Below, piece by piece: positions 1-46,862 of a DNA stretch of 46,862 nt. Source of the stretch: a virus; the IMG/VR virus record IMGVR_UViG_3300037247_000450, positions 1 to 46,862 of that record, one strand, 5' to 3'. The position numbers and the translations under genes are program-made. Position 1 is the stretch's first letter. Every line of letters begins with the position of its first letter. The notes under the pieces were generated by a model. It was not told the origin of the DNA. It saw only the letters and a list, made by a program, of their open reading frames with translations, and ran no database searches.

Positions 1-297
1 TTTCAACGACCCGGCAGTGGCTGGTTTCTATTCACACGACACTCGCGGCAAACGCTACCTGGTGGCATTCAATACCGGGTTCTTGCCGGAGTGGAGCATC
101 ATCACAACCGACCGAGCCGACCTCCCCTGCAAGGAGCGTCGCGGTTGGCGCACGGTTCTTCTGCATCTTCTGAAGCGGAAGGCCATCACCTTCAGTCAAG
201 TCAGTGAAATCGTCCGTACACACTACGGATATACACCGGCTGACTGGAACAAGTATTGGCACTATCATGTGTCAGACTTTAAATAGGAGAAACATAA
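1..297. repeat. Left flank of the terminal homology (copy A)
   Basis: These bases match 44596-44892 at a constant offset of 44595, with only scattered, mostly synonymous differences. The match continues into the diverged genes that follow. Confidence 0.9.
2..286 (+). CDS. Hypothetical protein downstream of capsid gene (5'-truncated copy)
   Basis: This reading frame is open at the window edge and ends at 286. Its residues are nearly identical to the C-terminal 95 residues of the complete 166-residue protein at 44381-44881, so it is the same gene in a second allele, cut by the window boundary. The part present is basic and aromatic, with a run of Tyr and Trp near the C-terminus. I recognise no catalytic motif. 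By position, directly after the major capsid gene in the complete copy, it may be a head-completion or capsid-associated protein, but that is inference from synteny only. Confidence 0.8.
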   Translation, partial: FNDPAVAGFYSHDTRGKRYLVAFNTGFLPEWSIITTDRADLPCKERRGWRTVLLHLLKRKAITFSQVSEIVRTHYGYTPADWNKYWHYHVSDFK

Positions 298-822
298 ATG
301 CCTAATGCTAACACATTTGCAAAAGCGGCCTTCGCGCCCGGAGCAAACAGTGGTGTGAGTACAGGGGCCGACTTCCAGTTCGCTGGTACAGACGGGAACC
401 GCCTTCGCTTGCGCCTACCACCTGCTTCCGTCGATGGCAGCCGTTCGTTCCGCGTCAAGGCTGGTGGCCGTGTAACCACGCCCGCCTCCGCCGGGACGCT
501 GCTCATCACTCTCTATCACGGCGACTCGGCCACGATTGGCAGCAACACCATCATCGAGGCTAGCACCGCGAGAGAGATTGCCACAGGCGACGCTGCCTGG
601 TACATCGAAGCGACTCTTCAGACTGACGCCAGTGAGCAAGACCTGCACGGCGTAGGCTGGAGCATTGTCAATTCACTGTTGGACGCCGAAGCTGTCATCG
701 ACAACTTCCCGTCCAGCGTTGACCCCGCCGCCGAGATTGCCTTCACTCTCGTTGGCAACTTCGAGGAATCGGACGCCGACCAACTTGCTGTCTGCGATTA
801 CTTCGAGGCCGAAGCTCTGTAG
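298..822 (+). CDS. Capsid-associated structural protein, allele A
   Basis: This 174-residue protein has no signal peptide or membrane segment and is rich in Ala, Gly, Thr and Ser, as expected of an all-beta virion protein. It is homologous over its full length to the 178-residue protein at 44893-45429. The N-terminal 45 residues differ strongly. The middle, including an HGDSxTIGSNTIIEAST block and the DAAWYIEA block, is nearly invariant. A GGAGAAACATAA leader precedes the ATG. Its place after the capsid gene suggests a decoration or head-fibre protein; the role is inferred. Confidence 0.8.
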   Translation: MPNANTFAKAAFAPGANSGVSTGADFQFAGTDGNRLRLRLPPASVDGSRSFRVKAGGRVTTPASAGTLLITLYHGDSATIGSNTIIEASTAREIATGDAAWYIEATLQTDASEQDLHGVGWSIVNSLLDAEAVIDNFPSSVDPAAEIAFTLVGNFEESDADQLAVCDYFEAEAL

Positions 823-881
823 TCTGTAGTACCCACACCAACACAGCCGTTCTTTGCCTGAATGGCTAAGGAGAATATGCA

Positions 882-1460
882 ATGGCAAGTACATTTGTAA
901 CAAAAGGTAGACATTTCAAATTCAAGTTGCCGGATGAAGGCCTCCGCATCGAGGCAGGCCACGTCGCCCAGGTTCCGCTGGTCGTCGAGGGTTTCCTCGG
1001 CACAGCGCAGACTGGCGACCTTATCCAAGGTTTGGACGGTAACACCACCGCCCAGGACGTAGTCTTTAACGTCAACCAGGACGGACAGATTGAGGCTGGA
1101 GCCCGCTTTACTATCAGCGTCAACATTCTTGCCGCTGCTGTAGACCAGTACATCTGGACGTGCCCCGCCGGACGGACTGCTCGAATCCTCGCAGCCAATG
1201 AAGTCCACACTGCTCTGGATGCGACCGAGACCTGCATGCCTCGCAAGGCTGAAGGCACAGAGATTCCTGCCTCTGGTCAAGCTCTATTGACCGGAGCCTT
1301 CGCCCTAAGCTCGACCAATGCCACCGTAGTCAACGGCACACTGACTGCTACTGATGCAGACCGTGTGTTTGCAGCCGGTGACAGACTTGCCCTAGACTTC
1401 AATGGCGCGATGGACACCTATGCTGGTGCCTTCACCTTTGACATGGTCTACGAATCCTAA
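882..1460 (+). CDS. Virion surface protein with conserved KGRHF N-terminus, allele A
   Basis: The protein has 192 residues. Its first 15 or so residues (KGRHFKFKLP) resemble those of the 253-residue protein in the equivalent place at 45486-46247 (KGRHFRFQKP). I see no clear similarity in the rest. This is the pattern of a fixed anchor carrying an exchangeable outer part. An AAGGAG site lies 5' of the ATG. There is no membrane segment. A head fibre or capsid decoration role is inferred from location and composition. Confidence 0.75.
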   Translation: MASTFVTKGRHFKFKLPDEGLRIEAGHVAQVPLVVEGFLGTAQTGDLIQGLDGNTTAQDVVFNVNQDGQIEAGARFTISVNILAAAVDQYIWTCPAGRTARILAANEVHTALDATETCMPRKAEGTEIPASGQALLTGAFALSSTNATVVNGTLTATDADRVFAAGDRLALDFNGAMDTYAGAFTFDMVYES

Positions 1461-1477
1461 CTAATAAGGAGAATTAA

Positions 1478-1819
1478 ATGGCTGATGAAAGAGCCGTTGT
1501 AATGACCCCCGACCAGCTTGAATCGCTGGTCAAAGTCGCCCGCGCACCCATCGTGGACGAGGCTGCTCTCAGGTCGAAAGAAAACTCTCGTCTAAGGATG
1601 CGCGAGAAGATTGCGAAGAAGCGCCGCAATGACGAGGCGAAGTATGAACTCTGTGGCCATCTGCGCGAAGACAACACTAGTCGAATTGCGTGGATGACTA
1701 ACTCAGATGGTGTGCGGCGCGGTGTCTGCCAATTCTGTGGCATGACCTGTGCGCCCGACCATCCTGAGTACGACCGCCTCACTCGCATTCCCACACGCGC
1801 TCCCCACATCGTAGGGTAG
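1478..1819 (+). CDS. Small protein with a Cys/His zinc-binding-like C-terminal half, allele A
   Basis: The protein has 113 residues. The N-terminal 55 residues are strongly charged and predicted helical (RMREKIAKKRRNDE). The C-terminal half carries C-G-H near residue 60 and a CQFCGMTC cluster near residue 90, a plausible zinc-binding arrangement. It is almost identical to 46449-46790, so this gene marks the right-hand conserved edge of the variable locus. A GGAG site precedes the start. I do not recognise the family. Confidence 0.8.
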   Translation: MADERAVVMTPDQLESLVKVARAPIVDEAALRSKENSRLRMREKIAKKRRNDEAKYELCGHLREDNTSRIAWMTNSDGVRRGVCQFCGMTCAPDHPEYDRLTRIPTRAPHIVG

Positions 1820-1890
1820 AGGTAGTCGATGGCGACTACCAAGACTCTACAGGAGACAGTGGATTGGGCGCGGACGTTCACTAAGCTAGT
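1478..1890. repeat. Right flank of the terminal homology (copy A)
   Basis: These bases align with 46449-46862 (offset 44971, then 44972 after a one-base insertion beside the stop codon). Differences are scattered and mostly at third codon positions. Confidence 0.9.
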
Positions 1891-2518
1891 TCCTATCGTT
1901 GGGATAGGTGGGTTCTCCAACGAGCCTGCCTTGACCATCTGCAACAGTGTCATTCAGGAGATACTGTCCCCGCCCCATAAGTGGAAGTTCAATCGCGCCG
2001 AACTCTCCTCCTTCATCACCATAGACGGCACTCAGGACTATGCTGAGACCGTGACTAACATGTCTTGGCTGGAGTCGTGTGTCATCGAAGACGAAGACAA
2101 CACGTCAACCTCTCCTCAACTTAAACCTACCCGTGAGATTGAAGCTGTACAAGACCTGCCTAAAGAAAGTATCCGTGACAATCCAGAGAAAGTTTGCATC
2201 CTCAAGGAAGCGACTACTACAACTACGCTTCGATTCTGGAAGGTGCCTGCTACTGTGGTGTGGCGGGCCTATGTAGTCTATCAGAAGAAGCCAGTCATTA
2301 AGACGACTTTGGGAGGTGATTGGTCGCCGATACCAGATGACTTGGCGTGGGTTTATCAGCAGGGCTTCCTAGCGATGGCGTACAAGATGGCGGATGATGC
2401 GAGGGCAGAGACAGAGTACCGAAAGTTTCTCAGAGACATAGGACGGGCGACTGCCAAGGACGAGGCCGAGCTACAGCATGAAGGCTTCTTTCCTAGCCGT
2501 CCCATAATGATAGGTTAA
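1829..2518 (+). CDS. Putative head-tail connector / tail adaptor protein
   Basis: This 229-residue soluble protein lies between the capsid locus and the tail-fibre gene, where short-tailed phages keep adaptor or tubular proteins of the T7 gp11 or P22 gp4 kind. It opens with a helical segment (residues 4-45). A beta-rich middle follows, then a C-terminal helical segment with AYKMADDARAETEYRKFLRD. The repeated pattern of a DDLAWVY segment followed by a long helix is common in such adaptors, but I cannot name a family from sequence alone. The start of a second allele of this gene is present at 46801. Confidence 0.55.
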   Translation: MATTKTLQETVDWARTFTKLVPIVGIGGFSNEPALTICNSVIQEILSPPHKWKFNRAELSSFITIDGTQDYAETVTNMSWLESCVIEDEDNTSTSPQLKPTREIEAVQDLPKESIRDNPEKVCILKEATTTTTLRFWKVPATVVWRAYVVYQKKPVIKTTLGGDWSPIPDDLAWVYQQGFLAMAYKMADDARAETEYRKFLRDIGRATAKDEAELQHEGFFPSRPIMIG

Positions 2519-2529
2519 AGGATGTCACT

Positions 2530-2667
2530 ATGTTCTTTCAAATTATGCTTGCTGTTCTTGGCGGGCTTTGGGTGTTACTAATCCTAGCCATCATCAGAGG
2601 TGGTTACGAAGATATGAAGTGGGAGCATGAGAAGCAAGAGAGACTAAGGAAGATTAAACGTGAGTAA
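2530..2667 (+). CDS. Small single-pass membrane protein
   Basis: The protein has 45 residues. One hydrophobic segment spans about residues 3-22 (FFQIMLAVLGGLWVLLILAI), followed by a charged tail rich in Lys, Glu and Arg. AAAGGA lies 8 nt upstream of the ATG. Its last codons overlap the GTG start of the fibre gene by 8 nt, indicating translational coupling. The topology resembles small phage holin or spanin-like proteins, but its place among tail genes makes a virion role equally possible. Confidence 0.65.
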   Translation: MFFQIMLAVLGGLWVLLILAIIRGGYEDMKWEHEKQERLRKIKRE

Positions 2668-4423
2668 GACACTAGAGAATGGCTCTTTCCAGGATGCCGT
2701 AGGTACGGTCGTCAACGGCGGGACGATTGAGTTCGTGCTATCACATGACGCCATGATAATTGCGGGTGGTCAGGTGGCTCCGACGCGAGTGACTGCCACC
2801 CTAGATTCTAGTGGTGATATGCCTTCTGCATTCACCATCCTCGCCAATGATGAACTCACTCCCACAGGCACGTTCTATCTGACCACTGTGTTCGACTCCA
2901 ATGGTGCACGAGTGTTTGGGCCAGAGCGTTGGGTGTTTAGTGGGGCGTCTCCGATTGACCTAGACACTTTGACGCCTACTATTGTAGACCCTGCCTTTGC
3001 CAATCCTGTCCTTCAAGACCCAGCCGCTGCTCAGACAATCACCGGCTTCGGGCTCACTGCGACTTCCACCGCCCCCTTCACCATAGATACAGAAGCGGTA
3101 GGGCACTGGAATACTGTGCGTGTGGTTGACGGGTCAAAGTACACAACGATTCAAGCCGCTTACGACAATGCGAAGGCCCAATCTCCTAAGCTGTCTGTCT
3201 TTGTTCCCCCAGGAACTTACGCTCTAGGAGCCACGGGCCTCACGTTCGACACGGCAGACACCTCAGTTGTTTTCTCTCCTCAAGCAGTATTAACGTATTC
3301 CGGCACCGCAGCAGCCATCACCATCTCTGGAAGCGAGGACATCAACGTGCTTGGCTATCCTAAGATTGACCTATCGGGTAACTCCAATGCGGCCTCTGGA
3401 GTCCTAATCAACGCTGGGAAAAACCATACTTTACAAATCGGGGAGATTACAGGAAAGACTGGAATAGTCTCCGGCCAAGTTGGGGTTGATGTCCAAACTA
3501 GTGGAACAGGAGCATTCCTACTCGACATAGATATTACTTCGGGACATAATCTTGACATCATTCTTCGTCACAATGGGAACGGTGGAGGCAGCTTCTATAA
3601 AGTTCGCGCCCGGAACGGGGGGATTACAAACAAGGTCGTGGAGCTAACAGACGCGGATGTAATCCACCTTGAAGTGAACGGGTCAGGCGCAAGTATAGTA
3701 GACGGAATAGATTTTGCGGGAACAGCGAAGGATAGCGTCGCCTGGCTGTACTTTGAGGGCAGTGGTGATGGCGTCACCTTCGGAGCCTCTAGTGAGTCCA
3801 ACTTTGTTTACCTAGTTCAAACAACGGGCACAGCTATCGTGGATAGTAGTGCAGCTACGGCAAAGAATCTCGTTTACCACGTTCGTCTGGCAAAGTTCGT
3901 GGGCGTTGCTGAACTTACGAATACCATTCTACCCGTGGCCAATCCTCTTGAGGGGGCTCTCTCTAATATGCCCCGTTGGATTTTCAAGCAGGTAGACCAC
4001 ACCGATATGACCGCAGCCTCAACAGCGGACACCTTTACTCTCTGGACATTCCCCGCCAATACTATGATTCACGACATTGTGGGTACAGTTGTGACTGCGT
4101 GGGAAGCGGCGGTCGGACTCTCTGCGGCTGTTGGCTCAGTTGGGGTGAACGGGGGTTCGGCTAATGACTTGGTGTTAGATGACAACTTTTTCTCAGCCGC
4201 TACAATCTATGAACTCCATGACGCGACGGCAAGTGGCGGTAAAGGCACGTTGCTCTTCGATAGCACTGATAAATTCGCGCCGTACATGTTCGTGGCTGGT
4301 GGGGTAGTTGAACTTCAAATGGATTTGACTGGCGACGACCACGCCGACACAAATGCTGGCCAAGCTCGTATCTATGCCCTTGTCTCTCAACCGCTAGGAA
4401 ACACTACAACTGAGGCGAACTAA
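2660..4423 (+). CDS. Tail fibre/spike with right-handed beta-helix domain
   Basis: The protein has 587 residues. Residues 1-130 form an attachment-like region with a bacterial Ig-type beta pattern. From about residue 160, YTTIQAAYDNAKAQ is the classic entry into a pectate-lyase-like beta-helix, followed by PPGTY and repeated short strand-turn units up to about residue 420. The last 150 residues form a separate beta-rich domain. Such proteins bind or cleave host surface glycans. The start is GTG, overlapping the preceding small gene. No catalytic residue can be assigned, so enzymatic activity is open. Confidence 0.75.
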   Translation: MSKTLENGSFQDAVGTVVNGGTIEFVLSHDAMIIAGGQVAPTRVTATLDSSGDMPSAFTILANDELTPTGTFYLTTVFDSNGARVFGPERWVFSGASPIDLDTLTPTIVDPAFANPVLQDPAAAQTITGFGLTATSTAPFTIDTEAVGHWNTVRVVDGSKYTTIQAAYDNAKAQSPKLSVFVPPGTYALGATGLTFDTADTSVVFSPQAVLTYSGTAAAITISGSEDINVLGYPKIDLSGNSNAASGVLINAGKNHTLQIGEITGKTGIVSGQVGVDVQTSGTGAFLLDIDITSGHNLDIILRHNGNGGGSFYKVRARNGGITNKVVELTDADVIHLEVNGSGASIVDGIDFAGTAKDSVAWLYFEGSGDGVTFGASSESNFVYLVQTTGTAIVDSSAATAKNLVYHVRLAKFVGVAELTNTILPVANPLEGALSNMPRWIFKQVDHTDMTAASTADTFTLWTFPANTMIHDIVGTVVTAWEAAVGLSAAVGSVGVNGGSANDLVLDDNFFSAATIYELHDATASGGKGTLLFDSTDKFAPYMFVAGGVVELQMDLTGDDHADTNAGQARIYALVSQPLGNTTTEAN

Positions 4424-6202
4424 ATGCCTCCGATAGTTCCTATTGAACCCATCTATATCAGCAATTTCTCCATCGGGCTCTGGTCAAATAGGTCTCCATT
4501 CTCACTGCCAGGCAACAACCCATCAGCCCTACTCGATGGTCTCAACTGTGAGATTACGCCACAGCATACTGTCAAACGCAGAGCAGGTTACAACGCTCTG
4601 CTCAGTACAGCATTGGCGGGGGGAGAAAGTGCCCAGCGATTCTTCTCATTCCGACAGTTGGACGACACCCTCTTGCTGGTGGTGGACGCAACCATTGCTC
4701 TCAGGTCAATTGATGTGGCCGCAAATACCATTACTACTTTCTACACGCCAACGACCCAAAGTACGCCCTTCTCATTTGCGCCTGTGGGCAGTATGCTTTA
4801 CTTCGCCAACGGCAAGACCGGCGAGGAGCAGAAGTGGGACGGCACCAACCAGACTCGGTGGGGCATAGTCGCGCCGACTGACACGCCGACCACAGCGCAG
4901 ACCGCAGGGACATTGACGGCAGCACGAGGATATGAATACCGCTTCGTCTACAAGAACACCAGCACCGGCCATATTAGCACCGCATCAACGGCATCGGCTT
5001 GCACTAATCCTTTTACAAGCAAGACGATTACTGTGACGGGCAACTTCGGCTCCGATAGCCAGGTAGACCAGATTGAAGTGTATCGTAATGCAGACGGTGG
5101 GGGTATCTTCTTCAAGTTAGGAACAGTCGCCAACCCAGGCAGTGGGACGTGGGATTTCGTAGACCAAGTTGAAGACTCAGCACTTGGCACCCTGAAGGCC
5201 CCACTAGCAGGACTCAACAACCCCCCCACTGATGGTATCAACAACATCGTCTTCCATACTGGCCGGATGTGGGGCTCCGTAGACAACATCGTTTATTACA
5301 GTGGGGGCGGAGAGATACTCAACGGAGTGCCAGAGGAGGCGTGGTCAGCCCTCAACTTCTTCAACTTCCCCGGCAAGGTGACAGCTCTATTCCCTTTCGC
5401 CGTGGGACTTCTAGTATTTACTGAGAGTGACCTGTTTGTGATTCGTGGGATTGACCAGACATCCTTCTTCGCAATGCCCTGGCAAAAGAGGCTGGGCATC
5501 GGCAGTAACCGCGCCATAGCTGGGACAGAAGATAGGGCGTTCATCTTCACAACAGAGCGGGAACTGTTATCTATCGCGCCAGAAGAGATACGGGAGGTAG
5601 GACTGCCCATCTCTGATAGACTGGCAGCCATCGCGCCTTCTTCTGTGGAACTCACTTTGCATCGGGATGAAGCCACGGACAACAATCTCTACGTGAGTGA
5701 TGGCAACAGTTTCTTCTACAAGATGGCTTTAGTGGACGAGGTGTGGAGTCCGCGAGCCAACATCATTGGCGGTCTCAGGACTCTTGGTTCTGTCGAAACA
5801 TCGGCGGGGAATTTCGACTTGCTACTAGGCCGGGCCACTACTGTCTTGAAAAGAGACAACACAGTGTTCACTGACAACGGCACGGCCTACGCCATGAACA
5901 TGAGCTTTGGCTCGTTCGTCATCGCGCCGCCCGCTCAGCTACGCGAGGTCGAACTAATCATTTTAGAACGGAGTTCGGGCAACACAGACTACGCAGTAGG
6001 TGTGCGGCTCAATGAGGTAGGACTGGAGTACAAACTTCTACTTGATAAGGTGGATGACCCTCCGTTGCTAGGCGCTTCAGAGACCGCCCGCTCTCTGCGA
6101 TACTTTGTCAAACAGATGGCACGACACCTTCAAGTGCAACTATCGCTGCCAGCTGAAGATAATGGGACGCAACTCTATTCCTTGACTTTAGTGGCGAAGT
6201 AA
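4424..6202 (+). CDS. Tail nozzle/stabilisation-like structural protein
   Basis: The protein has 592 residues. It opens with a short pattern seen in many phage tail proteins: NFSIGLWSNRSPFSLPG, then LLDGLNCEI and KRRAGYN. Repeated beta-strand units follow, including a LLVFTESDLFVIRG block near residue 330. This resembles the propeller-like proteins that form the distal tail of podoviruses (T7 gp12, P22 gp10 classes). The assignment is by pattern and synteny. The ATG abuts the stop codon of the fibre gene and the next gene follows directly, so the three are one cotranscribed tail cluster. Confidence 0.55.
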   Translation: MPPIVPIEPIYISNFSIGLWSNRSPFSLPGNNPSALLDGLNCEITPQHTVKRRAGYNALLSTALAGGESAQRFFSFRQLDDTLLLVVDATIALRSIDVAANTITTFYTPTTQSTPFSFAPVGSMLYFANGKTGEEQKWDGTNQTRWGIVAPTDTPTTAQTAGTLTAARGYEYRFVYKNTSTGHISTASTASACTNPFTSKTITVTGNFGSDSQVDQIEVYRNADGGGIFFKLGTVANPGSGTWDFVDQVEDSALGTLKAPLAGLNNPPTDGINNIVFHTGRMWGSVDNIVYYSGGGEILNGVPEEAWSALNFFNFPGKVTALFPFAVGLLVFTESDLFVIRGIDQTSFFAMPWQKRLGIGSNRAIAGTEDRAFIFTTERELLSIAPEEIREVGLPISDRLAAIAPSSVELTLHRDEATDNNLYVSDGNSFFYKMALVDEVWSPRANIIGGLRTLGSVETSAGNFDLLLGRATTVLKRDNTVFTDNGTAYAMNMSFGSFVIAPPAQLREVELIILERSSGNTDYAVGVRLNEVGLEYKLLLDKVDDPPLLGASETARSLRYFVKQMARHLQVQLSLPAEDNGTQLYSLTLVAK

Positions 6203-7009
6203 ATGGCACGCAACCTGATACCAACCAGAGAACTCACTAGATTAGGTGGATTTATGACGCCAGATGGACGTTGGGAGTTTCCCACGTCGAACTTCCAACA
6301 GACTATTGATGCAGTAGTCGCAACGGCCAATGCTGACCGGGCCTATTTCATTGAGCCGGTAGACGTGCTGACCGGAGCAGATGCTGGGGCAGTGGCCGAG
6401 ATTCAGATAGCTTCTTTCGTCGTCCATTGGCCGGACATCCCGAAGGTTGTCTATGCCTCCGCAACGATTGGCAACTTGGCATTCTCTACAACCTACGGCG
6501 TCTATCTCGATGATGTAGACCGCGATGGCATACCGGATGTTTGCCTCTTCGTCACCACCAACGTCAATGAGGTATTCGAGGCTCCTGGCCGCATCTATCT
6601 AGGTTCCGTAGCCACGCCTGCTGACGGTGGGGGCGACACTAGTGGGGGTGGCGGAGGTGGAGGAGGAGGTCAAGCTGGCTGTGTGCTCGTCGGTACAGAC
6701 ATAGCGACGCTTGGCGACTTACCGCACGAACGCAAAGAGCTAGACGAAACCTATTGGGTGCGGGCGACGCTGAAGGATAGCCGCCAGTTGCAGGCCACAC
6801 GGAACCACCCGGTCTACACCGAGCAAGGCAAGATTAGTCTCGCCGCAGTTCCGGTTGGCTCTAAGCTAATTACTGACGTTGGGTTGGTGGAGGTCACGAA
6901 GAAAATCTATATGCAGGAGCTGGGCGTCAAATGGCAGGTCATTATGCCAAAGGGCCACCTCTATTGGGCCAACGGCATCCTCAGCCACAACCTCAAGCCT
7001 GAATTCTAA
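6203..7009 (+). CDS. Tail-associated protein with C-terminal Hint (intein-like) domain
   Basis: The protein has 268 residues. Residues 1-140 are beta-rich and include a DDVDRDGIPD segment. A glycine-rich linker (about 142-156) leads to a compact Hint fold. Cys160 sits in GCVLVGTDI (block A), Thr199 and His202 in ATRNHPVYT (block B), and the end is ANGILSHN with His262-Asn263 (blocks F/G), followed by only LKPEF. All residues needed for N-S acyl shift and Asn cyclisation are present, there is no homing nuclease insert, and the +1 residue is Leu instead of Cys, Ser or Thr. This matches bacterial intein-like domains that cleave or transpeptidate and do not splice canonically. It lies between the nozzle-like and ejection genes. 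Confidence 0.75.
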   Translation: MARNLIPTRELTRLGGFMTPDGRWEFPTSNFQQTIDAVVATANADRAYFIEPVDVLTGADAGAVAEIQIASFVVHWPDIPKVVYASATIGNLAFSTTYGVYLDDVDRDGIPDVCLFVTTNVNEVFEAPGRIYLGSVATPADGGGDTSGGGGGGGGGQAGCVLVGTDIATLGDLPHERKELDETYWVRATLKDSRQLQATRNHPVYTEQGKISLAAVPVGSKLITDVGLVEVTKKIYMQELGVKWQVIMPKGHLYWANGILSHNLKPEF

Positions 7010-7018
7010 GGACTAATA

Positions 7019-7570
7019 ATGGGAAAGAAAAGTAGGAAATTACTACGCGAGATTTCACAACAGCTCTTCGGAATTATGCAGCAACAGTTGGCTGGGCAAA
7101 CAGAGTTACTCGGCTTCCTCAAGCAGCGCCTGGAGTTTGTGTTCGACCCCGAATTCACGGGCTTCCTACCAGGTGAAGAGGCGGCCCTCCGCACGCAAGC
7201 CTTCGAGGAAACCACAGCCGGGTTCGACGTAGCACGCCAACAGATACAGTCTCGCGCCGCTATTCTCGGTGGCCGTCAACTGCCAGGCGGAGCAACCATT
7301 GCCTTGCTAGGCGGTGTGGAGGCGGCTGAAGCAGAAGCTCGTGCAGGCGCTCAACGTCAGATTAGCATCGCAGGCGGCGAGCGCAGACTGGCCAGCATCT
7401 TCAATGCAGGCTCTATTCTACAGGGCAATGCGGCTATCCTCAATCCAGCAGCCTTCAGTGGACAGGCCGTCGCTGGGCTTGGTAGCATCAACCAGGGTGG
7501 TGGTGGGCTCCTTAACTCTCTCATAGGCGCGGGCGCAGGAATCGCCGGTGGCTTTCTCGCTGGAAGATAA
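7019..7570 (+). CDS. Putative internal virion protein, Ala/Gly-rich
   Basis: The protein has 183 residues. The N-terminal 45 residues are basic and helical with many Gln. The middle is long Ala-rich helix (EAAEAEARAGAQ). The C-terminus is Gly/Ala-rich and hydrophobic (AGAGIAGGFLAG), resembling membrane-active tails of ejection proteins. It is followed after 3 nt by the next gene, and all four downstream genes overlap or nearly touch, as in podoviral ejection-protein clusters. No catalytic motif is visible. Confidence 0.5.
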   Translation: MGKKSRKLLREISQQLFGIMQQQLAGQTELLGFLKQRLEFVFDPEFTGFLPGEEAALRTQAFEETTAGFDVARQQIQSRAAILGGRQLPGGATIALLGGVEAAEAEARAGAQRQISIAGGERRLASIFNAGSILQGNAAILNPAAFSGQAVAGLGSINQGGGGLLNSLIGAGAGIAGGFLAGR

Positions 7571-7573
7571 ATC

Positions 7574-7948
7574 ATGCGCCGACTAGAAGCACTAGCAGAC
7601 GCCATCGCTAAGTACACGGGCTATCACAGCCCAGACAGTGAAGCATATCAGACACGTAATCCCGGCTTGCTCAAAGCGTGGTCGGTTCGCCACCCGCGCA
7701 CTGACAGCGGGGTTCGTGTGTTTGATAGTCACATTGATGGTTATCAAGCCCTACTGTTTGACCTCAAAATCAAGGCTCTGGGCAAATCTCGCTACCGTCT
7801 TTCTGGTGACAGCACACTACTTGACCTTATGGATGCTTACAAGTTTCCCCCTGATATGGCGCGATTCCTCGTGAAGTTCCTTCGCCAAGCCCTGCCTGAC
7901 GACATGACCGCAGAGACCAGTACCCTAAGTTTCTTTATGGAGTCCTAA
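7574..7948 (+). CDS. Possible virion peptidoglycan-hydrolase-like protein
   Basis: The protein has 124 residues. It contains TRNPGLLKAW and a later VFDSHIDGYQALLFDL segment, then a TLLDLMDAYKFPPD segment. This order recalls small phage virion proteins with NPGNL-type motifs, which are thought to act on peptidoglycan during genome entry. The resemblance is to motif order only. No catalytic Glu can be assigned with certainty. Confidence 0.45.
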   Translation: MRRLEALADAIAKYTGYHSPDSEAYQTRNPGLLKAWSVRHPRTDSGVRVFDSHIDGYQALLFDLKIKALGKSRYRLSGDSTLLDLMDAYKFPPDMARFLVKFLRQALPDDMTAETSTLSFFMES

Positions 7949-7949
7949 T

Positions 7950-9245
7950 ATGCCCGACCAGTTCCCTCTAGCCCAAGTGCCCCTGTCTGGAGCCGAGACT
8001 CTCAACCAACCTAACTTGCCCGCCCTGGAGGCCCAAGCTCCGCAGCAAGGTGGTAGCTTCGGAGGCAAGCTGTTGCCGGAACGTGGCCTGCTCGCCAACG
8101 TCCTATTGGCAGGCTTACTTGGTCTAGGAGCCGGGTCTCAAGCCCGTAGTGCAGGAGGAGCATTAGCCGCTGGTGGCTTAGCCCCACTCCAATTCCGACT
8201 TCAGCAGCGTGGCAGACAGCGCCAGGAAGAGGCTGAAGACCTGAGAGCACGCTCGGTTGAGCAGCAAATAAGTGCCAGCCAGGCGCAAGGCCAGTTGGCA
8301 CGTGAACAGTTTGAAGACCTTAAGGAAACCAATAAGCAAAGACGGGCTCTTGTGCTTGCTCAAACTCTACAGACCAACGCCCTCGTTGATGCCCTGCCTG
8401 AGCGCCTAGCCAATGAGACTCGCACCTCAATCGGGCAGTCCACAGCCAACTTCGCTCGCGCCGGTCTGCGCCTTGTCACTGATGAAGAGCTGAAGAAGTT
8501 GGAATCAGAGCAGGGAGACCTGCCCGACATCGTCCTACCAGACGGTAAGGGAGGCTTTGCCAGCTATGTGTTTGAGGACTTCGGCGGGAAGATTGATGAA
8601 GAGCTACGCATTCAACTGCCGGAGAAGCTCGGCGGCGATATCACTATCGCGGCAGGCACTCCCCGCCAATTCGTCGCCAGCCTAATTGACAAGCAACTCG
8701 GCGGAAGACTTCGGCTATTCGCTCTGAATGCTAGCGGTGCGGATGCTGATGCGATGGCCGCTCAGCTTGCCGCCATCGTCCGTGACATACCCTCGCTCCA
8801 GAATGCTCAGGGCCTGCCCAACCCGTTCCTAATGACTCAGGCAGTTGTCCAGCTCGCCAGACAGATGGACATAGGGAGCGCCGAGGTACAGTTCAAAGCC
8901 CAGCGGTTGGTAGCTGAGCTAGGAGAGAACCTACGCAAAGCCTCCTCGCCTGTAGGCTTCGCTGGCCCGAACCTTGGTGGCCTGAACGTCATCAAAGAGA
9001 TTCCACTGGAGGGCGTGACTGAGGAGGCTATCGCACGCCTTCGCAGCGCAGGACTTGACTCCATAGCTGACCAGCTCGCAGCCTTCCGTGACCCCAATGA
9101 CCCCTCGAAGGCCGTCCTTCGTGACCAAGTTGGCCTAGCCCTCAATGGCCCAGAGTTCCAAGCTCTAGTTGAGGCTCTTCAAGCATCTGGCATCTCTGTC
9201 GTCCTCCCCGAACGAGCAGTAGACCAGCCCATCCCGACACAATAA
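7950..9245 (+). CDS. Putative internal virion (ejection) protein
   Basis: The protein has 431 residues, mostly helical. A Pro/Gln-rich N-terminal 35 residues is followed by a Gly/Ala-rich hydrophobic stretch (about 45-80) and a long charged coiled-coil-like segment (about 85-150, rich in Gln, Arg and Glu). The C-terminal half has no recognisable motif. Its stop overlaps the start of the 1001-residue gene by one base. Context supports an ejection protein, possibly a partner of that gene product. Confidence 0.55.
   Translation: MPDQFPLAQVPLSGAETLNQPNLPALEAQAPQQGGSFGGKLLPERGLLANVLLAGLLGLGAGSQARSAGGALAAGGLAPLQFRLQQRGRQRQEEAEDLRARSVEQQISASQAQGQLAREQFEDLKETNKQRRALVLAQTLQTNALVDALPERLANETRTSIGQSTANFARAGLRLVTDEELKKLESEQGDLPDIVLPDGKGGFASYVFEDFGGKIDEELRIQLPEKLGGDITIAAGTPRQFVASLIDKQLGGRLRLFALNASGADADAMAAQLAAIVRDIPSLQNAQGLPNPFLMTQAVVQLARQMDIGSAEVQFKAQRLVAELGENLRKASSPVGFAGPNLGGLNVIKEIPLEGVTEEAIARLRSAGLDSIADQLAAFRDPNDPSKAVLRDQVGLALNGPEFQALVEALQASGISVVLPERAVDQPIPTQ
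8238..8249 (+). repeat. Recurring 12-mer GACCTGAGAGCA (representative)
   Basis: The same 12-mer occurs at 42902-42913 (+) and, on the minus strand, at 1564-1575, 4696-4707, 13987-13998, 21573-21584 and 46535-46546, with an 11/12 match at 40206-40216. Most copies are in coding sequence of unrelated genes. Confidence 0.75.
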
Positions 9246-12200
9246 TGCCTGACCTTACCCCTGAACAGGTGGCGGACTTCAACCGCCGCTTCAAGCTGAC
9301 CCTTCAGCCCGACAACACTGCCGCCATCCGTGGTGCTGCTGCTGCCTCCGCACCCATCCCCGCAGGCAAAGACTTCGTCAGCTTCAGGGACTTCACCGAG
9401 GCATTCGAGTCCATTGCGCCCGGCCCTGTCGAGCGTCTAGTCACCGCACTCGGCGAAGGGCTAGTGGCGGTCAAAGAAGGTATTATTGGCTTTGGCGAAC
9501 GTACAGTTAAGACCGCTGACGTGGTCAGCCGAGGGGCTCTATCAACTGCGCGAGTAGCCCCAGCCCACGAAGCATCTCAGTTCGGTGCCCCACAATTCGG
9601 CGTAGGTGCTGCACGGACTCCTCAAGAAGTAGCTCAAGAGGAAGCCGCTAACTTAGCGATTGCTCCGTCCCCTGAAGAGGTACGCGCAGCTACCACAGCC
9701 AGCCTGATAGACGTGGCCGCTCAATCAGTAGGCTTCGGACTAGGCCGTTTCGCTAGTGGCCCACTGCTCCGCCTAGTCACGTCCTCCAAGGGAGCCCAGC
9801 AATTCGCCGCCAAGACTTTCCAGCGCGGAGTCCAGGGCGCTGCGGCTGGCCTTAGCCCGCTGTTCGCTGACCCTAAGAATCCCGAAGACATCAAAGCCCG
9901 CCTAGAAACTGCGGCCATCTTCGCCAGCATCACCGCCATAGCCGAGCCCGCCGTCATCGGCTTGGCCCGTACCGGAGCCCGTAGCAAGCTGGCACAGAAG
10001 CTGGGCTCTGAGCTAGAGAAGGGGCTTGACAAGCTAGGGCCTGCTCAGCTACTCCGCAACACCCTGCCCCGTGTGGTAGAGAAGCTAGCTTTCACCGCCG
10101 ACATCTTCAAGAAGGTAGGCGACGACATCACCAGGCGAGCCGGTGAGACTGTGGCCAAACGAGAGGCGGAGCGTGTGGGTCTTGGACTCGGCAGACTCAA
10201 CCCCGGCCTCCGACAGATAGCTCTCAACAAAGCCTACAAGGAAGAGACAGCAGCGGTGGCTGGCGAACTCAAAGGCGTGCTCGTAGACGAACTGAAGCTG
10301 GTTGGGACGGTGCTCAACAAGCTGCTGCTCAAGCGCGGTCAAGTGCGCGGGAAGCTACGGAACTTCCTCAAGGCCAGCACCCTCAATGGTCTAAAGGCCG
10401 ACACTAACCGTCTCCTCAGTGCCATCCAAAAGGGACAACTCAAAGCTGGCTCCCTCAATCAGATAGAGGGGATGTCTCGTGGCATAGATGAGTTCGCACG
10501 GCAGATGGCCAACGCCCTACCAGAGTTGGTTGGCCCCTCGCCTCTCCAGGTTCTACAGCGCGTGTTCGCCAAGGGAGTACCGCCGGGCGAACGTGGTCGC
10601 GCAGCCGTCACCTCTGTCCGCAACTCTCTCTTCGGCTGGTTCTCCTTCGTCCAAGACAGCATCGGCAATCTTACTCAAGTGGGGACTTTCGTTGCTGGTC
10701 GTGGCGTCGCTGACCTGACTGACGTAATGATGGGCCGTGCTACATCACCGGGCCGCCTCGCTGCTGTAAGAAACAGCGTCCTCAATGCAGGTCTAGTCAA
10801 CAAGTGGGTCGATAAGCAGTTCAAAGTCCTATTCGCTGCCGGTGAAGAGGTAGGTGGACGTGGAGGGCTAGGCCCAGGAGCTACCGCCTTGGAGAAGCTA
10901 CTGTTTGGGCCACTGGAACTCAAGGGCCTGTCAGACCGCATGGCCCGCCGCTTTATGGCTCGTATCCTACTCTTCGACGAAGCCTACAACGCCGCACGTA
11001 AGGCCGGAGCGACTGGCCTAGAGCGTGAGTTGTTCGTGCGGAACTTCCTACGTGGCGGGATACGTGGCGAACTGCCTGGTCTAGTGCAGCAACGGGTGAT
11101 AACCAAGGCCAACCGAGCCGCCTTCATCGTGCCAAGAGGCCCGCGCTTCACTGAGTTTGTTGACCGCACCTGGGTACAGCTCACCATCTCACCGTTCATC
11201 CGCTTCGGCAGGGCCTGGGCCGAGTTCGTTGGCGAGTTCGTACCGATAGCTGGCATCCCCATCACCGCCCGACGAGTCATTAGCCAAGGCGGGCTGCCCG
11301 TGGACGCCATCAGCAACAGCATAGTCAAGCAACTCACTGGCGCTGGTGCTATCCACTTCTACAACAAGAGTATCTATGACCACTTGACCTTCACGCCCTT
11401 CGGCATCCGCTACACTGACCCAGACAGTGGTACAGAGGCCATTCTCAACTCGCCAGAAGCAGACATCGTAGCCATCGCAGCCCTTATGCGTGGAGACTTC
11501 GACAAGTTCATGGCCTCCCTCAACTCTAGCGGCCTGACGTTCCTCGGCGGAGGTCTCTTGGGACGCCTCCCCCTTACCCTTATCTCTCCCGGCGAGACCA
11601 CCAAGAAGAAACTAGCCTTCGAGCTAGACCGCGTGGTCGGTAATATGTTCCCTGGACGTGCCACTCTCCGCCTGCTGAACGACACCTTCACCCGCTTCCG
11701 TGAGGAGCCCTTGACCGAAGGAGGCGCGTTCCTACCTGGTGCCACCACCCTACCCGGACTAACAGGCAGGCCACGCATCCGTGAAGGGGGCGTCGGCGAG
11801 TCCACATTCAGACGCATCAAGGGCTCTATCGTGGGCGACAGAGAACTCCTAGTGCCTAGCTCCTTCGGCACCATCATCACCGAGCGAGAGCTGACAGAGA
11901 TTGAGAAGTTTCTAGTGTTTGCGCGGCGGAAGACTGGCCGCAAGTTTGAGATGCTAACCTACCCGACTGGACTTCAACTAAGGACGCAGAGCGGGGGCCG
12001 CCCCGGTGCAGGCGTTGTGACAGCAGAACCCGATGAACAAGTTAGGCGCTACTTCATCGTCAAGAAGAATCAGATGTTCGCTGACCTCGTAGCGGGGAAA
12101 GAGAACGATGCCTTCTTGAAGGTTATGCCACCGCAACGCCTCTCCCAATGGATAGACTACTACCTAGCGTTCGCCAGCGACTTCGCTAAACGCTCGACTG

Positions 12201-12250
12201 AGCGCCGGTTCGCCTCGACCCTATCCGTCACAGGAGAGCAGAGACAATGA
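9245..12250 (+). CDS. Large internal virion (ejection) protein
   Basis: At 1001 residues this is the largest product in the window. It is Ala/Leu/Arg-rich and predominantly helical, with several amphipathic or hydrophobic stretches, for example around residues 155-235 and 470-500. There is no tape-measure-like periodicity. Very large helical proteins at the end of a podoviral structural cluster are usually ejected with the DNA and help form the channel across the host envelope (T7 gp15/gp16 class). The ATG overlaps the previous stop, and its own stop overlaps the next start by 4 nt. I see no lysozyme motif. Confidence 0.6.
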   Translation: MPDLTPEQVADFNRRFKLTLQPDNTAAIRGAAAASAPIPAGKDFVSFRDFTEAFESIAPGPVERLVTALGEGLVAVKEGIIGFGERTVKTADVVSRGALSTARVAPAHEASQFGAPQFGVGAARTPQEVAQEEAANLAIAPSPEEVRAATTASLIDVAAQSVGFGLGRFASGPLLRLVTSSKGAQQFAAKTFQRGVQGAAAGLSPLFADPKNPEDIKARLETAAIFASITAIAEPAVIGLARTGARSKLAQKLGSELEKGLDKLGPAQLLRNTLPRVVEKLAFTADIFKKVGDDITRRAGETVAKREAERVGLGLGRLNPGLRQIALNKAYKEETAAVAGELKGVLVDELKLVGTVLNKLLLKRGQVRGKLRNFLKASTLNGLKADTNRLLSAIQKGQLKAGSLNQIEGMSRGIDEFARQMANALPELVGPSPLQVLQRVFAKGVPPGERGRAAVTSVRNSLFGWFSFVQDSIGNLTQVGTFVAGRGVADLTDVMMGRATSPGRLAAVRNSVLNAGLVNKWVDKQFKVLFAAGEEVGGRGGLGPGATALEKLLFGPLELKGLSDRMARRFMARILLFDEAYNAARKAGATGLERELFVRNFLRGGIRGELPGLVQQRVITKANRAAFIVPRGPRFTEFVDRTWVQLTISPFIRFGRAWAEFVGEFVPIAGIPITARRVISQGGLPVDAISNSIVKQLTGAGAIHFYNKSIYDHLTFTPFGIRYTDPDSGTEAILNSPEADIVAIAALMRGDFDKFMASLNSSGLTFLGGGLLGRLPLTLISPGETTKKKLAFELDRVVGNMFPGRATLRLLNDTFTRFREEPLTEGGAFLPGATTLPGLTGRPRIREGGVGESTFRRIKGSIVGDRELLVPSSFGTIITERELTEIEKFLVFARRKTGRKFEMLTYPTGLQLRTQSGGRPGAGVVTAEPDEQVRRYFIVKKNQMFADLVAGKENDAFLKVMPPQRLSQWIDYYLAFASDFAKRSTERRFASTLSVTGEQRQ

Positions 12251-12459
12251 GCGTCGAAGCCATAGTCATTGCCGTTGGGCTCGGCGTCAACCTCCTCACC
12301 GTGGTAGGCGTGGCTATGAAGCTCTCCGCTCGCTTCACCAAAGTAGAAGTCCTATGCAATCACGTCATCAAGAACCACATCCCCCACATCTACTCCGAGA
12401 TAAGCGAGCTGCGCGAACTCATCATCACCCACATCACCAAACAAGACCCATCTTCCTAG
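12247..12459 (+). CDS. Small membrane protein, holin candidate
   Basis: The protein has 70 residues. One membrane segment spans about residues 5-25 (AIVIAVGLGVNLLTVVGVAM), followed by a cytoplasmic-type tail with helical, charged residues. ATGA overlaps the end of the large ejection gene. It is the last plus-strand gene before a convergent junction; its final 26 bp overlap the end of a minus-strand gene. Size and topology fit class III-type holins or a small virion membrane protein. There is no adjacent endolysin. Confidence 0.6.
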   Translation: MSVEAIVIAVGLGVNLLTVVGVAMKLSARFTKVEVLCNHVIKNHIPHIYSEISELRELIITHITKQDPSS

Positions 12460-12622
12460 CACAATCGGGACAACAATCTTTGACTAACCTCACCATCCCA
12501 CCAGAAGGCTTCTCTGTACTTTGCAAATGATAATATAGTTTGCAATAGAGGTGACAAAAACCACATGGGCCATTACATTCATGCAGTATTGGTTCTGTAG
12601 TCCTAAGCCTGTAAGTCACCAT
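12434..12622 (-). CDS. W-tail zinc-finger microprotein 1
   Basis: The protein has 62 residues. CNGPCGFC lies near residue 16 and the family signature CPDCARKMGLVW is at the very C-terminus, so four or more Cys could bind one zinc in a treble-clef or ribbon arrangement. This is the last minus-strand gene and overlaps the convergent plus-strand gene by 26 bp. It begins MVTY, like the next two members, which marks a recent tandem triplet. The general C-x2-C...C-x2-C-A-R-E layout is also seen in the N-terminal region of McsA. The GLxW end is not something I recognise. Confidence 0.75.
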   Translation of the reverse strand: MVTYRLRTTEPILHECNGPCGFCHLYCKLYYHLQSTEKPSGGMVRLVKDCCPDCARKMGLVW

Positions 12623-12780
12623 AATAAGCCCTTCTCCCTAAGACAGCCTACGCACATCGTTTCTTGTTCCCCACCATTCTTGAGGACATGATAAATCTCC
12701 CCCACAAGACGATTCCCGCAGTTATGGCAGTGCGTACATAGCTCACACGGATGGCTCTCTTCAAGTTCGTAAGTTACCAT
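12616..12780 (-). CDS. W-tail zinc-finger microprotein 2
   Basis: The protein has 54 residues. It begins MVTYELEE and carries CELCTHCHNC near residue 12, with the terminal CVGCLREKGLLW. Its final TTATGGTGA contains the ATG of microprotein 1, giving a 7-nt overlap. The 3' part is nearly identical in DNA to that of microprotein 3, so the two are recent duplicates. Confidence 0.75.
   Translation of the reverse strand: MVTYELEESHPCELCTHCHNCGNRLVGEIYHVLKNGGEQETMCVGCLREKGLLW
12628..12656. repeat. 29-nt direct repeat, copy 1
   Basis: Identical over 29 nt to 12786-12814. Both copies encode the CVGCLREKG end of a W-tail gene. The 158-nt spacing equals the gene unit, so this is the scar of a tandem duplication. 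Confidence 0.9.
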
Positions 12781-12959
12781 AGCAGGCCCTTCTCCCTAAG
12801 ACAGCCTACGCACACCATAACGGACAGGTACTCATGCTCGTCCGGCAAATTACTCTTCTTCTCCAAATGATGAACAGTATGAAGGCCGTTGCGTTTGCAC
12901 CACTCACAATATCTACAAACGTCACAGGGTCTAGTATCCAGAACTCTGTAAGTTACCAT
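12774..12959 (-). CDS. W-tail zinc-finger microprotein 3
   Basis: The protein has 61 residues, begins MVTYRVLD and carries CDVCRYCEWC, with the terminal CVGCLREKGLLW. Its start lies 29 nt inside the end of the polymerase gene, and its Trp-stop codons contain the start of microprotein 2. Five or more Cys suggest one, perhaps two, metal sites. Confidence 0.78.
   Translation of the reverse strand: MVTYRVLDTRPCDVCRYCEWCKRNGLHTVHHLEKKSNLPDEHEYLSVMVCVGCLREKGLLW
12786..12814. repeat. 29-nt direct repeat, copy 2
   Basis: Second copy of the repeat at 12628-12656, located in microprotein 3. Confidence 0.9.
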
Positions 12960-15150
12960 AGTTCACACCTACCTTTGCCTTGACAGGCACCACCAACCCA
13001 CCCATCTCCTTGACGGGCTGTGTCATAATATCCTTGAGACGTGCGATTGTAGCTGTTGCCGTACCAACAGGTAGGCAATACACGAGCTCATCATGAACGA
13101 TGAGGATGGGAACCAGCCCTTCCGCCTCCCATATATCAAGAGCCCGCTGATTGACAATGTCAGCAGCAGTAGAGCACCCTTCATAATGACACCCCTTTTT
13201 CATTCTTGTATGGTCGTCTTGCGCGTATATATAACGAACTCGACCGAATGGGTTTCGCATAGTAATTTCACCAATGTGGAGTTGTCCCTTAATCCTTTTC
13301 TGCCAACTCTTAATGGCGGGGTAAGCCCCGTAATACGCACTTTGCAACCACAAAGCACGTGCGACATTAGGTCGCGTTCGAGCGCCGTATAGTCTCTCCG
13401 CAAGATTTTGAGGTGTTTCACCATAGTTCGTGGCGTGAATGGTCTTCTTACCTTCGTACCTCTCTTTGTCTGTGACATCATCGTACCTCTTGTTGTAGAT
13501 TCGACTCGCTGAGAGCCGGTGAAAGTCCATTCCGCTAGCAAAATCAGCCAACATCTGCTTGTCGCCAGCCAGCCACGCCACACATCTGTTCTCAATCTGT
13601 GAGAAGTCCAGCCCTACAATGACCATGCCTTCCGGGGCCACTATCATCCGTCTCAGTGATGGCGGGATATTCTGGAAGTTCGGCTCGCTAGACGAGAAGC
13701 GCGCAACGTCTGTACCCGTGACGTTGAACGTCGGGTGTACCTTGCTCTGCCCTAGCGGGAACCATGTGGTGATGGGCTTGACACCCAGCTCCTTGTAGTC
13801 AGCCAACTGCTCCATCAGCGGGTGCCGGTCAGCCTGCCTCTTGATAGTCACTTCCTTGGTGTCCTGCAGCGTAATCCCTTCCTCCTTGAAGAACTTTATG
13901 ACCTGCTTAGGCGAGTTGGGATTGAACGGGAAGTCATCCTTCAGCAACTGCTTATTGCCCTGCCACTCGCGGTGATAGCGCCTGACTGCTCTCAGGTCGA
14001 CATCAACTCCTCGCTCCCTCATCAGCACAGCCAACCTAGCTAACCTCTGCTGCTTCTCTACTAGGTGCCACTGTTTGGTGGTGTCGAGGTCGGCTTTGAG
14101 CTGGTCGTAGAGGTACCAGTTGTAGGCACAGTCTCGTCCATTGTACTCAAGTAGGTCTCCTTTATCGTCTTTCCAACCAGTGGTAGGACGATAGTACGAG
14201 ACGAGTGAACGGAGTCCGAGGAGACTAAGGTTGGCGAGGTGAGCATGGATGAGGTGCCCCACCACCTTAGTATCGAAAACCTGAGTAGGAGCATAACTAC
14301 TAGGCCACCTACCGAGAACGGGAAAGTCTGCGGAAATAATGTTGTGACCAATAAGAAGATTGCCGTCCCGAGCAAGATGCTGGGCCAGAAGAGTTTCGCC
14401 GATTGCCACATCGTAGGTTGAATACGCTTTGTCTGCTTCATACGCTACTCCTATACAAGAGATTTCCTTCGTCTTTCTATCCCACTCTAGGTCGAACACC
14501 ATCGGCCCGGCGCGGTCAGGCAGCATGCCCTTGACCACCGTGGGGTGCTTCAAGATGGATGGATTGGCATGAGCTGTGAGCAGGTTGTAGTGCTCACGTA
14601 TGGCGACGGGCAGCAGGTTGGGTTGACGCATCACCGCCGATGGGTGAAACGTGCAGCTCACTAGCTGTCCGGCCTGGAGGGTGACGTGCCCATGCCAATC
14701 CGAAATGCCTCTTAGTCCGAGTGTCTGCCCCAATGCTTTACTGCCAACCAACATGATAGGTACAGAGGCAGGTATGACCCTGTCGTATTGTCTACAATGC
14801 ATTTCAGCCTGAGCTTTATCAGTTCCCACAGGGTACGCTTCACCTTGCTTGTTCTTAGGGGGCAAGCAGCGCAGAGTATTGTCAAGATACACCTCCTCTC
14901 TCTTTAGACCAGTGGGGTTCAAGATGTTACGGAGCAGCCACCAGCCCGCCTTCCCGACGAACGGCTTGCCTTGCAGTACCTCGTTAATGCCGGGGGCCTC
15001 GCCTATTATGGCCATCTTTATCTTCGACCAGACCGGAGCAGGCTCCAGTACAAAGCCTTTGCCGACACCGTACAGCGGACAGCCCTTGCACGTGGCTGGC
15101 TGGCCCGTGCTGCCTGCCTTCGTGGCTAGCGGCATGACTAGAGCTACCAC
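12931..15150 (-). CDS. DNA polymerase (family A) fused to an N-terminal family 4 uracil-DNA glycosylase
   Basis: The protein has 739 residues in three parts. Residues 18-190 are a family 4 UDG: GEAPGINE and GKPFVGKAG at 50-69, HPSAVMRQP at 169, and Cys21, Cys24, Cys95 and Cys119 spaced as the 4Fe-4S ligands. Residues 215-345 are a DEDD 3'-5' exonuclease with Asp220, Glu222, Asp275 and YxxxD at 336-340. Residues 365-739 are the family A polymerase: motif A LDFSQIENR with Asp515, motif B KKTIHATNYG at 568-577, and motif C HDE at 686-688. The start is a GTG overlapping the Trp-stop of the W-tail gene upstream; ATG at codon 6 is an alternative. It is presumably the replicative polymerase. Confidence 0.92.
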   Translation of the reverse strand: MVALVMPLATKAGSTGQPATCKGCPLYGVGKGFVLEPAPVWSKIKMAIIGEAPGINEVLQGKPFVGKAGWWLLRNILNPTGLKREEVYLDNTLRCLPPKNKQGEAYPVGTDKAQAEMHCRQYDRVIPASVPIMLVGSKALGQTLGLRGISDWHGHVTLQAGQLVSCTFHPSAVMRQPNLLPVAIREHYNLLTAHANPSILKHPTVVKGMLPDRAGPMVFDLEWDRKTKEISCIGVAYEADKAYSTYDVAIGETLLAQHLARDGNLLIGHNIISADFPVLGRWPSSYAPTQVFDTKVVGHLIHAHLANLSLLGLRSLVSYYRPTTGWKDDKGDLLEYNGRDCAYNWYLYDQLKADLDTTKQWHLVEKQQRLARLAVLMRERGVDVDLRAVRRYHREWQGNKQLLKDDFPFNPNSPKQVIKFFKEEGITLQDTKEVTIKRQADRHPLMEQLADYKELGVKPITTWFPLGQSKVHPTFNVTGTDVARFSSSEPNFQNIPPSLRRMIVAPEGMVIVGLDFSQIENRCVAWLAGDKQMLADFASGMDFHRLSASRIYNKRYDDVTDKERYEGKKTIHATNYGETPQNLAERLYGARTRPNVARALWLQSAYYGAYPAIKSWQKRIKGQLHIGEITMRNPFGRVRYIYAQDDHTRMKKGCHYEGCSTAADIVNQRALDIWEAEGLVPILIVHDELVYCLPVGTATATIARLKDIMTQPVKEMGGLVVPVKAKVGVNYGNLQSSGY
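15128..15149. repeat. 22-nt direct repeat, copy 1 (true polymerase start)
   Basis: Identical over 22 nt to 15300-15321. This copy encodes the first residues of the polymerase (VALVMPL). Together the copies bracket one W-tail gene. Confidence 0.9.
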
Positions 15151-15287
15151 TTTAATCCTCGCTCCCTAGCGCACTCATCACAGAACCGCTCACCACTACC
15201 TCTTTCTCCATACCAGTGAACCTCTGGCCCCCAATGTCTACAGGCATCGCAGCGGGGATAGAAAATATCTCCAGGGTTATATGCCAT
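15144..15287 (-). CDS. W-tail zinc-finger microprotein 4
   Basis: The protein has 47 residues and starts at ATG 15287. CDACRHWG lies near residue 14 and the end is CDECARERGLKW. Its AAG-TGG-TAG end overlaps the GTG start of the polymerase. The frame extends upstream, but that extension runs antisense-like through the next gene and lacks family features. The gene lies exactly between the two 22-nt repeats. Confidence 0.72.
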   Translation of the reverse strand: MAYNPGDIFYPRCDACRHWGPEVHWYGERGSGERFCDECARERGLKW

Positions 15288-15299
15288 TAGGCCCTCTTG

Positions 15300-15321
15300 A
15301 GCGGCATGACTAGAGCTACCA
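15300..15321. repeat. 22-nt direct repeat, copy 2 (ghost polymerase start)
   Basis: This is a copy of the polymerase start. An ATG at 15322 followed by this copy would give an 11-residue peptide, MVALVMPLKRA, whose stop overlaps the start of microprotein 4. Confidence 0.85.
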
Positions 15322-15456
15322 TAACCAGGCTCTCTTACGGGCACAATCATCACAGAGGAAGACCCAATCGAACCTCCCTCTCTCCTCCCAAGCTGTGAGA
15401 CTCTCCACTTCGAGATAGGTCTCACAGTCCCGACAGTCCGCGCCGACGTGGTTCAT
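15316..15456 (-). CDS. W-tail zinc-finger microprotein 5
   Basis: The protein has 46 residues and starts at ATG 15456. CRDC lies near residue 8 and the end is CDDCARKRAWLW, a variant in which AWLW replaces GLxW. The Trp-stop TATGGTAG overlaps an ATG that opens only the 11-residue ghost of the polymerase start. Upstream is the RepA-like ATPase gene. Confidence 0.68.
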   Translation of the reverse strand: MNHVGADCRDCETYLEVESLTAWEERGRFDWVFLCDDCARKRAWLW

Positions 15457-15469
15457 GCTGGGGGTGTCT

Positions 15470-16213
15470 TTATACACGTTTGAATGTACCTTCCTTCTTC
15501 TGGAATTCCAGCTTTAGAAAGTCCTGGTCTATGGGCGAGCGGGTGGCGAATCGGAGAGAGATGTTATTGAACTGCCTAAAGTCTGGCTTCCATATCACGG
15601 CCAGACTATCTACGTCAGCGAACAGCACACCGGCCCCGCGCAGCCGTTCGGGTGACGAGAGCGTGCGATGCTCGCTAGTCTTGCCCATGTGGTGGATGAT
15701 GATGGAGGCGAAGTCATAGGTCTCCTGCATCTCTGATAGCTCCATCAGAAGAACTTTCATCTCGCTATTGGAGTTCTCTTCTATGCGGTGGAAGTTGGCT
15801 AGAGGGTCGAAGATGACTACGTGCGGCTTGGCCTCTTCGATGTGGCTGGCTATCAGGCCACGGCCAGACTTGGTGTCAAGCCTACAATCTAGGTCGCGGC
15901 TGGTAATCCAGAAGTTGTCAAGCACGCGCATGCCCTTGCGTGCTCCGTGTATGTCAGTGAGACGCTTGACGAGGCGTTCAGGCCCAACCTCCTGCTCTAT
16001 CAGGAGCACTCGCTTGGGTTCACTCACTGGAAAGGTGCCCATCACTAGCGAACCTTCGCAGAGAGAGTACGCGATGTTCAGGGCCAGCATGGACTTGAAG
16101 GACTTGGGGTCAGCAACTAGGAGCAACTTGCCTTTGCGGGGCAGGAGCGGCTTGATGTAGAAGAAGCCTGGCTTTATGACCTGGGTGATGAACGACTTGA
16201 AGACCGTCGCCAT
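15470..16213 (-). CDS. RepA-like / AAA_25-type replicative ATPase
   Basis: The protein has 247 residues with a RecA-like core. The P-loop region is LLVADPKSFKS (residues 31-41), where the usual Gly residues are replaced by Ala and Phe but Lys40-Ser41 remain. Walker B is HVVIFDP with Asp136. A sensor-like IIIHHMGKTSEH follows at about 170. This pattern fits RepA/DnaB-type helicase ATPases of phages and plasmids, which unwind DNA ahead of the polymerase encoded next door. Its start overlaps the Trp-stop of W-tail 6. Confidence 0.75.
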   Translation of the reverse strand: MATVFKSFITQVIKPGFFYIKPLLPRKGKLLLVADPKSFKSMLALNIAYSLCEGSLVMGTFPVSEPKRVLLIEQEVGPERLVKRLTDIHGARKGMRVLDNFWITSRDLDCRLDTKSGRGLIASHIEEAKPHVVIFDPLANFHRIEENSNSEMKVLLMELSEMQETYDFASIIIHHMGKTSEHRTLSSPERLRGAGVLFADVDSLAVIWKPDFRQFNNISLRFATRSPIDQDFLKLEFQKKEGTFKRV

Positions 16214-16426
16214 CTACCACACCAACCCAAAATGCCTAGCACAATCCATACAGAGATAAGGCCCATTAGCCGGGCGGAAGTGTTTAGACGACATCCACAG
16301 CGTTAACTTGGCAGGAGGGAACGGGACTTCTCTACAGCGGTCACATTTACCAGTGGGGGACTCTAATATATCTATATAACTCCCATAAAAAGCGACATAC
16401 TCTTTCAATGCGTTGGAATTGTCCAT
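16214..16426 (-). CDS. W-tail zinc-finger microprotein 6
   Basis: The protein has 70 residues. GGAG 5 nt upstream favours ATG 16426 over GTG 16432. CDRCREVP lies near residue 28 and the end is CMDCARHFGLVW. Its start overlaps the TGGTAA end of the 86-residue gene upstream, and its TGG-TAG runs into the ATGG of the ATPase gene. Confidence 0.75.
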   Translation of the reverse strand: MDNSNALKEYVAFYGSYIDILESPTGKCDRCREVPFPPAKLTLWMSSKHFRPANGPYLCMDCARHFGLVW

Positions 16427-16686
16427 TACCACTCCAATCCTATGCGTTGGAGAAAGTCCTTCTTATCCATCTCCACTCGCTTGCCGTCCTGGATGATGAC
16501 GATGGTGTCGGCTAGAGACACATCTAGCTCGAACCACTCCTTGCCTTCTATCTCATTGGTGGACTTACGAAACTCGGCCTTGAGGTCTGGCCATGATATG
16601 GTGTTAGGTTGGCCGGAAAACGATTGGCCTTGCCCAATGCCTATGAGGCCCCCCAGCCCGCCTGTGGTACTATTGTTGTCGGCCAT
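16426..16686 (-). CDS. Unknown protein ending in GLEW
   Basis: The protein has 86 residues. It has a Gly/Ser-rich N-terminal 30 residues, then a domain with acidic and beta-strand character (WFELDVSLADTIVIIQDGKRVEM). It has no Cys, yet it ends RIGLEW and so shares the last four residues of the W-tail family without the zinc motif. Its start overlaps the stop of clpP. Function unknown. Confidence 0.7.
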   Translation of the reverse strand: MADNNSTTGGLGGLIGIGQGQSFSGQPNTISWPDLKAEFRKSTNEIEGKEWFELDVSLADTIVIIQDGKRVEMDKKDFLQRIGLEW

Positions 16687-17273
16687 TACTCTATCACCCC
16701 GTCGATGAGATTCAATTCAAGGGCCTCTTCAGGAGAGAGCACCGCCTCTCTGCGCTCGATTAGCCCTTTCAATTTCTTCCGGGTCATGCCCGTGCGACCA
16801 GTGATGATGCTGTCGAGCGTGAGCTGTGTCTTTCGTATCTCCTCTTGCGTCTCCTCCAGCTTCGAGTAGGAGCCGATGTTCGCGGCAGATAACTCATGGA
16901 GGCCAATGGCACAGTGCCGAGTGGCGTAGCGTTTAGTGGCGGCTTGGAGGATGATAGCGCCCATGCTCATGCATTGACCTGTGGCGACAATGTGGATGGG
17001 CGTCTTGCGGACTCCGGTTATGGACTTGAGGAGGTCATAGATAGCTAGACCGTCGGCTACTAGACCACCTGGAGTGTTGAGAATAATATTGATGGGCTTC
17101 CTTGAGTCCTCTGCCAAGTACGAGAGGATGCGCGTCAAGTAGTATTGGACTTCAGAGTTGATAACTCCGGTGATGTAGACTTCGCGGCGGTCAATGGCCG
17201 AGCGGTCTATCATCTCGTGAATGGGCATCGAGGGGTTGGTTGAACGGCTCCTACGGCGTTTATATCTCGGCAT
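16686..17273 (-). CDS. clpP: ClpP-like serine protease
   Basis: The protein has 195 residues, the usual ClpP length. Counted from ATG 17273, which has AAGGAG 6 nt upstream (ATG 17294 is an alternative), the oxyanion segment NTPGGLVADG is at 66-75. The nucleophile Ser103 is in GQCMSMGAI and the base His126 in IGLHEL. In place of the catalytic Asp before the FLS-type block (Asp171 of E. coli ClpP) there is Glu176 (RREAVLS). Phage ClpP homologues often process capsids, but this one sits among replication genes and may act in host takeover. The N-terminus is very Arg-rich. Confidence 0.88.
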   Translation of the reverse strand: MPRYKRRRSRSTNPSMPIHEMIDRSAIDRREVYITGVINSEVQYYLTRILSYLAEDSRKPINIILNTPGGLVADGLAIYDLLKSITGVRKTPIHIVATGQCMSMGAIILQAATKRYATRHCAIGLHELSAANIGSYSKLEETQEEIRKTQLTLDSIITGRTGMTRKKLKGLIERREAVLSPEEALELNLIDGVIE

Positions 17274-17583
17274 TCTCATCTCCTTTTCGGTCATCTAATT
17301 CCGGGTGTGTCTCTTCATACTCCATCAGCGTGAGGGCAGCCCAAGCCACACTAGCTAGATGGTGCTGCCCATCTTTGGGGTCATACCGCTCACCACCCCA
17401 CCAGTCCCACGCATGACGCATCATAGCACCAAAGACACGGCCCCACTTGATACCCTTCTCCCAATTCCTATCGTCATACTTGGCAGCCCCAATGGTATAG
17501 ACCTCGGCTACCTTGAACAGCGGCTTGACAGGTATCAGGTCAAACCTCGCCTTGCCGGTGTCGTCCTTCCTACCTTGCATCAT
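17260..17583 (-). CDS. dATP/dGTP diphosphohydrolase N-terminal-domain protein
   Basis: The protein has 107 residues. It shows the family pattern KARFDLIPVKPLFKVAEVYT, IGAAKYDDRNWEKG, a central MRHAWDWWGGE and HHLASVAWAAL. This matches the small phage family annotated as the N-terminal domain of dATP/dGTP diphosphohydrolases (formerly DUF5664), related to MazG-like nucleotide pyrophosphatases. The start is one of two adjacent ATGs at 17583 and 17580, overlapping the upstream gene. A role in adjusting purine dNTP pools is inferred from the family. Confidence 0.75.
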   Translation of the reverse strand: MMQGRKDDTGKARFDLIPVKPLFKVAEVYTIGAAKYDDRNWEKGIKWGRVFGAMMRHAWDWWGGERYDPKDGQHHLASVAWAALTLMEYEETHPELDDRKGDENAEI

Positions 17584-17785
17584 TGAACCAGGCATCATCA
17601 CGCCCATCGAAGCACGCGAGAATGGTTGGACTTCTGTCGTACCCCATCTTGCTTAGCTCATCAACTGTTACTACGCCCCACGGCATGTAGTATTCAGTGC
17701 GCTGCATCGGCTGCCTATGGAAGTCGTGCATGACTGAGCCGCCCATTACGAAGTGGTTGTAACGCATCCATGTTAGTCGTCTCAT
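17570..17785 (-). CDS. Hypothetical protein
   Basis: The protein has 71 residues. Its ATG at 17785 overlaps the TGA of the upstream gene (ATGA). It is rich in Met, Arg and aromatic residues, with a GVVTVDELSKMGYD segment. There is no Cys pair and no GLxW tail. It lies between two nucleotide-metabolism genes. Function unknown. Confidence 0.65.
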   Translation of the reverse strand: MRRLTWMRYNHFVMGGSVMHDFHRQPMQRTEYYMPWGVVTVDELSKMGYDRSPTILACFDGRDDAWFNDAR

Positions 17786-18222
17786 GTGTAATATCTCCCG
17801 ATAAACTCTATTGCTTCTTCCACTGTCTCGCAGTAGTGCGACACACACTCGTTGATGAAGGGATGGTCACGCATTAGTCTATCGCTCTTGTCACACACAG
17901 CCACGACCGGCATCTTCTGCTCCCAAGCCCAGGCTACCTCCATAAAGGTGCCAACCAGAGGACGTGTGCTGCCCCACGTGTTGAAATTGGCCAGCATCAC
18001 GTCGGCTTGTCTGATATCATTATAGTCTCTCAGGATGATAGACTTGCTGTTGTGGTCGGCTGTGCTGATGCCACCGTCCTTGCTTGTGGCCATGTTCTTC
18101 CCCCTCAAGGGTGAGAGACTGTCAATTCCCCAGCCCGCGTCGAGCTTGAACGCGGCATCGTCACGCCACTCCAATGATTGAGGATGGTCAGTGCTAATCA
18201 GACCTGCTAGATAGACAATCAT
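17782..18222 (-). CDS. Nucleoside 2-deoxyribosyltransferase-like protein
   Basis: The protein has 146 residues. It opens MIVYLAGLIS, the typical first strand and loop of the nucleoside 2-deoxyribosyltransferase superfamily. It continues with RDYNDIRQADVMLANFNTW (the ADVMLAN-type strand) and GTFMEVAWAWE, which contains the expected catalytic-type Glu. Such enzymes cleave or exchange N-glycosidic bonds of deoxynucleosides or their phosphates. AAAGGAG precedes the start, and ATGA overlaps the upstream gene. Together with the neighbouring diphosphohydrolase it suggests manipulation of the nucleotide pool. Confidence 0.72.
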   Translation of the reverse strand: MIVYLAGLISTDHPQSLEWRDDAAFKLDAGWGIDSLSPLRGKNMATSKDGGISTADHNSKSIILRDYNDIRQADVMLANFNTWGSTRPLVGTFMEVAWAWEQKMPVVAVCDKSDRLMRDHPFINECVSHYCETVEEAIEFIGRYYT

Positions 18223-18410
18223 TTGCGCTCCTTTAGCTTATCGCCTAGTGTCTTATGCATGTGGCCCTGCTGCTTGAGATATAAGATGGCGGAGTCAGCC
18301 ATCAACGAGTAGAAGTCTCGGCAGCCCTGAGCACATGCATCCCATAGCTGAGCACGGTGATGCCTGTCATGCAAGTGACGAGCTAGCTTGTGAGTGATTG
18401 CCTTTACCAT
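18219..18410 (-). CDS. Hypothetical small basic protein
   Basis: The protein has 63 residues, rich in His, Lys and Arg, probably all-helical. It contains CAQGC near residue 26 but lacks the W-tail. Its start lies in the TATGGTAA end of W-tail 7 and its stop in the ATGA start of the next gene. Function unknown. Confidence 0.65.
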   Translation of the reverse strand: MVKAITHKLARHLHDRHHRAQLWDACAQGCRDFYSLMADSAILYLKQQGHMHKTLGDKLKERK

Positions 18411-18619
18411 ATGACCCCTAACTCTCGCCCGTGGTATTCACACACAACCCAGGAATCAGGATAGTGGGTGTCAAGCATTTCTCTTGTCATTCTTGAACAA
18501 ATATCACACTCACCCTTATCCCATTCTAGGGTATCCGTAAGAGTAACCAAGACAGAAGTCTTTGCTATCTGTTCTCTGATACGGGCGTATGTAGAGTCAG
18601 TCAGTTTAATCTCTACCAT
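18404..18619 (-). CDS. W-tail zinc-finger microprotein 7
   Basis: The protein has 71 residues. A helical N-terminal half is followed by CDICSRMT near residue 39 and the end CEYHGRELGVIW, so the ligand set is Cys3-His. The 5' end overlaps the Trp-stop of W-tail 8, making a direct pair. Confidence 0.8.
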   Translation of the reverse strand: MVEIKLTDSTYARIREQIAKTSVLVTLTDTLEWDKGECDICSRMTREMLDTHYPDSWVVCEYHGRELGVIW

Positions 18620-18933
18620 AGCCAGCCATCCTTGCGTGCATGGTCAACGCACAGCCGCACATGCTCGACCTTCTTAGCATCCCACAGCGCATGATGCAGG
18701 GTGTCATAAAGACAGTTCATTGGATACATCAAGTCAGCGACCTCCCACGCATTCAAGCTCAACGCTTTGGCAATGAGCTTCGCATCTACTGAGTAGTCGC
18801 CTGTCGCTTCGTCAGAGATGATGCGCTCGCCGGTCATCTGATTGTTCACCAGGAGGATGCGGCCTTGCTCTTGACACGCTTTGTCACCCAATGCCTCCCA
18901 CTCCTTGATGCGGTCATGCCACGCTACTGCCAT
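18613..18933 (-). CDS. W-tail microprotein 8 (long form)
   Basis: At 106 residues this is the longest family member. It ends CVDHARKDGWLW but lacks a classical upstream CxxC (single Cys near residues 20 and 74), so zinc binding is less certain. It has a WHDRIKEWEALG helix at the N-terminus. AAGGAGAGACAGAC precedes the ATG, a leader shared with several other genes here. Confidence 0.78.
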   Translation of the reverse strand: MAVAWHDRIKEWEALGDKACQEQGRILLVNNQMTGERIISDEATGDYSVDAKLIAKALSLNAWEVADLMYPMNCLYDTLHHALWDAKKVEHVRLCVDHARKDGWLW

Positions 18934-18945
18934 GTCTGTCTCTCC

Positions 18946-19143
18946 TTACCAAATCAGATTGTAGTGGCGGGCATGTTCCTCGCACACCCAAATATCCTTC
19001 TGGATGCCTTTAGGTACTGAAGCCTCCCCATACCATCTGATGTCACAAGCGATGTCGCATCTCTCCTGCAATGTCACCCTGGGGTTAGTCTGCAATCTCA
19101 AGGTGCCAGTGGGGAGCGTTATCTCGATTTCTTTCGTCGTCAT
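18946..19143 (-). CDS. W-tail zinc-finger microprotein 9
   Basis: The protein has 65 residues from ATG 19143, chosen because AAGGAG is 5 nt upstream; GTG 19149 is an alternative. The upstream pair is spaced CDIAC and the end is CEEHARHYNLIW (Asn replaces Gly). The stop is TGG-TAA-GGAG, so the stop codon merges into the ribosome-binding site of the next gene. Confidence 0.76.
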   Translation of the reverse strand: MTTKEIEITLPTGTLRLQTNPRVTLQERCDIACDIRWYGEASVPKGIQKDIWVCEEHARHYNLIW

Positions 19144-19152
19144 GGACACTCC

Positions 19153-19374
19153 TTACCACCGCAGTCCAAACTCTCTCTGATGGTCTACGCAAAGCCAAGA
19201 CATAATGCTCATTGCCCGTGCGCCGCTGGTTTTGGTGGGCGAACAAAAGTCACAGTTGGAAACCAATACCCCATTAACATCAAACTGCTCCCGCTCGAAG
19301 TAGTTAGTCGGCAATTTCCAGATGCCAGTGAGGCGCTTTATCTCGGTTTCGCTCATCGAAAATCGCAAGGTCAT
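19153..19374 (-). CDS. W-tail zinc-finger microprotein 10
   Basis: The protein has 73 residues. CDFC lies near residue 41 and the end is CVDHQREFGLRW. The start is uncertain: AAGGAG sits just 1 nt before ATG 19374, while TTG at codon 3 and ATG at codon 7 have longer spacing. It overlaps the endolysin 3' end by 71 nt, the largest overlap in this region. TGG-TAA-GGAG again forms the next ribosome-binding site. Confidence 0.73.
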   Translation of the reverse strand: MTLRFSMSETEIKRLTGIWKLPTNYFEREQFDVNGVLVSNCDFCSPTKTSGARAMSIMSWLCVDHQREFGLRW

Positions 19375-19627
19375 ACTCCTTTGCTAAGTGCGCTAGTATC
19401 ACATGGAACGTCAACTGGCCTAGCTCGGACTTGTCCCACGACCGTATGTCAATAGCCATATTACGATAGTGGCGGCTAGTGCGGCCATGCCTGGCATCGT
19501 TGCCACTCGTGACTATGAGCGGCTTGCCGAACAGCAGGTCATGCAGCACACCCGCCTTCTCTAGCGCCAGGGCTAGCTGTGGATGCAGCTTGTCAAGGTT
19601 CACTCGGTCGCTCTTCTTACGCCACAT
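19304..19627 (-). CDS. Endolysin, M15/VanY-type L,D- or D,D-carboxypeptidase-like
   Basis: The protein has 107 residues from ATG 19627, which overlaps the previous TAA. The zinc peptidase M15 motifs are clear: SRHYRNMAID with His53 and Asp60, and HWHLEI with His102, in a domain of typical length. Such enzymes cut peptidoglycan peptide cross-links. There is no signal peptide, so export would need a holin. It lies in the early-gene strand with no holin beside it. Confidence 0.8.
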   Translation of the reverse strand: MWRKKSDRVNLDKLHPQLALALEKAGVLHDLLFGKPLIVTSGNDARHGRTSRHYRNMAIDIRSWDKSELGQLTFHVILAHLAKEYDLAIFDERNRDKAPHWHLEIAD

Positions 19628-19851
19628 TAGACTTTCCTCTCGATGGTAGCCTTCATAGCCAGCTCGCCTACCCCTGTCAAGCACTTGCCGGAGCACACTA
19701 GGTAAGTCTCCGGCCCCTGCTCCGTATCAGTGACGATGTTGTACCAGCCCACCATCTGCTCCTTGACCTCCTGCTCCTGACCAGTCAGCTCTACCTTCTT
19801 GGTGGACGGGCAGATGTCACACGCTAATTCTAACCATCTCTTCAACGCCAT
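19627..19851 (-). CDS. Hypothetical Cys-containing protein
   Basis: The protein has 74 residues. CDIC lies at residues 11-14 and CSGKC near residue 53, so it may bind zinc, but it ends ATIERKV and lacks the W-tail. It may be a diverged family member with a changed C-terminus. AAGGAGACAGAC precedes the ATG. Confidence 0.7.
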   Translation of the reverse strand: MALKRWLELACDICPSTKKVELTGQEQEVKEQMVGWYNIVTDTEQGPETYLVCSGKCLTGVGELAMKATIERKV

Positions 19852-19861
19852 GTCTGTCTCC

Positions 19862-20101
19862 TTACCACAATAGATTCAACTCCCTAGCGTGCTTCTCGCA
19901 GAGGAAGGCTCCGTGCCAATCAGTTTCTCCGTCTCTTAGCACCCGTAGTCCCCCCTGCCCACTTACTCGACAGTCGCTTCCGGTAGGTTTATGCGTACAG
20001 TGGCAGTAACCATACCTGTCATTCGGCCCTACTAAACCCCCCAACGCACGCAGCGGGAGAGTATACTCCCTTATATATTCATGGTCATAGGGTCTCGCCA
20101 T
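19862..20101 (-). CDS. W-tail zinc-finger microprotein 11
   Basis: The protein has 79 residues. CHCTHKPTGSDC lies near residue 33 and the end is CEKHARELNLLW. The middle has a Gly-rich loop. Its ATG directly follows the TAG of the exonuclease gene (TAGATGG). The stop merges into the AAGGAGACAGAC leader of the next gene. Confidence 0.77.
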   Translation of the reverse strand: MARPYDHEYIREYTLPLRALGGLVGPNDRYGYCHCTHKPTGSDCRVSGQGGLRVLRDGETDWHGAFLCEKHARELNLLW

Positions 20102-20704
20102 CTACTTGGAGCCATACTCGTCGATTCGGGGGATGAACTTCCTCAGTTTGCCGACCAGTTGTTCGAGCTTCACCACGTCCACGATGCAGTGCTCCACTAC
20201 CTCGTCCATCGCCTGACGTTGCTCCTTGCCCGTGGCCAGCAAGGCACGCAGCCACATATGACCTTCGACGCTGGACTTGGAGCCGAGGCCGAAGTGCTGG
20301 AGGATGCGGGCGAGGCTGTTGTATGAGAAGCGCAGGTGCTTACGCGCTATCAGTACAGGGTCAATCATCTTCGAGCGCGGATTGACTATCACCCCGCCTG
20401 TCCCACCCGACAGCCCACTGTAGGCACGGGTGTTGAGGAAGGGCCGGTCGAACTTCATGCCGTTGTGGGCGATGAGCACATCATGCTTGTTCAGCTCCTC
20501 GATGATATCCTTCACGAGAAGGGAGTCATCGTACTTGTTGCCCTTCTTCCACGCTGCATAGTTGTCACCCCTGAAGATGAGGGGCTTCTTGCCTACCTGC
20601 TTCACCACCGCACATAGAACCCGACCGAAGTCGGCACTCAAGTTACTAGTCTCTATGTCGAAGGTGGCGATAGAGATTACTTCTTCTTGCTGTCGCTTTG
20701 CCAT
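20102..20704 (-). CDS. RNase H-like DEDD exonuclease
   Basis: The protein has 200 residues. Motif I is FDIET (Asp16, Glu18), motif II AHNGMKFDRPFL (Asp86), and motif III HCIVDVVKL with Asp176. This is the arrangement of DnaQ/RNase_H_2-type 3'-5' exonucleases. It is separate from the exonuclease domain inside the polymerase. A role in recombination or repair is likely. AAGGAGATAAC precedes the ATG. Confidence 0.8.
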   Translation of the reverse strand: MAKRQQEEVISIATFDIETSNLSADFGRVLCAVVKQVGKKPLIFRGDNYAAWKKGNKYDDSLLVKDIIEELNKHDVLIAHNGMKFDRPFLNTRAYSGLSGGTGGVIVNPRSKMIDPVLIARKHLRFSYNSLARILQHFGLGSKSSVEGHMWLRALLATGKEQRQAMDEVVEHCIVDVVKLEQLVGKLRKFIPRIDEYGSK

Positions 20705-20713
20705 GTTATCTCC

Positions 20714-20884
20714 TTACCATAAGATGTCTAACTCTCTTGCATGGTCGGTGCATAGCCAAAATTGTCTGTGTCCCTCGAAGGCACTAGACCAGTTGCAGAG
20801 GTCACAATAACCCTTATCAGCTACTGACAGGTAGGGTTTCTCAGTATGACCCTCTGGTAAATCTTCGACTCGGATAGGGGTCAT
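20714..20884 (-). CDS. W-tail zinc-finger microprotein 12
   Basis: The protein has 56 residues. KPYLSVADKGYCDLC lies in the first half and the end is CTDHARELDILW (Asp replaces Gly). GGAGG lies upstream, and GTG 20890 is an alternative start. The KPYLSVA segment recurs as KPHVSVA in the gene at 21035, suggesting common origin. Confidence 0.72.
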   Translation of the reverse strand: MTPIRVEDLPEGHTEKPYLSVADKGYCDLCNWSSAFEGHRQFWLCTDHARELDILW

Positions 20885-20892
20885 CGCCACTG

Positions 20893-21042
20893 TTACCTCC
20901 CTAATGCTTTGTTTGCTTGCTGCTTAGTAAGCCCTGTCCGCATGAGTATTGTCACCTCATGGTCGTCGCTTGTGCCACCAGGTATAACCTGGACTAGAAT
21001 CTGTACGAGTACGGACTCCAGTAGTGTCAGTGGTTTACCCAT
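20893..21042 (-). CDS. Hypothetical small protein
   Basis: The protein has 49 residues. It has a hydrophobic helix-like N-terminal half (LTLLESVLVQILVQVI) and an LTKQQANKAL end. GGAGACAGAC precedes the ATG, which lies within the GATGGGTAA end of the upstream gene. Function unknown. Confidence 0.6.
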   Translation of the reverse strand: MGKPLTLLESVLVQILVQVIPGGTSDDHEVTILMRTGLTKQQANKALGR

Positions 21043-21190
21043 CGTCTGTCTCCTCTAGCCACCGTCCACAGTATAGACATGAACGTCGTGGCTTACCATC
21101 GTATTCGCCAGCTACTGAAACATGGGGTTTGTTATAGTTCGCCCCATTAGGCGGGTCAGCTTTACATAATTCCTCATCATGCGATATCAT
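21035..21190 (-). CDS. Degenerate W-tail relative
   Basis: The protein has 51 residues. It shares KPHVSVAG with W-tail 12 and has CLYC near residue 39, but it ends RWLEETDDG and lacks the C-terminal Cys/His pair and GLxW. It is probably a truncated or rearranged member. The start overlaps the TGA of the upstream gene. Confidence 0.6.
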   Translation of the reverse strand: MISHDEELCKADPPNGANYNKPHVSVAGEYDGKPRRSCLYCGRWLEETDDG

Positions 21191-21434
21191 CTTCTACCTC
21201 TCCTTCTAGCTGACTGAGTATCTTATCTAGGTTCTGATGAGAGCGGAGGATGCGGAGGGCTGACTTGGCTCGCCTCGCAGTCAGTTGGGCTGCCACTTGG
21301 GGTCTTACGCCTGACCAACGACTGATGTTCTGGAAGTCCCGCGACTTAATCCACGTGCTCCGGTCAGGCTCATGGAGATGCGCGAGACTATCCAACAGCA
21401 CTACCAGCCACAGTCTCTGTTCATTACCTGCCAC
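21177..21434 (-). CDS. Hypothetical helical protein
   Basis: The protein has 85 residues, GTG start. An alternation of basic and Leu-rich segments (LTARRAKSALRILRSHQNLDKILSQLEGE) suggests a helical, possibly DNA-binding protein. It is the first gene after the terminator-like hairpins, so it may head a separate transcript. Confidence 0.6.
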   Translation of the reverse strand: MAGNEQRLWLVVLLDSLAHLHEPDRSTWIKSRDFQNISRWSGVRPQVAAQLTARRAKSALRILRSHQNLDKILSQLEGEVEDDIA

Positions 21435-21562
21435 TCCGCGTCCTCTCTCTCTCTCAAACTCTGACTAGTATTTTGCCCCTTTATTCTGTCCGGTCAGAGG
21501 GCATGCTCGCGTCTCAATGGCCACTTGAGGGGGCTACCCTACTAGTCATATCTATAATAGCA

Positions 21563-21597
21563 AGCCCCTGCCTGCTCTCAGGTCACTGACAGGGGCT
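21563..21597. terminator. Hairpin in the intergenic region
   Basis: AGCCCCTG (21563-21570) pairs perfectly with CAGGGGCT (21590-21597). The loop contains one copy of the recurring 12-mer GACCTGAGAGCA (minus strand). There is no clean U-run, so it may be an attenuator, not a terminator. The 240-nt gap 21435-21675 holds no gene that I can support. Confidence 0.5.
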
Positions 21598-21606
21598 GAC
21601 TGGCTG

Positions 21607-21632
21607 TAGGTAGAGGGCTCTCGCCCTGCCTA
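21607..21632 (-). terminator. Hairpin downstream of the SSB-like gene
   Basis: TAGG (21607-21610) and AGGGC (21614-21618) pair with GCCCT (21623-21627) and CCTA (21629-21632) around a TCTC loop. It is placed just past the stop at 21676 in the direction of minus-strand transcription. Confidence 0.45.
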
Positions 21633-21675
21633 TGCCAGTTACCCTTAGTCTATACTGCCTCAATCAAGAGTGTAG

Positions 21676-22104
21676 TTAGACTTTAGGGGTGAAGAAGTAA
21701 CTGACCTCTAGCCGTGACGTGTCGTCCTTCTGGAGCTTCGTACCGAACCCGACTGTCAGGCCCTGCAAGGCGTTGAAGTTCATCTCGCCTTCGGTGATGC
21801 CAGCGCCAGTGAACAGGCCGCGCATCAACTTCTTCACGTTGATGTTGTAGCTTATCTGTTCGTTGGTAGTGGTGGCGGTGAAGCCAGGCTGGAGCCACTC
21901 TTGTTTCAGGTTGATGCGAGCGTAGAAGGTGCGGTCAGACTGGTCAGTCTCCTTCAGCCGATAGGCTAGAGGGATGGTTACTTGAGTGTAGCCATTCCTG
22001 ACCTCTCGTGACTCGACCTCTCCTATCCTGCCGATGGCCTTGAATGCGAAGGCTTCCGGCTTGGGTACATCCTCGACTTTGATATTGCTGACTAGCGTGT
22101 TCAT
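21676..22104 (-). CDS. Candidate single-stranded-DNA-binding protein
   Basis: The protein has 142 residues and a beta-rich, OB-fold-like pattern. AFKAIGRIGEVESREV opens it, followed by a YTQVTIPLAYRL strand pair, a basic stretch and LEVSYFFTPKV at the end. It is transcribed from a strong promoter of its own and is followed by hairpins, as expected for a highly expressed SSB. The assignment rests on this context and fold pattern. There is no acidic C-terminal tail. Confidence 0.45.
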   Translation of the reverse strand: MNTLVSNIKVEDVPKPEAFAFKAIGRIGEVESREVRNGYTQVTIPLAYRLKETDQSDRTFYARINLKQEWLQPGFTATTTNEQISYNINVKKLMRGLFTGAGITEGEMNFNALQGLTVGFGTKLQKDDTSRLEVSYFFTPKV

Positions 22105-22144
22105 GTGTTGTTGTCTCCTCGTTTTGTGTTTGACTTACGAGGGC

Positions 22145-22173
22145 ATTTTACCACACGCCACGCCAAAAGTCAA
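22145..22173 (-). promoter_or_regulatory. Sigma70-like promoter for the SSB-like gene
   Basis: TTGACT (22173-22168), 17-bp spacer, TAAAAT (22150-22145), about 40 bp before the ATG at 22104, with a GAGGAGAC ribosome-binding site between. Confidence 0.8.
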
Positions 22174-22183
22174 GCCCTTTCGT

Positions 22184-22378
22184 TCACCAAAGTAAGTTCA
22201 ATTCCCTAGCATGTTCCTCACAGAAGAAGGGCGGAGTGTTAGTGCCAATCCAATAGCTGAGAGTCGTCCTATCAAGGATGTCTTCACAAATGTCACAGTC
22301 CTTTCTATCTTTCAACTTCCACGGTGTATCACAAAGTCTTATATATCTCTCGGCCTTAGCACGAATCTTCTTATTCAT
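22184..22378 (-). CDS. W-tail zinc-finger microprotein 13
   Basis: The protein has 64 residues from ATG 22378, in ATGA overlap with the upstream stop. A basic N-terminus (MNKKIRAKAERYIRL) is followed by CDICEDIL near residue 27 and the end CEEHARELNLLW. The stop is followed within 10 nt by the -35 element of the next transcript. Confidence 0.78.
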   Translation of the reverse strand: MNKKIRAKAERYIRLCDTPWKLKDRKDCDICEDILDRTTLSYWIGTNTPPFFCEEHARELNLLW

Positions 22379-22635
22379 GGTAGTCTCTCGATGGTCTTGA
22401 TGCAGACGCGAGGGATGAACCAACAGCCGCCGTACTGCTCGCCATCCTCGGACTTAGCGTTGTAGATGAGCACACCATTCTTGATGCGCTTGTAGATGGT
22501 GGCCTCGATGGTGACGAGGGGACGCTCGCCCATCTTGTCAAACTCAGTGGAGTTCTGCCACTCTGACGTGCTGTCGGAGTCTATCCAAAGCAGCCGCACT
22601 CTATCGCCTGGCTGTAGCTCTCGATACTTTACCAT
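22375..22635 (-). CDS. Hypothetical beta-rich small protein
   Basis: The protein has 86 residues from ATG 22635, which lies in the TATGGTAA end of W-tail 14. It begins VKYRELQPGDRVRLLW, an SH3-like barrel opening (LxPGDxVRL), and contains a single Cys. It may be a small nucleic-acid or protein-binding SH3-like protein; this is unproven. Confidence 0.6.
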   Translation of the reverse strand: MVKYRELQPGDRVRLLWIDSDSTSEWQNSTEFDKMGERPLVTIEATIYKRIKNGVLIYNAKSEDGEQYGGCWFIPRVCIKTIERLP

Positions 22636-22793
22636 AGCAATCCTAGCTCCCTCGCACAGTCGAGACAAGAATACCAGTAACCATGCCGAGTAATAGCGTG
22701 GTCGGTTTGATAGTGAAACTCTCCCAAAGGCTTTTCACACTCATCACAAGAGAACCCAGGGCTAATCGTTCTCTTTATCCCCACCACTACCAT
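22629..22793 (-). CDS. W-tail zinc-finger microprotein 14
   Basis: The protein has 54 residues. CDECEKPLGEFHY lies at residue 16 and the end is CLDCARELGLLW, one of the most canonical members. The ATG overlaps the Trp-stop of W-tail 15, and its own Trp-stop overlaps the next start, so it is coupled on both sides. Confidence 0.76.
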   Translation of the reverse strand: MVVVGIKRTISPGFSCDECEKPLGEFHYQTDHAITRHGYWYSCLDCARELGLLW

Positions 22794-22909
22794 AGTAGGC
22801 CCTCACGTTGGCAACACTCCCGACACCAACCTTCACTCCCCCTGTTAGGCTCACGGAAAACTAACCAGCGTGGCTCCTGATAGTGCTCTTTACAGCGATT
22901 GCAGGACAT
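22787..22909 (-). CDS. W-tail zinc-finger microprotein 15
   Basis: The protein has 40 residues from ATG 22909. CNRCKEHY lies at residue 3 and the end is CRECCQREGLLW. The frame is open back to 22990, but that would overlap the secreted-protein gene by 58 nt. No strong ribosome-binding site distinguishes the two starts. This is the most compact member and may approach the minimal fold. Confidence 0.66.
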   Translation of the reverse strand: MSCNRCKEHYQEPRWLVFREPNRGSEGWCRECCQREGLLW

Positions 22910-22932
22910 AAATATAAGTTTCAGGCGACGAA

Positions 22933-23340
22933 TTATTCGTAGACCTGTAGGCGTATCTGGACTACTCCCTGCTTGACTCGGAATTTGCATGTGTATTTAC
23001 TCACTCCGTTAATGCCCAACCAATAGTCGGGCCGTTCCTCTTTCCATGATAGTTGGAAGGCTATGCGGATGGGGCTGAAGATGGTAGAGGGTGGAATCAT
23101 CACCTTGAGGACGGGGTGCGGGTTGGCCATGATGTTCCAGTCCAGTATCTGACAGGCATACTCGTGTACGCCGTCGTCACGCCAGACGGAGATGTTCCGC
23201 AGCACCAAGTCGAAGGGCACCCACCTCTTGTGACTCTTGCCACTGTCTTGCATGTGACTCTCTTTCGGTTCGTCCTGTGCCGCCACACCCATAGCCAGGA
23301 CGAGACAGCTAATCAACGTCAAGTATTTCAAGCGATACAT
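22933..23340 (-). CDS. Secreted/periplasmic protein of unknown function
   Basis: The protein has 135 residues. A Sec signal peptide is clear at residues 1-22 (MYRLKYLTLISCLVLAMGVAAQ), with cleavage plausible after AAQ or AMA-like positions. The mature part is beta-rich with two Cys. It overlaps the end of the RlpA-like gene by 32 nt, so the two exported proteins are probably made together and act on the host envelope. Confidence 0.7.
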   Translation of the reverse strand: MYRLKYLTLISCLVLAMGVAAQDEPKESHMQDSGKSHKRWVPFDLVLRNISVWRDDGVHEYACQILDWNIMANPHPVLKVMIPPSTIFSPIRIAFQLSWKEERPDYWLGINGVSKYTCKFRVKQGVVQIRLQVYE

Positions 23341-23722
23341 AAGCTACTCCTTGTTCTTTGAATCCCAACTCCTCCGCTACCCTCTCACTCACGTCCACTA
23401 TACGTCGCTGCTTACACGGATACCAATAGCTCCCCTCGTACTCACAGTAGGGGCCTCGGTCGGTTACTTTGGCCGTGAGACTATCACCAGTTTGACGCAC
23501 CACAATCCGAACGAGAGTGCCGAAAGCAAGGTCACGATGGGCGAGTGTGTACTCACGCCCGTCATAAGTAGTGCCACTAGCAGTAAGCCTTCCAATGTAC
23601 TGAGTACCGTACCAGCTCGCGTATCCATTATCTATCTCCTTCCACTTTGGTTCTTCGATGGGCGGTAGTGTGCCGCCAGTGTGTGGTAGCAGCATGAGCA
23701 GCAGTACCAACCACCTTACCAT
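23309..23722 (-). CDS. RlpA-like double-psi beta-barrel protein
   Basis: The protein has 137 residues from ATG 23722, which lies in the Trp-stop of W-tail 16. A signal peptide spans about residues 1-18. GYASWYG (33-39), LTASGTTYD, LAHRDLAFGTLVRI with His62, and TDRGPY with Asp88 are the conserved RlpA/DPBB blocks, and there is no SPOR domain. Bacterial RlpA is a lytic transglycosylase acting on denuded peptidoglycan. A phage-encoded exported form suggests envelope remodelling or lysis. Confidence 0.8.
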   Translation of the reverse strand: MVRWLVLLLMLLPHTGGTLPPIEEPKWKEIDNGYASWYGTQYIGRLTASGTTYDGREYTLAHRDLAFGTLVRIVVRQTGDSLTAKVTDRGPYCEYEGSYWYPCKQRRIVDVSERVAEELGFKEQGVAYVSLEILDVD

Positions 23723-23898
23723 AGCAGCCCCATCTTCCGTGTACAATCAGAGCATGCAAGTGTCCCCTCTCCGGTACGAAAGAACTCAATATTAGTAACG
23801 TCGGGGTCAGTGGTAAGCCAATATAATTCGTGGTCTTTAGTTCCCTGACAAAGCCAGCAAGACCCTAAGCTTAATAAGTAGCGCCTGATTACCCTAAT
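23716..23898 (-). CDS. W-tail zinc-finger microprotein 16
   Basis: About 60 residues. CWLC lies near residue 14 and the end is CSDCTRKMGLLW. The start is unclear: no ATG, GTG or TTG occurs in frame after the end of the ATPase gene. The coordinates given use an ATT that overlaps the ATPase stop. ATG 23964 and ATG 24018 lie inside the ATPase gene and would add residues unlike the family. Confidence 0.6.
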   Translation of the reverse strand: MRVIRRYLLSLGSCWLCQGTKDHELYWLTTDPDVTNIEFFRTGEGTLACSDCTRKMGLLW

Positions 23899-24631
23899 GT
23901 ATAGCCGCTTGGTACTTGGCCCAGAGTTGCTTGAGGTCGGAGGTCTCTTCGTCTGAGAAGGCATTGGTCTTATCCTTTGGCAAGCGGTTGCCTGCGAAGA
24001 TGCGGCGACTGGTGTCACGGCGGGTGCGGAGCTTGAAGGTGGGCGAGCCGAGACAGTAGAAGATGAACGAGAACTTGCTTGTTATCAGGGACATAGTGGA
24101 GGGGGGAAGGTCGGGCTTAATCCACGCCTGCTTGAAGTCATCTTCAAGCGACCGCTCCAAGGCAGTCACTATCAGGTGATAGTCACCTTCGAGCAGAGCT
24201 TCGAGTGAGTTCCGTGCGTGGTCTTTGATGGCCTTGTAGACTTGACGGCCATCCTTTATCTCGTTGCGGAAGCGAGTCTCATAGAAGTTGATAAGCTCCG
24301 TGTAGTCATCAATGACTAGGGTGTTCCACTCGCCTGAGAAGAACTGACGAGGCGCGTCAAGTACATGGTCTACCTCTCTCGCTGTCCGTACTCTCACGTA
24401 GTCTATGCCTAGCTTCTTGAGGTGGGCTAGCTGCTCTTCGGGTTGGGTGCTGACTACCCGGATGAGGGCAGGCTCGACGATGCTGGTGGCACAGGTGGTC
24501 TTGCCGCTCTTGGTCTCGCCGAACAAGAGGATGTGCGCGTGAGCCTGGTCTAGCTCACTGGTGTTCTTGATAGCCAGTGACAGTGGCGTGCCTACCGCTG
24601 AGCTGGCTTGTGGCATAATTAGCTGTGACAT
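23894..24631 (-). CDS. Sak4-like / AAA_24 RecA-fold ATPase
   Basis: The protein has 245 residues. Walker A is GETKSGKTT (38-46) and Walker B WNTLVIDDYTE with Asp108 and Asp109. The size and order match the AAA_24 phage nucleotide-binding family, which includes Sak4-type single-strand annealing proteins. With the Cas4-like nuclease upstream and the SSB-like protein downstream it would form a recombination module. It is expressed from its own promoter, with AAGGAG 5 nt before the ATG. Confidence 0.78.
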   Translation of the reverse strand: MSQLIMPQASSAVGTPLSLAIKNTSELDQAHAHILLFGETKSGKTTCATSIVEPALIRVVSTQPEEQLAHLKKLGIDYVRVRTAREVDHVLDAPRQFFSGEWNTLVIDDYTELINFYETRFRNEIKDGRQVYKAIKDHARNSLEALLEGDYHLIVTALERSLEDDFKQAWIKPDLPPSTMSLITSKFSFIFYCLGSPTFKLRTRRDTSRRIFAGNRLPKDKTNAFSDEETSDLKQLWAKYQAAIH

Positions 24632-24654
24632 AAAGTCTCCTTAAATTCACAGCC

Positions 24655-24683
24655 ATTGTACCACAATCCTAGAGAAATGTCAA
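24655..24683 (-). promoter_or_regulatory. Sigma70-like promoter for the Sak4-like gene
   Basis: TTGACA (24683-24678), 17-bp spacer, TACAAT (24660-24655). The -35 begins right after the stop codon of W-tail 17. Confidence 0.85.
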
Positions 24684-24684
24684 G

Positions 24685-24882
24685 CTACCAAACTAGGTCA
24701 TACTCCCGACCATGTTCAGCACAGACTTCCGGCAAAAACTTCGAGCCGTGGCTTGCTAACTCTTCCTTGCACATCCACCAGTTAGTCATCTTCTCTTTAT
24801 GACACACATCACAGACTGTCTCATCTACAAGCCGAAACCCAACCTCACCCACAAACTTTACCCATCTCTCAACGTCTAGCAT
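24685..24882 (-). CDS. W-tail zinc-finger microprotein 17
   Basis: The protein has 65 residues. CDVCHKEK lies near residue 24, with an additional Cys near 38, and the end is CAEHGREYDLVW. A 3-nt gap separates it from the previous stop. It is the last gene before a promoter. Confidence 0.77.
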   Translation of the reverse strand: MLDVERWVKFVGEVGFRLVDETVCDVCHKEKMTNWWMCKEELASHGSKFLPEVCAEHGREYDLVW

Positions 24883-24885
24883 ACA

Positions 24886-25017
24886 TCACCATATCAGGCC
24901 GTGCTTGCGAGCACAGTCCATGCAAAGCCACGGATAGTCTAAGCTATCATCCAAAAGTTGTATGTAGGAGAATGGATAAGGCACAGCCCGCTTGCAGCAT
25001 TGAGCTTGCCACATCAT
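24886..25017 (-). CDS. W-tail zinc-finger microprotein 18
   Basis: The protein has 43 residues from ATG 25017 (a second ATG at 25014), preceded by CAGGGATG. CCKRAVPY lies at residue 8 and the end is CMDCARKHGLIW. A longer frame to 25140 overlaps the nuclease gene by 104 nt and is Ser/Ala-rich without family features, so I reject it. Confidence 0.68.
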   Translation of the reverse strand: MMWQAQCCKRAVPYPFSYIQLLDDSLDYPWLCMDCARKHGLIW

Positions 25018-25036
25018 CCCTGGGATTGCTCGGTCG

Positions 25037-25843
25037 CTAGTCTGAAGCAACACGAAGGATTGCGAGGTGCTCTTCGCGTTGCTTGAAGCCGCTGGTGTCT
25101 TGCTCCGGTCTGCTGATGCCACAGATTTTGCCATACTCACACTTCTCCTTGTTCATGCAAGGCCATGAGTTCTCAGAGTGGGGCCACGGCTGGTCTATGC
25201 CGAAGGTACGGCGCATGAACTCTATCATCTCGCAGGTCTGATGGACAGCCAGCCGCATCAACTCCAGTTGGTACTCGGTACGCTTGACCACCAGCTCCCA
25301 TATGACGGGCGGCGAGGACTCTACAACAGTTCTCACAAGCAGGCCGAGCGGATGGTAGCCCAGAGCTTGAGCACCTATCAACTCGAACTCTGCCTGCTTG
25401 CGAGTTGCCCATTGGGCCGAGATTTTAGCAAAGGTATTACGCGAGTTGGTGGTCTTGACCTCACCCACCCACTGGCGTCCATCTATGTTTAGTATTTGGT
25501 CTATCTTGCCACAGATGGAGTGTGGTGAGTTGGGCAGTTGTTGAAGGAACTCCGGCTCGACAGCTAATACTACCGGCCCACTTGGATTGTAGCGTTGGAG
25601 CCAGTGGGCGAACATGCGCTTGGCTGCGGCTATAGCCTTGAGGTCTTGCACTTCACGAGCCACTAGCAGGTCTATCTCGCCAGCCTTGCGGCCATTGGAG
25701 TGGTACTCAAGCATGAGGTGGAAGGCTATGCCACGTTGGAGGTAGTAGTTGGGCGTGGCGGGGGAGAGGTTCAGCTCGTAGTGGATGCGGTACTTCTCCA
25801 TGTTGCGGTGGAAGGCATCATACCTGGAGAAGTCCAGATTCAT
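25037..25843 (-). CDS. Cas4-like PD-(D/E)XK exonuclease
   Basis: The protein has 268 residues. RGIAFHLMLE (His42), GKIDQI with Asp115 and GEVKTT with Glu128-x-Lys130 are the RecB/Cas4 nuclease motifs. CMNKEKCEYGKIC near the C-terminus (Cys229, Cys235, Cys241) recalls the Fe-S cluster of Cas4 and AddB, though the distal N-terminal Cys is not obvious. It probably resects DNA ends for the Sak4-like protein. Its promoter lies so close that the transcript would begin at or near the ATG. Confidence 0.8.
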   Translation of the reverse strand: MNLDFSRYDAFHRNMEKYRIHYELNLSPATPNYYLQRGIAFHLMLEYHSNGRKAGEIDLLVAREVQDLKAIAAAKRMFAHWLQRYNPSGPVVLAVEPEFLQQLPNSPHSICGKIDQILNIDGRQWVGEVKTTNSRNTFAKISAQWATRKQAEFELIGAQALGYHPLGLLVRTVVESSPPVIWELVVKRTEYQLELMRLAVHQTCEMIEFMRRTFGIDQPWPHSENSWPCMNKEKCEYGKICGISRPEQDTSGFKQREEHLAILRVASD

Positions 25844-25850
25844 AGTGCCT

Positions 25851-25879
25851 AGTATAGCACACTATGACTAGGAAGTCAA
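25851..25879 (-). promoter_or_regulatory. Sigma70-like promoter placed for a leaderless transcript
   Basis: TTGACT (25879-25874), 17-bp spacer, TATACT (25856-25851). Only 7 nt separate the -10 from the ATG at 25843, so transcription should start at about the first codon. Confidence 0.8.
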
Positions 25880-25880
25880 G

Positions 25881-26063
25881 CTACCAGATAAGACCATACC
25901 CTCTGGTACAATCTACACAGTAAAAGCCTAACCACCGATTCTTCTCTCCATATAGAACGTAGATATTCGTGCCAGTGGGTTGTGGTAGTCCACAGCCGGG
26001 GCAAGGCCACCCGTCGTTGCCTTCCGTAACCCTTCCCTTATACGTAGCTACCTTAGCTACCAC
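25881..26063 (-). CDS. W-tail zinc-finger microprotein 19
   Basis: The protein has 60 residues. CPGCGLPQ lies near residue 21 and the end is CVDCTRGYGLIW. It is preceded in coupled fashion by W-tail 20 and 21 and followed by a promoter. The start MVAKVATYKGR lies in the previous Trp-stop. Confidence 0.78.
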   Translation of the reverse strand: MVAKVATYKGRVTEGNDGWPCPGCGLPQPTGTNIYVLYGEKNRWLGFYCVDCTRGYGLIW

Positions 26064-26242
26064 AGATAGCCTCTCTGTTCAGCACATGACCTGCACATAA
26101 TCTTCATCTCAACCGTCACATAGTCCCAACGCTTACTCCAGGGCCAACGAACCTTACATTCAGGACACTCCCAACCTAAGTCAGTCTCTACTGTTGATAA
26201 CCAGTAGTCATCTGGCCTATAAGAACTTACCCTGACTACCAT
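26057..26242 (-). CDS. W-tail zinc-finger microprotein 20
   Basis: The protein has 61 residues from ATG 26242, in the TATGGTAG end of W-tail 21. CPECKVRWPW lies near residue 26 and the end is CRSCAEQRGYLW. It has the same MV-start and strand pattern as its two neighbours, consistent with local duplication. Confidence 0.77.
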   Translation of the reverse strand: MVVRVSSYRPDDYWLSTVETDLGWECPECKVRWPWSKRWDYVTVEMKIMCRSCAEQRGYLW

Positions 26243-26442
26243 ATCAAGTTCCTCGCTCTGGCGCATGACTCACATATGACTGGCTCTTGCCCCTCCCAGT
26301 TTATGAGCACAACATACGTGATGGGCTGACCATATGAATACTCTTTACTGCATACAGGACAGAGCCAGTGCTGGTTGAATCGGTCTTTCCATGTCGATAT
26401 GTGGGTATGCACCGAGTAACTTAGCTCTCCCTTACGAGACAT
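26236..26442 (-). CDS. W-tail zinc-finger microprotein 21
   Basis: The protein has 68 residues. CPVCSKEYSYG lies near residue 28 and the end is CESCARARNLIW. Its start overlaps the end of the metallopeptidase/VWA gene by 11 nt. It is first of a run of three members. Confidence 0.78.
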   Translation of the reverse strand: MSRKGELSYSVHTHISTWKDRFNQHWLCPVCSKEYSYGQPITYVVLINWEGQEPVICESCARARNLIW

Positions 26443-27619
26443 GCACCACCCCTATCAAGTTATGGACTTTAGGCGGGGGCTGCACATCCTCCACCGTGAG
26501 TACCACCAGGGTAGGCACGGCATAGCTGGTCAGCCACTCCACGTACCCATCAGTCACGATGATGTTAAACATGCAAGCATCCTTCTTGGCCTGTCTATCT
26601 ACCTCGTGGATGTCGGTGCCCCCGCTGCCCTCACGAGCTATCTTCTTGATTTGACTAGCGGTAGTCAAGCGCAGCCGCTTGATGATGGCGCAGGTGAAGT
26701 GATAGACGAGTAACTCTTTGAAGCCTAGCTGTTGGGTGGCTGAGTGAACGGTGCCTAGTATCTGAGTGAACATCTCATCACAGACGGAGCCACTGTTGTC
26801 AAGCGACAGCGCAAACCTCCGAGCGATGGTGTCGCTGGCTAGGTTGGGGAGTACCATGTTGCGGCCATCGCACATGGCGCGGCGGTAGATGGAACGCATG
26901 TCGAAGTGCTTGCAGTTGGTGTCGAGCGCAGTCAAGTAGCGGGCCAGTTGGCGACGCCAATCAGGTGGCTTGGTCAGACCCATCCGGTCGAGCAAGAGTT
27001 GACGTAGCTCGCCCACTTGGTCGCCCGGCGGCTTACCACCAGCACCTTCTTGAAGAGTCTTGACAGCGGCCTCGCGAGCCTGCTCAGCTATCATCTGAGC
27101 CACGCCTGTCTGTGGCTTGCCGTCTCCATCCTTGCCATCACCACCACACAAGCATAGCACTGGAGGCAGCTTGTTGGCGGGGTCTTTCTTCAACTCCCTG
27201 TATATCTCTTCGGTGGAGAGCATCTTCCATACCTCTTTAGGCTTGACACCGCCTACCGGAGTACTCCAACCAGACAGGCTCTCGACTAAGGTGTTGACGG
27301 CGTGCTCACAGGCTGTGGAGTAGAGGTCATGGCGATAGTCGTCACCCTCTTGGCGCTTCATAGCTTGGCCCCGGCGAAGGTGGTCGCATAGGAAGTGGGC
27401 TGCTTCATGGCCGAGGATGAAAGTAGCATCGGCCTCTTTACAAGTGGCCATGAACTTCGGGTTGACTTTAATCTTGAGGGTGTTGTTGTTGATGCCAATG
27501 GTGCCAACAGACTCATCCTCTTCATAGGTTGCCGCGTAAAGAATCGCGTCGAATGCTGGAATCGCTTTACAGACCCCTCGCCGCCACTTCTTAATCTGCT
27601 CCATCAGGTCATGGGTCAT
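26432..27619 (-). CDS. Metallopeptidase-VWA-like protein (DUF2201 type)
   Basis: The protein has 395 residues from ATG 27619, which has GGAGGAG 8 nt upstream. GHEAAHFLCDHL gives an HExxH zinc site (His71, Glu72, His75) with a downstream CEHAVNTLVE helix as possible third ligand. A Gly/Asp-rich linker (about 160-200) leads to a VWA-like domain with LDNSGSV (Asp274-x-Ser-x-Ser). This is the two-domain architecture usually encoded next to MoxR-type AAA ATPases, as here. Such pairs remodel or activate protein complexes. The target in this phage is unknown. Confidence 0.8.
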   Translation of the reverse strand: MTHDLMEQIKKWRRGVCKAIPAFDAILYAATYEEDESVGTIGINNNTLKIKVNPKFMATCKEADATFILGHEAAHFLCDHLRRGQAMKRQEGDDYRHDLYSTACEHAVNTLVESLSGWSTPVGGVKPKEVWKMLSTEEIYRELKKDPANKLPPVLCLCGGDGKDGDGKPQTGVAQMIAEQAREAAVKTLQEGAGGKPPGDQVGELRQLLLDRMGLTKPPDWRRQLARYLTALDTNCKHFDMRSIYRRAMCDGRNMVLPNLASDTIARRFALSLDNSGSVCDEMFTQILGTVHSATQQLGFKELLVYHFTCAIIKRLRLTTASQIKKIAREGSGGTDIHEVDRQAKKDACMFNIIVTDGYVEWLTSYAVPTLVVLTVEDVQPPPKVHNLIGVVHVS

Positions 27620-27738
27620 CGGAACAGCTCCTCCCATAGTAATTTCATAGCTGATACCACAAGTGTCAGTATGAGACAGGCGAGGGCCACCGCTATAATA
27701 GCGACAGCAAGCAATAGAATCTCTATTGTCATAGGCAT
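27616..27738 (-). CDS. Small membrane peptide inside the MoxR-VWA operon
   Basis: The protein has 40 residues, nearly all one membrane segment (IEILLLAVAIIAVALACLIL) followed by KLLWEELFR. Its ATG lies 2 nt after the MoxR stop (TAGTATG) and its TGA overlaps the ATG of the metallopeptidase gene, so it is coupled to both. It may anchor the pair at the membrane. Confidence 0.65.
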   Translation of the reverse strand: MPMTIEILLLAVAIIAVALACLILTLVVSAMKLLWEELFR

Positions 27739-27739
27739 A

Positions 27740-28828
27740 CTACTCCCCCTTGTACTTTTCTAGGAAAAGATGGTGTAGCTTTTTTATCTTTTCGTCTTTC
27801 AGGAGTTCCGTTGTTGGAATCCTATACGTTAGGAGTCGTCCGACGATGTAGCTCTTCTCGTCACCGATTTGCTTCTTGGCTAGAGTGAGGAACTTGTAGG
27901 CTTGAGGTATCTTGGTGATTTGCCCGGCGGTGGTGAGATAGACGGCGAGCAGAAGATTGGGGTCATCAGTCTCGACTGCCTTGCCATTGAGGAGCTGTTC
28001 GATTAGCTCGCTGTAGTCGTTACGGAATTGGTAGTAGCGTTGGTACTTGCGGCCAGCGTTCTCGCCGACGAACATGGCGGCGTCAGTGGGGTCGGCTGCT
28101 TTGTGGTTGAGGGCGTGAGAGAAGTTAGTCCATGCGCGGGGGTCAGCTACCTTGAGCAGGTCAGTGTCCTTGAAGTCATCATGCTGGTTCAGTATGTCAG
28201 GAGCTAACTGGATGGCCGTGATGACTGACTCATGGACGCCGTGGTCGAGTGCCCAATGCAGCCAAGAGCGGACGGACGTTTCAATGTGCATGATGATGGG
28301 ACGAGAGGCGAACGCCTTGTCCATCTCGAAGGTGTACTGTGCGTGCCAGGCGTTGCCAGCACCTATCACATAGGTATCCTCCAGGTCAAAGCCATTGAGC
28401 TTCTTCTCACTGAGCACCTGAAGCATGCCTGACTGAGCGATGGGCTGGATGCGGTCAATCTCATCAAGGAACAGGATGCGAGGGCCATCCTTGCCCATCA
28501 CGTCGTCTACTAGGGGTGGCTTGGCGAAGTACATGGTGCGAGTGGCGGGGTCAATGCCAACACCGCCCGTGTCAAGCGGATGCACCTGACTCAAGTGCCT
28601 GACGCTGAGAGAGTTGACGATGCCCTTCTCCTTCAGTTTGTGGAATAGGGAGTACACTCCCTCTGTCTTGCCGATGCCGACCGCCCCAATGGCTATCATG
28701 GCAGGGCACTTGGCGGGCGGCAGGTTGCTAATCATCCGCTCGACCACCGCTTGATAGCCGGACACCGTGGTCTGATACAGGTTGTGCGTGGTCAGTGTGT
28801 CTTGCTGTTCTTTCTTCTTAGTTGCCAT
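27740..28828 (-). CDS. MoxR-like AAA+ ATPase
   Basis: The protein has 362 residues. Walker A is GAVGIGKTE (48-56) and Walker B RILFLDEIDR with Asp122-Glu123. A sensor 1-like VIGAGNAW follows, then an Arg finger region (DKAFASRPI). The MoxR order is clear and the C-terminal third is a helical lid domain. AAGGAG precedes the ATG. With the downstream metallopeptidase-VWA gene it forms a classic ATPase plus VWA pair. Confidence 0.85.
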   Translation of the reverse strand: MATKKKEQQDTLTTHNLYQTTVSGYQAVVERMISNLPPAKCPAMIAIGAVGIGKTEGVYSLFHKLKEKGIVNSLSVRHLSQVHPLDTGGVGIDPATRTMYFAKPPLVDDVMGKDGPRILFLDEIDRIQPIAQSGMLQVLSEKKLNGFDLEDTYVIGAGNAWHAQYTFEMDKAFASRPIIMHIETSVRSWLHWALDHGVHESVITAIQLAPDILNQHDDFKDTDLLKVADPRAWTNFSHALNHKAADPTDAAMFVGENAGRKYQRYYQFRNDYSELIEQLLNGKAVETDDPNLLLAVYLTTAGQITKIPQAYKFLTLAKKQIGDEKSYIVGRLLTYRIPTTELLKDEKIKKLHHLFLEKYKGE

Positions 28829-28851
28829 TCGTCACCTCTCCTTGTGGTATG

Positions 28852-29070
28852 TTACCAAATGAAACCCAACTCTCGGCAGCAGTTTGCACAAATCCATTGA
28901 GCACCCCCCTCACCATCGGCTGGCCCAACTAGATACATCGTGCTACATCCCGACCAAGATTGCTTACATCCGACTTCACGGAAGGGGCCGATAGTTCCAC
29001 ACACCCACTGTTCAGGCATAGGCTCCCACGATTGTTGTGTGGCACTCTCGTAATACTTCATCTTTACCAT
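28852..29070 (-). CDS. W-tail zinc-finger microprotein 22
   Basis: The protein has 72 residues. Three single Cys (near 24, 35 and 42) take the place of a tight CxxC, and the end is CANCCRELGFIW. The wide spacing suggests an altered metal site. Its start lies in the TGGTAA end of W-tail 23. Confidence 0.76.
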   Translation of the reverse strand: MVKMKYYESATQQSWEPMPEQWVCGTIGPFREVGCKQSWSGCSTMYLVGPADGEGGAQWICANCCRELGFIW

Positions 29071-29282
29071 GCGACACCTAGCTCTCTGCCGTGGTCAGGG
29101 CATAGGTTAGGCCGACACCCATCGGCATTGAGTTTGTTAGGATAGACTTCTACAAGCCAGCGTCTCAGTGATGCAATAGAATCATCTACGTGGCATATAT
29201 CACACCCCGCACCAATCTCCACCCCTTCCTCTGTGTAGAGTGTGATATACTGAAGCATTAATTCTCTTTGCGGGGCCGTCAC
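29064..29282 (-). CDS. W-tail zinc-finger microprotein 23
   Basis: The protein has 72 residues from GTG 29282, in GTGA overlap with the previous stop. ATG 29258 is an alternative, with AAAGAG upstream. CDICHVDD lies near residue 27 and the end is CPDHGRELGVAW, preceded by an extra Cys. Confidence 0.76.
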   Translation of the reverse strand: MTAPQRELMLQYITLYTEEGVEIGAGCDICHVDDSIASLRRWLVEVYPNKLNADGCRPNLCPDHGRELGVAW

Positions 29283-29491
29283 CGGCGGGCACGCGCAAGC
29301 CAGTCACGTAGGGTGGACAGGATGAAGATGCGAGAGTCAGTGGGCGTATGAGTAGGCTTGCTTGTCATCTCACCCTCGGCCTCTGCCATGTAGCCCCGCA
29401 CCCGCTGGACTTGGAGGGAGTGGTTCGAGCACCACTGAGAGCGGGGTACTGCGGTGGTAAAACACTCCTTGAAGGCACAGTCAGTCATCAT
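29279..29491 (-). CDS. Hypothetical Cys/His protein
   Basis: The protein has 70 residues. CAFKECFTT and CSNHSLQ near the N-terminus give a possible Cys3-His zinc site at the opposite end from the W-tail proteins. The C-terminus is basic (RDWLARARR). It may be a distant relative or an independent zinc protein. Confidence 0.65.
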   Translation of the reverse strand: MMTDCAFKECFTTAVPRSQWCSNHSLQVQRVRGYMAEAEGEMTSKPTHTPTDSRIFILSTLRDWLARARR

Positions 29492-29633
29492 CAGGCTCCT
29501 TCATGGCATAGGTCAAGCTACTCACAGCTTGGATGATTTGGGTGGATTCGTGAGGGGTGAGCTGCGTGTCCTTTAGCATGTGGTTCAAGCCCCCGAGAAA
29601 GAACTCAAGCACATCGGTCTGAAGTTTAGTCAT
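29481..29633 (-). CDS. Hypothetical small helical protein
   Basis: The protein has 50 residues, helical pattern (TDVLEFFLGGLNHMLKDTQL) with an acidic DDD end. AAAGGAG lies 5 nt before the ATG. It is the first minus-strand gene after the HNH insertion and so may head a transcript. Confidence 0.6.
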   Translation of the reverse strand: MTKLQTDVLEFFLGGLNHMLKDTQLTPHESTQIIQAVSSLTYAMKEPDDD

Positions 29634-29716
29634 TGTAACTCCTTTGGAATCAGTAGGCAGTACAACAGGTGCAATGTTTGTTAGAACTCCTGTGTTATGA
29701 GCAGGTTAAGTAGGCA

Positions 29717-29730
29717 ACCCTGAACAGGGT
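29717..29730. promoter_or_regulatory. Palindrome in the divergent region before the HNH gene
   Basis: ACCCTGAACAGGGT is a perfect 14-nt palindrome. It lies in the 148-nt gap 29634-29781 between divergent genes and could be an operator. I see no convincing promoter pair in this gap. Confidence 0.4.
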
Positions 29731-29781
29731 GCGCAGCATCTAAGTATAAAGACGCAAACTAATTTCCTGTTCGGAGGCACC

Positions 29782-30210
29782 ATGAAAGAGGTAGGATGGA
29801 GAAGTCAAGAGGACTGGCGCTGGTATCTGATGACAGCAAACGCTTTAGCTCGACGTGGCAGACGCAGGCCACTCAACCCGGTGGTCACTCGGCATAAGAA
29901 GGCCGTGTCCAATTTCAACAGCCGAGCACGCAAGCACAAGCAGCCCCCACTCACCCTCAAGCAGTACGAGTCCGTGATTACAGGCAAATGTCTTAGATGT
30001 GGCGTGCAAGAGACACCGGACTGCATACTAGGGGTTGACCATGTGGTTCCCATCTGGTACGGGGGTAGTTCAGAGACATACAATCTCCAAGCGTTGTGTT
30101 GGCCGTGCAACAAAGGTAAGGGTGTTAGTGTCATAGACTATCGCTGCTCCCCACCACGTCAGTATCTCATAGATGACAAGACAATGCAAGTGGTAGTTAA
30201 GGAACTCTAG
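29782..30210 (+). CDS. HNH endonuclease on the opposite strand
   Basis: The protein has 142 residues. A basic N-terminal half precedes the HNH fold: CLRC (70-73), GVDHVVP with Asp86-His87, Asn101 in YNLQALCWPCN, and the second Cys pair at 106-109. It is the only plus-strand gene inside the 20-kb minus-strand block, as expected of a free-standing homing endonuclease that inserted between two W-tail stretches. CGGAGG precedes the ATG. Confidence 0.85.
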   Translation: MKEVGWRSQEDWRWYLMTANALARRGRRRPLNPVVTRHKKAVSNFNSRARKHKQPPLTLKQYESVITGKCLRCGVQETPDCILGVDHVVPIWYGGSSETYNLQALCWPCNKGKGVSVIDYRCSPPRQYLIDDKTMQVVVKEL

Positions 30211-30267
30211 CCCTCGACACCGCCCCCTCCGCTGACGCTACGGGGTGCTCCTACTGGTAAGCATGCC

Positions 30268-30480
30268 TCACCAGAGCCAACCCTTCTCATAACAACAAGC
30301 CTCACAGTAGATAAAGGCAGTATCTTCCCCACTTATAGAGCTAGGCACTCGATAGGCTCGGTCTGACTTAAGATAATCCCTCTTATTCTCAAGATAGCCT
30401 GCCCAACAGTGGCCTTGGTTATGACGATGCTGTTGATATAGGCTATCATAGCGATAGAACTCTAATCTCTCAGCTACCAT
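30268..30480 (-). CDS. W-tail zinc-finger microprotein 24
   Basis: The protein has 70 residues from ATG 30480, in the TATGGTAG end of W-tail 25. It has one Cys near residue 24 flanked by His residues (HRHNQGHC), which could replace a CxxC, and ends CEACCYEKGWLW. Confidence 0.73.
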   Translation of the reverse strand: MVAERLEFYRYDSLYQQHRHNQGHCWAGYLENKRDYLKSDRAYRVPSSISGEDTAFIYCEACCYEKGWLW

Positions 30481-30689
30481 AGCCAGCCTCGCTCTCGACA
30501 GCACTCCTCACACCACCAATCATGTATTACCCCCTCTTCTTGTGGTACACCCGCCACGAGATAGAGCTTCATGCTTACCTTGGAAGTGTGCATCATAGGT
30601 GTCTGCCAATCAGGCGCACCTCTACACCACGCCTTAGTATGAGGGTTTTTCGTATAGAAAACTGAGATTTGCTGGACTATGTGAGCCAT
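30474..30689 (-). CDS. W-tail zinc-finger microprotein 25
   Basis: The protein has 71 residues and ends CEECCRERGWLW, sharing the CC and GWLW variants with W-tail 24. It has only one upstream Cys (near 22), so metal binding may differ. This pair forms a subfamily. Confidence 0.73.
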   Translation of the reverse strand: MAHIVQQISVFYTKNPHTKAWCRGAPDWQTPMMHTSKVSMKLYLVAGVPQEEGVIHDWWCEECCRERGWLW

Positions 30690-30691
30690 GA

Positions 30692-30796
30692 CTAGAAGTT
30701 GGCGGCTAGTGCAGCTAGACGTGCAAACTCCAAGATAGTCATGCCTAGCAGTAGCAGGACACCAACGAAGATACCTACTTCAGCTTTGTTCTTCAT
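30692..30796 (-). CDS. Small single-pass membrane peptide
   Basis: The protein has 34 residues. KNKAEVG is followed by a hydrophobic segment IFVGVLLLLGMTILEF. GAGGTGACAC precedes the ATG. It overlaps the previous gene by 17 nt. Function unknown. Confidence 0.55.
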   Translation of the reverse strand: MKNKAEVGIFVGVLLLLGMTILEFARLAALAANF

Positions 30797-30944
30797 GTGT
30801 CACCTCATTTGTCACTCTTCCCATCCATATCTGTCCCCCTCCCTGGTCACAGTCAGCACACCACACTATGGTATGTAGCTTCAATCTCTCTTGCTTGAGT
30901 GGAGTCTGATGTTTAGGACAAAGGGGATAGTCCTCAGCTTTCAT
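30780..30944 (-). CDS. Small zinc-ribbon protein
   Basis: The protein has 54 residues from ATG 30944. CPKH near residue 9 and CADCDQGGGQIW in the middle could form a zinc ribbon. GGGQIW resembles an internal version of the GLxW end, but 18 more residues follow. It may be a family member with a 3' extension. Confidence 0.62.
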   Translation of the reverse strand: MKAEDYPLCPKHQTPLKQERLKLHTIVWCADCDQGGGQIWMGRVTNEVTHEEQS

Positions 30945-31161
30945 GTTTCGCCTCCTTCTTGGGGTCACAGCGTTGGGAGTGGCGCTTCCACTCACACCGA
31001 TTGAACTGACCGGAGCAGGCGGGGCAGGACACACGACGAGCAGCCATGCGAGAGCCTAGCTTCTCCTTGCGGGCCTGCTTCCTCGTGATACACCGAGCAG
31101 AGTCAGCTATGTGCCCTTTGTGTGGCCTGCCTGGCCCTCTCTTCCCACCCTTATGTCCCAT
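30934..31161 (-). CDS. Basic C2HC zinc-finger protein
   Basis: The protein has 75 residues. The N-terminal half is very Lys/Arg/Gly-rich (GHKGGKRGPGRPHKGH), followed by CPACSGQFNRCEWKRHSQRC, a zinc finger with Cys, Cys, His, Cys. Nucleic-acid binding is likely. GGTGAAAC precedes the ATG. Confidence 0.68.
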   Translation of the reverse strand: MGHKGGKRGPGRPHKGHIADSARCITRKQARKEKLGSRMAARRVSCPACSGQFNRCEWKRHSQRCDPKKEAKHES

Positions 31162-31429
31162 GTTTCACCTCTCTTCCAGTAGAGCATGTCTGAGCCAGAG
31201 CGTCCAACTCAGGACGTGTCATGTAACGCTCTTTACCGTCGGCTTCGACCAATACACCATGAGTGAACACAAACGAGTAGCGACCACCTCGGCCTGTCAG
31301 TCTCCACCACATGCGACGTAGCCAGCTCCTCCTTGGTAGCTTGGCGTCTACAAGAGCCTGCGTCATAGCTGCCTGCGCGCTAGAGCATGGTCTATCTATC
31401 TCTTCGATACGCAATAGTCTTGGTTTCAT
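31151..31429 (-). CDS. Hypothetical basic protein
   Basis: The protein has 92 residues. It contains an Arg/Trp-rich segment (RRSWLRRMWWRLTGRGGRY) followed by a short beta pattern and PELDALAQ. It has two lone Cys. Function unknown. Confidence 0.62.
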   Translation of the reverse strand: MKPRLLRIEEIDRPCSSAQAAMTQALVDAKLPRRSWLRRMWWRLTGRGGRYSFVFTHGVLVEADGKERYMTRPELDALAQTCSTGREVKHGT

Positions 31430-31449
31430 ACCTCACCTCTCTTGTTGTC

Positions 31450-31460
31450 TGACCGGAGCA
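31450..31460 (+). repeat. Recurring 11-mer TGACCGGAGCA (representative)
   Basis: The same 11-mer occurs at 6369, 31007 and 39312 (+) and at 21356, 32693 and 41111 (-). Matches to 10 of 11 bases are at 1288, 15031 and 25101. The copy listed here is intergenic. Confidence 0.75.
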
Positions 31461-31461
31461 G

Positions 31462-31620
31462 TCAGCGTGAGTAGTTGATGTTCTTCGCGGCGTGGTCACA
31501 GATGGGACACCACATAAGGAGGCCCACTAGCTGGCCCTTGGTGCCATCGACTGGTCGGCTGGCGAGTGGTGTGCCGTGGATGCTGCACTTGCGAGTCAGC
31601 TCACGTACCGTGATGGTCAT
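31462..31620 (-). CDS. Small Cys/His protein
   Basis: The protein has 52 residues. CSIHGTPL near residue 12 and CPICDHAA near residue 38 give a CxxH plus CxxC site with spacing like the W-tail proteins in reverse order. It ends KNINYSR. ATG overlaps the previous stop. Confidence 0.64.
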   Translation of the reverse strand: MTITVRELTRKCSIHGTPLASRPVDGTKGQLVGLLMWCPICDHAAKNINYSR

Positions 31621-31775
31621 GTTAGGTTCTCCTTTAACCATGTGTCAAGAGCTTCGAGTGCTTCCTCTAGTGCGAGACGGGTATCGCACGTCAATCCTTG
31701 GTGTAATACTGCCTTGGCAGCAACTTCAAGTCTGACTACGAGTGCAATGTATTCACTCATATTTTGAGTCATCAT
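31617..31775 (-). CDS. Hypothetical small helical protein
   Basis: The protein has 52 residues from ATG 31775, with GAGGAG upstream. It is helical throughout (ALVVRLEVAAKAVL, ALEEALEALDTWL). ATGA-type overlaps occur at both ends. Function unknown. Confidence 0.62.
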   Translation of the reverse strand: MMTQNMSEYIALVVRLEVAAKAVLHQGLTCDTRLALEEALEALDTWLKENLT

Positions 31776-31936
31776 AGTTTCTCCTCTGCCAATAGTTGAC
31801 GAGCTATAGAGCATAGACGGCATTCACAACGCAAGTCACTGAGGGAAGCAAGGTTCCTTTGGTCGTTCTCGAAGTGCTGCCGTATGATTTGCTTAGCCAA
31901 CTCTATCCCTAGCCTAGTGACATTCTCATTTGTCAT
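31772..31936 (-). CDS. Hypothetical small Cys-containing protein
   Basis: The protein has 54 residues. It has a helical N-terminus and then CECRLC near residue 38. AAGGAGACAGAC precedes the ATG. Too few ligands are present for a confident zinc site. Confidence 0.62.
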   Translation of the reverse strand: MTNENVTRLGIELAKQIIRQHFENDQRNLASLSDLRCECRLCSIARQLLAEEKL

Positions 31937-32099
31937 GGTCTGTCTCCTTCTTGACTAGGCATGCACATTCAGGTGAGCAGCCGTGGTCTAGGTCAGGCAG
32001 CTCCACCTCGACGACGGTGCAGTAGAGGTTCGGCATGGTATGCCTCTCTATCTGCACGAGTTGCTCTATCCTAATCTGTGCCTTGCTCTTCCTTGCCAT
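31926..32099 (-). CDS. Hypothetical small Cys-containing protein
   Basis: The protein has 57 residues. It has a basic start (ARKSKAQIRIEQ), a beta pattern and CSPECAC near residue 41. It overlaps the end of the HNH gene by 29 nt. Confidence 0.6.
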   Translation of the reverse strand: MARKSKAQIRIEQLVQIERHTMPNLYCTVVEVELPDLDHGCSPECACLVKKETDHDK

Positions 32100-32493
32100 G
32101 CCCTCTCCTCTTCCAATATGATTTGCTGTTGTATAACTTTATCCAATTGCAGTTGGCACACAGTAGCTGGTAGCCTTCCTTATCCCCTTTGATTATCTTA
32201 CGACAAATCCCAGCCGTGTCTAAGGAGTCTCTATAGCCATCATCATTGATGTGGTCTATCTGCATACAACGGTAGTCCCTAATACCACAGTGAATGCACT
32301 TGTCACCAAGAATCCGATGGGCCTTCTCGCGTAATAACCTTCTGCTTCGGTTGCAATGAAGAAGTTTCTTCTCTGGATTCTTCCTGTAATATTCTCTTGA
32401 GCGCGAGTTATTGCAAGAGGCACAGAATCCGTTGCTCCCTAATGATTGGAAAGTATGGCAACGATAACAACCAGCTTTACTTCCTCGTCCCAT
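32071..32493 (-). CDS. HNH endonuclease with extra N-terminal zinc motif
   Basis: The protein has 140 residues. CYRC and CASC in the first 30 residues form one zinc site. The HNH domain follows with CIHC (66-69), QIDHIND with Asp80-His81 and LLCANCNWIK (112-118). It is transcribed with its neighbours. It may be a homing endonuclease or a phage early nuclease. Confidence 0.82.
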   Translation of the reverse strand: MGRGSKAGCYRCHTFQSLGSNGFCASCNNSRSREYYRKNPEKKLLHCNRSRRLLREKAHRILGDKCIHCGIRDYRCMQIDHINDDGYRDSLDTAGICRKIIKGDKEGYQLLCANCNWIKLYNSKSYWKRRGHGKEEQGTD

Positions 32494-32642
32494 TTACTCC
32501 TCGCTTGATGGTGCCGCTGCCATACTTGGCACCTAAGCGACATCGCTCCTCCCATGTTAGGAGTAGCTCGCAATAGTCACGCCAGATGCGAGTGGCACCC
32601 TGCTCTTGCTGTGTGCCGCCAGGTGGACGGCGAAGGCGGTAC

Positions 32643-32855
32643 TTACGCCTGGTCTGAGGGTAATTTGGTCTGCCTATCGCTCCCGTTCACCTTGCTCCGG
32701 TCAGACATCCTGGCTTCGAGCTTGACACACTCATCTAGTACCTCGGCGGCCTTGTATAAGTATGCCCTCGCTTTGATGTAGTTGTTTGCTAGTCTGATGT
32801 GCGCTGCCATATAGCCAAGCCCTGCCATGACTATACCCGTCACCCATATATCCAT
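32643..32855 (-). CDS. Small membrane-anchored protein
   Basis: The protein has 70 residues. A hydrophobic N-terminal segment (WVTGIVMAGLGYMAAHI) is followed by a helix with KARAYLYKAAEVLDECVKLEAR. AAGGAGACAGACA precedes the ATG. The 149-nt gap on its 3' side (32494-32642) has a long frame without a usable start codon and no gene that I can support. Confidence 0.6.
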   Translation of the reverse strand: MDIWVTGIVMAGLGYMAAHIRLANNYIKARAYLYKAAEVLDECVKLEARMSDRSKVNGSDRQTKLPSDQA

Positions 32856-32866
32856 TGTCTGTCTCC

Positions 32867-33013
32867 TTAGTAGAAAAGTCCGAGGTAGGCAAAGGTGAAG
32901 TTGAGAAATCCGATGACGGCAAAGCCTACCATCCAGCCTGTCTCTCCTCTTGCCTTCGCTTGATAGTACATGACTATCATCAAGGCACCTACTGCTGAGT
33001 TAAATATCCACAT
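32867..33013 (-). CDS. Small two-pass membrane protein
   Basis: The protein has 48 residues with two hydrophobic segments (about 2-18 and 27-47) joined by KARGET. AAAGGAGACAGACA precedes the ATG. It is the first gene of the minus-strand early block. It could be a pinholin-like or early membrane protein; unproven. Confidence 0.6.
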   Translation of the reverse strand: MWIFNSAVGALMIVMYYQAKARGETGWMVGFAVIGFLNFTFAYLGLFY

Positions 33014-33087
33014 TGTCTGTCTCCTTTGCTTGGTGTAGTCCTGCTGCCCTCACTCGATGGTGAGGAGATAGTGAGGGCCGTCGGTGA

Positions 33088-33553
33088 CTAGCTAATAGAC
33101 TAGTTCTTTCAGCGGCGAAGCTGTGCTTAGACCTCGACCCTCTAAATTCAGTGGCTTGGGTGAGCTTATCGGTTTGCCCTGCCACTCGCTGTCCCTTGAC
33201 AGCATGTAACCCACAGTATGCACTAGCCTTGACCTATGGGGCGCTCGGTATCTCTAAGAGAATCTCTTTACCAGCGCCTAGCTTATCCCTGCTCGTAGCC
33301 TAGCTAGTTCGCCTCACATGGAGTGCTCTGCTAGACTGTGCTTGCCAGGTTCTCTGCATTCGGGATGCTATACTCGGCTAGCCCGTCTTGTGGTGTGTCA
33401 GGCTAGACGTGAGGAATTAGGAGTTTGCTTGCTCGCTGACCTAACGCACTCACCACACTAGCTTGACTTGGTGGAGCAGGGTAGCTAGATTGCCTACTAG
33501 AGTACGACTAGCGTGCCGGTGTCTGTGGCAGTAGGGCTAGGTCACTAGCCTAG
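33088..33553. repeat. CTAG-dense block
   Basis: CTAG begins at 33088, 33100, 33223, 33278, 33300, 33304, 33331, 33378, 33403, 33458, 33485, 33497, 33508, 33537, 33545 and 33550. Neighbouring bases vary, so it is not a simple tandem repeat. Confidence 0.75.
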
Positions 33554-33662
33554 CTTACGGTGGTCTGCATGGCGGTGTGTGCCGCTCTCTTCCACTCGCC
33601 TACCAGATGTTTCCGGTTATGGCCCTGTCTCTCTCTCTCGATTTTCTCTCCGAGATTTTTTG

Positions 33663-33690
33663 AGCTTAGCACAGAAAAAACTTTTGTCAA
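33663..33690 (-). promoter_or_regulatory. Putative early promoter (minus strand)
   Basis: TTGACA (33690-33685), 16-bp spacer with a T-run, TAAGCT (33668-33663). It reads through the CTAG-dense block towards the first early gene at 33013. Confidence 0.55.
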
Positions 33691-33863
33691 GTGTTTTCTT
33701 TGGCCATCAACGTGCAGCGCAAGCATTTCAGTGGCCGTTCGTGGTTTGGTACGACAAATGCTTAGGCAAGCAAGTCGAGTGCCATACTGGAATGGCAGGC
33801 AAAATGCGCGCCTAGCACGTTGGTTGCCATATGGGGTGGGCTAAATGACTCATACGATTATGC

Positions 33864-33891
33864 TTGACTCGGCGCTTAGGTATGATACCCT
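33864..33891 (+). promoter_or_regulatory. Putative promoter with overlapping palindrome
   Basis: TTGACT (33864-33869), 16-bp spacer, TACCCT (33886-33891), about 50 nt before the ATG at 33942. The palindrome GGTATGATACC (33879-33889) overlaps the -10 and could be an operator. Confidence 0.45.
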
Positions 33892-33941
33892 GAGCGTGGC
33901 ACATCATAACAGATGTGACTACGTTGGAAACGGAGAGTGAC

Positions 33942-34256
33942 ATGGCAAAAGCACAGAAGGAAATGAAGTTGTTCGCGTTCGTGAAGCGTGCGATACTGGC
34001 GCTTCGGGACACAAGTAAGAGCAAGGGGATACACGTTGTATTCTCCGGCTTCAATGGCGCGTTGCGTAAGCAATATGGGTGGGACAAAACGCAGGCCATC
34101 GAAGCCATGAATGCGCTGGCGGAGACGGGTGAAATCGTGCTGATTCCCCGCAAGTTCGGGCCGATGATTTACTTGCCCGCCGATGCGCCCAGCGGTTCGA
34201 GCGCCGCGTCACAAGAGAAGCAAGCACAGACTACGCTAGACAAGATTCTAGCCTAG
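33942..34256 (+). CDS. Small winged-helix-like protein, possible regulator
   Basis: The protein has 104 residues from ATG 33942, with CGGAGAG upstream; GTG 33915 is an alternative. Residues 38-85 show a helix-turn-helix-wing pattern (WDKTQAIEAMNALAETGEIVLIPRKFGPMIYLP). The first 30 residues are basic. It is the first gene facing away from the early block, a typical place for a switch protein. DNA binding is inferred. Confidence 0.65.
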   Translation: MAKAQKEMKLFAFVKRAILALRDTSKSKGIHVVFSGFNGALRKQYGWDKTQAIEAMNALAETGEIVLIPRKFGPMIYLPADAPSGSSAASQEKQAQTTLDKILA

Positions 34257-34311
34257 TGCAGCATCCCGCTTGCTCTACGGAGTGGGCGGGCTGAAGTGCT
34301 AGGAGAGTGAT

Positions 34312-34461
34312 ATGCTGAAACTATTGTGTTGGATTCACGGGATGCAAGCGGTTGTGCGGCGTGCGGTCAAGGGTAAGCACGCGGGAGAGTATAAGCTGGA
34401 GTGCAAGTGCTGGCGTGGTGCGACGATGCCTGATAGTCGGTTGACTGAGGTGGCAACATGA
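34312..34461 (+). CDS. Small Cys-containing protein
   Basis: The protein has 49 residues. CWIHGMQ at residue 6 and CKCW near residue 31 could form a zinc site. TAGGAGAG lies 7 nt before the ATG. ATGA overlaps the next gene. Confidence 0.6.
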   Translation: MLKLLCWIHGMQAVVRRAVKGKHAGEYKLECKCWRGATMPDSRLTEVAT

Positions 34462-34655
34462 CAGGCAAAGATGCGATTTACATCGGGCGTGCATTGTGTC
34501 AAGCCCACGAAGATATGTCGGCGGAAGCGAAAGCAGAGAGTTGTCCGGTCTGCTACGCTGCTAACTATCTGGCCGATATGTTGGAAGAGAATGTCCAGGC
34601 GTTTGATAGGCGGTTGTTTCTAGCTATCACACGCGGCGAATCCAGACCAGCCTAA
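34458..34655 (+). CDS. Small Cys/His protein
   Basis: The protein has 65 residues. CQAH near residue 14 and CPVC near residue 29 give a CxxH-CxxC arrangement. The rest is helical. It is the last gene before a rho-independent terminator, ending the three-gene plus-strand unit. Confidence 0.65.
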   Translation: MTGKDAIYIGRALCQAHEDMSAEAKAESCPVCYAANYLADMLEENVQAFDRRLFLAITRGESRPA

Positions 34656-34660
34656 CCACT

Positions 34661-34696
34661 AAGCCCCGTTGCTAGTACAGAGCGGGGCTTTTCTTT
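34661..34696 (+). terminator. Rho-independent terminator
   Basis: AAGCCCCG (34661-34668) pairs perfectly with CGGGGCTT (34683-34690) and is followed by TTCTTT. Confidence 0.85.
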
Positions 34697-34710
34697 GTCT
34701 ATTCCTTATT

Positions 34711-34802
34711 TAGAATTAGTCTAATTCCAGATAACTAACCGGCGATTTAGACTAAGAACAATTCCATTCACGCAAGTTGTAATTAGTTTTAGACTAATTC
34801 TA
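34711..34802. repeat. TTAGWCTAA boxes with 14-nt inverted repeat
   Basis: The near-palindromic 9-mer TTAGWCTAA occurs at 34716-34724, 34747-34755 and 34789-34797 in an AT-rich stretch. The outer two lie in a perfect 14-nt inverted repeat (34711-34724 and 34789-34802). This suits a regulator-binding cluster or iteron-like origin. The gap 34697-35177 holds no gene. Confidence 0.65.
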
Positions 34803-34962
34803 ATTAACAGGATGAATAATAGGTGTGCATACACATATTTAAGTTTCATCGAATCATATACATAGGGGGTACATGCACATACAGGTAATGCTGTAAAGGG
34901 GGGTAGGGGGGTAATGTAAAAGAGGCCGTCTCCACAGAGTCTCCACCTGGTCATGGAGCCCC

Positions 34963-34992
34963 TTGACAGCCCCCCCGCCCATGTGCTATACT
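34963..34992 (+). promoter_or_regulatory. Late promoter
   Basis: TTGACA (34963-34968), 18-bp C-rich spacer, TATACT (34987-34992). It leads into the structural block, whose first ATG is at 35178, leaving a leader of about 180 nt. Confidence 0.8.
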
Positions 34993-35177
34993 ACTGGTAG
35001 GTGATAGTCAGGCGCTTTGGAGTTTTGGGCTGTTGCTCCCGCCTACTGCGCCGCGCTGGGTACGACACCACCCGTGAGTGGTTCCTCTCTGCGTCCAGCT
35101 ATATGCGTAAGCCAATAGCCATTGGTGAAATAGCGTAGTCAAGCAGCAGCCCATACTTTTATGAGGAGAACGAACTA

Positions 35178-35534
35178 ATGGCCTTTCCCACCCCTATCTA
35201 TCCTGACGAGATAACTCTGTTGGATGCCGTCTCCGATGCCACCTCCGATGGTGTCGAACTCTACGTCCAGAACTTCAGCTTCGTCGGCGTCCAACTGACA
35301 GCCGCCGCTAGCTGGGACGGCACCGTGACCTTCGAAGGCTCCATCGACGGCTCGACCTGGGGCTCCCTCCAAGGCGAGACAGTCAAGGATGGCGTCCTAG
35401 TCACCACAGCCACTGGCACCACCCTTGACGAACGTTTCCGCTTTGACCTGTCCGGCATCAAGCTCTTCCGTACCCGCGTCAGTGGTCAGTCCACTGGCAA
35501 CATCACAGCCAAAGTCCGACGGGAGCGTCAGTAA
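35178..35534 (+). CDS. Small beta-rich structural protein
   Basis: The protein has 118 residues. The pattern VGVQLTAAASWDGTVTFEGSIDGSTWGSLQGE resembles Ig-like or jelly-roll phage virion proteins. ATGAGGAGAA precedes the start. It is the first gene of the late block and overlaps the next start by one base. A decoration or fibre-tip role is inferred. Confidence 0.65.
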   Translation: MAFPTPIYPDEITLLDAVSDATSDGVELYVQNFSFVGVQLTAAASWDGTVTFEGSIDGSTWGSLQGETVKDGVLVTTATGTTLDERFRFDLSGIKLFRTRVSGQSTGNITAKVRRERQ

Positions 35535-36082
35535 TGCCTGGCCGACTTCCTAGACTCCCCGGCGTCGTAGCGACGGTGGATACGGCGGGGGAGGGGTATT
35601 TTGTTGGCATTTCACTTTACTTGGCCCTAAGCGGTGCTGGAGTCGCAACAAACGGAACTACAGAGACGCGAGTATTTCAGTTTGTGCTTCCTTTCAGGGC
35701 GGTGGTTAGAAACATAACAACCGAAGTAACTACCGGAGGTGCATCTGGAAAGAAATACGGCGTAGGGCTTTATGACATAGGTGGGAACAGGCTGCTTCAT
35801 ACGGGAGCACTTGATGCAGAAGCCGTTGCTAGGAATGTTACATCTATCACAGCAGTCACATTAGAGCCAGGCGTTTATTATCAGGCACAAACCACCGACG
35901 ACTCTAACACTCAGTTCAGACGACTCATGACTGAACTAGGTGGGATTATCTTGCTGAAAGATACTGGTGCCCTTGTTGGACTGGCGGCCAATACTTCATC
36001 GGCAGGTGTCTTGCCCGCCACGCTAGGAACGGTAACGGCTAATTCAGACAGATTGCCAATCTATAGCATATTCTCACCCTAA
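35534..36082 (+). CDS. Structural protein, possible fibre component
   Basis: The protein has 182 residues, Gly/Thr/Val-rich and probably all beta. PFRAVVRNITTEVTTGGASGKKYGVGLYD and LEPGVYYQAQTTDDSN are typical of carbohydrate-binding-like domains in tail fibres. One-base overlaps occur at both ends. No specific family can be named. Confidence 0.6.
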   Translation: MPGRLPRLPGVVATVDTAGEGYFVGISLYLALSGAGVATNGTTETRVFQFVLPFRAVVRNITTEVTTGGASGKKYGVGLYDIGGNRLLHTGALDAEAVARNVTSITAVTLEPGVYYQAQTTDDSNTQFRRLMTELGGIILLKDTGALVGLAANTSSAGVLPATLGTVTANSDRLPIYSIFSP

Positions 36083-36390
36083 TGCCCACACTCTGCTTCA
36101 TCCTCGCAAGCTGGTTCTGGTCGCTGACCGCCGCTACCATAGCGACCACCGTGGCCGACATCGAGTTGACACAGCACTGCATTAGCCAAGGCACCTGCCG
36201 CGAAGCCAACCCGCTGCTGCGCCCAGGTCGTAAGCGAGCCTACGCCATCGCACTCCCCATCGCTATCGGCGCTAGCTACCTTGGCTATCGCTGGCACAGA
36301 GACGGAGCGAAGTATTGGTGGGTGGCTCAAACCGCCGTCACCACAGGCCACAGCGTCGGAATTGGCTTCGGCCTTCGCTTTGTATGGTAA
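36082..36390 (+). CDS. Integral membrane protein
   Basis: The protein has 102 residues with two to three hydrophobic segments (about 4-24, 52-67 and 80-98). It contains CISQGTCREANPLLRPGRK between the first two. The D-x-E...EANPL pattern is seen in small bacterial membrane proteins of unknown function. Its place among virion genes is unusual. Confidence 0.65.
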   Translation: MPTLCFILASWFWSLTAATIATTVADIELTQHCISQGTCREANPLLRPGRKRAYAIALPIAIGASYLGYRWHRDGAKYWWVAQTAVTTGHSVGIGFGLRFVW

Positions 36391-36393
36391 GCT

Positions 36394-37113
36394 ATGAGCG
36401 GTCGGTTAGGCACTCCTCAGATAGGAACTCTTGGTATTGCCGAAGGTCTTGTCCAGGGTTCCTCCCTCGACAACAAGTTTGGAGAAAATGCCTCCGTTGG
36501 AACTACCTTCGAGGATGTTTGGTCGAATAGTGGAACCTTCACATATCTAGCTGCCGCCGCTCAACTGGACGTTACCTCCACTAGCACAGCAGACACCTCG
36601 GCAGGGACAGGAGCCCAAACCATCCGAGTGGCGGGGCTCGACACGAATTGGGCAGAACTTGAAGAGGACGTGACCATGAACGGCCAATCCGACGTGCAAA
36701 CAACTGGCTCCTTCATCCGAGTCAATCGGATGTCTGTCCTTACAGCCGGGTCAGGTGCAGAGAACGCGGGCACCATCACTATCTCCTCCGGTGCCAATGT
36801 CATCTCAGAGATTCCTGTGGGCGAAAATCAAACTCTTCAAACTCATTTTGCCGTTCCAGCCGATAAGACTGTCGTTCTTAGCCTCCTGTTTATGAATGTC
36901 GGCAAGAATGACGATGCTACTTTTCGTCTCCGTGTCCGTCCTTTTGGCAGTGTTTTCCAGACCAAGCTCAAGATTGTCGTATTCGCAAGCGATGTAGCGC
37001 ATCCCTATGGTTTCGCCCTAAGCATAGCGGGCAAAAGCGACATCGTTCTCCAAGCAAAGGCGAGTACAGGCAGCATCCGTTGTGCGGGCGGCTATAACTT
37101 TGTTCTATTCTAG
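36394..37113 (+). CDS. Structural protein with cyanophage-like beta domain
   Basis: The protein has 239 residues. The middle has FEDVWSNSGTFTYLAAAAQL, the STADTSAGTGAQTIRV repeat-like segment and GLDTNWAELEEDVTMNG. These recur in virion proteins of environmental phages. The C-terminal 100 residues form a separate beta domain. It is probably a capsid- or fibre-associated protein. Confidence 0.65.
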   Translation: MSGRLGTPQIGTLGIAEGLVQGSSLDNKFGENASVGTTFEDVWSNSGTFTYLAAAAQLDVTSTSTADTSAGTGAQTIRVAGLDTNWAELEEDVTMNGQSDVQTTGSFIRVNRMSVLTAGSGAENAGTITISSGANVISEIPVGENQTLQTHFAVPADKTVVLSLLFMNVGKNDDATFRLRVRPFGSVFQTKLKIVVFASDVAHPYGFALSIAGKSDIVLQAKASTGSIRCAGGYNFVLF

Positions 37114-37122
37114 GAGAGAAAC

Positions 37123-37503
37123 ATGAAACTGATAAAGAGCACAATTCTATTGGGGGGACTGCTTCTTCTGGCCTCACTGGCGTTTGCGCTTCAACCGTCT
37201 ACCATCACGTTCACTTGGGACTACAATCTGGCGGAGAACGTTGGGGTGACTGGCTTCCAGCTCTTCACTCTCAAGAACGACGGCTCCCATGACCAGCCTG
37301 TAGCAAATGTTCCTTTGCCCAGCCCCCTGCCTATCCCTGGCCCTGACGGATTTGCCGTCTTCTCCGCAGATGTGGTTCCTGATAGAACTGGCCGTCGAGA
37401 CTTCGTAGCTATTGCTGTGACTGCCGACGCTTCGATTTTCTCTATTGACTCAAACATTAGAAGCGAAGTAGTTAAGCCCGACAAAGCTCGAAGCCTCCGA
37501 TAG
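37123..37503 (+). CDS. Exported fibronectin-III-like protein
   Basis: The protein has 126 residues. A signal peptide spans residues 1-23 (MKLIKSTILLGGLLLLASLAFA). It is followed by an Fn3-like strand order opening TFTWDYNLAENVGVTGFQLF. AGGAGAGAAAC precedes the ATG. An exported Fn3-like protein in the late block could decorate the host envelope or virion. Confidence 0.65.
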   Translation: MKLIKSTILLGGLLLLASLAFALQPSTITFTWDYNLAENVGVTGFQLFTLKNDGSHDQPVANVPLPSPLPIPGPDGFAVFSADVVPDRTGRRDFVAIAVTADASIFSIDSNIRSEVVKPDKARSLR

Positions 37504-37506
37504 CTT

Positions 37507-37920
37507 ATGACTCTTGACGAACTCAAACAGGAACCCGAATACAAAGCCTGCACGCAGCGGGAACAGGTCTTCCTTGTCAGCTACCTGGGCAATGGGCGCA
37601 ATCCTATCGAGGCCGCCTCCGTCGCCTACGATTGCAAAGACGAAAAGTCTGCCGTCAGCATAGGCCGCCGCAACCTAGCCCGACCGCCCATCGTCGCAGT
37701 CATTAGCAAGTTCGATGGTGCCAAGCCCGTGACCATCTCGGAGATATGGCTGGCCATCCGTGAAAGCATGCAGGAGACCGGCAGCGTCCGGTTCCAGGCC
37801 ACCAAACTAGCTGCCCAGATGCTAGGCGTCATAGACAAGCGAGACGGCGGCGTAGACAAAGCAGATATAACAGCTCTACAAGAGCTGGCGGAGAGAGAAG
37901 ATGGCACAGACCCCAGCTAA
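37507..37920 (+). CDS. terS: Terminase small subunit
   Basis: The protein has 137 residues. The N-terminal CTQREQVFLVSYLGNGRNPIEAASVAY segment is the helix-turn-helix of the Terminase_2-type small subunit. A VSIGRRNLARPPIVAVI helix follows, then the oligomerisation-like helices. It recognises the packaging site. It lies four small genes before terL with close spacing. Confidence 0.78.
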   Translation: MTLDELKQEPEYKACTQREQVFLVSYLGNGRNPIEAASVAYDCKDEKSAVSIGRRNLARPPIVAVISKFDGAKPVTISEIWLAIRESMQETGSVRFQATKLAAQMLGVIDKRDGGVDKADITALQELAEREDGTDPS

Positions 37921-38146
37921 AGATGCCCAGCGACGGCGTGCCGCCAAAGTCAAGCCGCCAGTCCGAGTTCTAAAAGGCAAGAAGCGCAAGCCCAAGCCGG
38001 TCATTGGCCCACGCGCAGGCATCCCCGTTGGCCTAGCTGAGGCTCTTCGCAAGCGCACAGCAGCTAAAAAGAAACTTGAGGCAGCTAAGAAGAAACACGA
38101 AGCAGCCAGCAAAGTTCTTAGCACTCTCAAAAAGAGGAAGCCATAA
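37901..38146 (+). CDS. Lys-rich basic protein
   Basis: The protein has 81 residues, about one third Lys plus Arg. It has AKKKLEAAKKKHEAASK heptad-like repeats and a PKPVIGPRAG hinge, similar to histone H1-like tails. It overlaps terS by 20 nt. DNA binding or compaction is likely from composition; the specific role is unknown. Confidence 0.68.
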   Translation: MAQTPAKDAQRRRAAKVKPPVRVLKGKKRKPKPVIGPRAGIPVGLAEALRKRTAAKKKLEAAKKKHEAASKVLSTLKKRKP

Positions 38147-38268
38147 TGCCAAGCCATACCCCAAGAGAACGTCGCAAGCGTCGAGCCGGAGTCCGCCGCA
38201 TCCTTAGCTCACCACGAGCCAAGCGCAAGTTTGTTATAGCACGAAGAAAAGTAAAAAGGAGAAAGTAA
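38146..38268 (+). CDS. Protamine-like Arg/Lys peptide
   Basis: The protein has 40 residues, about half Arg plus Lys (RERRKRRAGVRRIL, ARRKVKRRK). It overlaps the previous stop by one base, and its own stop overlaps the next ATG. Such a composition predicts tight nucleic-acid binding. It may neutralise DNA charge during packaging. Confidence 0.65.
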   Translation: MPSHTPRERRKRRAGVRRILSSPRAKRKFVIARRKVKRRK

Positions 38269-38573
38269 TGTTTGGATGGTTCAAGAAGTTAGGTCGTTTT
38301 TTCAAGAAGTTTGTGGTCGTACTCTTCGGTAAGAGCGCCGCCAAAGCTCTAGCCAACGCAGCCAAAGAGATGTTCCGCAGTGCGTTTGGCAAAGTCATTC
38401 TCGCCATCGTGGCCGAGTTGGTAGCTAGCACCCGGTCAAACCCAGAGAAACGTACCGTAGCCTTTACCCGTATCAAAGCAGAAGCCGTTGCTCGTGGCCT
38501 AGAGATAAAGGACAGCCTTATCAACCTCGTCATCGAGATGGCAGTCCTTCGTCTGAAAGACCTCGCTGAGTAG
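38268..38573 (+). CDS. Holin-like protein (LLH-type pattern)
   Basis: The protein has 101 residues. A cationic amphipathic N-terminus (FGWFKKLGRFFKKFVVVLFG) is followed by helices and a C-terminal block FTRIKAEAVARGLEIKDSLINLVIEMAVLRLK, matching the usual end of LL-H-type holins. There is no endolysin beside it. It may form membrane lesions, or it may be a packaging accessory given its place before terL. Confidence 0.5.
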   Translation: MFGWFKKLGRFFKKFVVVLFGKSAAKALANAAKEMFRSAFGKVILAIVAELVASTRSNPEKRTVAFTRIKAEAVARGLEIKDSLINLVIEMAVLRLKDLAE

Positions 38574-40111
38574 TGCCCGACAAACTGGAGCAGAAACGTC
38601 AGGAATGGCGGCGGCGTGCCCAGACAGACCTCTATTGGCTCGCTAAGGAGATACTAGGCTATGACCTCGTGCCGCACGTCCACAAGCCGGTGTGCGACCT
38701 CTTCGTTCACAAAGACCCAACCAAGAGCTTCGAGGAGCAGGACGATGTCAAGCAACGACTGCTACTTGACCCTAGAGGGCACTTCAAGACTACCCTCGAC
38801 ATCTGCGACATTATTCAGTGGATTCTTTGTTTCCCTAATACTCGTATCCTCGTTATGTCTGGCACTCGTGAGTTGGCTCAGCGGATGAACAAAGAGATTA
38901 AATATCACTTCCAATACAACCAGCTCTTTCGGGAAATGTTCATTGAGCATTGCCCAAAGAAGAAAGTCGGGGACTTCGGCACTGCCGATGGCATGACCAC
39001 CCTAGCCCGCACACACCTCCGCCTCCGCGAACCCACAGTCTCCATCTCCACCATCGACTCAGTCAAAGCCGGTTCCCACTACGACATCATCAAGTGCGAC
39101 GATTTGGTGAATGAGACCAACGTCGCCACCAAAGACCAGATAGAGAAGACCATCCAAGCCTTTCACTACACCACGCCCATCCTAGAACCACATGGCTACC
39201 GCGACGTGATAGGCACACGTTATGACTTTAGCGACCTCTACGGGCACATACTTGACAGCGACCCGGAATCCTGGCGCGTCCACATGCGGCCCGCCTGGCG
39301 CAAGACCAAGCTGACCGGAGCAGAGGTCGAGTATGACATCCTGTTCCCTGAACGCTTCACCCTGGCCAAGCTGAAGACTATCCAGAAGGAGAATCCCTAT
39401 CTGTTCAACTGCCAGTATCTCAACAACCCCATCCCCGGCGAGTCGCACCAGTTCCCAGAGAAGCTCATGCGTGACCACTTCATGCCCTTCGCTGGTATGC
39501 CCAAGCCCGACAAGGACAAAGATTTGGACTTCCGTACCTTCGTCTGCTGGGACTTAGGCTTCTCTACCGGCGTCCGTGCTGACTACACCGTGGGCGCGGT
39601 AGGCGCGTTCGATTGGGAAGGCCGATTGTTTGTGCTTGACATCGTGCGTGGCCGCTACCTCCCCCACGAGCTGGTCAATGCTATCATCGCCACGGCCCGC
39701 AAGTACAAGCCCGTCTTCATCGGCATCGAAGAGGCAGGCGGCTCTCGGCTTCTCTTGCCCGCACTAGAGGCAAAGGCTCGCGAGCTTCGCATCCACCTGC
39801 CCATCCAATGGCTCCGGTTGAACTATAAGAAGAACTCCAAGGAGGCCCGCATCGGCGCTCTGGAAGGTCTCCTGCGTCAGAACAAGCTCTACTTCATCAA
39901 TGGCATGACGCACCAGGACGCTCTCATCGAAGAGTTCGCTCGCTTCCCCAAGTTCGTCCACGACGACATTCCCGACGCCATCGCCATGCTGGTCGAGAAC
40001 TACCGTTCCAAAGTGGAGATTCCCTACCGCGACGAGGAGATTGAAGTCATAGCCGCGCCCCACTACTCGTGGGAGCTGGGTTCTGAACTAGGCGGAGGTC
40101 TAATAGGCTAA
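38573..40111 (+). CDS. terL: Terminase large subunit
   Basis: The protein has 512 residues from a GTG overlapping the previous stop. The ATPase part has a Walker A-like LDPRGHFKTT (65-74) and Walker B YDIIKCDDLVNE (170-181). The nuclease part has CWDLGF with Asp327, GIEEAGGS with Glu386 and HDDIPDAIAM (463-472). It cuts and pumps DNA into the head through the portal encoded next. Confidence 0.92.
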   Translation: MPDKLEQKRQEWRRRAQTDLYWLAKEILGYDLVPHVHKPVCDLFVHKDPTKSFEEQDDVKQRLLLDPRGHFKTTLDICDIIQWILCFPNTRILVMSGTRELAQRMNKEIKYHFQYNQLFREMFIEHCPKKKVGDFGTADGMTTLARTHLRLREPTVSISTIDSVKAGSHYDIIKCDDLVNETNVATKDQIEKTIQAFHYTTPILEPHGYRDVIGTRYDFSDLYGHILDSDPESWRVHMRPAWRKTKLTGAEVEYDILFPERFTLAKLKTIQKENPYLFNCQYLNNPIPGESHQFPEKLMRDHFMPFAGMPKPDKDKDLDFRTFVCWDLGFSTGVRADYTVGAVGAFDWEGRLFVLDIVRGRYLPHELVNAIIATARKYKPVFIGIEEAGGSRLLLPALEAKARELRIHLPIQWLRLNYKKNSKEARIGALEGLLRQNKLYFINGMTHQDALIEEFARFPKFVHDDIPDAIAMLVENYRSKVEIPYRDEEIEVIAAPHYSWELGSELGGGLIG

Positions 40112-42126
40112 TGGCCTTTCTGCAAGAACAACCCGAAGCCCTGCGCGACATCCAGCCCACCGAGGCCCAAAGCCTATTCCCTCGCCAAGTACCCGAAGAC
40201 CTGACTGCTCTCAGGTTAGTAGTGGGGGATATGAAGAAGGCCGAGGCGTGGGCCAATATGTTCATGTGGCGCTTCAACCGCTACGACGACCTCTACCTCT
40301 TTCGGGTGCCGATGGCATTCTGGGAGGGCACCACAGTCCCCCGCGCCCATCTAGGTGTCCCTCTCGTCTACGAGCACATCGAGTCGCTACTGCCCCAGGT
40401 CATCAACACCCTCTTCCTCCAGACTCCCCCGTACATGAGCCGCCCGCGTCCAGGCACCAGCATGCCGTCCGCCCGCGCCAACGATGGCATTCTAGGTTGG
40501 GAGCTGGAGCAGACTTTCTTCCGCGAGCAGATACGCTTGCTAGCTAAGTCGGCCCTCCTCTATGGCACTGGCATCGGCAAGTGGGGCTGGCTCACCGAGA
40601 CTAAATCTAAAGTGCGTGTCCGCCGCGTGGCTGAACCTCCCACCATCGAAGACCCCATCACTGGCCAGCTACGGCAAGTCGAGACGCCGGACACCGACGA
40701 CCTGGAGGTGATAGTCGAAGATGAGGTCATCAACCGCCCCACCTTCGAGGCTCTTAACCTCCGCCACGTCTTCGTAGACCCTGGCCTGCGCCTGCCCGAC
40801 GTTCGCAAGGCCAAGTACGTTATCCACCAAGCCTACATGACCATTCGCCAGCTTGACAACCTCCGCGACGTAGACGGCTACGACATTCCAGACCAAGCCA
40901 AGCTAGTCAGTTTCTTCTTCCCTCCCAAGGAGGAAGCCATCCATTCCCTAGCCAGCCAGACTACGGGCGGCACCCTAACCTCCTTCACCAAAGAGTTCGA
41001 GCCCGCCAAGGTCGAAGAGGACACGTCAGTCAATCCCCTGGAGCATCCTCTGGAGGTGCTAGAGTATTGGTCGAAGGATAGAGTTGTGACTGTCCTTCAG
41101 CGGAAGCTGGTGCTCCGGTCAGAACGCAATGAGTTCAATGTCATCCCCTTCGTCTCTACCGTCTATAGCGACGTGCCCAACCAGTTCTATGGCATAGGTG
41201 TGACCCAACTGATTGGGCCGGAACAGCGTCTTCAGCAGGGCGTCATCAATGCCCGGCTCGATGACTTGTCGTTGATGTTGAACGGCATGTTCATCCGCGT
41301 CCGTGGCGCAAACACGCCTACCCAGCAAATCCGCGTTCGTCCTGGCGGAGTCATCGACAGCGACCAGAAGGATGGCGTGACGCCCATTGACCGGAAGCCC
41401 GCCGTCCCTGAATCCTTCGCCGAAGTAGACGCCAGCGACAAGCGAGCCCAACGACGCACAGGAGCCAACGAGCTGGTGGTGCAAGGCACCATTCCGTCCA
41501 GTGGCTCGACCTTCGGACGAACAGCCACTGGTATCAATGCCCTATCCGCTGGCGCTGGCACTCGCATCCAGTATTTCATTGAGAATCTGGCCGACCAGGT
41601 CTATGTGCCTATCCTGCGGGCCTTCACAGAGATGAACCGTACACGGCTGATGCCCAGCCAGGTACAGCGCATCCTGAACGAAGAGCTAGCCCTCCAGTAC
41701 GAAGGCAGTGCTCTTGACATCCTGAATGGCCGGTTCGAGTTCGAGATACTGGCGGCAGGCAAGCTCCAGGCCCGCTCCAGCATGGCCCAATCACTGCCTC
41801 TGCTCTTCCAGTTCATCACCAATGAGCCGGTCATCGCCGCGCTGGCTGAGCAGGGCCGGAAGGTGAACTTCGGCGAGCTGGTCAACATGGTCTTTGACGT
41901 GAGTGGCTGGCCCAATAAGACCGACGTGATAGTAGCCATGACGCCCCAAGAGCAACAGCGACGGCTGATGAACAATCCTGCCGTAGCTGCACAGGCGTTG
42001 GCGGCGCAGAAGTCCGAGCAGAAGAGTCGAGAGGCTGAACAGAAACTCGAAGGGCAGGCTGGCAGGGACATCCTGAAAGCCAGACTAGAGGAGGTGGTAG
42101 GTGGAACCGAGCAACCCGCAGGATAA
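40111..42126 (+). CDS. Portal protein
   Basis: The protein has 671 residues, a length typical of P22/N4-like portals. HVFVDPGLRLPDVRKAKYVIHQAYM, an EVLEYWSKDRVV strand and IPFVSTVYSDVPNQFYGIGVTQLIGPEQ are the hallmarks of the clip/stem region. The C-terminus is Gln-rich and charged. It directly follows terL and precedes the scaffold and capsid genes. Confidence 0.88.
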   Translation: MAFLQEQPEALRDIQPTEAQSLFPRQVPEDLTALRLVVGDMKKAEAWANMFMWRFNRYDDLYLFRVPMAFWEGTTVPRAHLGVPLVYEHIESLLPQVINTLFLQTPPYMSRPRPGTSMPSARANDGILGWELEQTFFREQIRLLAKSALLYGTGIGKWGWLTETKSKVRVRRVAEPPTIEDPITGQLRQVETPDTDDLEVIVEDEVINRPTFEALNLRHVFVDPGLRLPDVRKAKYVIHQAYMTIRQLDNLRDVDGYDIPDQAKLVSFFFPPKEEAIHSLASQTTGGTLTSFTKEFEPAKVEEDTSVNPLEHPLEVLEYWSKDRVVTVLQRKLVLRSERNEFNVIPFVSTVYSDVPNQFYGIGVTQLIGPEQRLQQGVINARLDDLSLMLNGMFIRVRGANTPTQQIRVRPGGVIDSDQKDGVTPIDRKPAVPESFAEVDASDKRAQRRTGANELVVQGTIPSSGSTFGRTATGINALSAGAGTRIQYFIENLADQVYVPILRAFTEMNRTRLMPSQVQRILNEELALQYEGSALDILNGRFEFEILAAGKLQARSSMAQSLPLLFQFITNEPVIAALAEQGRKVNFGELVNMVFDVSGWPNKTDVIVAMTPQEQQRRLMNNPAVAAQALAAQKSEQKSREAEQKLEGQAGRDILKARLEEVVGGTEQPAG

Positions 42127-42448
42127 AGAGCTAATCAAACTGTTCGAGCGAGGCAAGTATCTCTACGACTTGACCTTCTCGCCGGGCTGGGATGTCCTCC
42201 TCGATATGATGGAGTCCATCGTAGCCGAGTCAGAAGCTAACCTCTTCAACTCTACCAGCACCGACCCCAACGTCATCGTGGCCTATCAGAAGCGAGCCAA
42301 CGCCTATCGGGCTTTCTTCCATCGCTTCCAACTTGATGTAAATGAAGCAATTAGGGTCGCTCGTGAAATTCCCCTGGCCGCCACACAGAATCCTCTGCCT
42401 GGCGCTGACGAGGGGCTTGACACAGGCCCCAAAGATGTGGTATACTAG
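42101..42448 (+). CDS. Hypothetical protein between portal and scaffold
   Basis: The protein has 115 residues from a GTG that overlaps the portal by 26 nt, with GGAGG upstream. It is helical and acidic. LMD-type segments (WDVLLDMMESIVAE) suggest a small head-assembly factor. The last codons contain the promoter for the scaffold and capsid genes. Confidence 0.65.
   Translation: MEPSNPQDKELIKLFERGKYLYDLTFSPGWDVLLDMMESIVAESEANLFNSTSTDPNVIVAYQKRANAYRAFFHRFQLDVNEAIRVAREIPLAATQNPLPGADEGLDTGPKDVVY
42417..42446 (+). promoter_or_regulatory. Internal late promoter for scaffold and capsid
   Basis: TTGACA (42417-42422), 18-bp spacer, TATACT (42441-42446), the same hexamers and spacing as the promoter at 34963. 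It lies at the end of the preceding gene, about 55 nt before ATG 42500. Confidence 0.82.
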
Positions 42449-42499
42449 AGTAGTTCGCTAAACAGGTGCTCTCACCTATCGGATTGATAAGGAGATAAA

Positions 42500-43348
42500 A
42501 TGTCAGATTTCGGATTGGCGTCTGAATTAGACGTATTTGAAGTACAGGAACAGGAACCTACAAAGGAACCTGTCGCTGGCGAGCCTAAGAAGTTCGTCAA
42601 AGAGATTGACCTTGGCGACGGTAGCGGCGTACAAAAGTTTGAGGCCGACTCCGAAGCCGAGTTGATTGACAAGTTGGTCGAGGCTCAGACCAACGCCACC
42701 AAAGAGATTAGGAAGCTACAACGAGCCAAGCCCCGCGCTCGACCGCAGAAGCGAGAGCGCGTAGTCGAGACTGAGCGACCCTTCGCCGAGCCCATCCAGG
42801 TTTCGGTACAGGATGACCTTGATTTTGCAACAGGGTTGAGCGTTAATCCCAGCAAGGTGTTTGGTCGCTTATTCGAGGCCAGCACAGGACTCAAACTCGC
42901 TGACCTGAGAGCAACGGGTGAAAAGGTTGGTGAGATGGTCTCGCAGATAGAAGAGCAGGCGGGCGCACAAGCGTTCGTGACTGCCACGCCGGAGTTCCTG
43001 CCTAGCAAGGCGAACTCGGACGCTCTATTAGGAATTTTGGAAGATGAGGAACTGCCGGTCACCCAGCAGAACCTCTCCTACGCATATCAGCAGGCAATGG
43101 ATGGCGCATTGCTCGAACTGCCTGCCAAACCGTCGGTAACTACGACTGAGTCGAAAGAACCGGCAACTACGAAGGTGAAACGCACACAAACCGGCTTGTC
43201 CGGCGCTGATGCAGGTCAAAAGCCTGTACCGGCGGCTGAGGAAGCGGGTGCGTTGCCTGACGTGAATAAGTTGCTTGAAGGCACCCTGGAAGAGTCCCGC
43301 GAACGCATTGCCCGCGAGATGCACCGGCTTCGCAATCCCGCCACTTAA
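42500..43348 (+). CDS. Scaffolding protein
   Basis: The protein has 282 residues, very acidic at the N-terminus and helical in the middle, with low-complexity Thr/Lys segments. It ends in a basic helix (LEESRERIAREMHRLRN) that could bind capsid subunits. Position directly before the capsid gene, composition and length fit a scaffold. AAGGAGATAAA precedes the ATG. Confidence 0.75.
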   Translation: MSDFGLASELDVFEVQEQEPTKEPVAGEPKKFVKEIDLGDGSGVQKFEADSEAELIDKLVEAQTNATKEIRKLQRAKPRARPQKRERVVETERPFAEPIQVSVQDDLDFATGLSVNPSKVFGRLFEASTGLKLADLRATGEKVGEMVSQIEEQAGAQAFVTATPEFLPSKANSDALLGILEDEELPVTQQNLSYAYQQAMDGALLELPAKPSVTTTESKEPATTKVKRTQTGLSGADAGQKPVPAAEEAGALPDVNKLLEGTLEESRERIAREMHRLRNPAT

Positions 43349-43360
43349 ACCTAGTTTTTA

Positions 43361-43373
43361 CTCTATCATAGAG
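43361..43373 (+). promoter_or_regulatory. Hairpin in the capsid mRNA leader
   Basis: CTCTATCATAGAG is a perfect interrupted palindrome. It ends at the GAGG of the capsid ribosome-binding site, so folding could affect translation or processing. Confidence 0.4.
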
Positions 43374-43383
43374 GCTTAACCAA

Positions 43384-44364
43384 ATGGCTTATCAGCCCGC
43401 TTCTGTTCAAACTGGTACTGCTAGCCTGACTCATCTGGCTACAGTATGGTATGACAAAATCGCAGTTGAAAACCTGAAGGCTAACCTGCCCTTCGTTGCC
43501 GCCTCTGCCCGTCGTAAGCTGCCTAATCGCAGCGGCAAGACCATTCAGATGTTCTCATACAGTCTGTTGGCTGCCAACACTACGCCTGGCTCAGAAGGCA
43601 CCGTCGGAGTGGGAATCGCTCCTACCACCGTCAATCGGTCTGCGACGGTCGAACAGTACTTTGACTTTATGTCCTTCTCGGACATTCTGGACGAGACTGC
43701 CATCGACCCCATCGTGGAGAACTCGGCTGCCGAGATGGGCTATCGCGCCGCACTCACGGCCAATACCCTGGCTCGGTCAGAGTTCGAGACTACCGCCTCC
43801 CAAACTGGCGGACGGATTGACCTGTCCGACAACGAGTTCATGTCCGGCTCAATCGTCAGACAGGCCGAGATGGACTTGCGCTCGGACGATGTTCGTCCCG
43901 CCGCAGGTGGGCTCTTCATGGGCATCATCCATCCCTTCGCAGCCTTTGACCTGTTGAATGACAATACCGCCGGTAGTGTCTCAGACGTGTTGAAGCGCAG
44001 CGAGTCGGGTGCCCGTGAATTGCAACGTGGTATTCAGGGCTTTCGTGTGACTGAGTTTGCTGGTGTTCGTTTCATCGAGACCACCACCACAGGCTCAACC
44101 GCCGCCTTCCCCTCCGGGGCGAAAGTCGGCTACCATACCTACGTCATCGGTCAGGACGCCGTCTTCACTGTTTCGCTCGGCTCGACTGAGATTCCGCAAG
44201 ACCGGAACTTCCGTCTGTCCGTCAAGCGTTGGAGCCCGTCCGTCGCTGACCCCGCTGGTGTCATTGGCGCGTCAGTCGCATACAACTTCCGGTTCGCTGC
44301 CCTACGGGCACCGGGCTCGACGATTCGTCTGCGTCAGATTCGCTCCGAAACCAGCATCACCTAG
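43384..44364 (+). CDS. Major capsid protein, N4-gp56 family
   Basis: The protein has 326 residues. AVENLKANLPFVAASARRKLPNRSGKTIQMFSYS, an EGTVGVGIAPT loop and SFSDILDETAIDPIVENSAAEMGYRAA are the typical opening blocks of the N4-gp56 capsid family (HK97 fold). RVTEFAGVRFIETTTTG is the late conserved block. Expression is probably high from the promoter at 42417. Confidence 0.9.
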   Translation: MAYQPASVQTGTASLTHLATVWYDKIAVENLKANLPFVAASARRKLPNRSGKTIQMFSYSLLAANTTPGSEGTVGVGIAPTTVNRSATVEQYFDFMSFSDILDETAIDPIVENSAAEMGYRAALTANTLARSEFETTASQTGGRIDLSDNEFMSGSIVRQAEMDLRSDDVRPAAGGLFMGIIHPFAAFDLLNDNTAGSVSDVLKRSESGARELQRGIQGFRVTEFAGVRFIETTTTGSTAAFPSGAKVGYHTYVIGQDAVFTVSLGSTEIPQDRNFRLSVKRWSPSVADPAGVIGASVAYNFRFAALRAPGSTIRLRQIRSETSIT

Positions 44365-44380
44365 TTCGCCAATCAACGCC

Positions 44381-44881
44381 ATGCTCGTAGGCACGACTGA
44401 GCAAGTTAAGCGAATCGCTGGCCGCGAAGCTCTCGCAAGGAGCTTTGAGGACACTGACCGCCAACTTGCTCAGCACCGCCTACCTGAGCAGGACAGTTGG
44501 AAAGAGAACGAACGTCGCCTGGGTCGTGGCATGACGCACGTAGCTCTATTCAACTACGTCCGCAAATACATCCATAGTGTGGTTATGGAGACCAGCTTCA
44601 ACGACCCGGCTGTAGCTGGCTTCTACTCACACGACACTCGTGGCAAACGCTACCTGGTGGCATTCAACACCGGGTTCTTGCCGGAGTGGAGCATCATCAC
44701 AACCGACCGAGCCGACCTCCCTTGCAAGGAGCGTCGCGGTTGGCGCACGGTTCTTCTGCATCTTCTGAAGCGGAGGGCCATCACCTTCAGTCAAGTCAGT
44801 GAGATAGTCCGTACACACTACGGCTATACACCGGCTGACTGGAACAAGTATTGGCACTATCATGTGTCAGACTTCAAATAG
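44381..44881 (+). CDS. Hypothetical protein downstream of capsid gene (complete)
   Basis: The protein has 166 residues from ATG 44381. The frame is open upstream, but that part overlaps the capsid gene in another frame. The N-terminal half is helical and charged; the C-terminal 95 residues equal the fragment at 2-286. FNDPAVAGFYSHDTRGKRYLVAFNTG is a beta-rich block. It is a possible head-completion protein. Confidence 0.78.
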   Translation: MLVGTTEQVKRIAGREALARSFEDTDRQLAQHRLPEQDSWKENERRLGRGMTHVALFNYVRKYIHSVVMETSFNDPAVAGFYSHDTRGKRYLVAFNTGFLPEWSIITTDRADLPCKERRGWRTVLLHLLKRRAITFSQVSEIVRTHYGYTPADWNKYWHYHVSDFK

Positions 44882-44892
44882 GAGAAACATAA
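44596..44892. repeat. Left flank of the terminal homology (copy B)
   Basis: Partner of 1-297. The alignment begins exactly at the first base of the window, which suggests an assembly overlap and not two functional copies. Confidence 0.9.
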
Positions 44893-45429
44893 ATGCCTAA
44901 TGCTAGCACATTTGCAGTTGCACAGCAGTTCGGTGGCAACTCTGGCCAGGGCGCGGCGTCGGGAGCCGACTTTCAGTTCGCTGACGGTCAGTCTACCGCA
45001 GTCCGCCTACGTCTAAGGCTGCCGCCCGGCTCCACCGCGGGAAGTAGACTCTTTAGAGTCAAGGCTGGAGGTCGAGTGGAAACTGGAGCGGCTGCGGGGA
45101 CTTTCCTTGTTACCCTCTACCACGGCGACTCATCCACCATCGGCTCCAACACCATCATCGAGGCCAGCACGGCCCGTGAAGTGGCTACAGGAGACGCTGC
45201 CTGGTACATCGAAGCAATCCTTCAGACCGACGCCGACGAGCAAGACTTGCACGGCAAGGGCTGGAGTATTGTCAATTCGTTGCTTGATGCCGAAGCCCTG
45301 CTCGACAACATCCCCACAAGCGTTGACCCGGCTGCCGAGATTGCCTTCACTGTAGTCGGCAACTTCGAGGACACCTCAGACACCACTCAGAATGCTGTTT
45401 GCGACTTCTTTGAAGCGGAAGCACTGTAG
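44893..45429 (+). CDS. Capsid-associated structural protein, allele B
   Basis: The protein has 178 residues, homologous to 298-822 (roughly two thirds identical by eye). Differences concentrate in residues 5-45 and near the C-terminus, where a TSDTTQN insertion occurs. The core SNTIIEASTARE is retained. The leader GGAGAAACATAA is the same as in allele A. Confidence 0.8.
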   Translation: MPNASTFAVAQQFGGNSGQGAASGADFQFADGQSTAVRLRLRLPPGSTAGSRLFRVKAGGRVETGAAAGTFLVTLYHGDSSTIGSNTIIEASTAREVATGDAAWYIEAILQTDADEQDLHGKGWSIVNSLLDAEALLDNIPTSVDPAAEIAFTVVGNFEDTSDTTQNAVCDFFEAEAL

Positions 45430-45485
45430 TACAAATCTAACTAACTACCTGGGTCGGTAGACTCTGACCCTATAGGAGTATCTCA

Positions 45486-46247
45486 ATGTCCGTAGCATCT
45501 ACAAGTAAAGGCAGGCACTTTCGGTTCCAGAAACCGGCTTTTGGTGTCTATCTCACCGGGGCTTTTGGAGCACAGAAAGTCCTGTACGTCAAAGGCCACA
45601 AGTCCAGTGCGGCCAACAACCTCGTTCGGGTAGACGACAATACCCGCTCGCTGGCTGGTGGTTCTCGCACGATGGACGTGACCTGTAAGCAAACCGCCAA
45701 CGTCCTGACTGGCACCAACACCGCACTCAGAGCCAGTGCCGAGAATGGCGTCGCTTCCATGACTGGCACCGTGCAGGGCTTTGACGCCCGCGCCGCCAAC
45801 CGGGAAGACTCGTCTAGCGGCCAAATCCAGGGAGCCACTATCCAAGCTCTTGCTAAGGGTAAGACCATAGGCAAGATTTATGGGGTGGAGATTATCTCTG
45901 ACAACACGGAAGGCACCGGCACCCTGACCACACAGGCCGGGGCTCGCATCCGTCTGATTGGTGCAGGCACTGTGACTAATGGCCCGTGGGTTCTCCAACT
46001 TGTCAATGACTCTGAATCCGCACTCGCTGCTGCCAAACCGACCAAGGCGTTCATCCGCTGTGAGAGTGCCGTAGCTACCACAGTCAATAGTTGCATCATC
46101 GATGCGACAGCGACCCGACTCAATGCCGCTGCTCTATTCAGTGTCTCATTGACTGGCGATGACAACGTCCTGATTTACTACAAGGACAAAGACGGTACAG
46201 CGCACGCAGTTGTAGCCGATAATAGCGACGCGCTGCAAATCCGCTAA
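45486..46247 (+). CDS. Virion surface protein with conserved KGRHF N-terminus, allele B
   Basis: The protein has 253 residues. Only the first 15 residues resemble the protein at 882-1460. Beyond them it has its own domains, including GARIRLIGAGTVTNGPWVLQ and a C-terminal strand set ending DNVLIYYKDKDGT. This looks like replacement of the exposed part while the base is retained. TAGGAG precedes the ATG. Confidence 0.75.
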   Translation: MSVASTSKGRHFRFQKPAFGVYLTGAFGAQKVLYVKGHKSSAANNLVRVDDNTRSLAGGSRTMDVTCKQTANVLTGTNTALRASAENGVASMTGTVQGFDARAANREDSSSGQIQGATIQALAKGKTIGKIYGVEIISDNTEGTGTLTTQAGARIRLIGAGTVTNGPWVLQLVNDSESALAAAKPTKAFIRCESAVATTVNSCIIDATATRLNAAALFSVSLTGDDNVLIYYKDKDGTAHAVVADNSDALQIR

Positions 46248-46259
46248 AGGGAGAACAAA

Positions 46260-46448
46260 ATGCGTCGGTTGGTAATCTCAACAGATGGCTATACTCTTGG
46301 TGTCGAGCAGTGTGAACTGTCCGGCCTGGAAGTGATGTCCGTCCTTTCCATTCTTAGTCGATTGCTGGACAATGGCGAGTTTCCCTATCCCGGCGACCCG
46401 CCCATGTTTGAGCTTCCAAAACCCTCAGAACCAAAGAAGGAGAACTAA
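46260..46448 (+). CDS. Small protein present only in allele B
   Basis: The protein has 62 residues. It has a beta pattern at the start, a helix (VMSVLSILSRLLDNGEF) and a Pro-rich end. No counterpart occurs between 1460 and 1478. GGGAGAACAAA precedes the ATG. It may be a partner of the 253-residue protein. Confidence 0.65.
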   Translation: MRRLVISTDGYTLGVEQCELSGLEVMSVLSILSRLLDNGEFPYPGDPPMFELPKPSEPKKEN

Positions 46449-46790
46449 ATGGCTGATGAACACGCCGTTGTAATGACCCCCGACCAGCTTGAATCGCTGG
46501 TCAAAGCCGCCCGCGCACCCGTCGTGGACGAGGCTGCTCTCAGGTCGAAAGAACAATCGCGTCTAAGAATGCGCGAGAAGATTGCGAAGAAGCGCCGCAA
46601 TGACGAGGCGAAGTACGAACTCTGTGGCCATCTGCGCGAAGACAACACCAGTCGTATTGCGTGGATGACTAACTCAGATGGTGTGCGCCGAGGTGTGTGC
46701 CAGTTCTGCGGCATGACCTGTGCGCCTGACCATAAAGAGTATGACCGTCTCATTCGCATTCCCACCCGCGCACCCCACATCGTAGGGTAA
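46449..46790 (+). CDS. Small protein with a Cys/His zinc-binding-like C-terminal half, allele B
   Basis: The protein has 113 residues, nearly identical to 1478-1819. The CQFCGMTC cluster is conserved and differences are mostly conservative. It directly follows the allele-B-specific small gene. Confidence 0.8.
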   Translation: MADEHAVVMTPDQLESLVKAARAPVVDEAALRSKEQSRLRMREKIAKKRRNDEAKYELCGHLREDNTSRIAWMTNSDGVRRGVCQFCGMTCAPDHKEYDRLIRIPTRAPHIVG

Positions 46791-46800
46791 GAGGTAGTCG

Positions 46801-46862
46801 ATGGCGACTACTAAGACCCTACAGGAGACAGTGGATTGGGCGCGGACGTTCACTAAGTTAGT
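46801..46862 (+). CDS. Connector protein, allele B (3'-truncated)
   Basis: The first 20 codons are the same as those of 1829-2518, with synonymous changes only, cut by the window end. Confidence 0.8.
   Translation, partial: MATTKTLQETVDWARTFTKL

Follow-up and report, generated by a model that had tools for sequence, protein, structure and literature searches.

A lineage-specific family of small, tryptophan-terminated, zinc-finger-like proteins interleaved with the early genes of uncultured tailed phages

Results

The window analyzed here, the whole stretch of 46,862 nucleotides held as IMG/VR virus record IMGVR_UViG_3300037247_000450, is from a tailed phage. Its late genes, among them terminase and portal, lie on the plus strand. 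The early genes lie on the minus strand and encode a DNA polymerase, a separate exonuclease subunit, a Sak4-like annealing protein, a ClpP protein, an AAA+ ATPase and a DUF2201 protein. Interleaved with these early genes, between 12434 and 30689, are 25 small minus-strand open reading frames (ORFs), all of those reported by an earlier note on this DNA, and in each of them (25/25) a Trp codon directly precedes the stop codon. The earlier note gave their length as about 40 to 106 residues; the upper limit holds, and after correction of several starts to internal ATGs (26057-26242, 30268-30480 and 15144-15287, with others) the 25 members span 47 to 106 aa. They are distributed over 13 slots between early genes and are absent from the late strand, and together they take up approximately 5.1 kb of the 47-kb genome. 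In some places, as in the ClpP-to-NDT block and the AAA+/DUF2201 pair, no member separates neighboring early genes. The DNA polymerase (12931-15150) and the exonuclease subunit (20102-20704) are encoded apart, with members around both. No tRNA gene that could hint at the host was found. The two ends of the window carry a diverged duplicate gene block (2-823 and 1463-1890 versus 44597-45430 and 46434-46862, with 80% and 92.5% DNA identity), which represents either paralogous late-region genes or a repeated module.

The members of the window share the C-terminus C-x2-[C/H]-x-R-x2-G-L-x-W-stop. It is carried by single members, such as those at 19862-20101 (ending LCEKHARELNLLW), 20714-20884 (LCTDHARELDILW) and 24886-25134 (LCMDCARKHGLIW), and by runs of members, such as 18404-18619 (VCEYHGRELGVIW), 18613-18933 (LCVDHARKDGWLW; at 106 aa the longest), 18946-19149 (VCEEHARHYNLIW) and 19153-19374 (LCVDHQREFGLRW). 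Further members end in the same way at 16214-16426 (YLCMDCARHFGLVW), 28852-29070 (ICANCCRELGFIW) and 30268-30480 (YCEACCYEKGWLW). An upstream C-x2-[C/H]-type pair, which the earlier note had ascribed to most members, is present in 20 of the 25, and five have no clear one. Across the 110 distinct members from all carrier genomes, Trp is last in 110, Cys occupies position -11 in 106, Arg position -6 in 78, and Gly, Asn or Asp position -3 in 100.

A 38-bit tail pattern has six matches in the window and none in 100 shuffles. Counting members by their Trp ending is partly circular, and to limit this we left the last residue out of a tail profile and ran it over all six reading frames of seven genomes with a cut-off of at least 8 bits: 96 matches end exactly at Trp and six end elsewhere. 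A chance origin of the tail is excluded by these two results. Of the six other matches, two are likely to be real relatives, one is in the relative G16 and three look like chance. The two relatives, at 13408 of G2 (L010) and 12407 of G8 (L043), are zinc-finger-like ORFs placed just before the AAA+ ATPase gene, in which GL[AK]W is followed by six more residues, KVEDAY. Judged by sequence, they are likely the only members that do not end in Trp.

The family was found in eight IMG/VR contigs by the Trp-ending pattern or the profile, with 25 copies in the window and seven to 27 in each of the seven others. The carriers are a group of uncultured bacterial viruses with up to approximately 27 copies per genome. 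Four contigs with a polymerase about 86% identical carry nine to 27 members. Three more carriers, including G10 (polymerase 51% identical, eight members), emerged when all viral contigs were scanned with a pattern; a second pattern scan yielded no new carrier contigs. Some carriers are near-duplicates (G1 with G2, G3 with G8). Core gene order is kept among the relatives while the contents of the slots change, and gain and loss between slots are frequent. The array is absent from G16, whose polymerase is 50% identical, and no member was found in 29 further records of the capsid-linked broader phage family, many of them fragments. A tblastn search of isolate phages with two members gave chance matches only. 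One pattern scan of cellular genomes returned two loci, about the chance expectation, one of them without a matching ORF. A lone ORF at 4051-4302 of L030, an Acidobacteria MAG, ends in YVCEDCARKNDLIW and adjoins phage-like genes (phrog_464, HNH); its sequence makes it a plausible lone member and a possible cellular or prophage relative, and a chance match is also possible.

The family has no specific match in Pfam, PHROGs, NCBIfam, PADLOC, PDB, BFVD or isolate phages, and no description of such a family was found in the literature. In line with the earlier note, which did not recognize the terminus, it does not correspond to an annotated family in the databases searched. Neither the ClpX-type zinc-binding domain (PF06689) nor the TraR/DksA-type zinc finger (PF01258) is among the matches listed for the members (25 of 26 families, E ≤ 1). 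The TIGR04104 cxxc_20_cxxc zinc finger of NCBIfam matches two members (best E 0.002), and DUF7455 gives a weak match (E 0.1). Three members match DUF7685 (PF24734) with a best E of 0.066, below the gathering score. PADLOC gives two single weak matches (E 0.02 and 0.06), which do not identify a known antiphage defense family, and solved structures give generic sequence matches only, to eukaryotic Cys-rich finger arrays. Small treble-clef and zinc-knuckle domains (the ClpX N-domain zf-C4_ClpX, TraR/DksA-type fingers, DUF7455 and DUF7685) resemble the members in their two short pairs of Cys, of which the second, in the members by prediction, opens a helix. The members differ from them in the fixed C-terminal G-L-x-W, in their multicopy array and in having no significant match in Pfam, PHROGs or NCBIfam.

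While the end is fixed, the N-terminal parts, hereafter fronts, are highly diversified, as the earlier note had described. The fronts fall into 16 clusters of two or more and 34 singletons, whereas a full-length comparison unites 106 of the 110 proteins in one cluster. The codons of the tail vary synonymously: TGT and TGC are about equally used for Cys -11, all four codons for Gly -3 and six for Arg -6. Selection therefore acts on the protein. In most orthologous pairs the tail has a dN near 0 with clear dS, and the fronts reach a dN of 0.2 to 0.9. Whole-gene dN/dS between orthologs has a median of 0.24, compared with 0.13 for neighboring genes (p = 0.0006). Values are below 1 in orthologous pairs, and the few very close pairs with front dN at or above dS are too few for a claim of positive selection. 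The earlier note had asked whether purifying selection on the Cys and Trp codons might be absent; both residues are under purifying selection.

A feature of the array that the earlier note missed is the way in which members are joined to the genes that follow them. The following gene has its start codon within the junction of Trp and stop codons, RTGGTRR, in 62 of 128 copies. The RTG is formed from the wobble base of the penultimate codon and the Trp codon; a protein started there begins Met-Val. In the window, ATGGTGA of the member at 12616-12780 (MCVGCLREKGLLW), ATGGTAA of 12774-12959 (VCVGCLREKGLLW) and GTGGTAG of 26057-26242 (MCRSCAEQRGYLW) overlap the next start, and starts are likewise overlapped by 22629-22793 (SCLDCARELGLLW), 22787-22990 (WCRECCQREGLLW), 23716-23964 (ACSDCTRKMGLLW), 26236-26442 (ICESCARARNLIW), 29064-29282 (LCPDHGRELGVAW) and 30474-30689 (WCEECCRERGWLW). 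The DNA polymerase itself starts at a member junction in the window, where its GTG at 15150 lies inside the GTGGTAG overlap of the member at 15144-15287 (FCDECARERGLKW), and does so also in G2, G4 and G10.

It could be argued that the members end in Trp only because a nucleotide-level junction is selected for translational coupling, and the frequency of starts at the junction would fit, as would the strongly selected A or G at the wobble base (A at the wobble position of codon -1 in 72/110 members versus a background of 20%, p = 1e-24). That explanation is extremely improbable and is already largely refuted by the members that stand before a promoter or at the end of the early strand. In the window they include 12434-12622 (DCCPDCARKMGLVW), the last gene of the early strand; 22184-22378 (FCEEHARELNLLW), with a sigma-70-like promoter directly after its stop codon; and 24685-24882 (VCAEHGREYDLVW) and 25881-26063 (YCVDCTRGYGLIW), where the promoter begins 2 nt past the stop. 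Among the 17 such members the RTG has been lost in ten (Fisher p = 1e-5 for loss) and the Trp kept in all. Furthermore, the preceding C-x2-[C/H]..G-L is kept as protein and not as codons. Because uncoupled members often lose RTG yet keep Trp, the Trp is constrained in the protein, and we infer that it is simply exploited as a start codon. The tight coupling to core genes, including the DNA polymerase in the four genomes named, could also mean that the members act as leader cistrons: their zinc-finger products would bind the mRNA that encodes them and so control how the downstream core gene is translated; we regard this as quite improbable, since many members precede another member or a promoter rather than a core gene.

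The polymerase slot preserves a possible record of how members are acquired. The member at 15316-15477, which has a GTG start and ends in LCDDCARKRAWLW, carries at its end (15300-15321, minus strand) TGGTAGCTCTAGTCATGCCGCT, an additional 22-nt duplicate of the polymerase start. Next comes the member at 15144-15287, and behind it the genuine polymerase start, where these 22 nt occur again. In this slot, G3 carries a member of the first kind alone and G4 one of the second kind alone. We read the extra copy as a recombination scar: the window resembles a G3-like left part joined to a G4-like right part, in the single case read, by eye. New copies would then be gained by illegitimate recombination between related phages. 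The scar, together with the frequent gain and loss between slots, is also what would be expected if the members were selfish or neutral cassettes that serve no function in the phage and pile up because their similar ends recombine. This is very improbable given the purifying selection on the tail and, more weakly, on the fronts, and given the share of the genome that is spent on them.

An AlphaFold2 model of the member at 16214-16426 has a mean pLDDT of 88.7, with helices at residues 4-14, 38-44 and 60-65. The last helix starts with the second Cys pair; mean pLDDT is 92 over the final ten residues. The fold is provisional because the best of the five models is clearly above the others, which range from 75 to 65. 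A Foldseek search with the member model found no significant match in the PDB or BFVD. A structural role would explain much of the tail, since it is predicted to be ordered and the step from Gly, Asn or Asp to Leu fits a helix C-cap.

One further early protein of the same region ends in G-L-E-W without being a member, and it was absent from the earlier list. The gene at 16426-16686, between clpP (16686-17294) and the member at 16214-16426, encodes a protein of 86 aa that has no Cys and ends RIGLEW; the next member starts in its GTGGTAA junction. The G-L-E-W end is present in all six genomes where the protein was found, down to 30% identity, and the Gly and Leu codons vary. The Trp alone is weak evidence, because in each of the six its codon also provides the start of the next gene; the conservation of the preceding G-L-E has no explanation in the junction. 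Among the early genes of these genomes that are not members, this is the only one with a conserved terminal Trp. The protein is poorly modeled (mean pLDDT 57 from five sequences), as strands followed by a helix. The adjacent ClpP-like protease retains the Ser (GQCMSMGA) and His (IGLHE) motifs, and in an alignment read by eye the catalytic Asp position appears to fall on Leu (KGLIERRE), similarly in the relatives. Its activity is uncertain on this sequence basis, and a literature search on phage ClpP found nothing relevant. The 26432-27637 protein is assigned by PHROGs as an HNH endonuclease (phrog_1314) and by Pfam as a DUF2201 metallopeptidase with a VWA-like domain, and its gene adjoins that of the AAA+ ATPase (AAA_5; 27740-28828).

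In G16 the array, the 86-aa protein, the AAA+ ATPase and the DUF2201 protein are absent together, and ClpP is kept. The capsid, portal and terminase of G16 are closer to those of the window than are those of G10, which has the array and all three proteins. Co-occurrence of the array with these three proteins is therefore suggestive, with one negative genome.

Discussion

The stop-start junction, the G-L-x-W end on a Cys-free protein beside ClpP, the 22-nt scar and the joint absence of the array and of three protein genes from a relative are new here. With moderate confidence, and from sequence comparison, we predict that the members, a lineage-specific expanded family of small early proteins, are rapidly turning-over effectors built on a zinc-helix-Trp scaffold. 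Each member would be a compact, probably zinc-binding fold, formed by the upstream Cys pair and by the C-x2-[C/H] with which a short C-terminal helix begins. The helix would be capped by Gly, Asn or Asp, with the Leu and terminal Trp closing the domain. The variable fronts would most likely be interaction surfaces against different host or defense targets, and the phages would keep them as numerous genes that can be stacked and are soon replaced. Every member ends in TGG-stop, and the terminal codon can double as the RTGG start of the following gene, so that members and core genes could be joined head to tail with translation kept; a role of the junction in the spread of the family is probable.

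The best reading of the tail is that it is mainly structural. A shared docking tail is possible, and ranks second. The G-L-x-W terminus would then be a docking signal for one shared partner, such as the AAA+/DUF2201 proteins or ClpP, with the zinc fingers as adaptors bringing targets. The end of the 86-aa protein and the missing genes of G16 would agree with this, but we consider it unlikely: the tail is predicted to be ordered rather than free, its G/N/D-then-hydrophobic step fits a helix C-cap, the Trp codon of the 86-aa protein carries the next start throughout, and G16, the one negative genome, keeps ClpP. Invariant aromatic last residues across a protein set are also found in the C-terminal docking tails of bacterial SSB (SSB-Ct) and T7 gp2.5. 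The member tail has a net charge near zero (a mean of -0.26 over the last 12 residues) and is predicted to be folded, unlike an acidic, disordered tail of the SSB-Ct kind. A more elaborate and rather improbable scenario is an adaptor arsenal, in which some two dozen zinc-finger proteins with differing target-binding fronts would use the tail, shared with the 86-aa protein, to feed captured host proteins to one phage machine (the AAA+ ATPase with the DUF2201 protein, or ClpP), RTGGTRR slotting in new adaptors.

Phage host-takeover modules, such as that of Bacillus phage SPO1, contain many small early genes. The array resembles them in consisting of many small, early, fast-evolving genes to which no role is assigned. 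The SPO1 module is a block of unrelated genes, whereas here one paralogous family is scattered between replication genes. If the members act on host or defense targets, then a 47-kb phage would have turned one paralogous scaffold into a large and diverse set of effectors, and such a set would offer a ready-made panel in the search for new host vulnerabilities. The stop-start junction would be a simple way to insert small genes between essential ones and leave the latter unharmed. Because an unrelated protein, that of 86 aa, has the tail as well, the docking idea can be tested directly.
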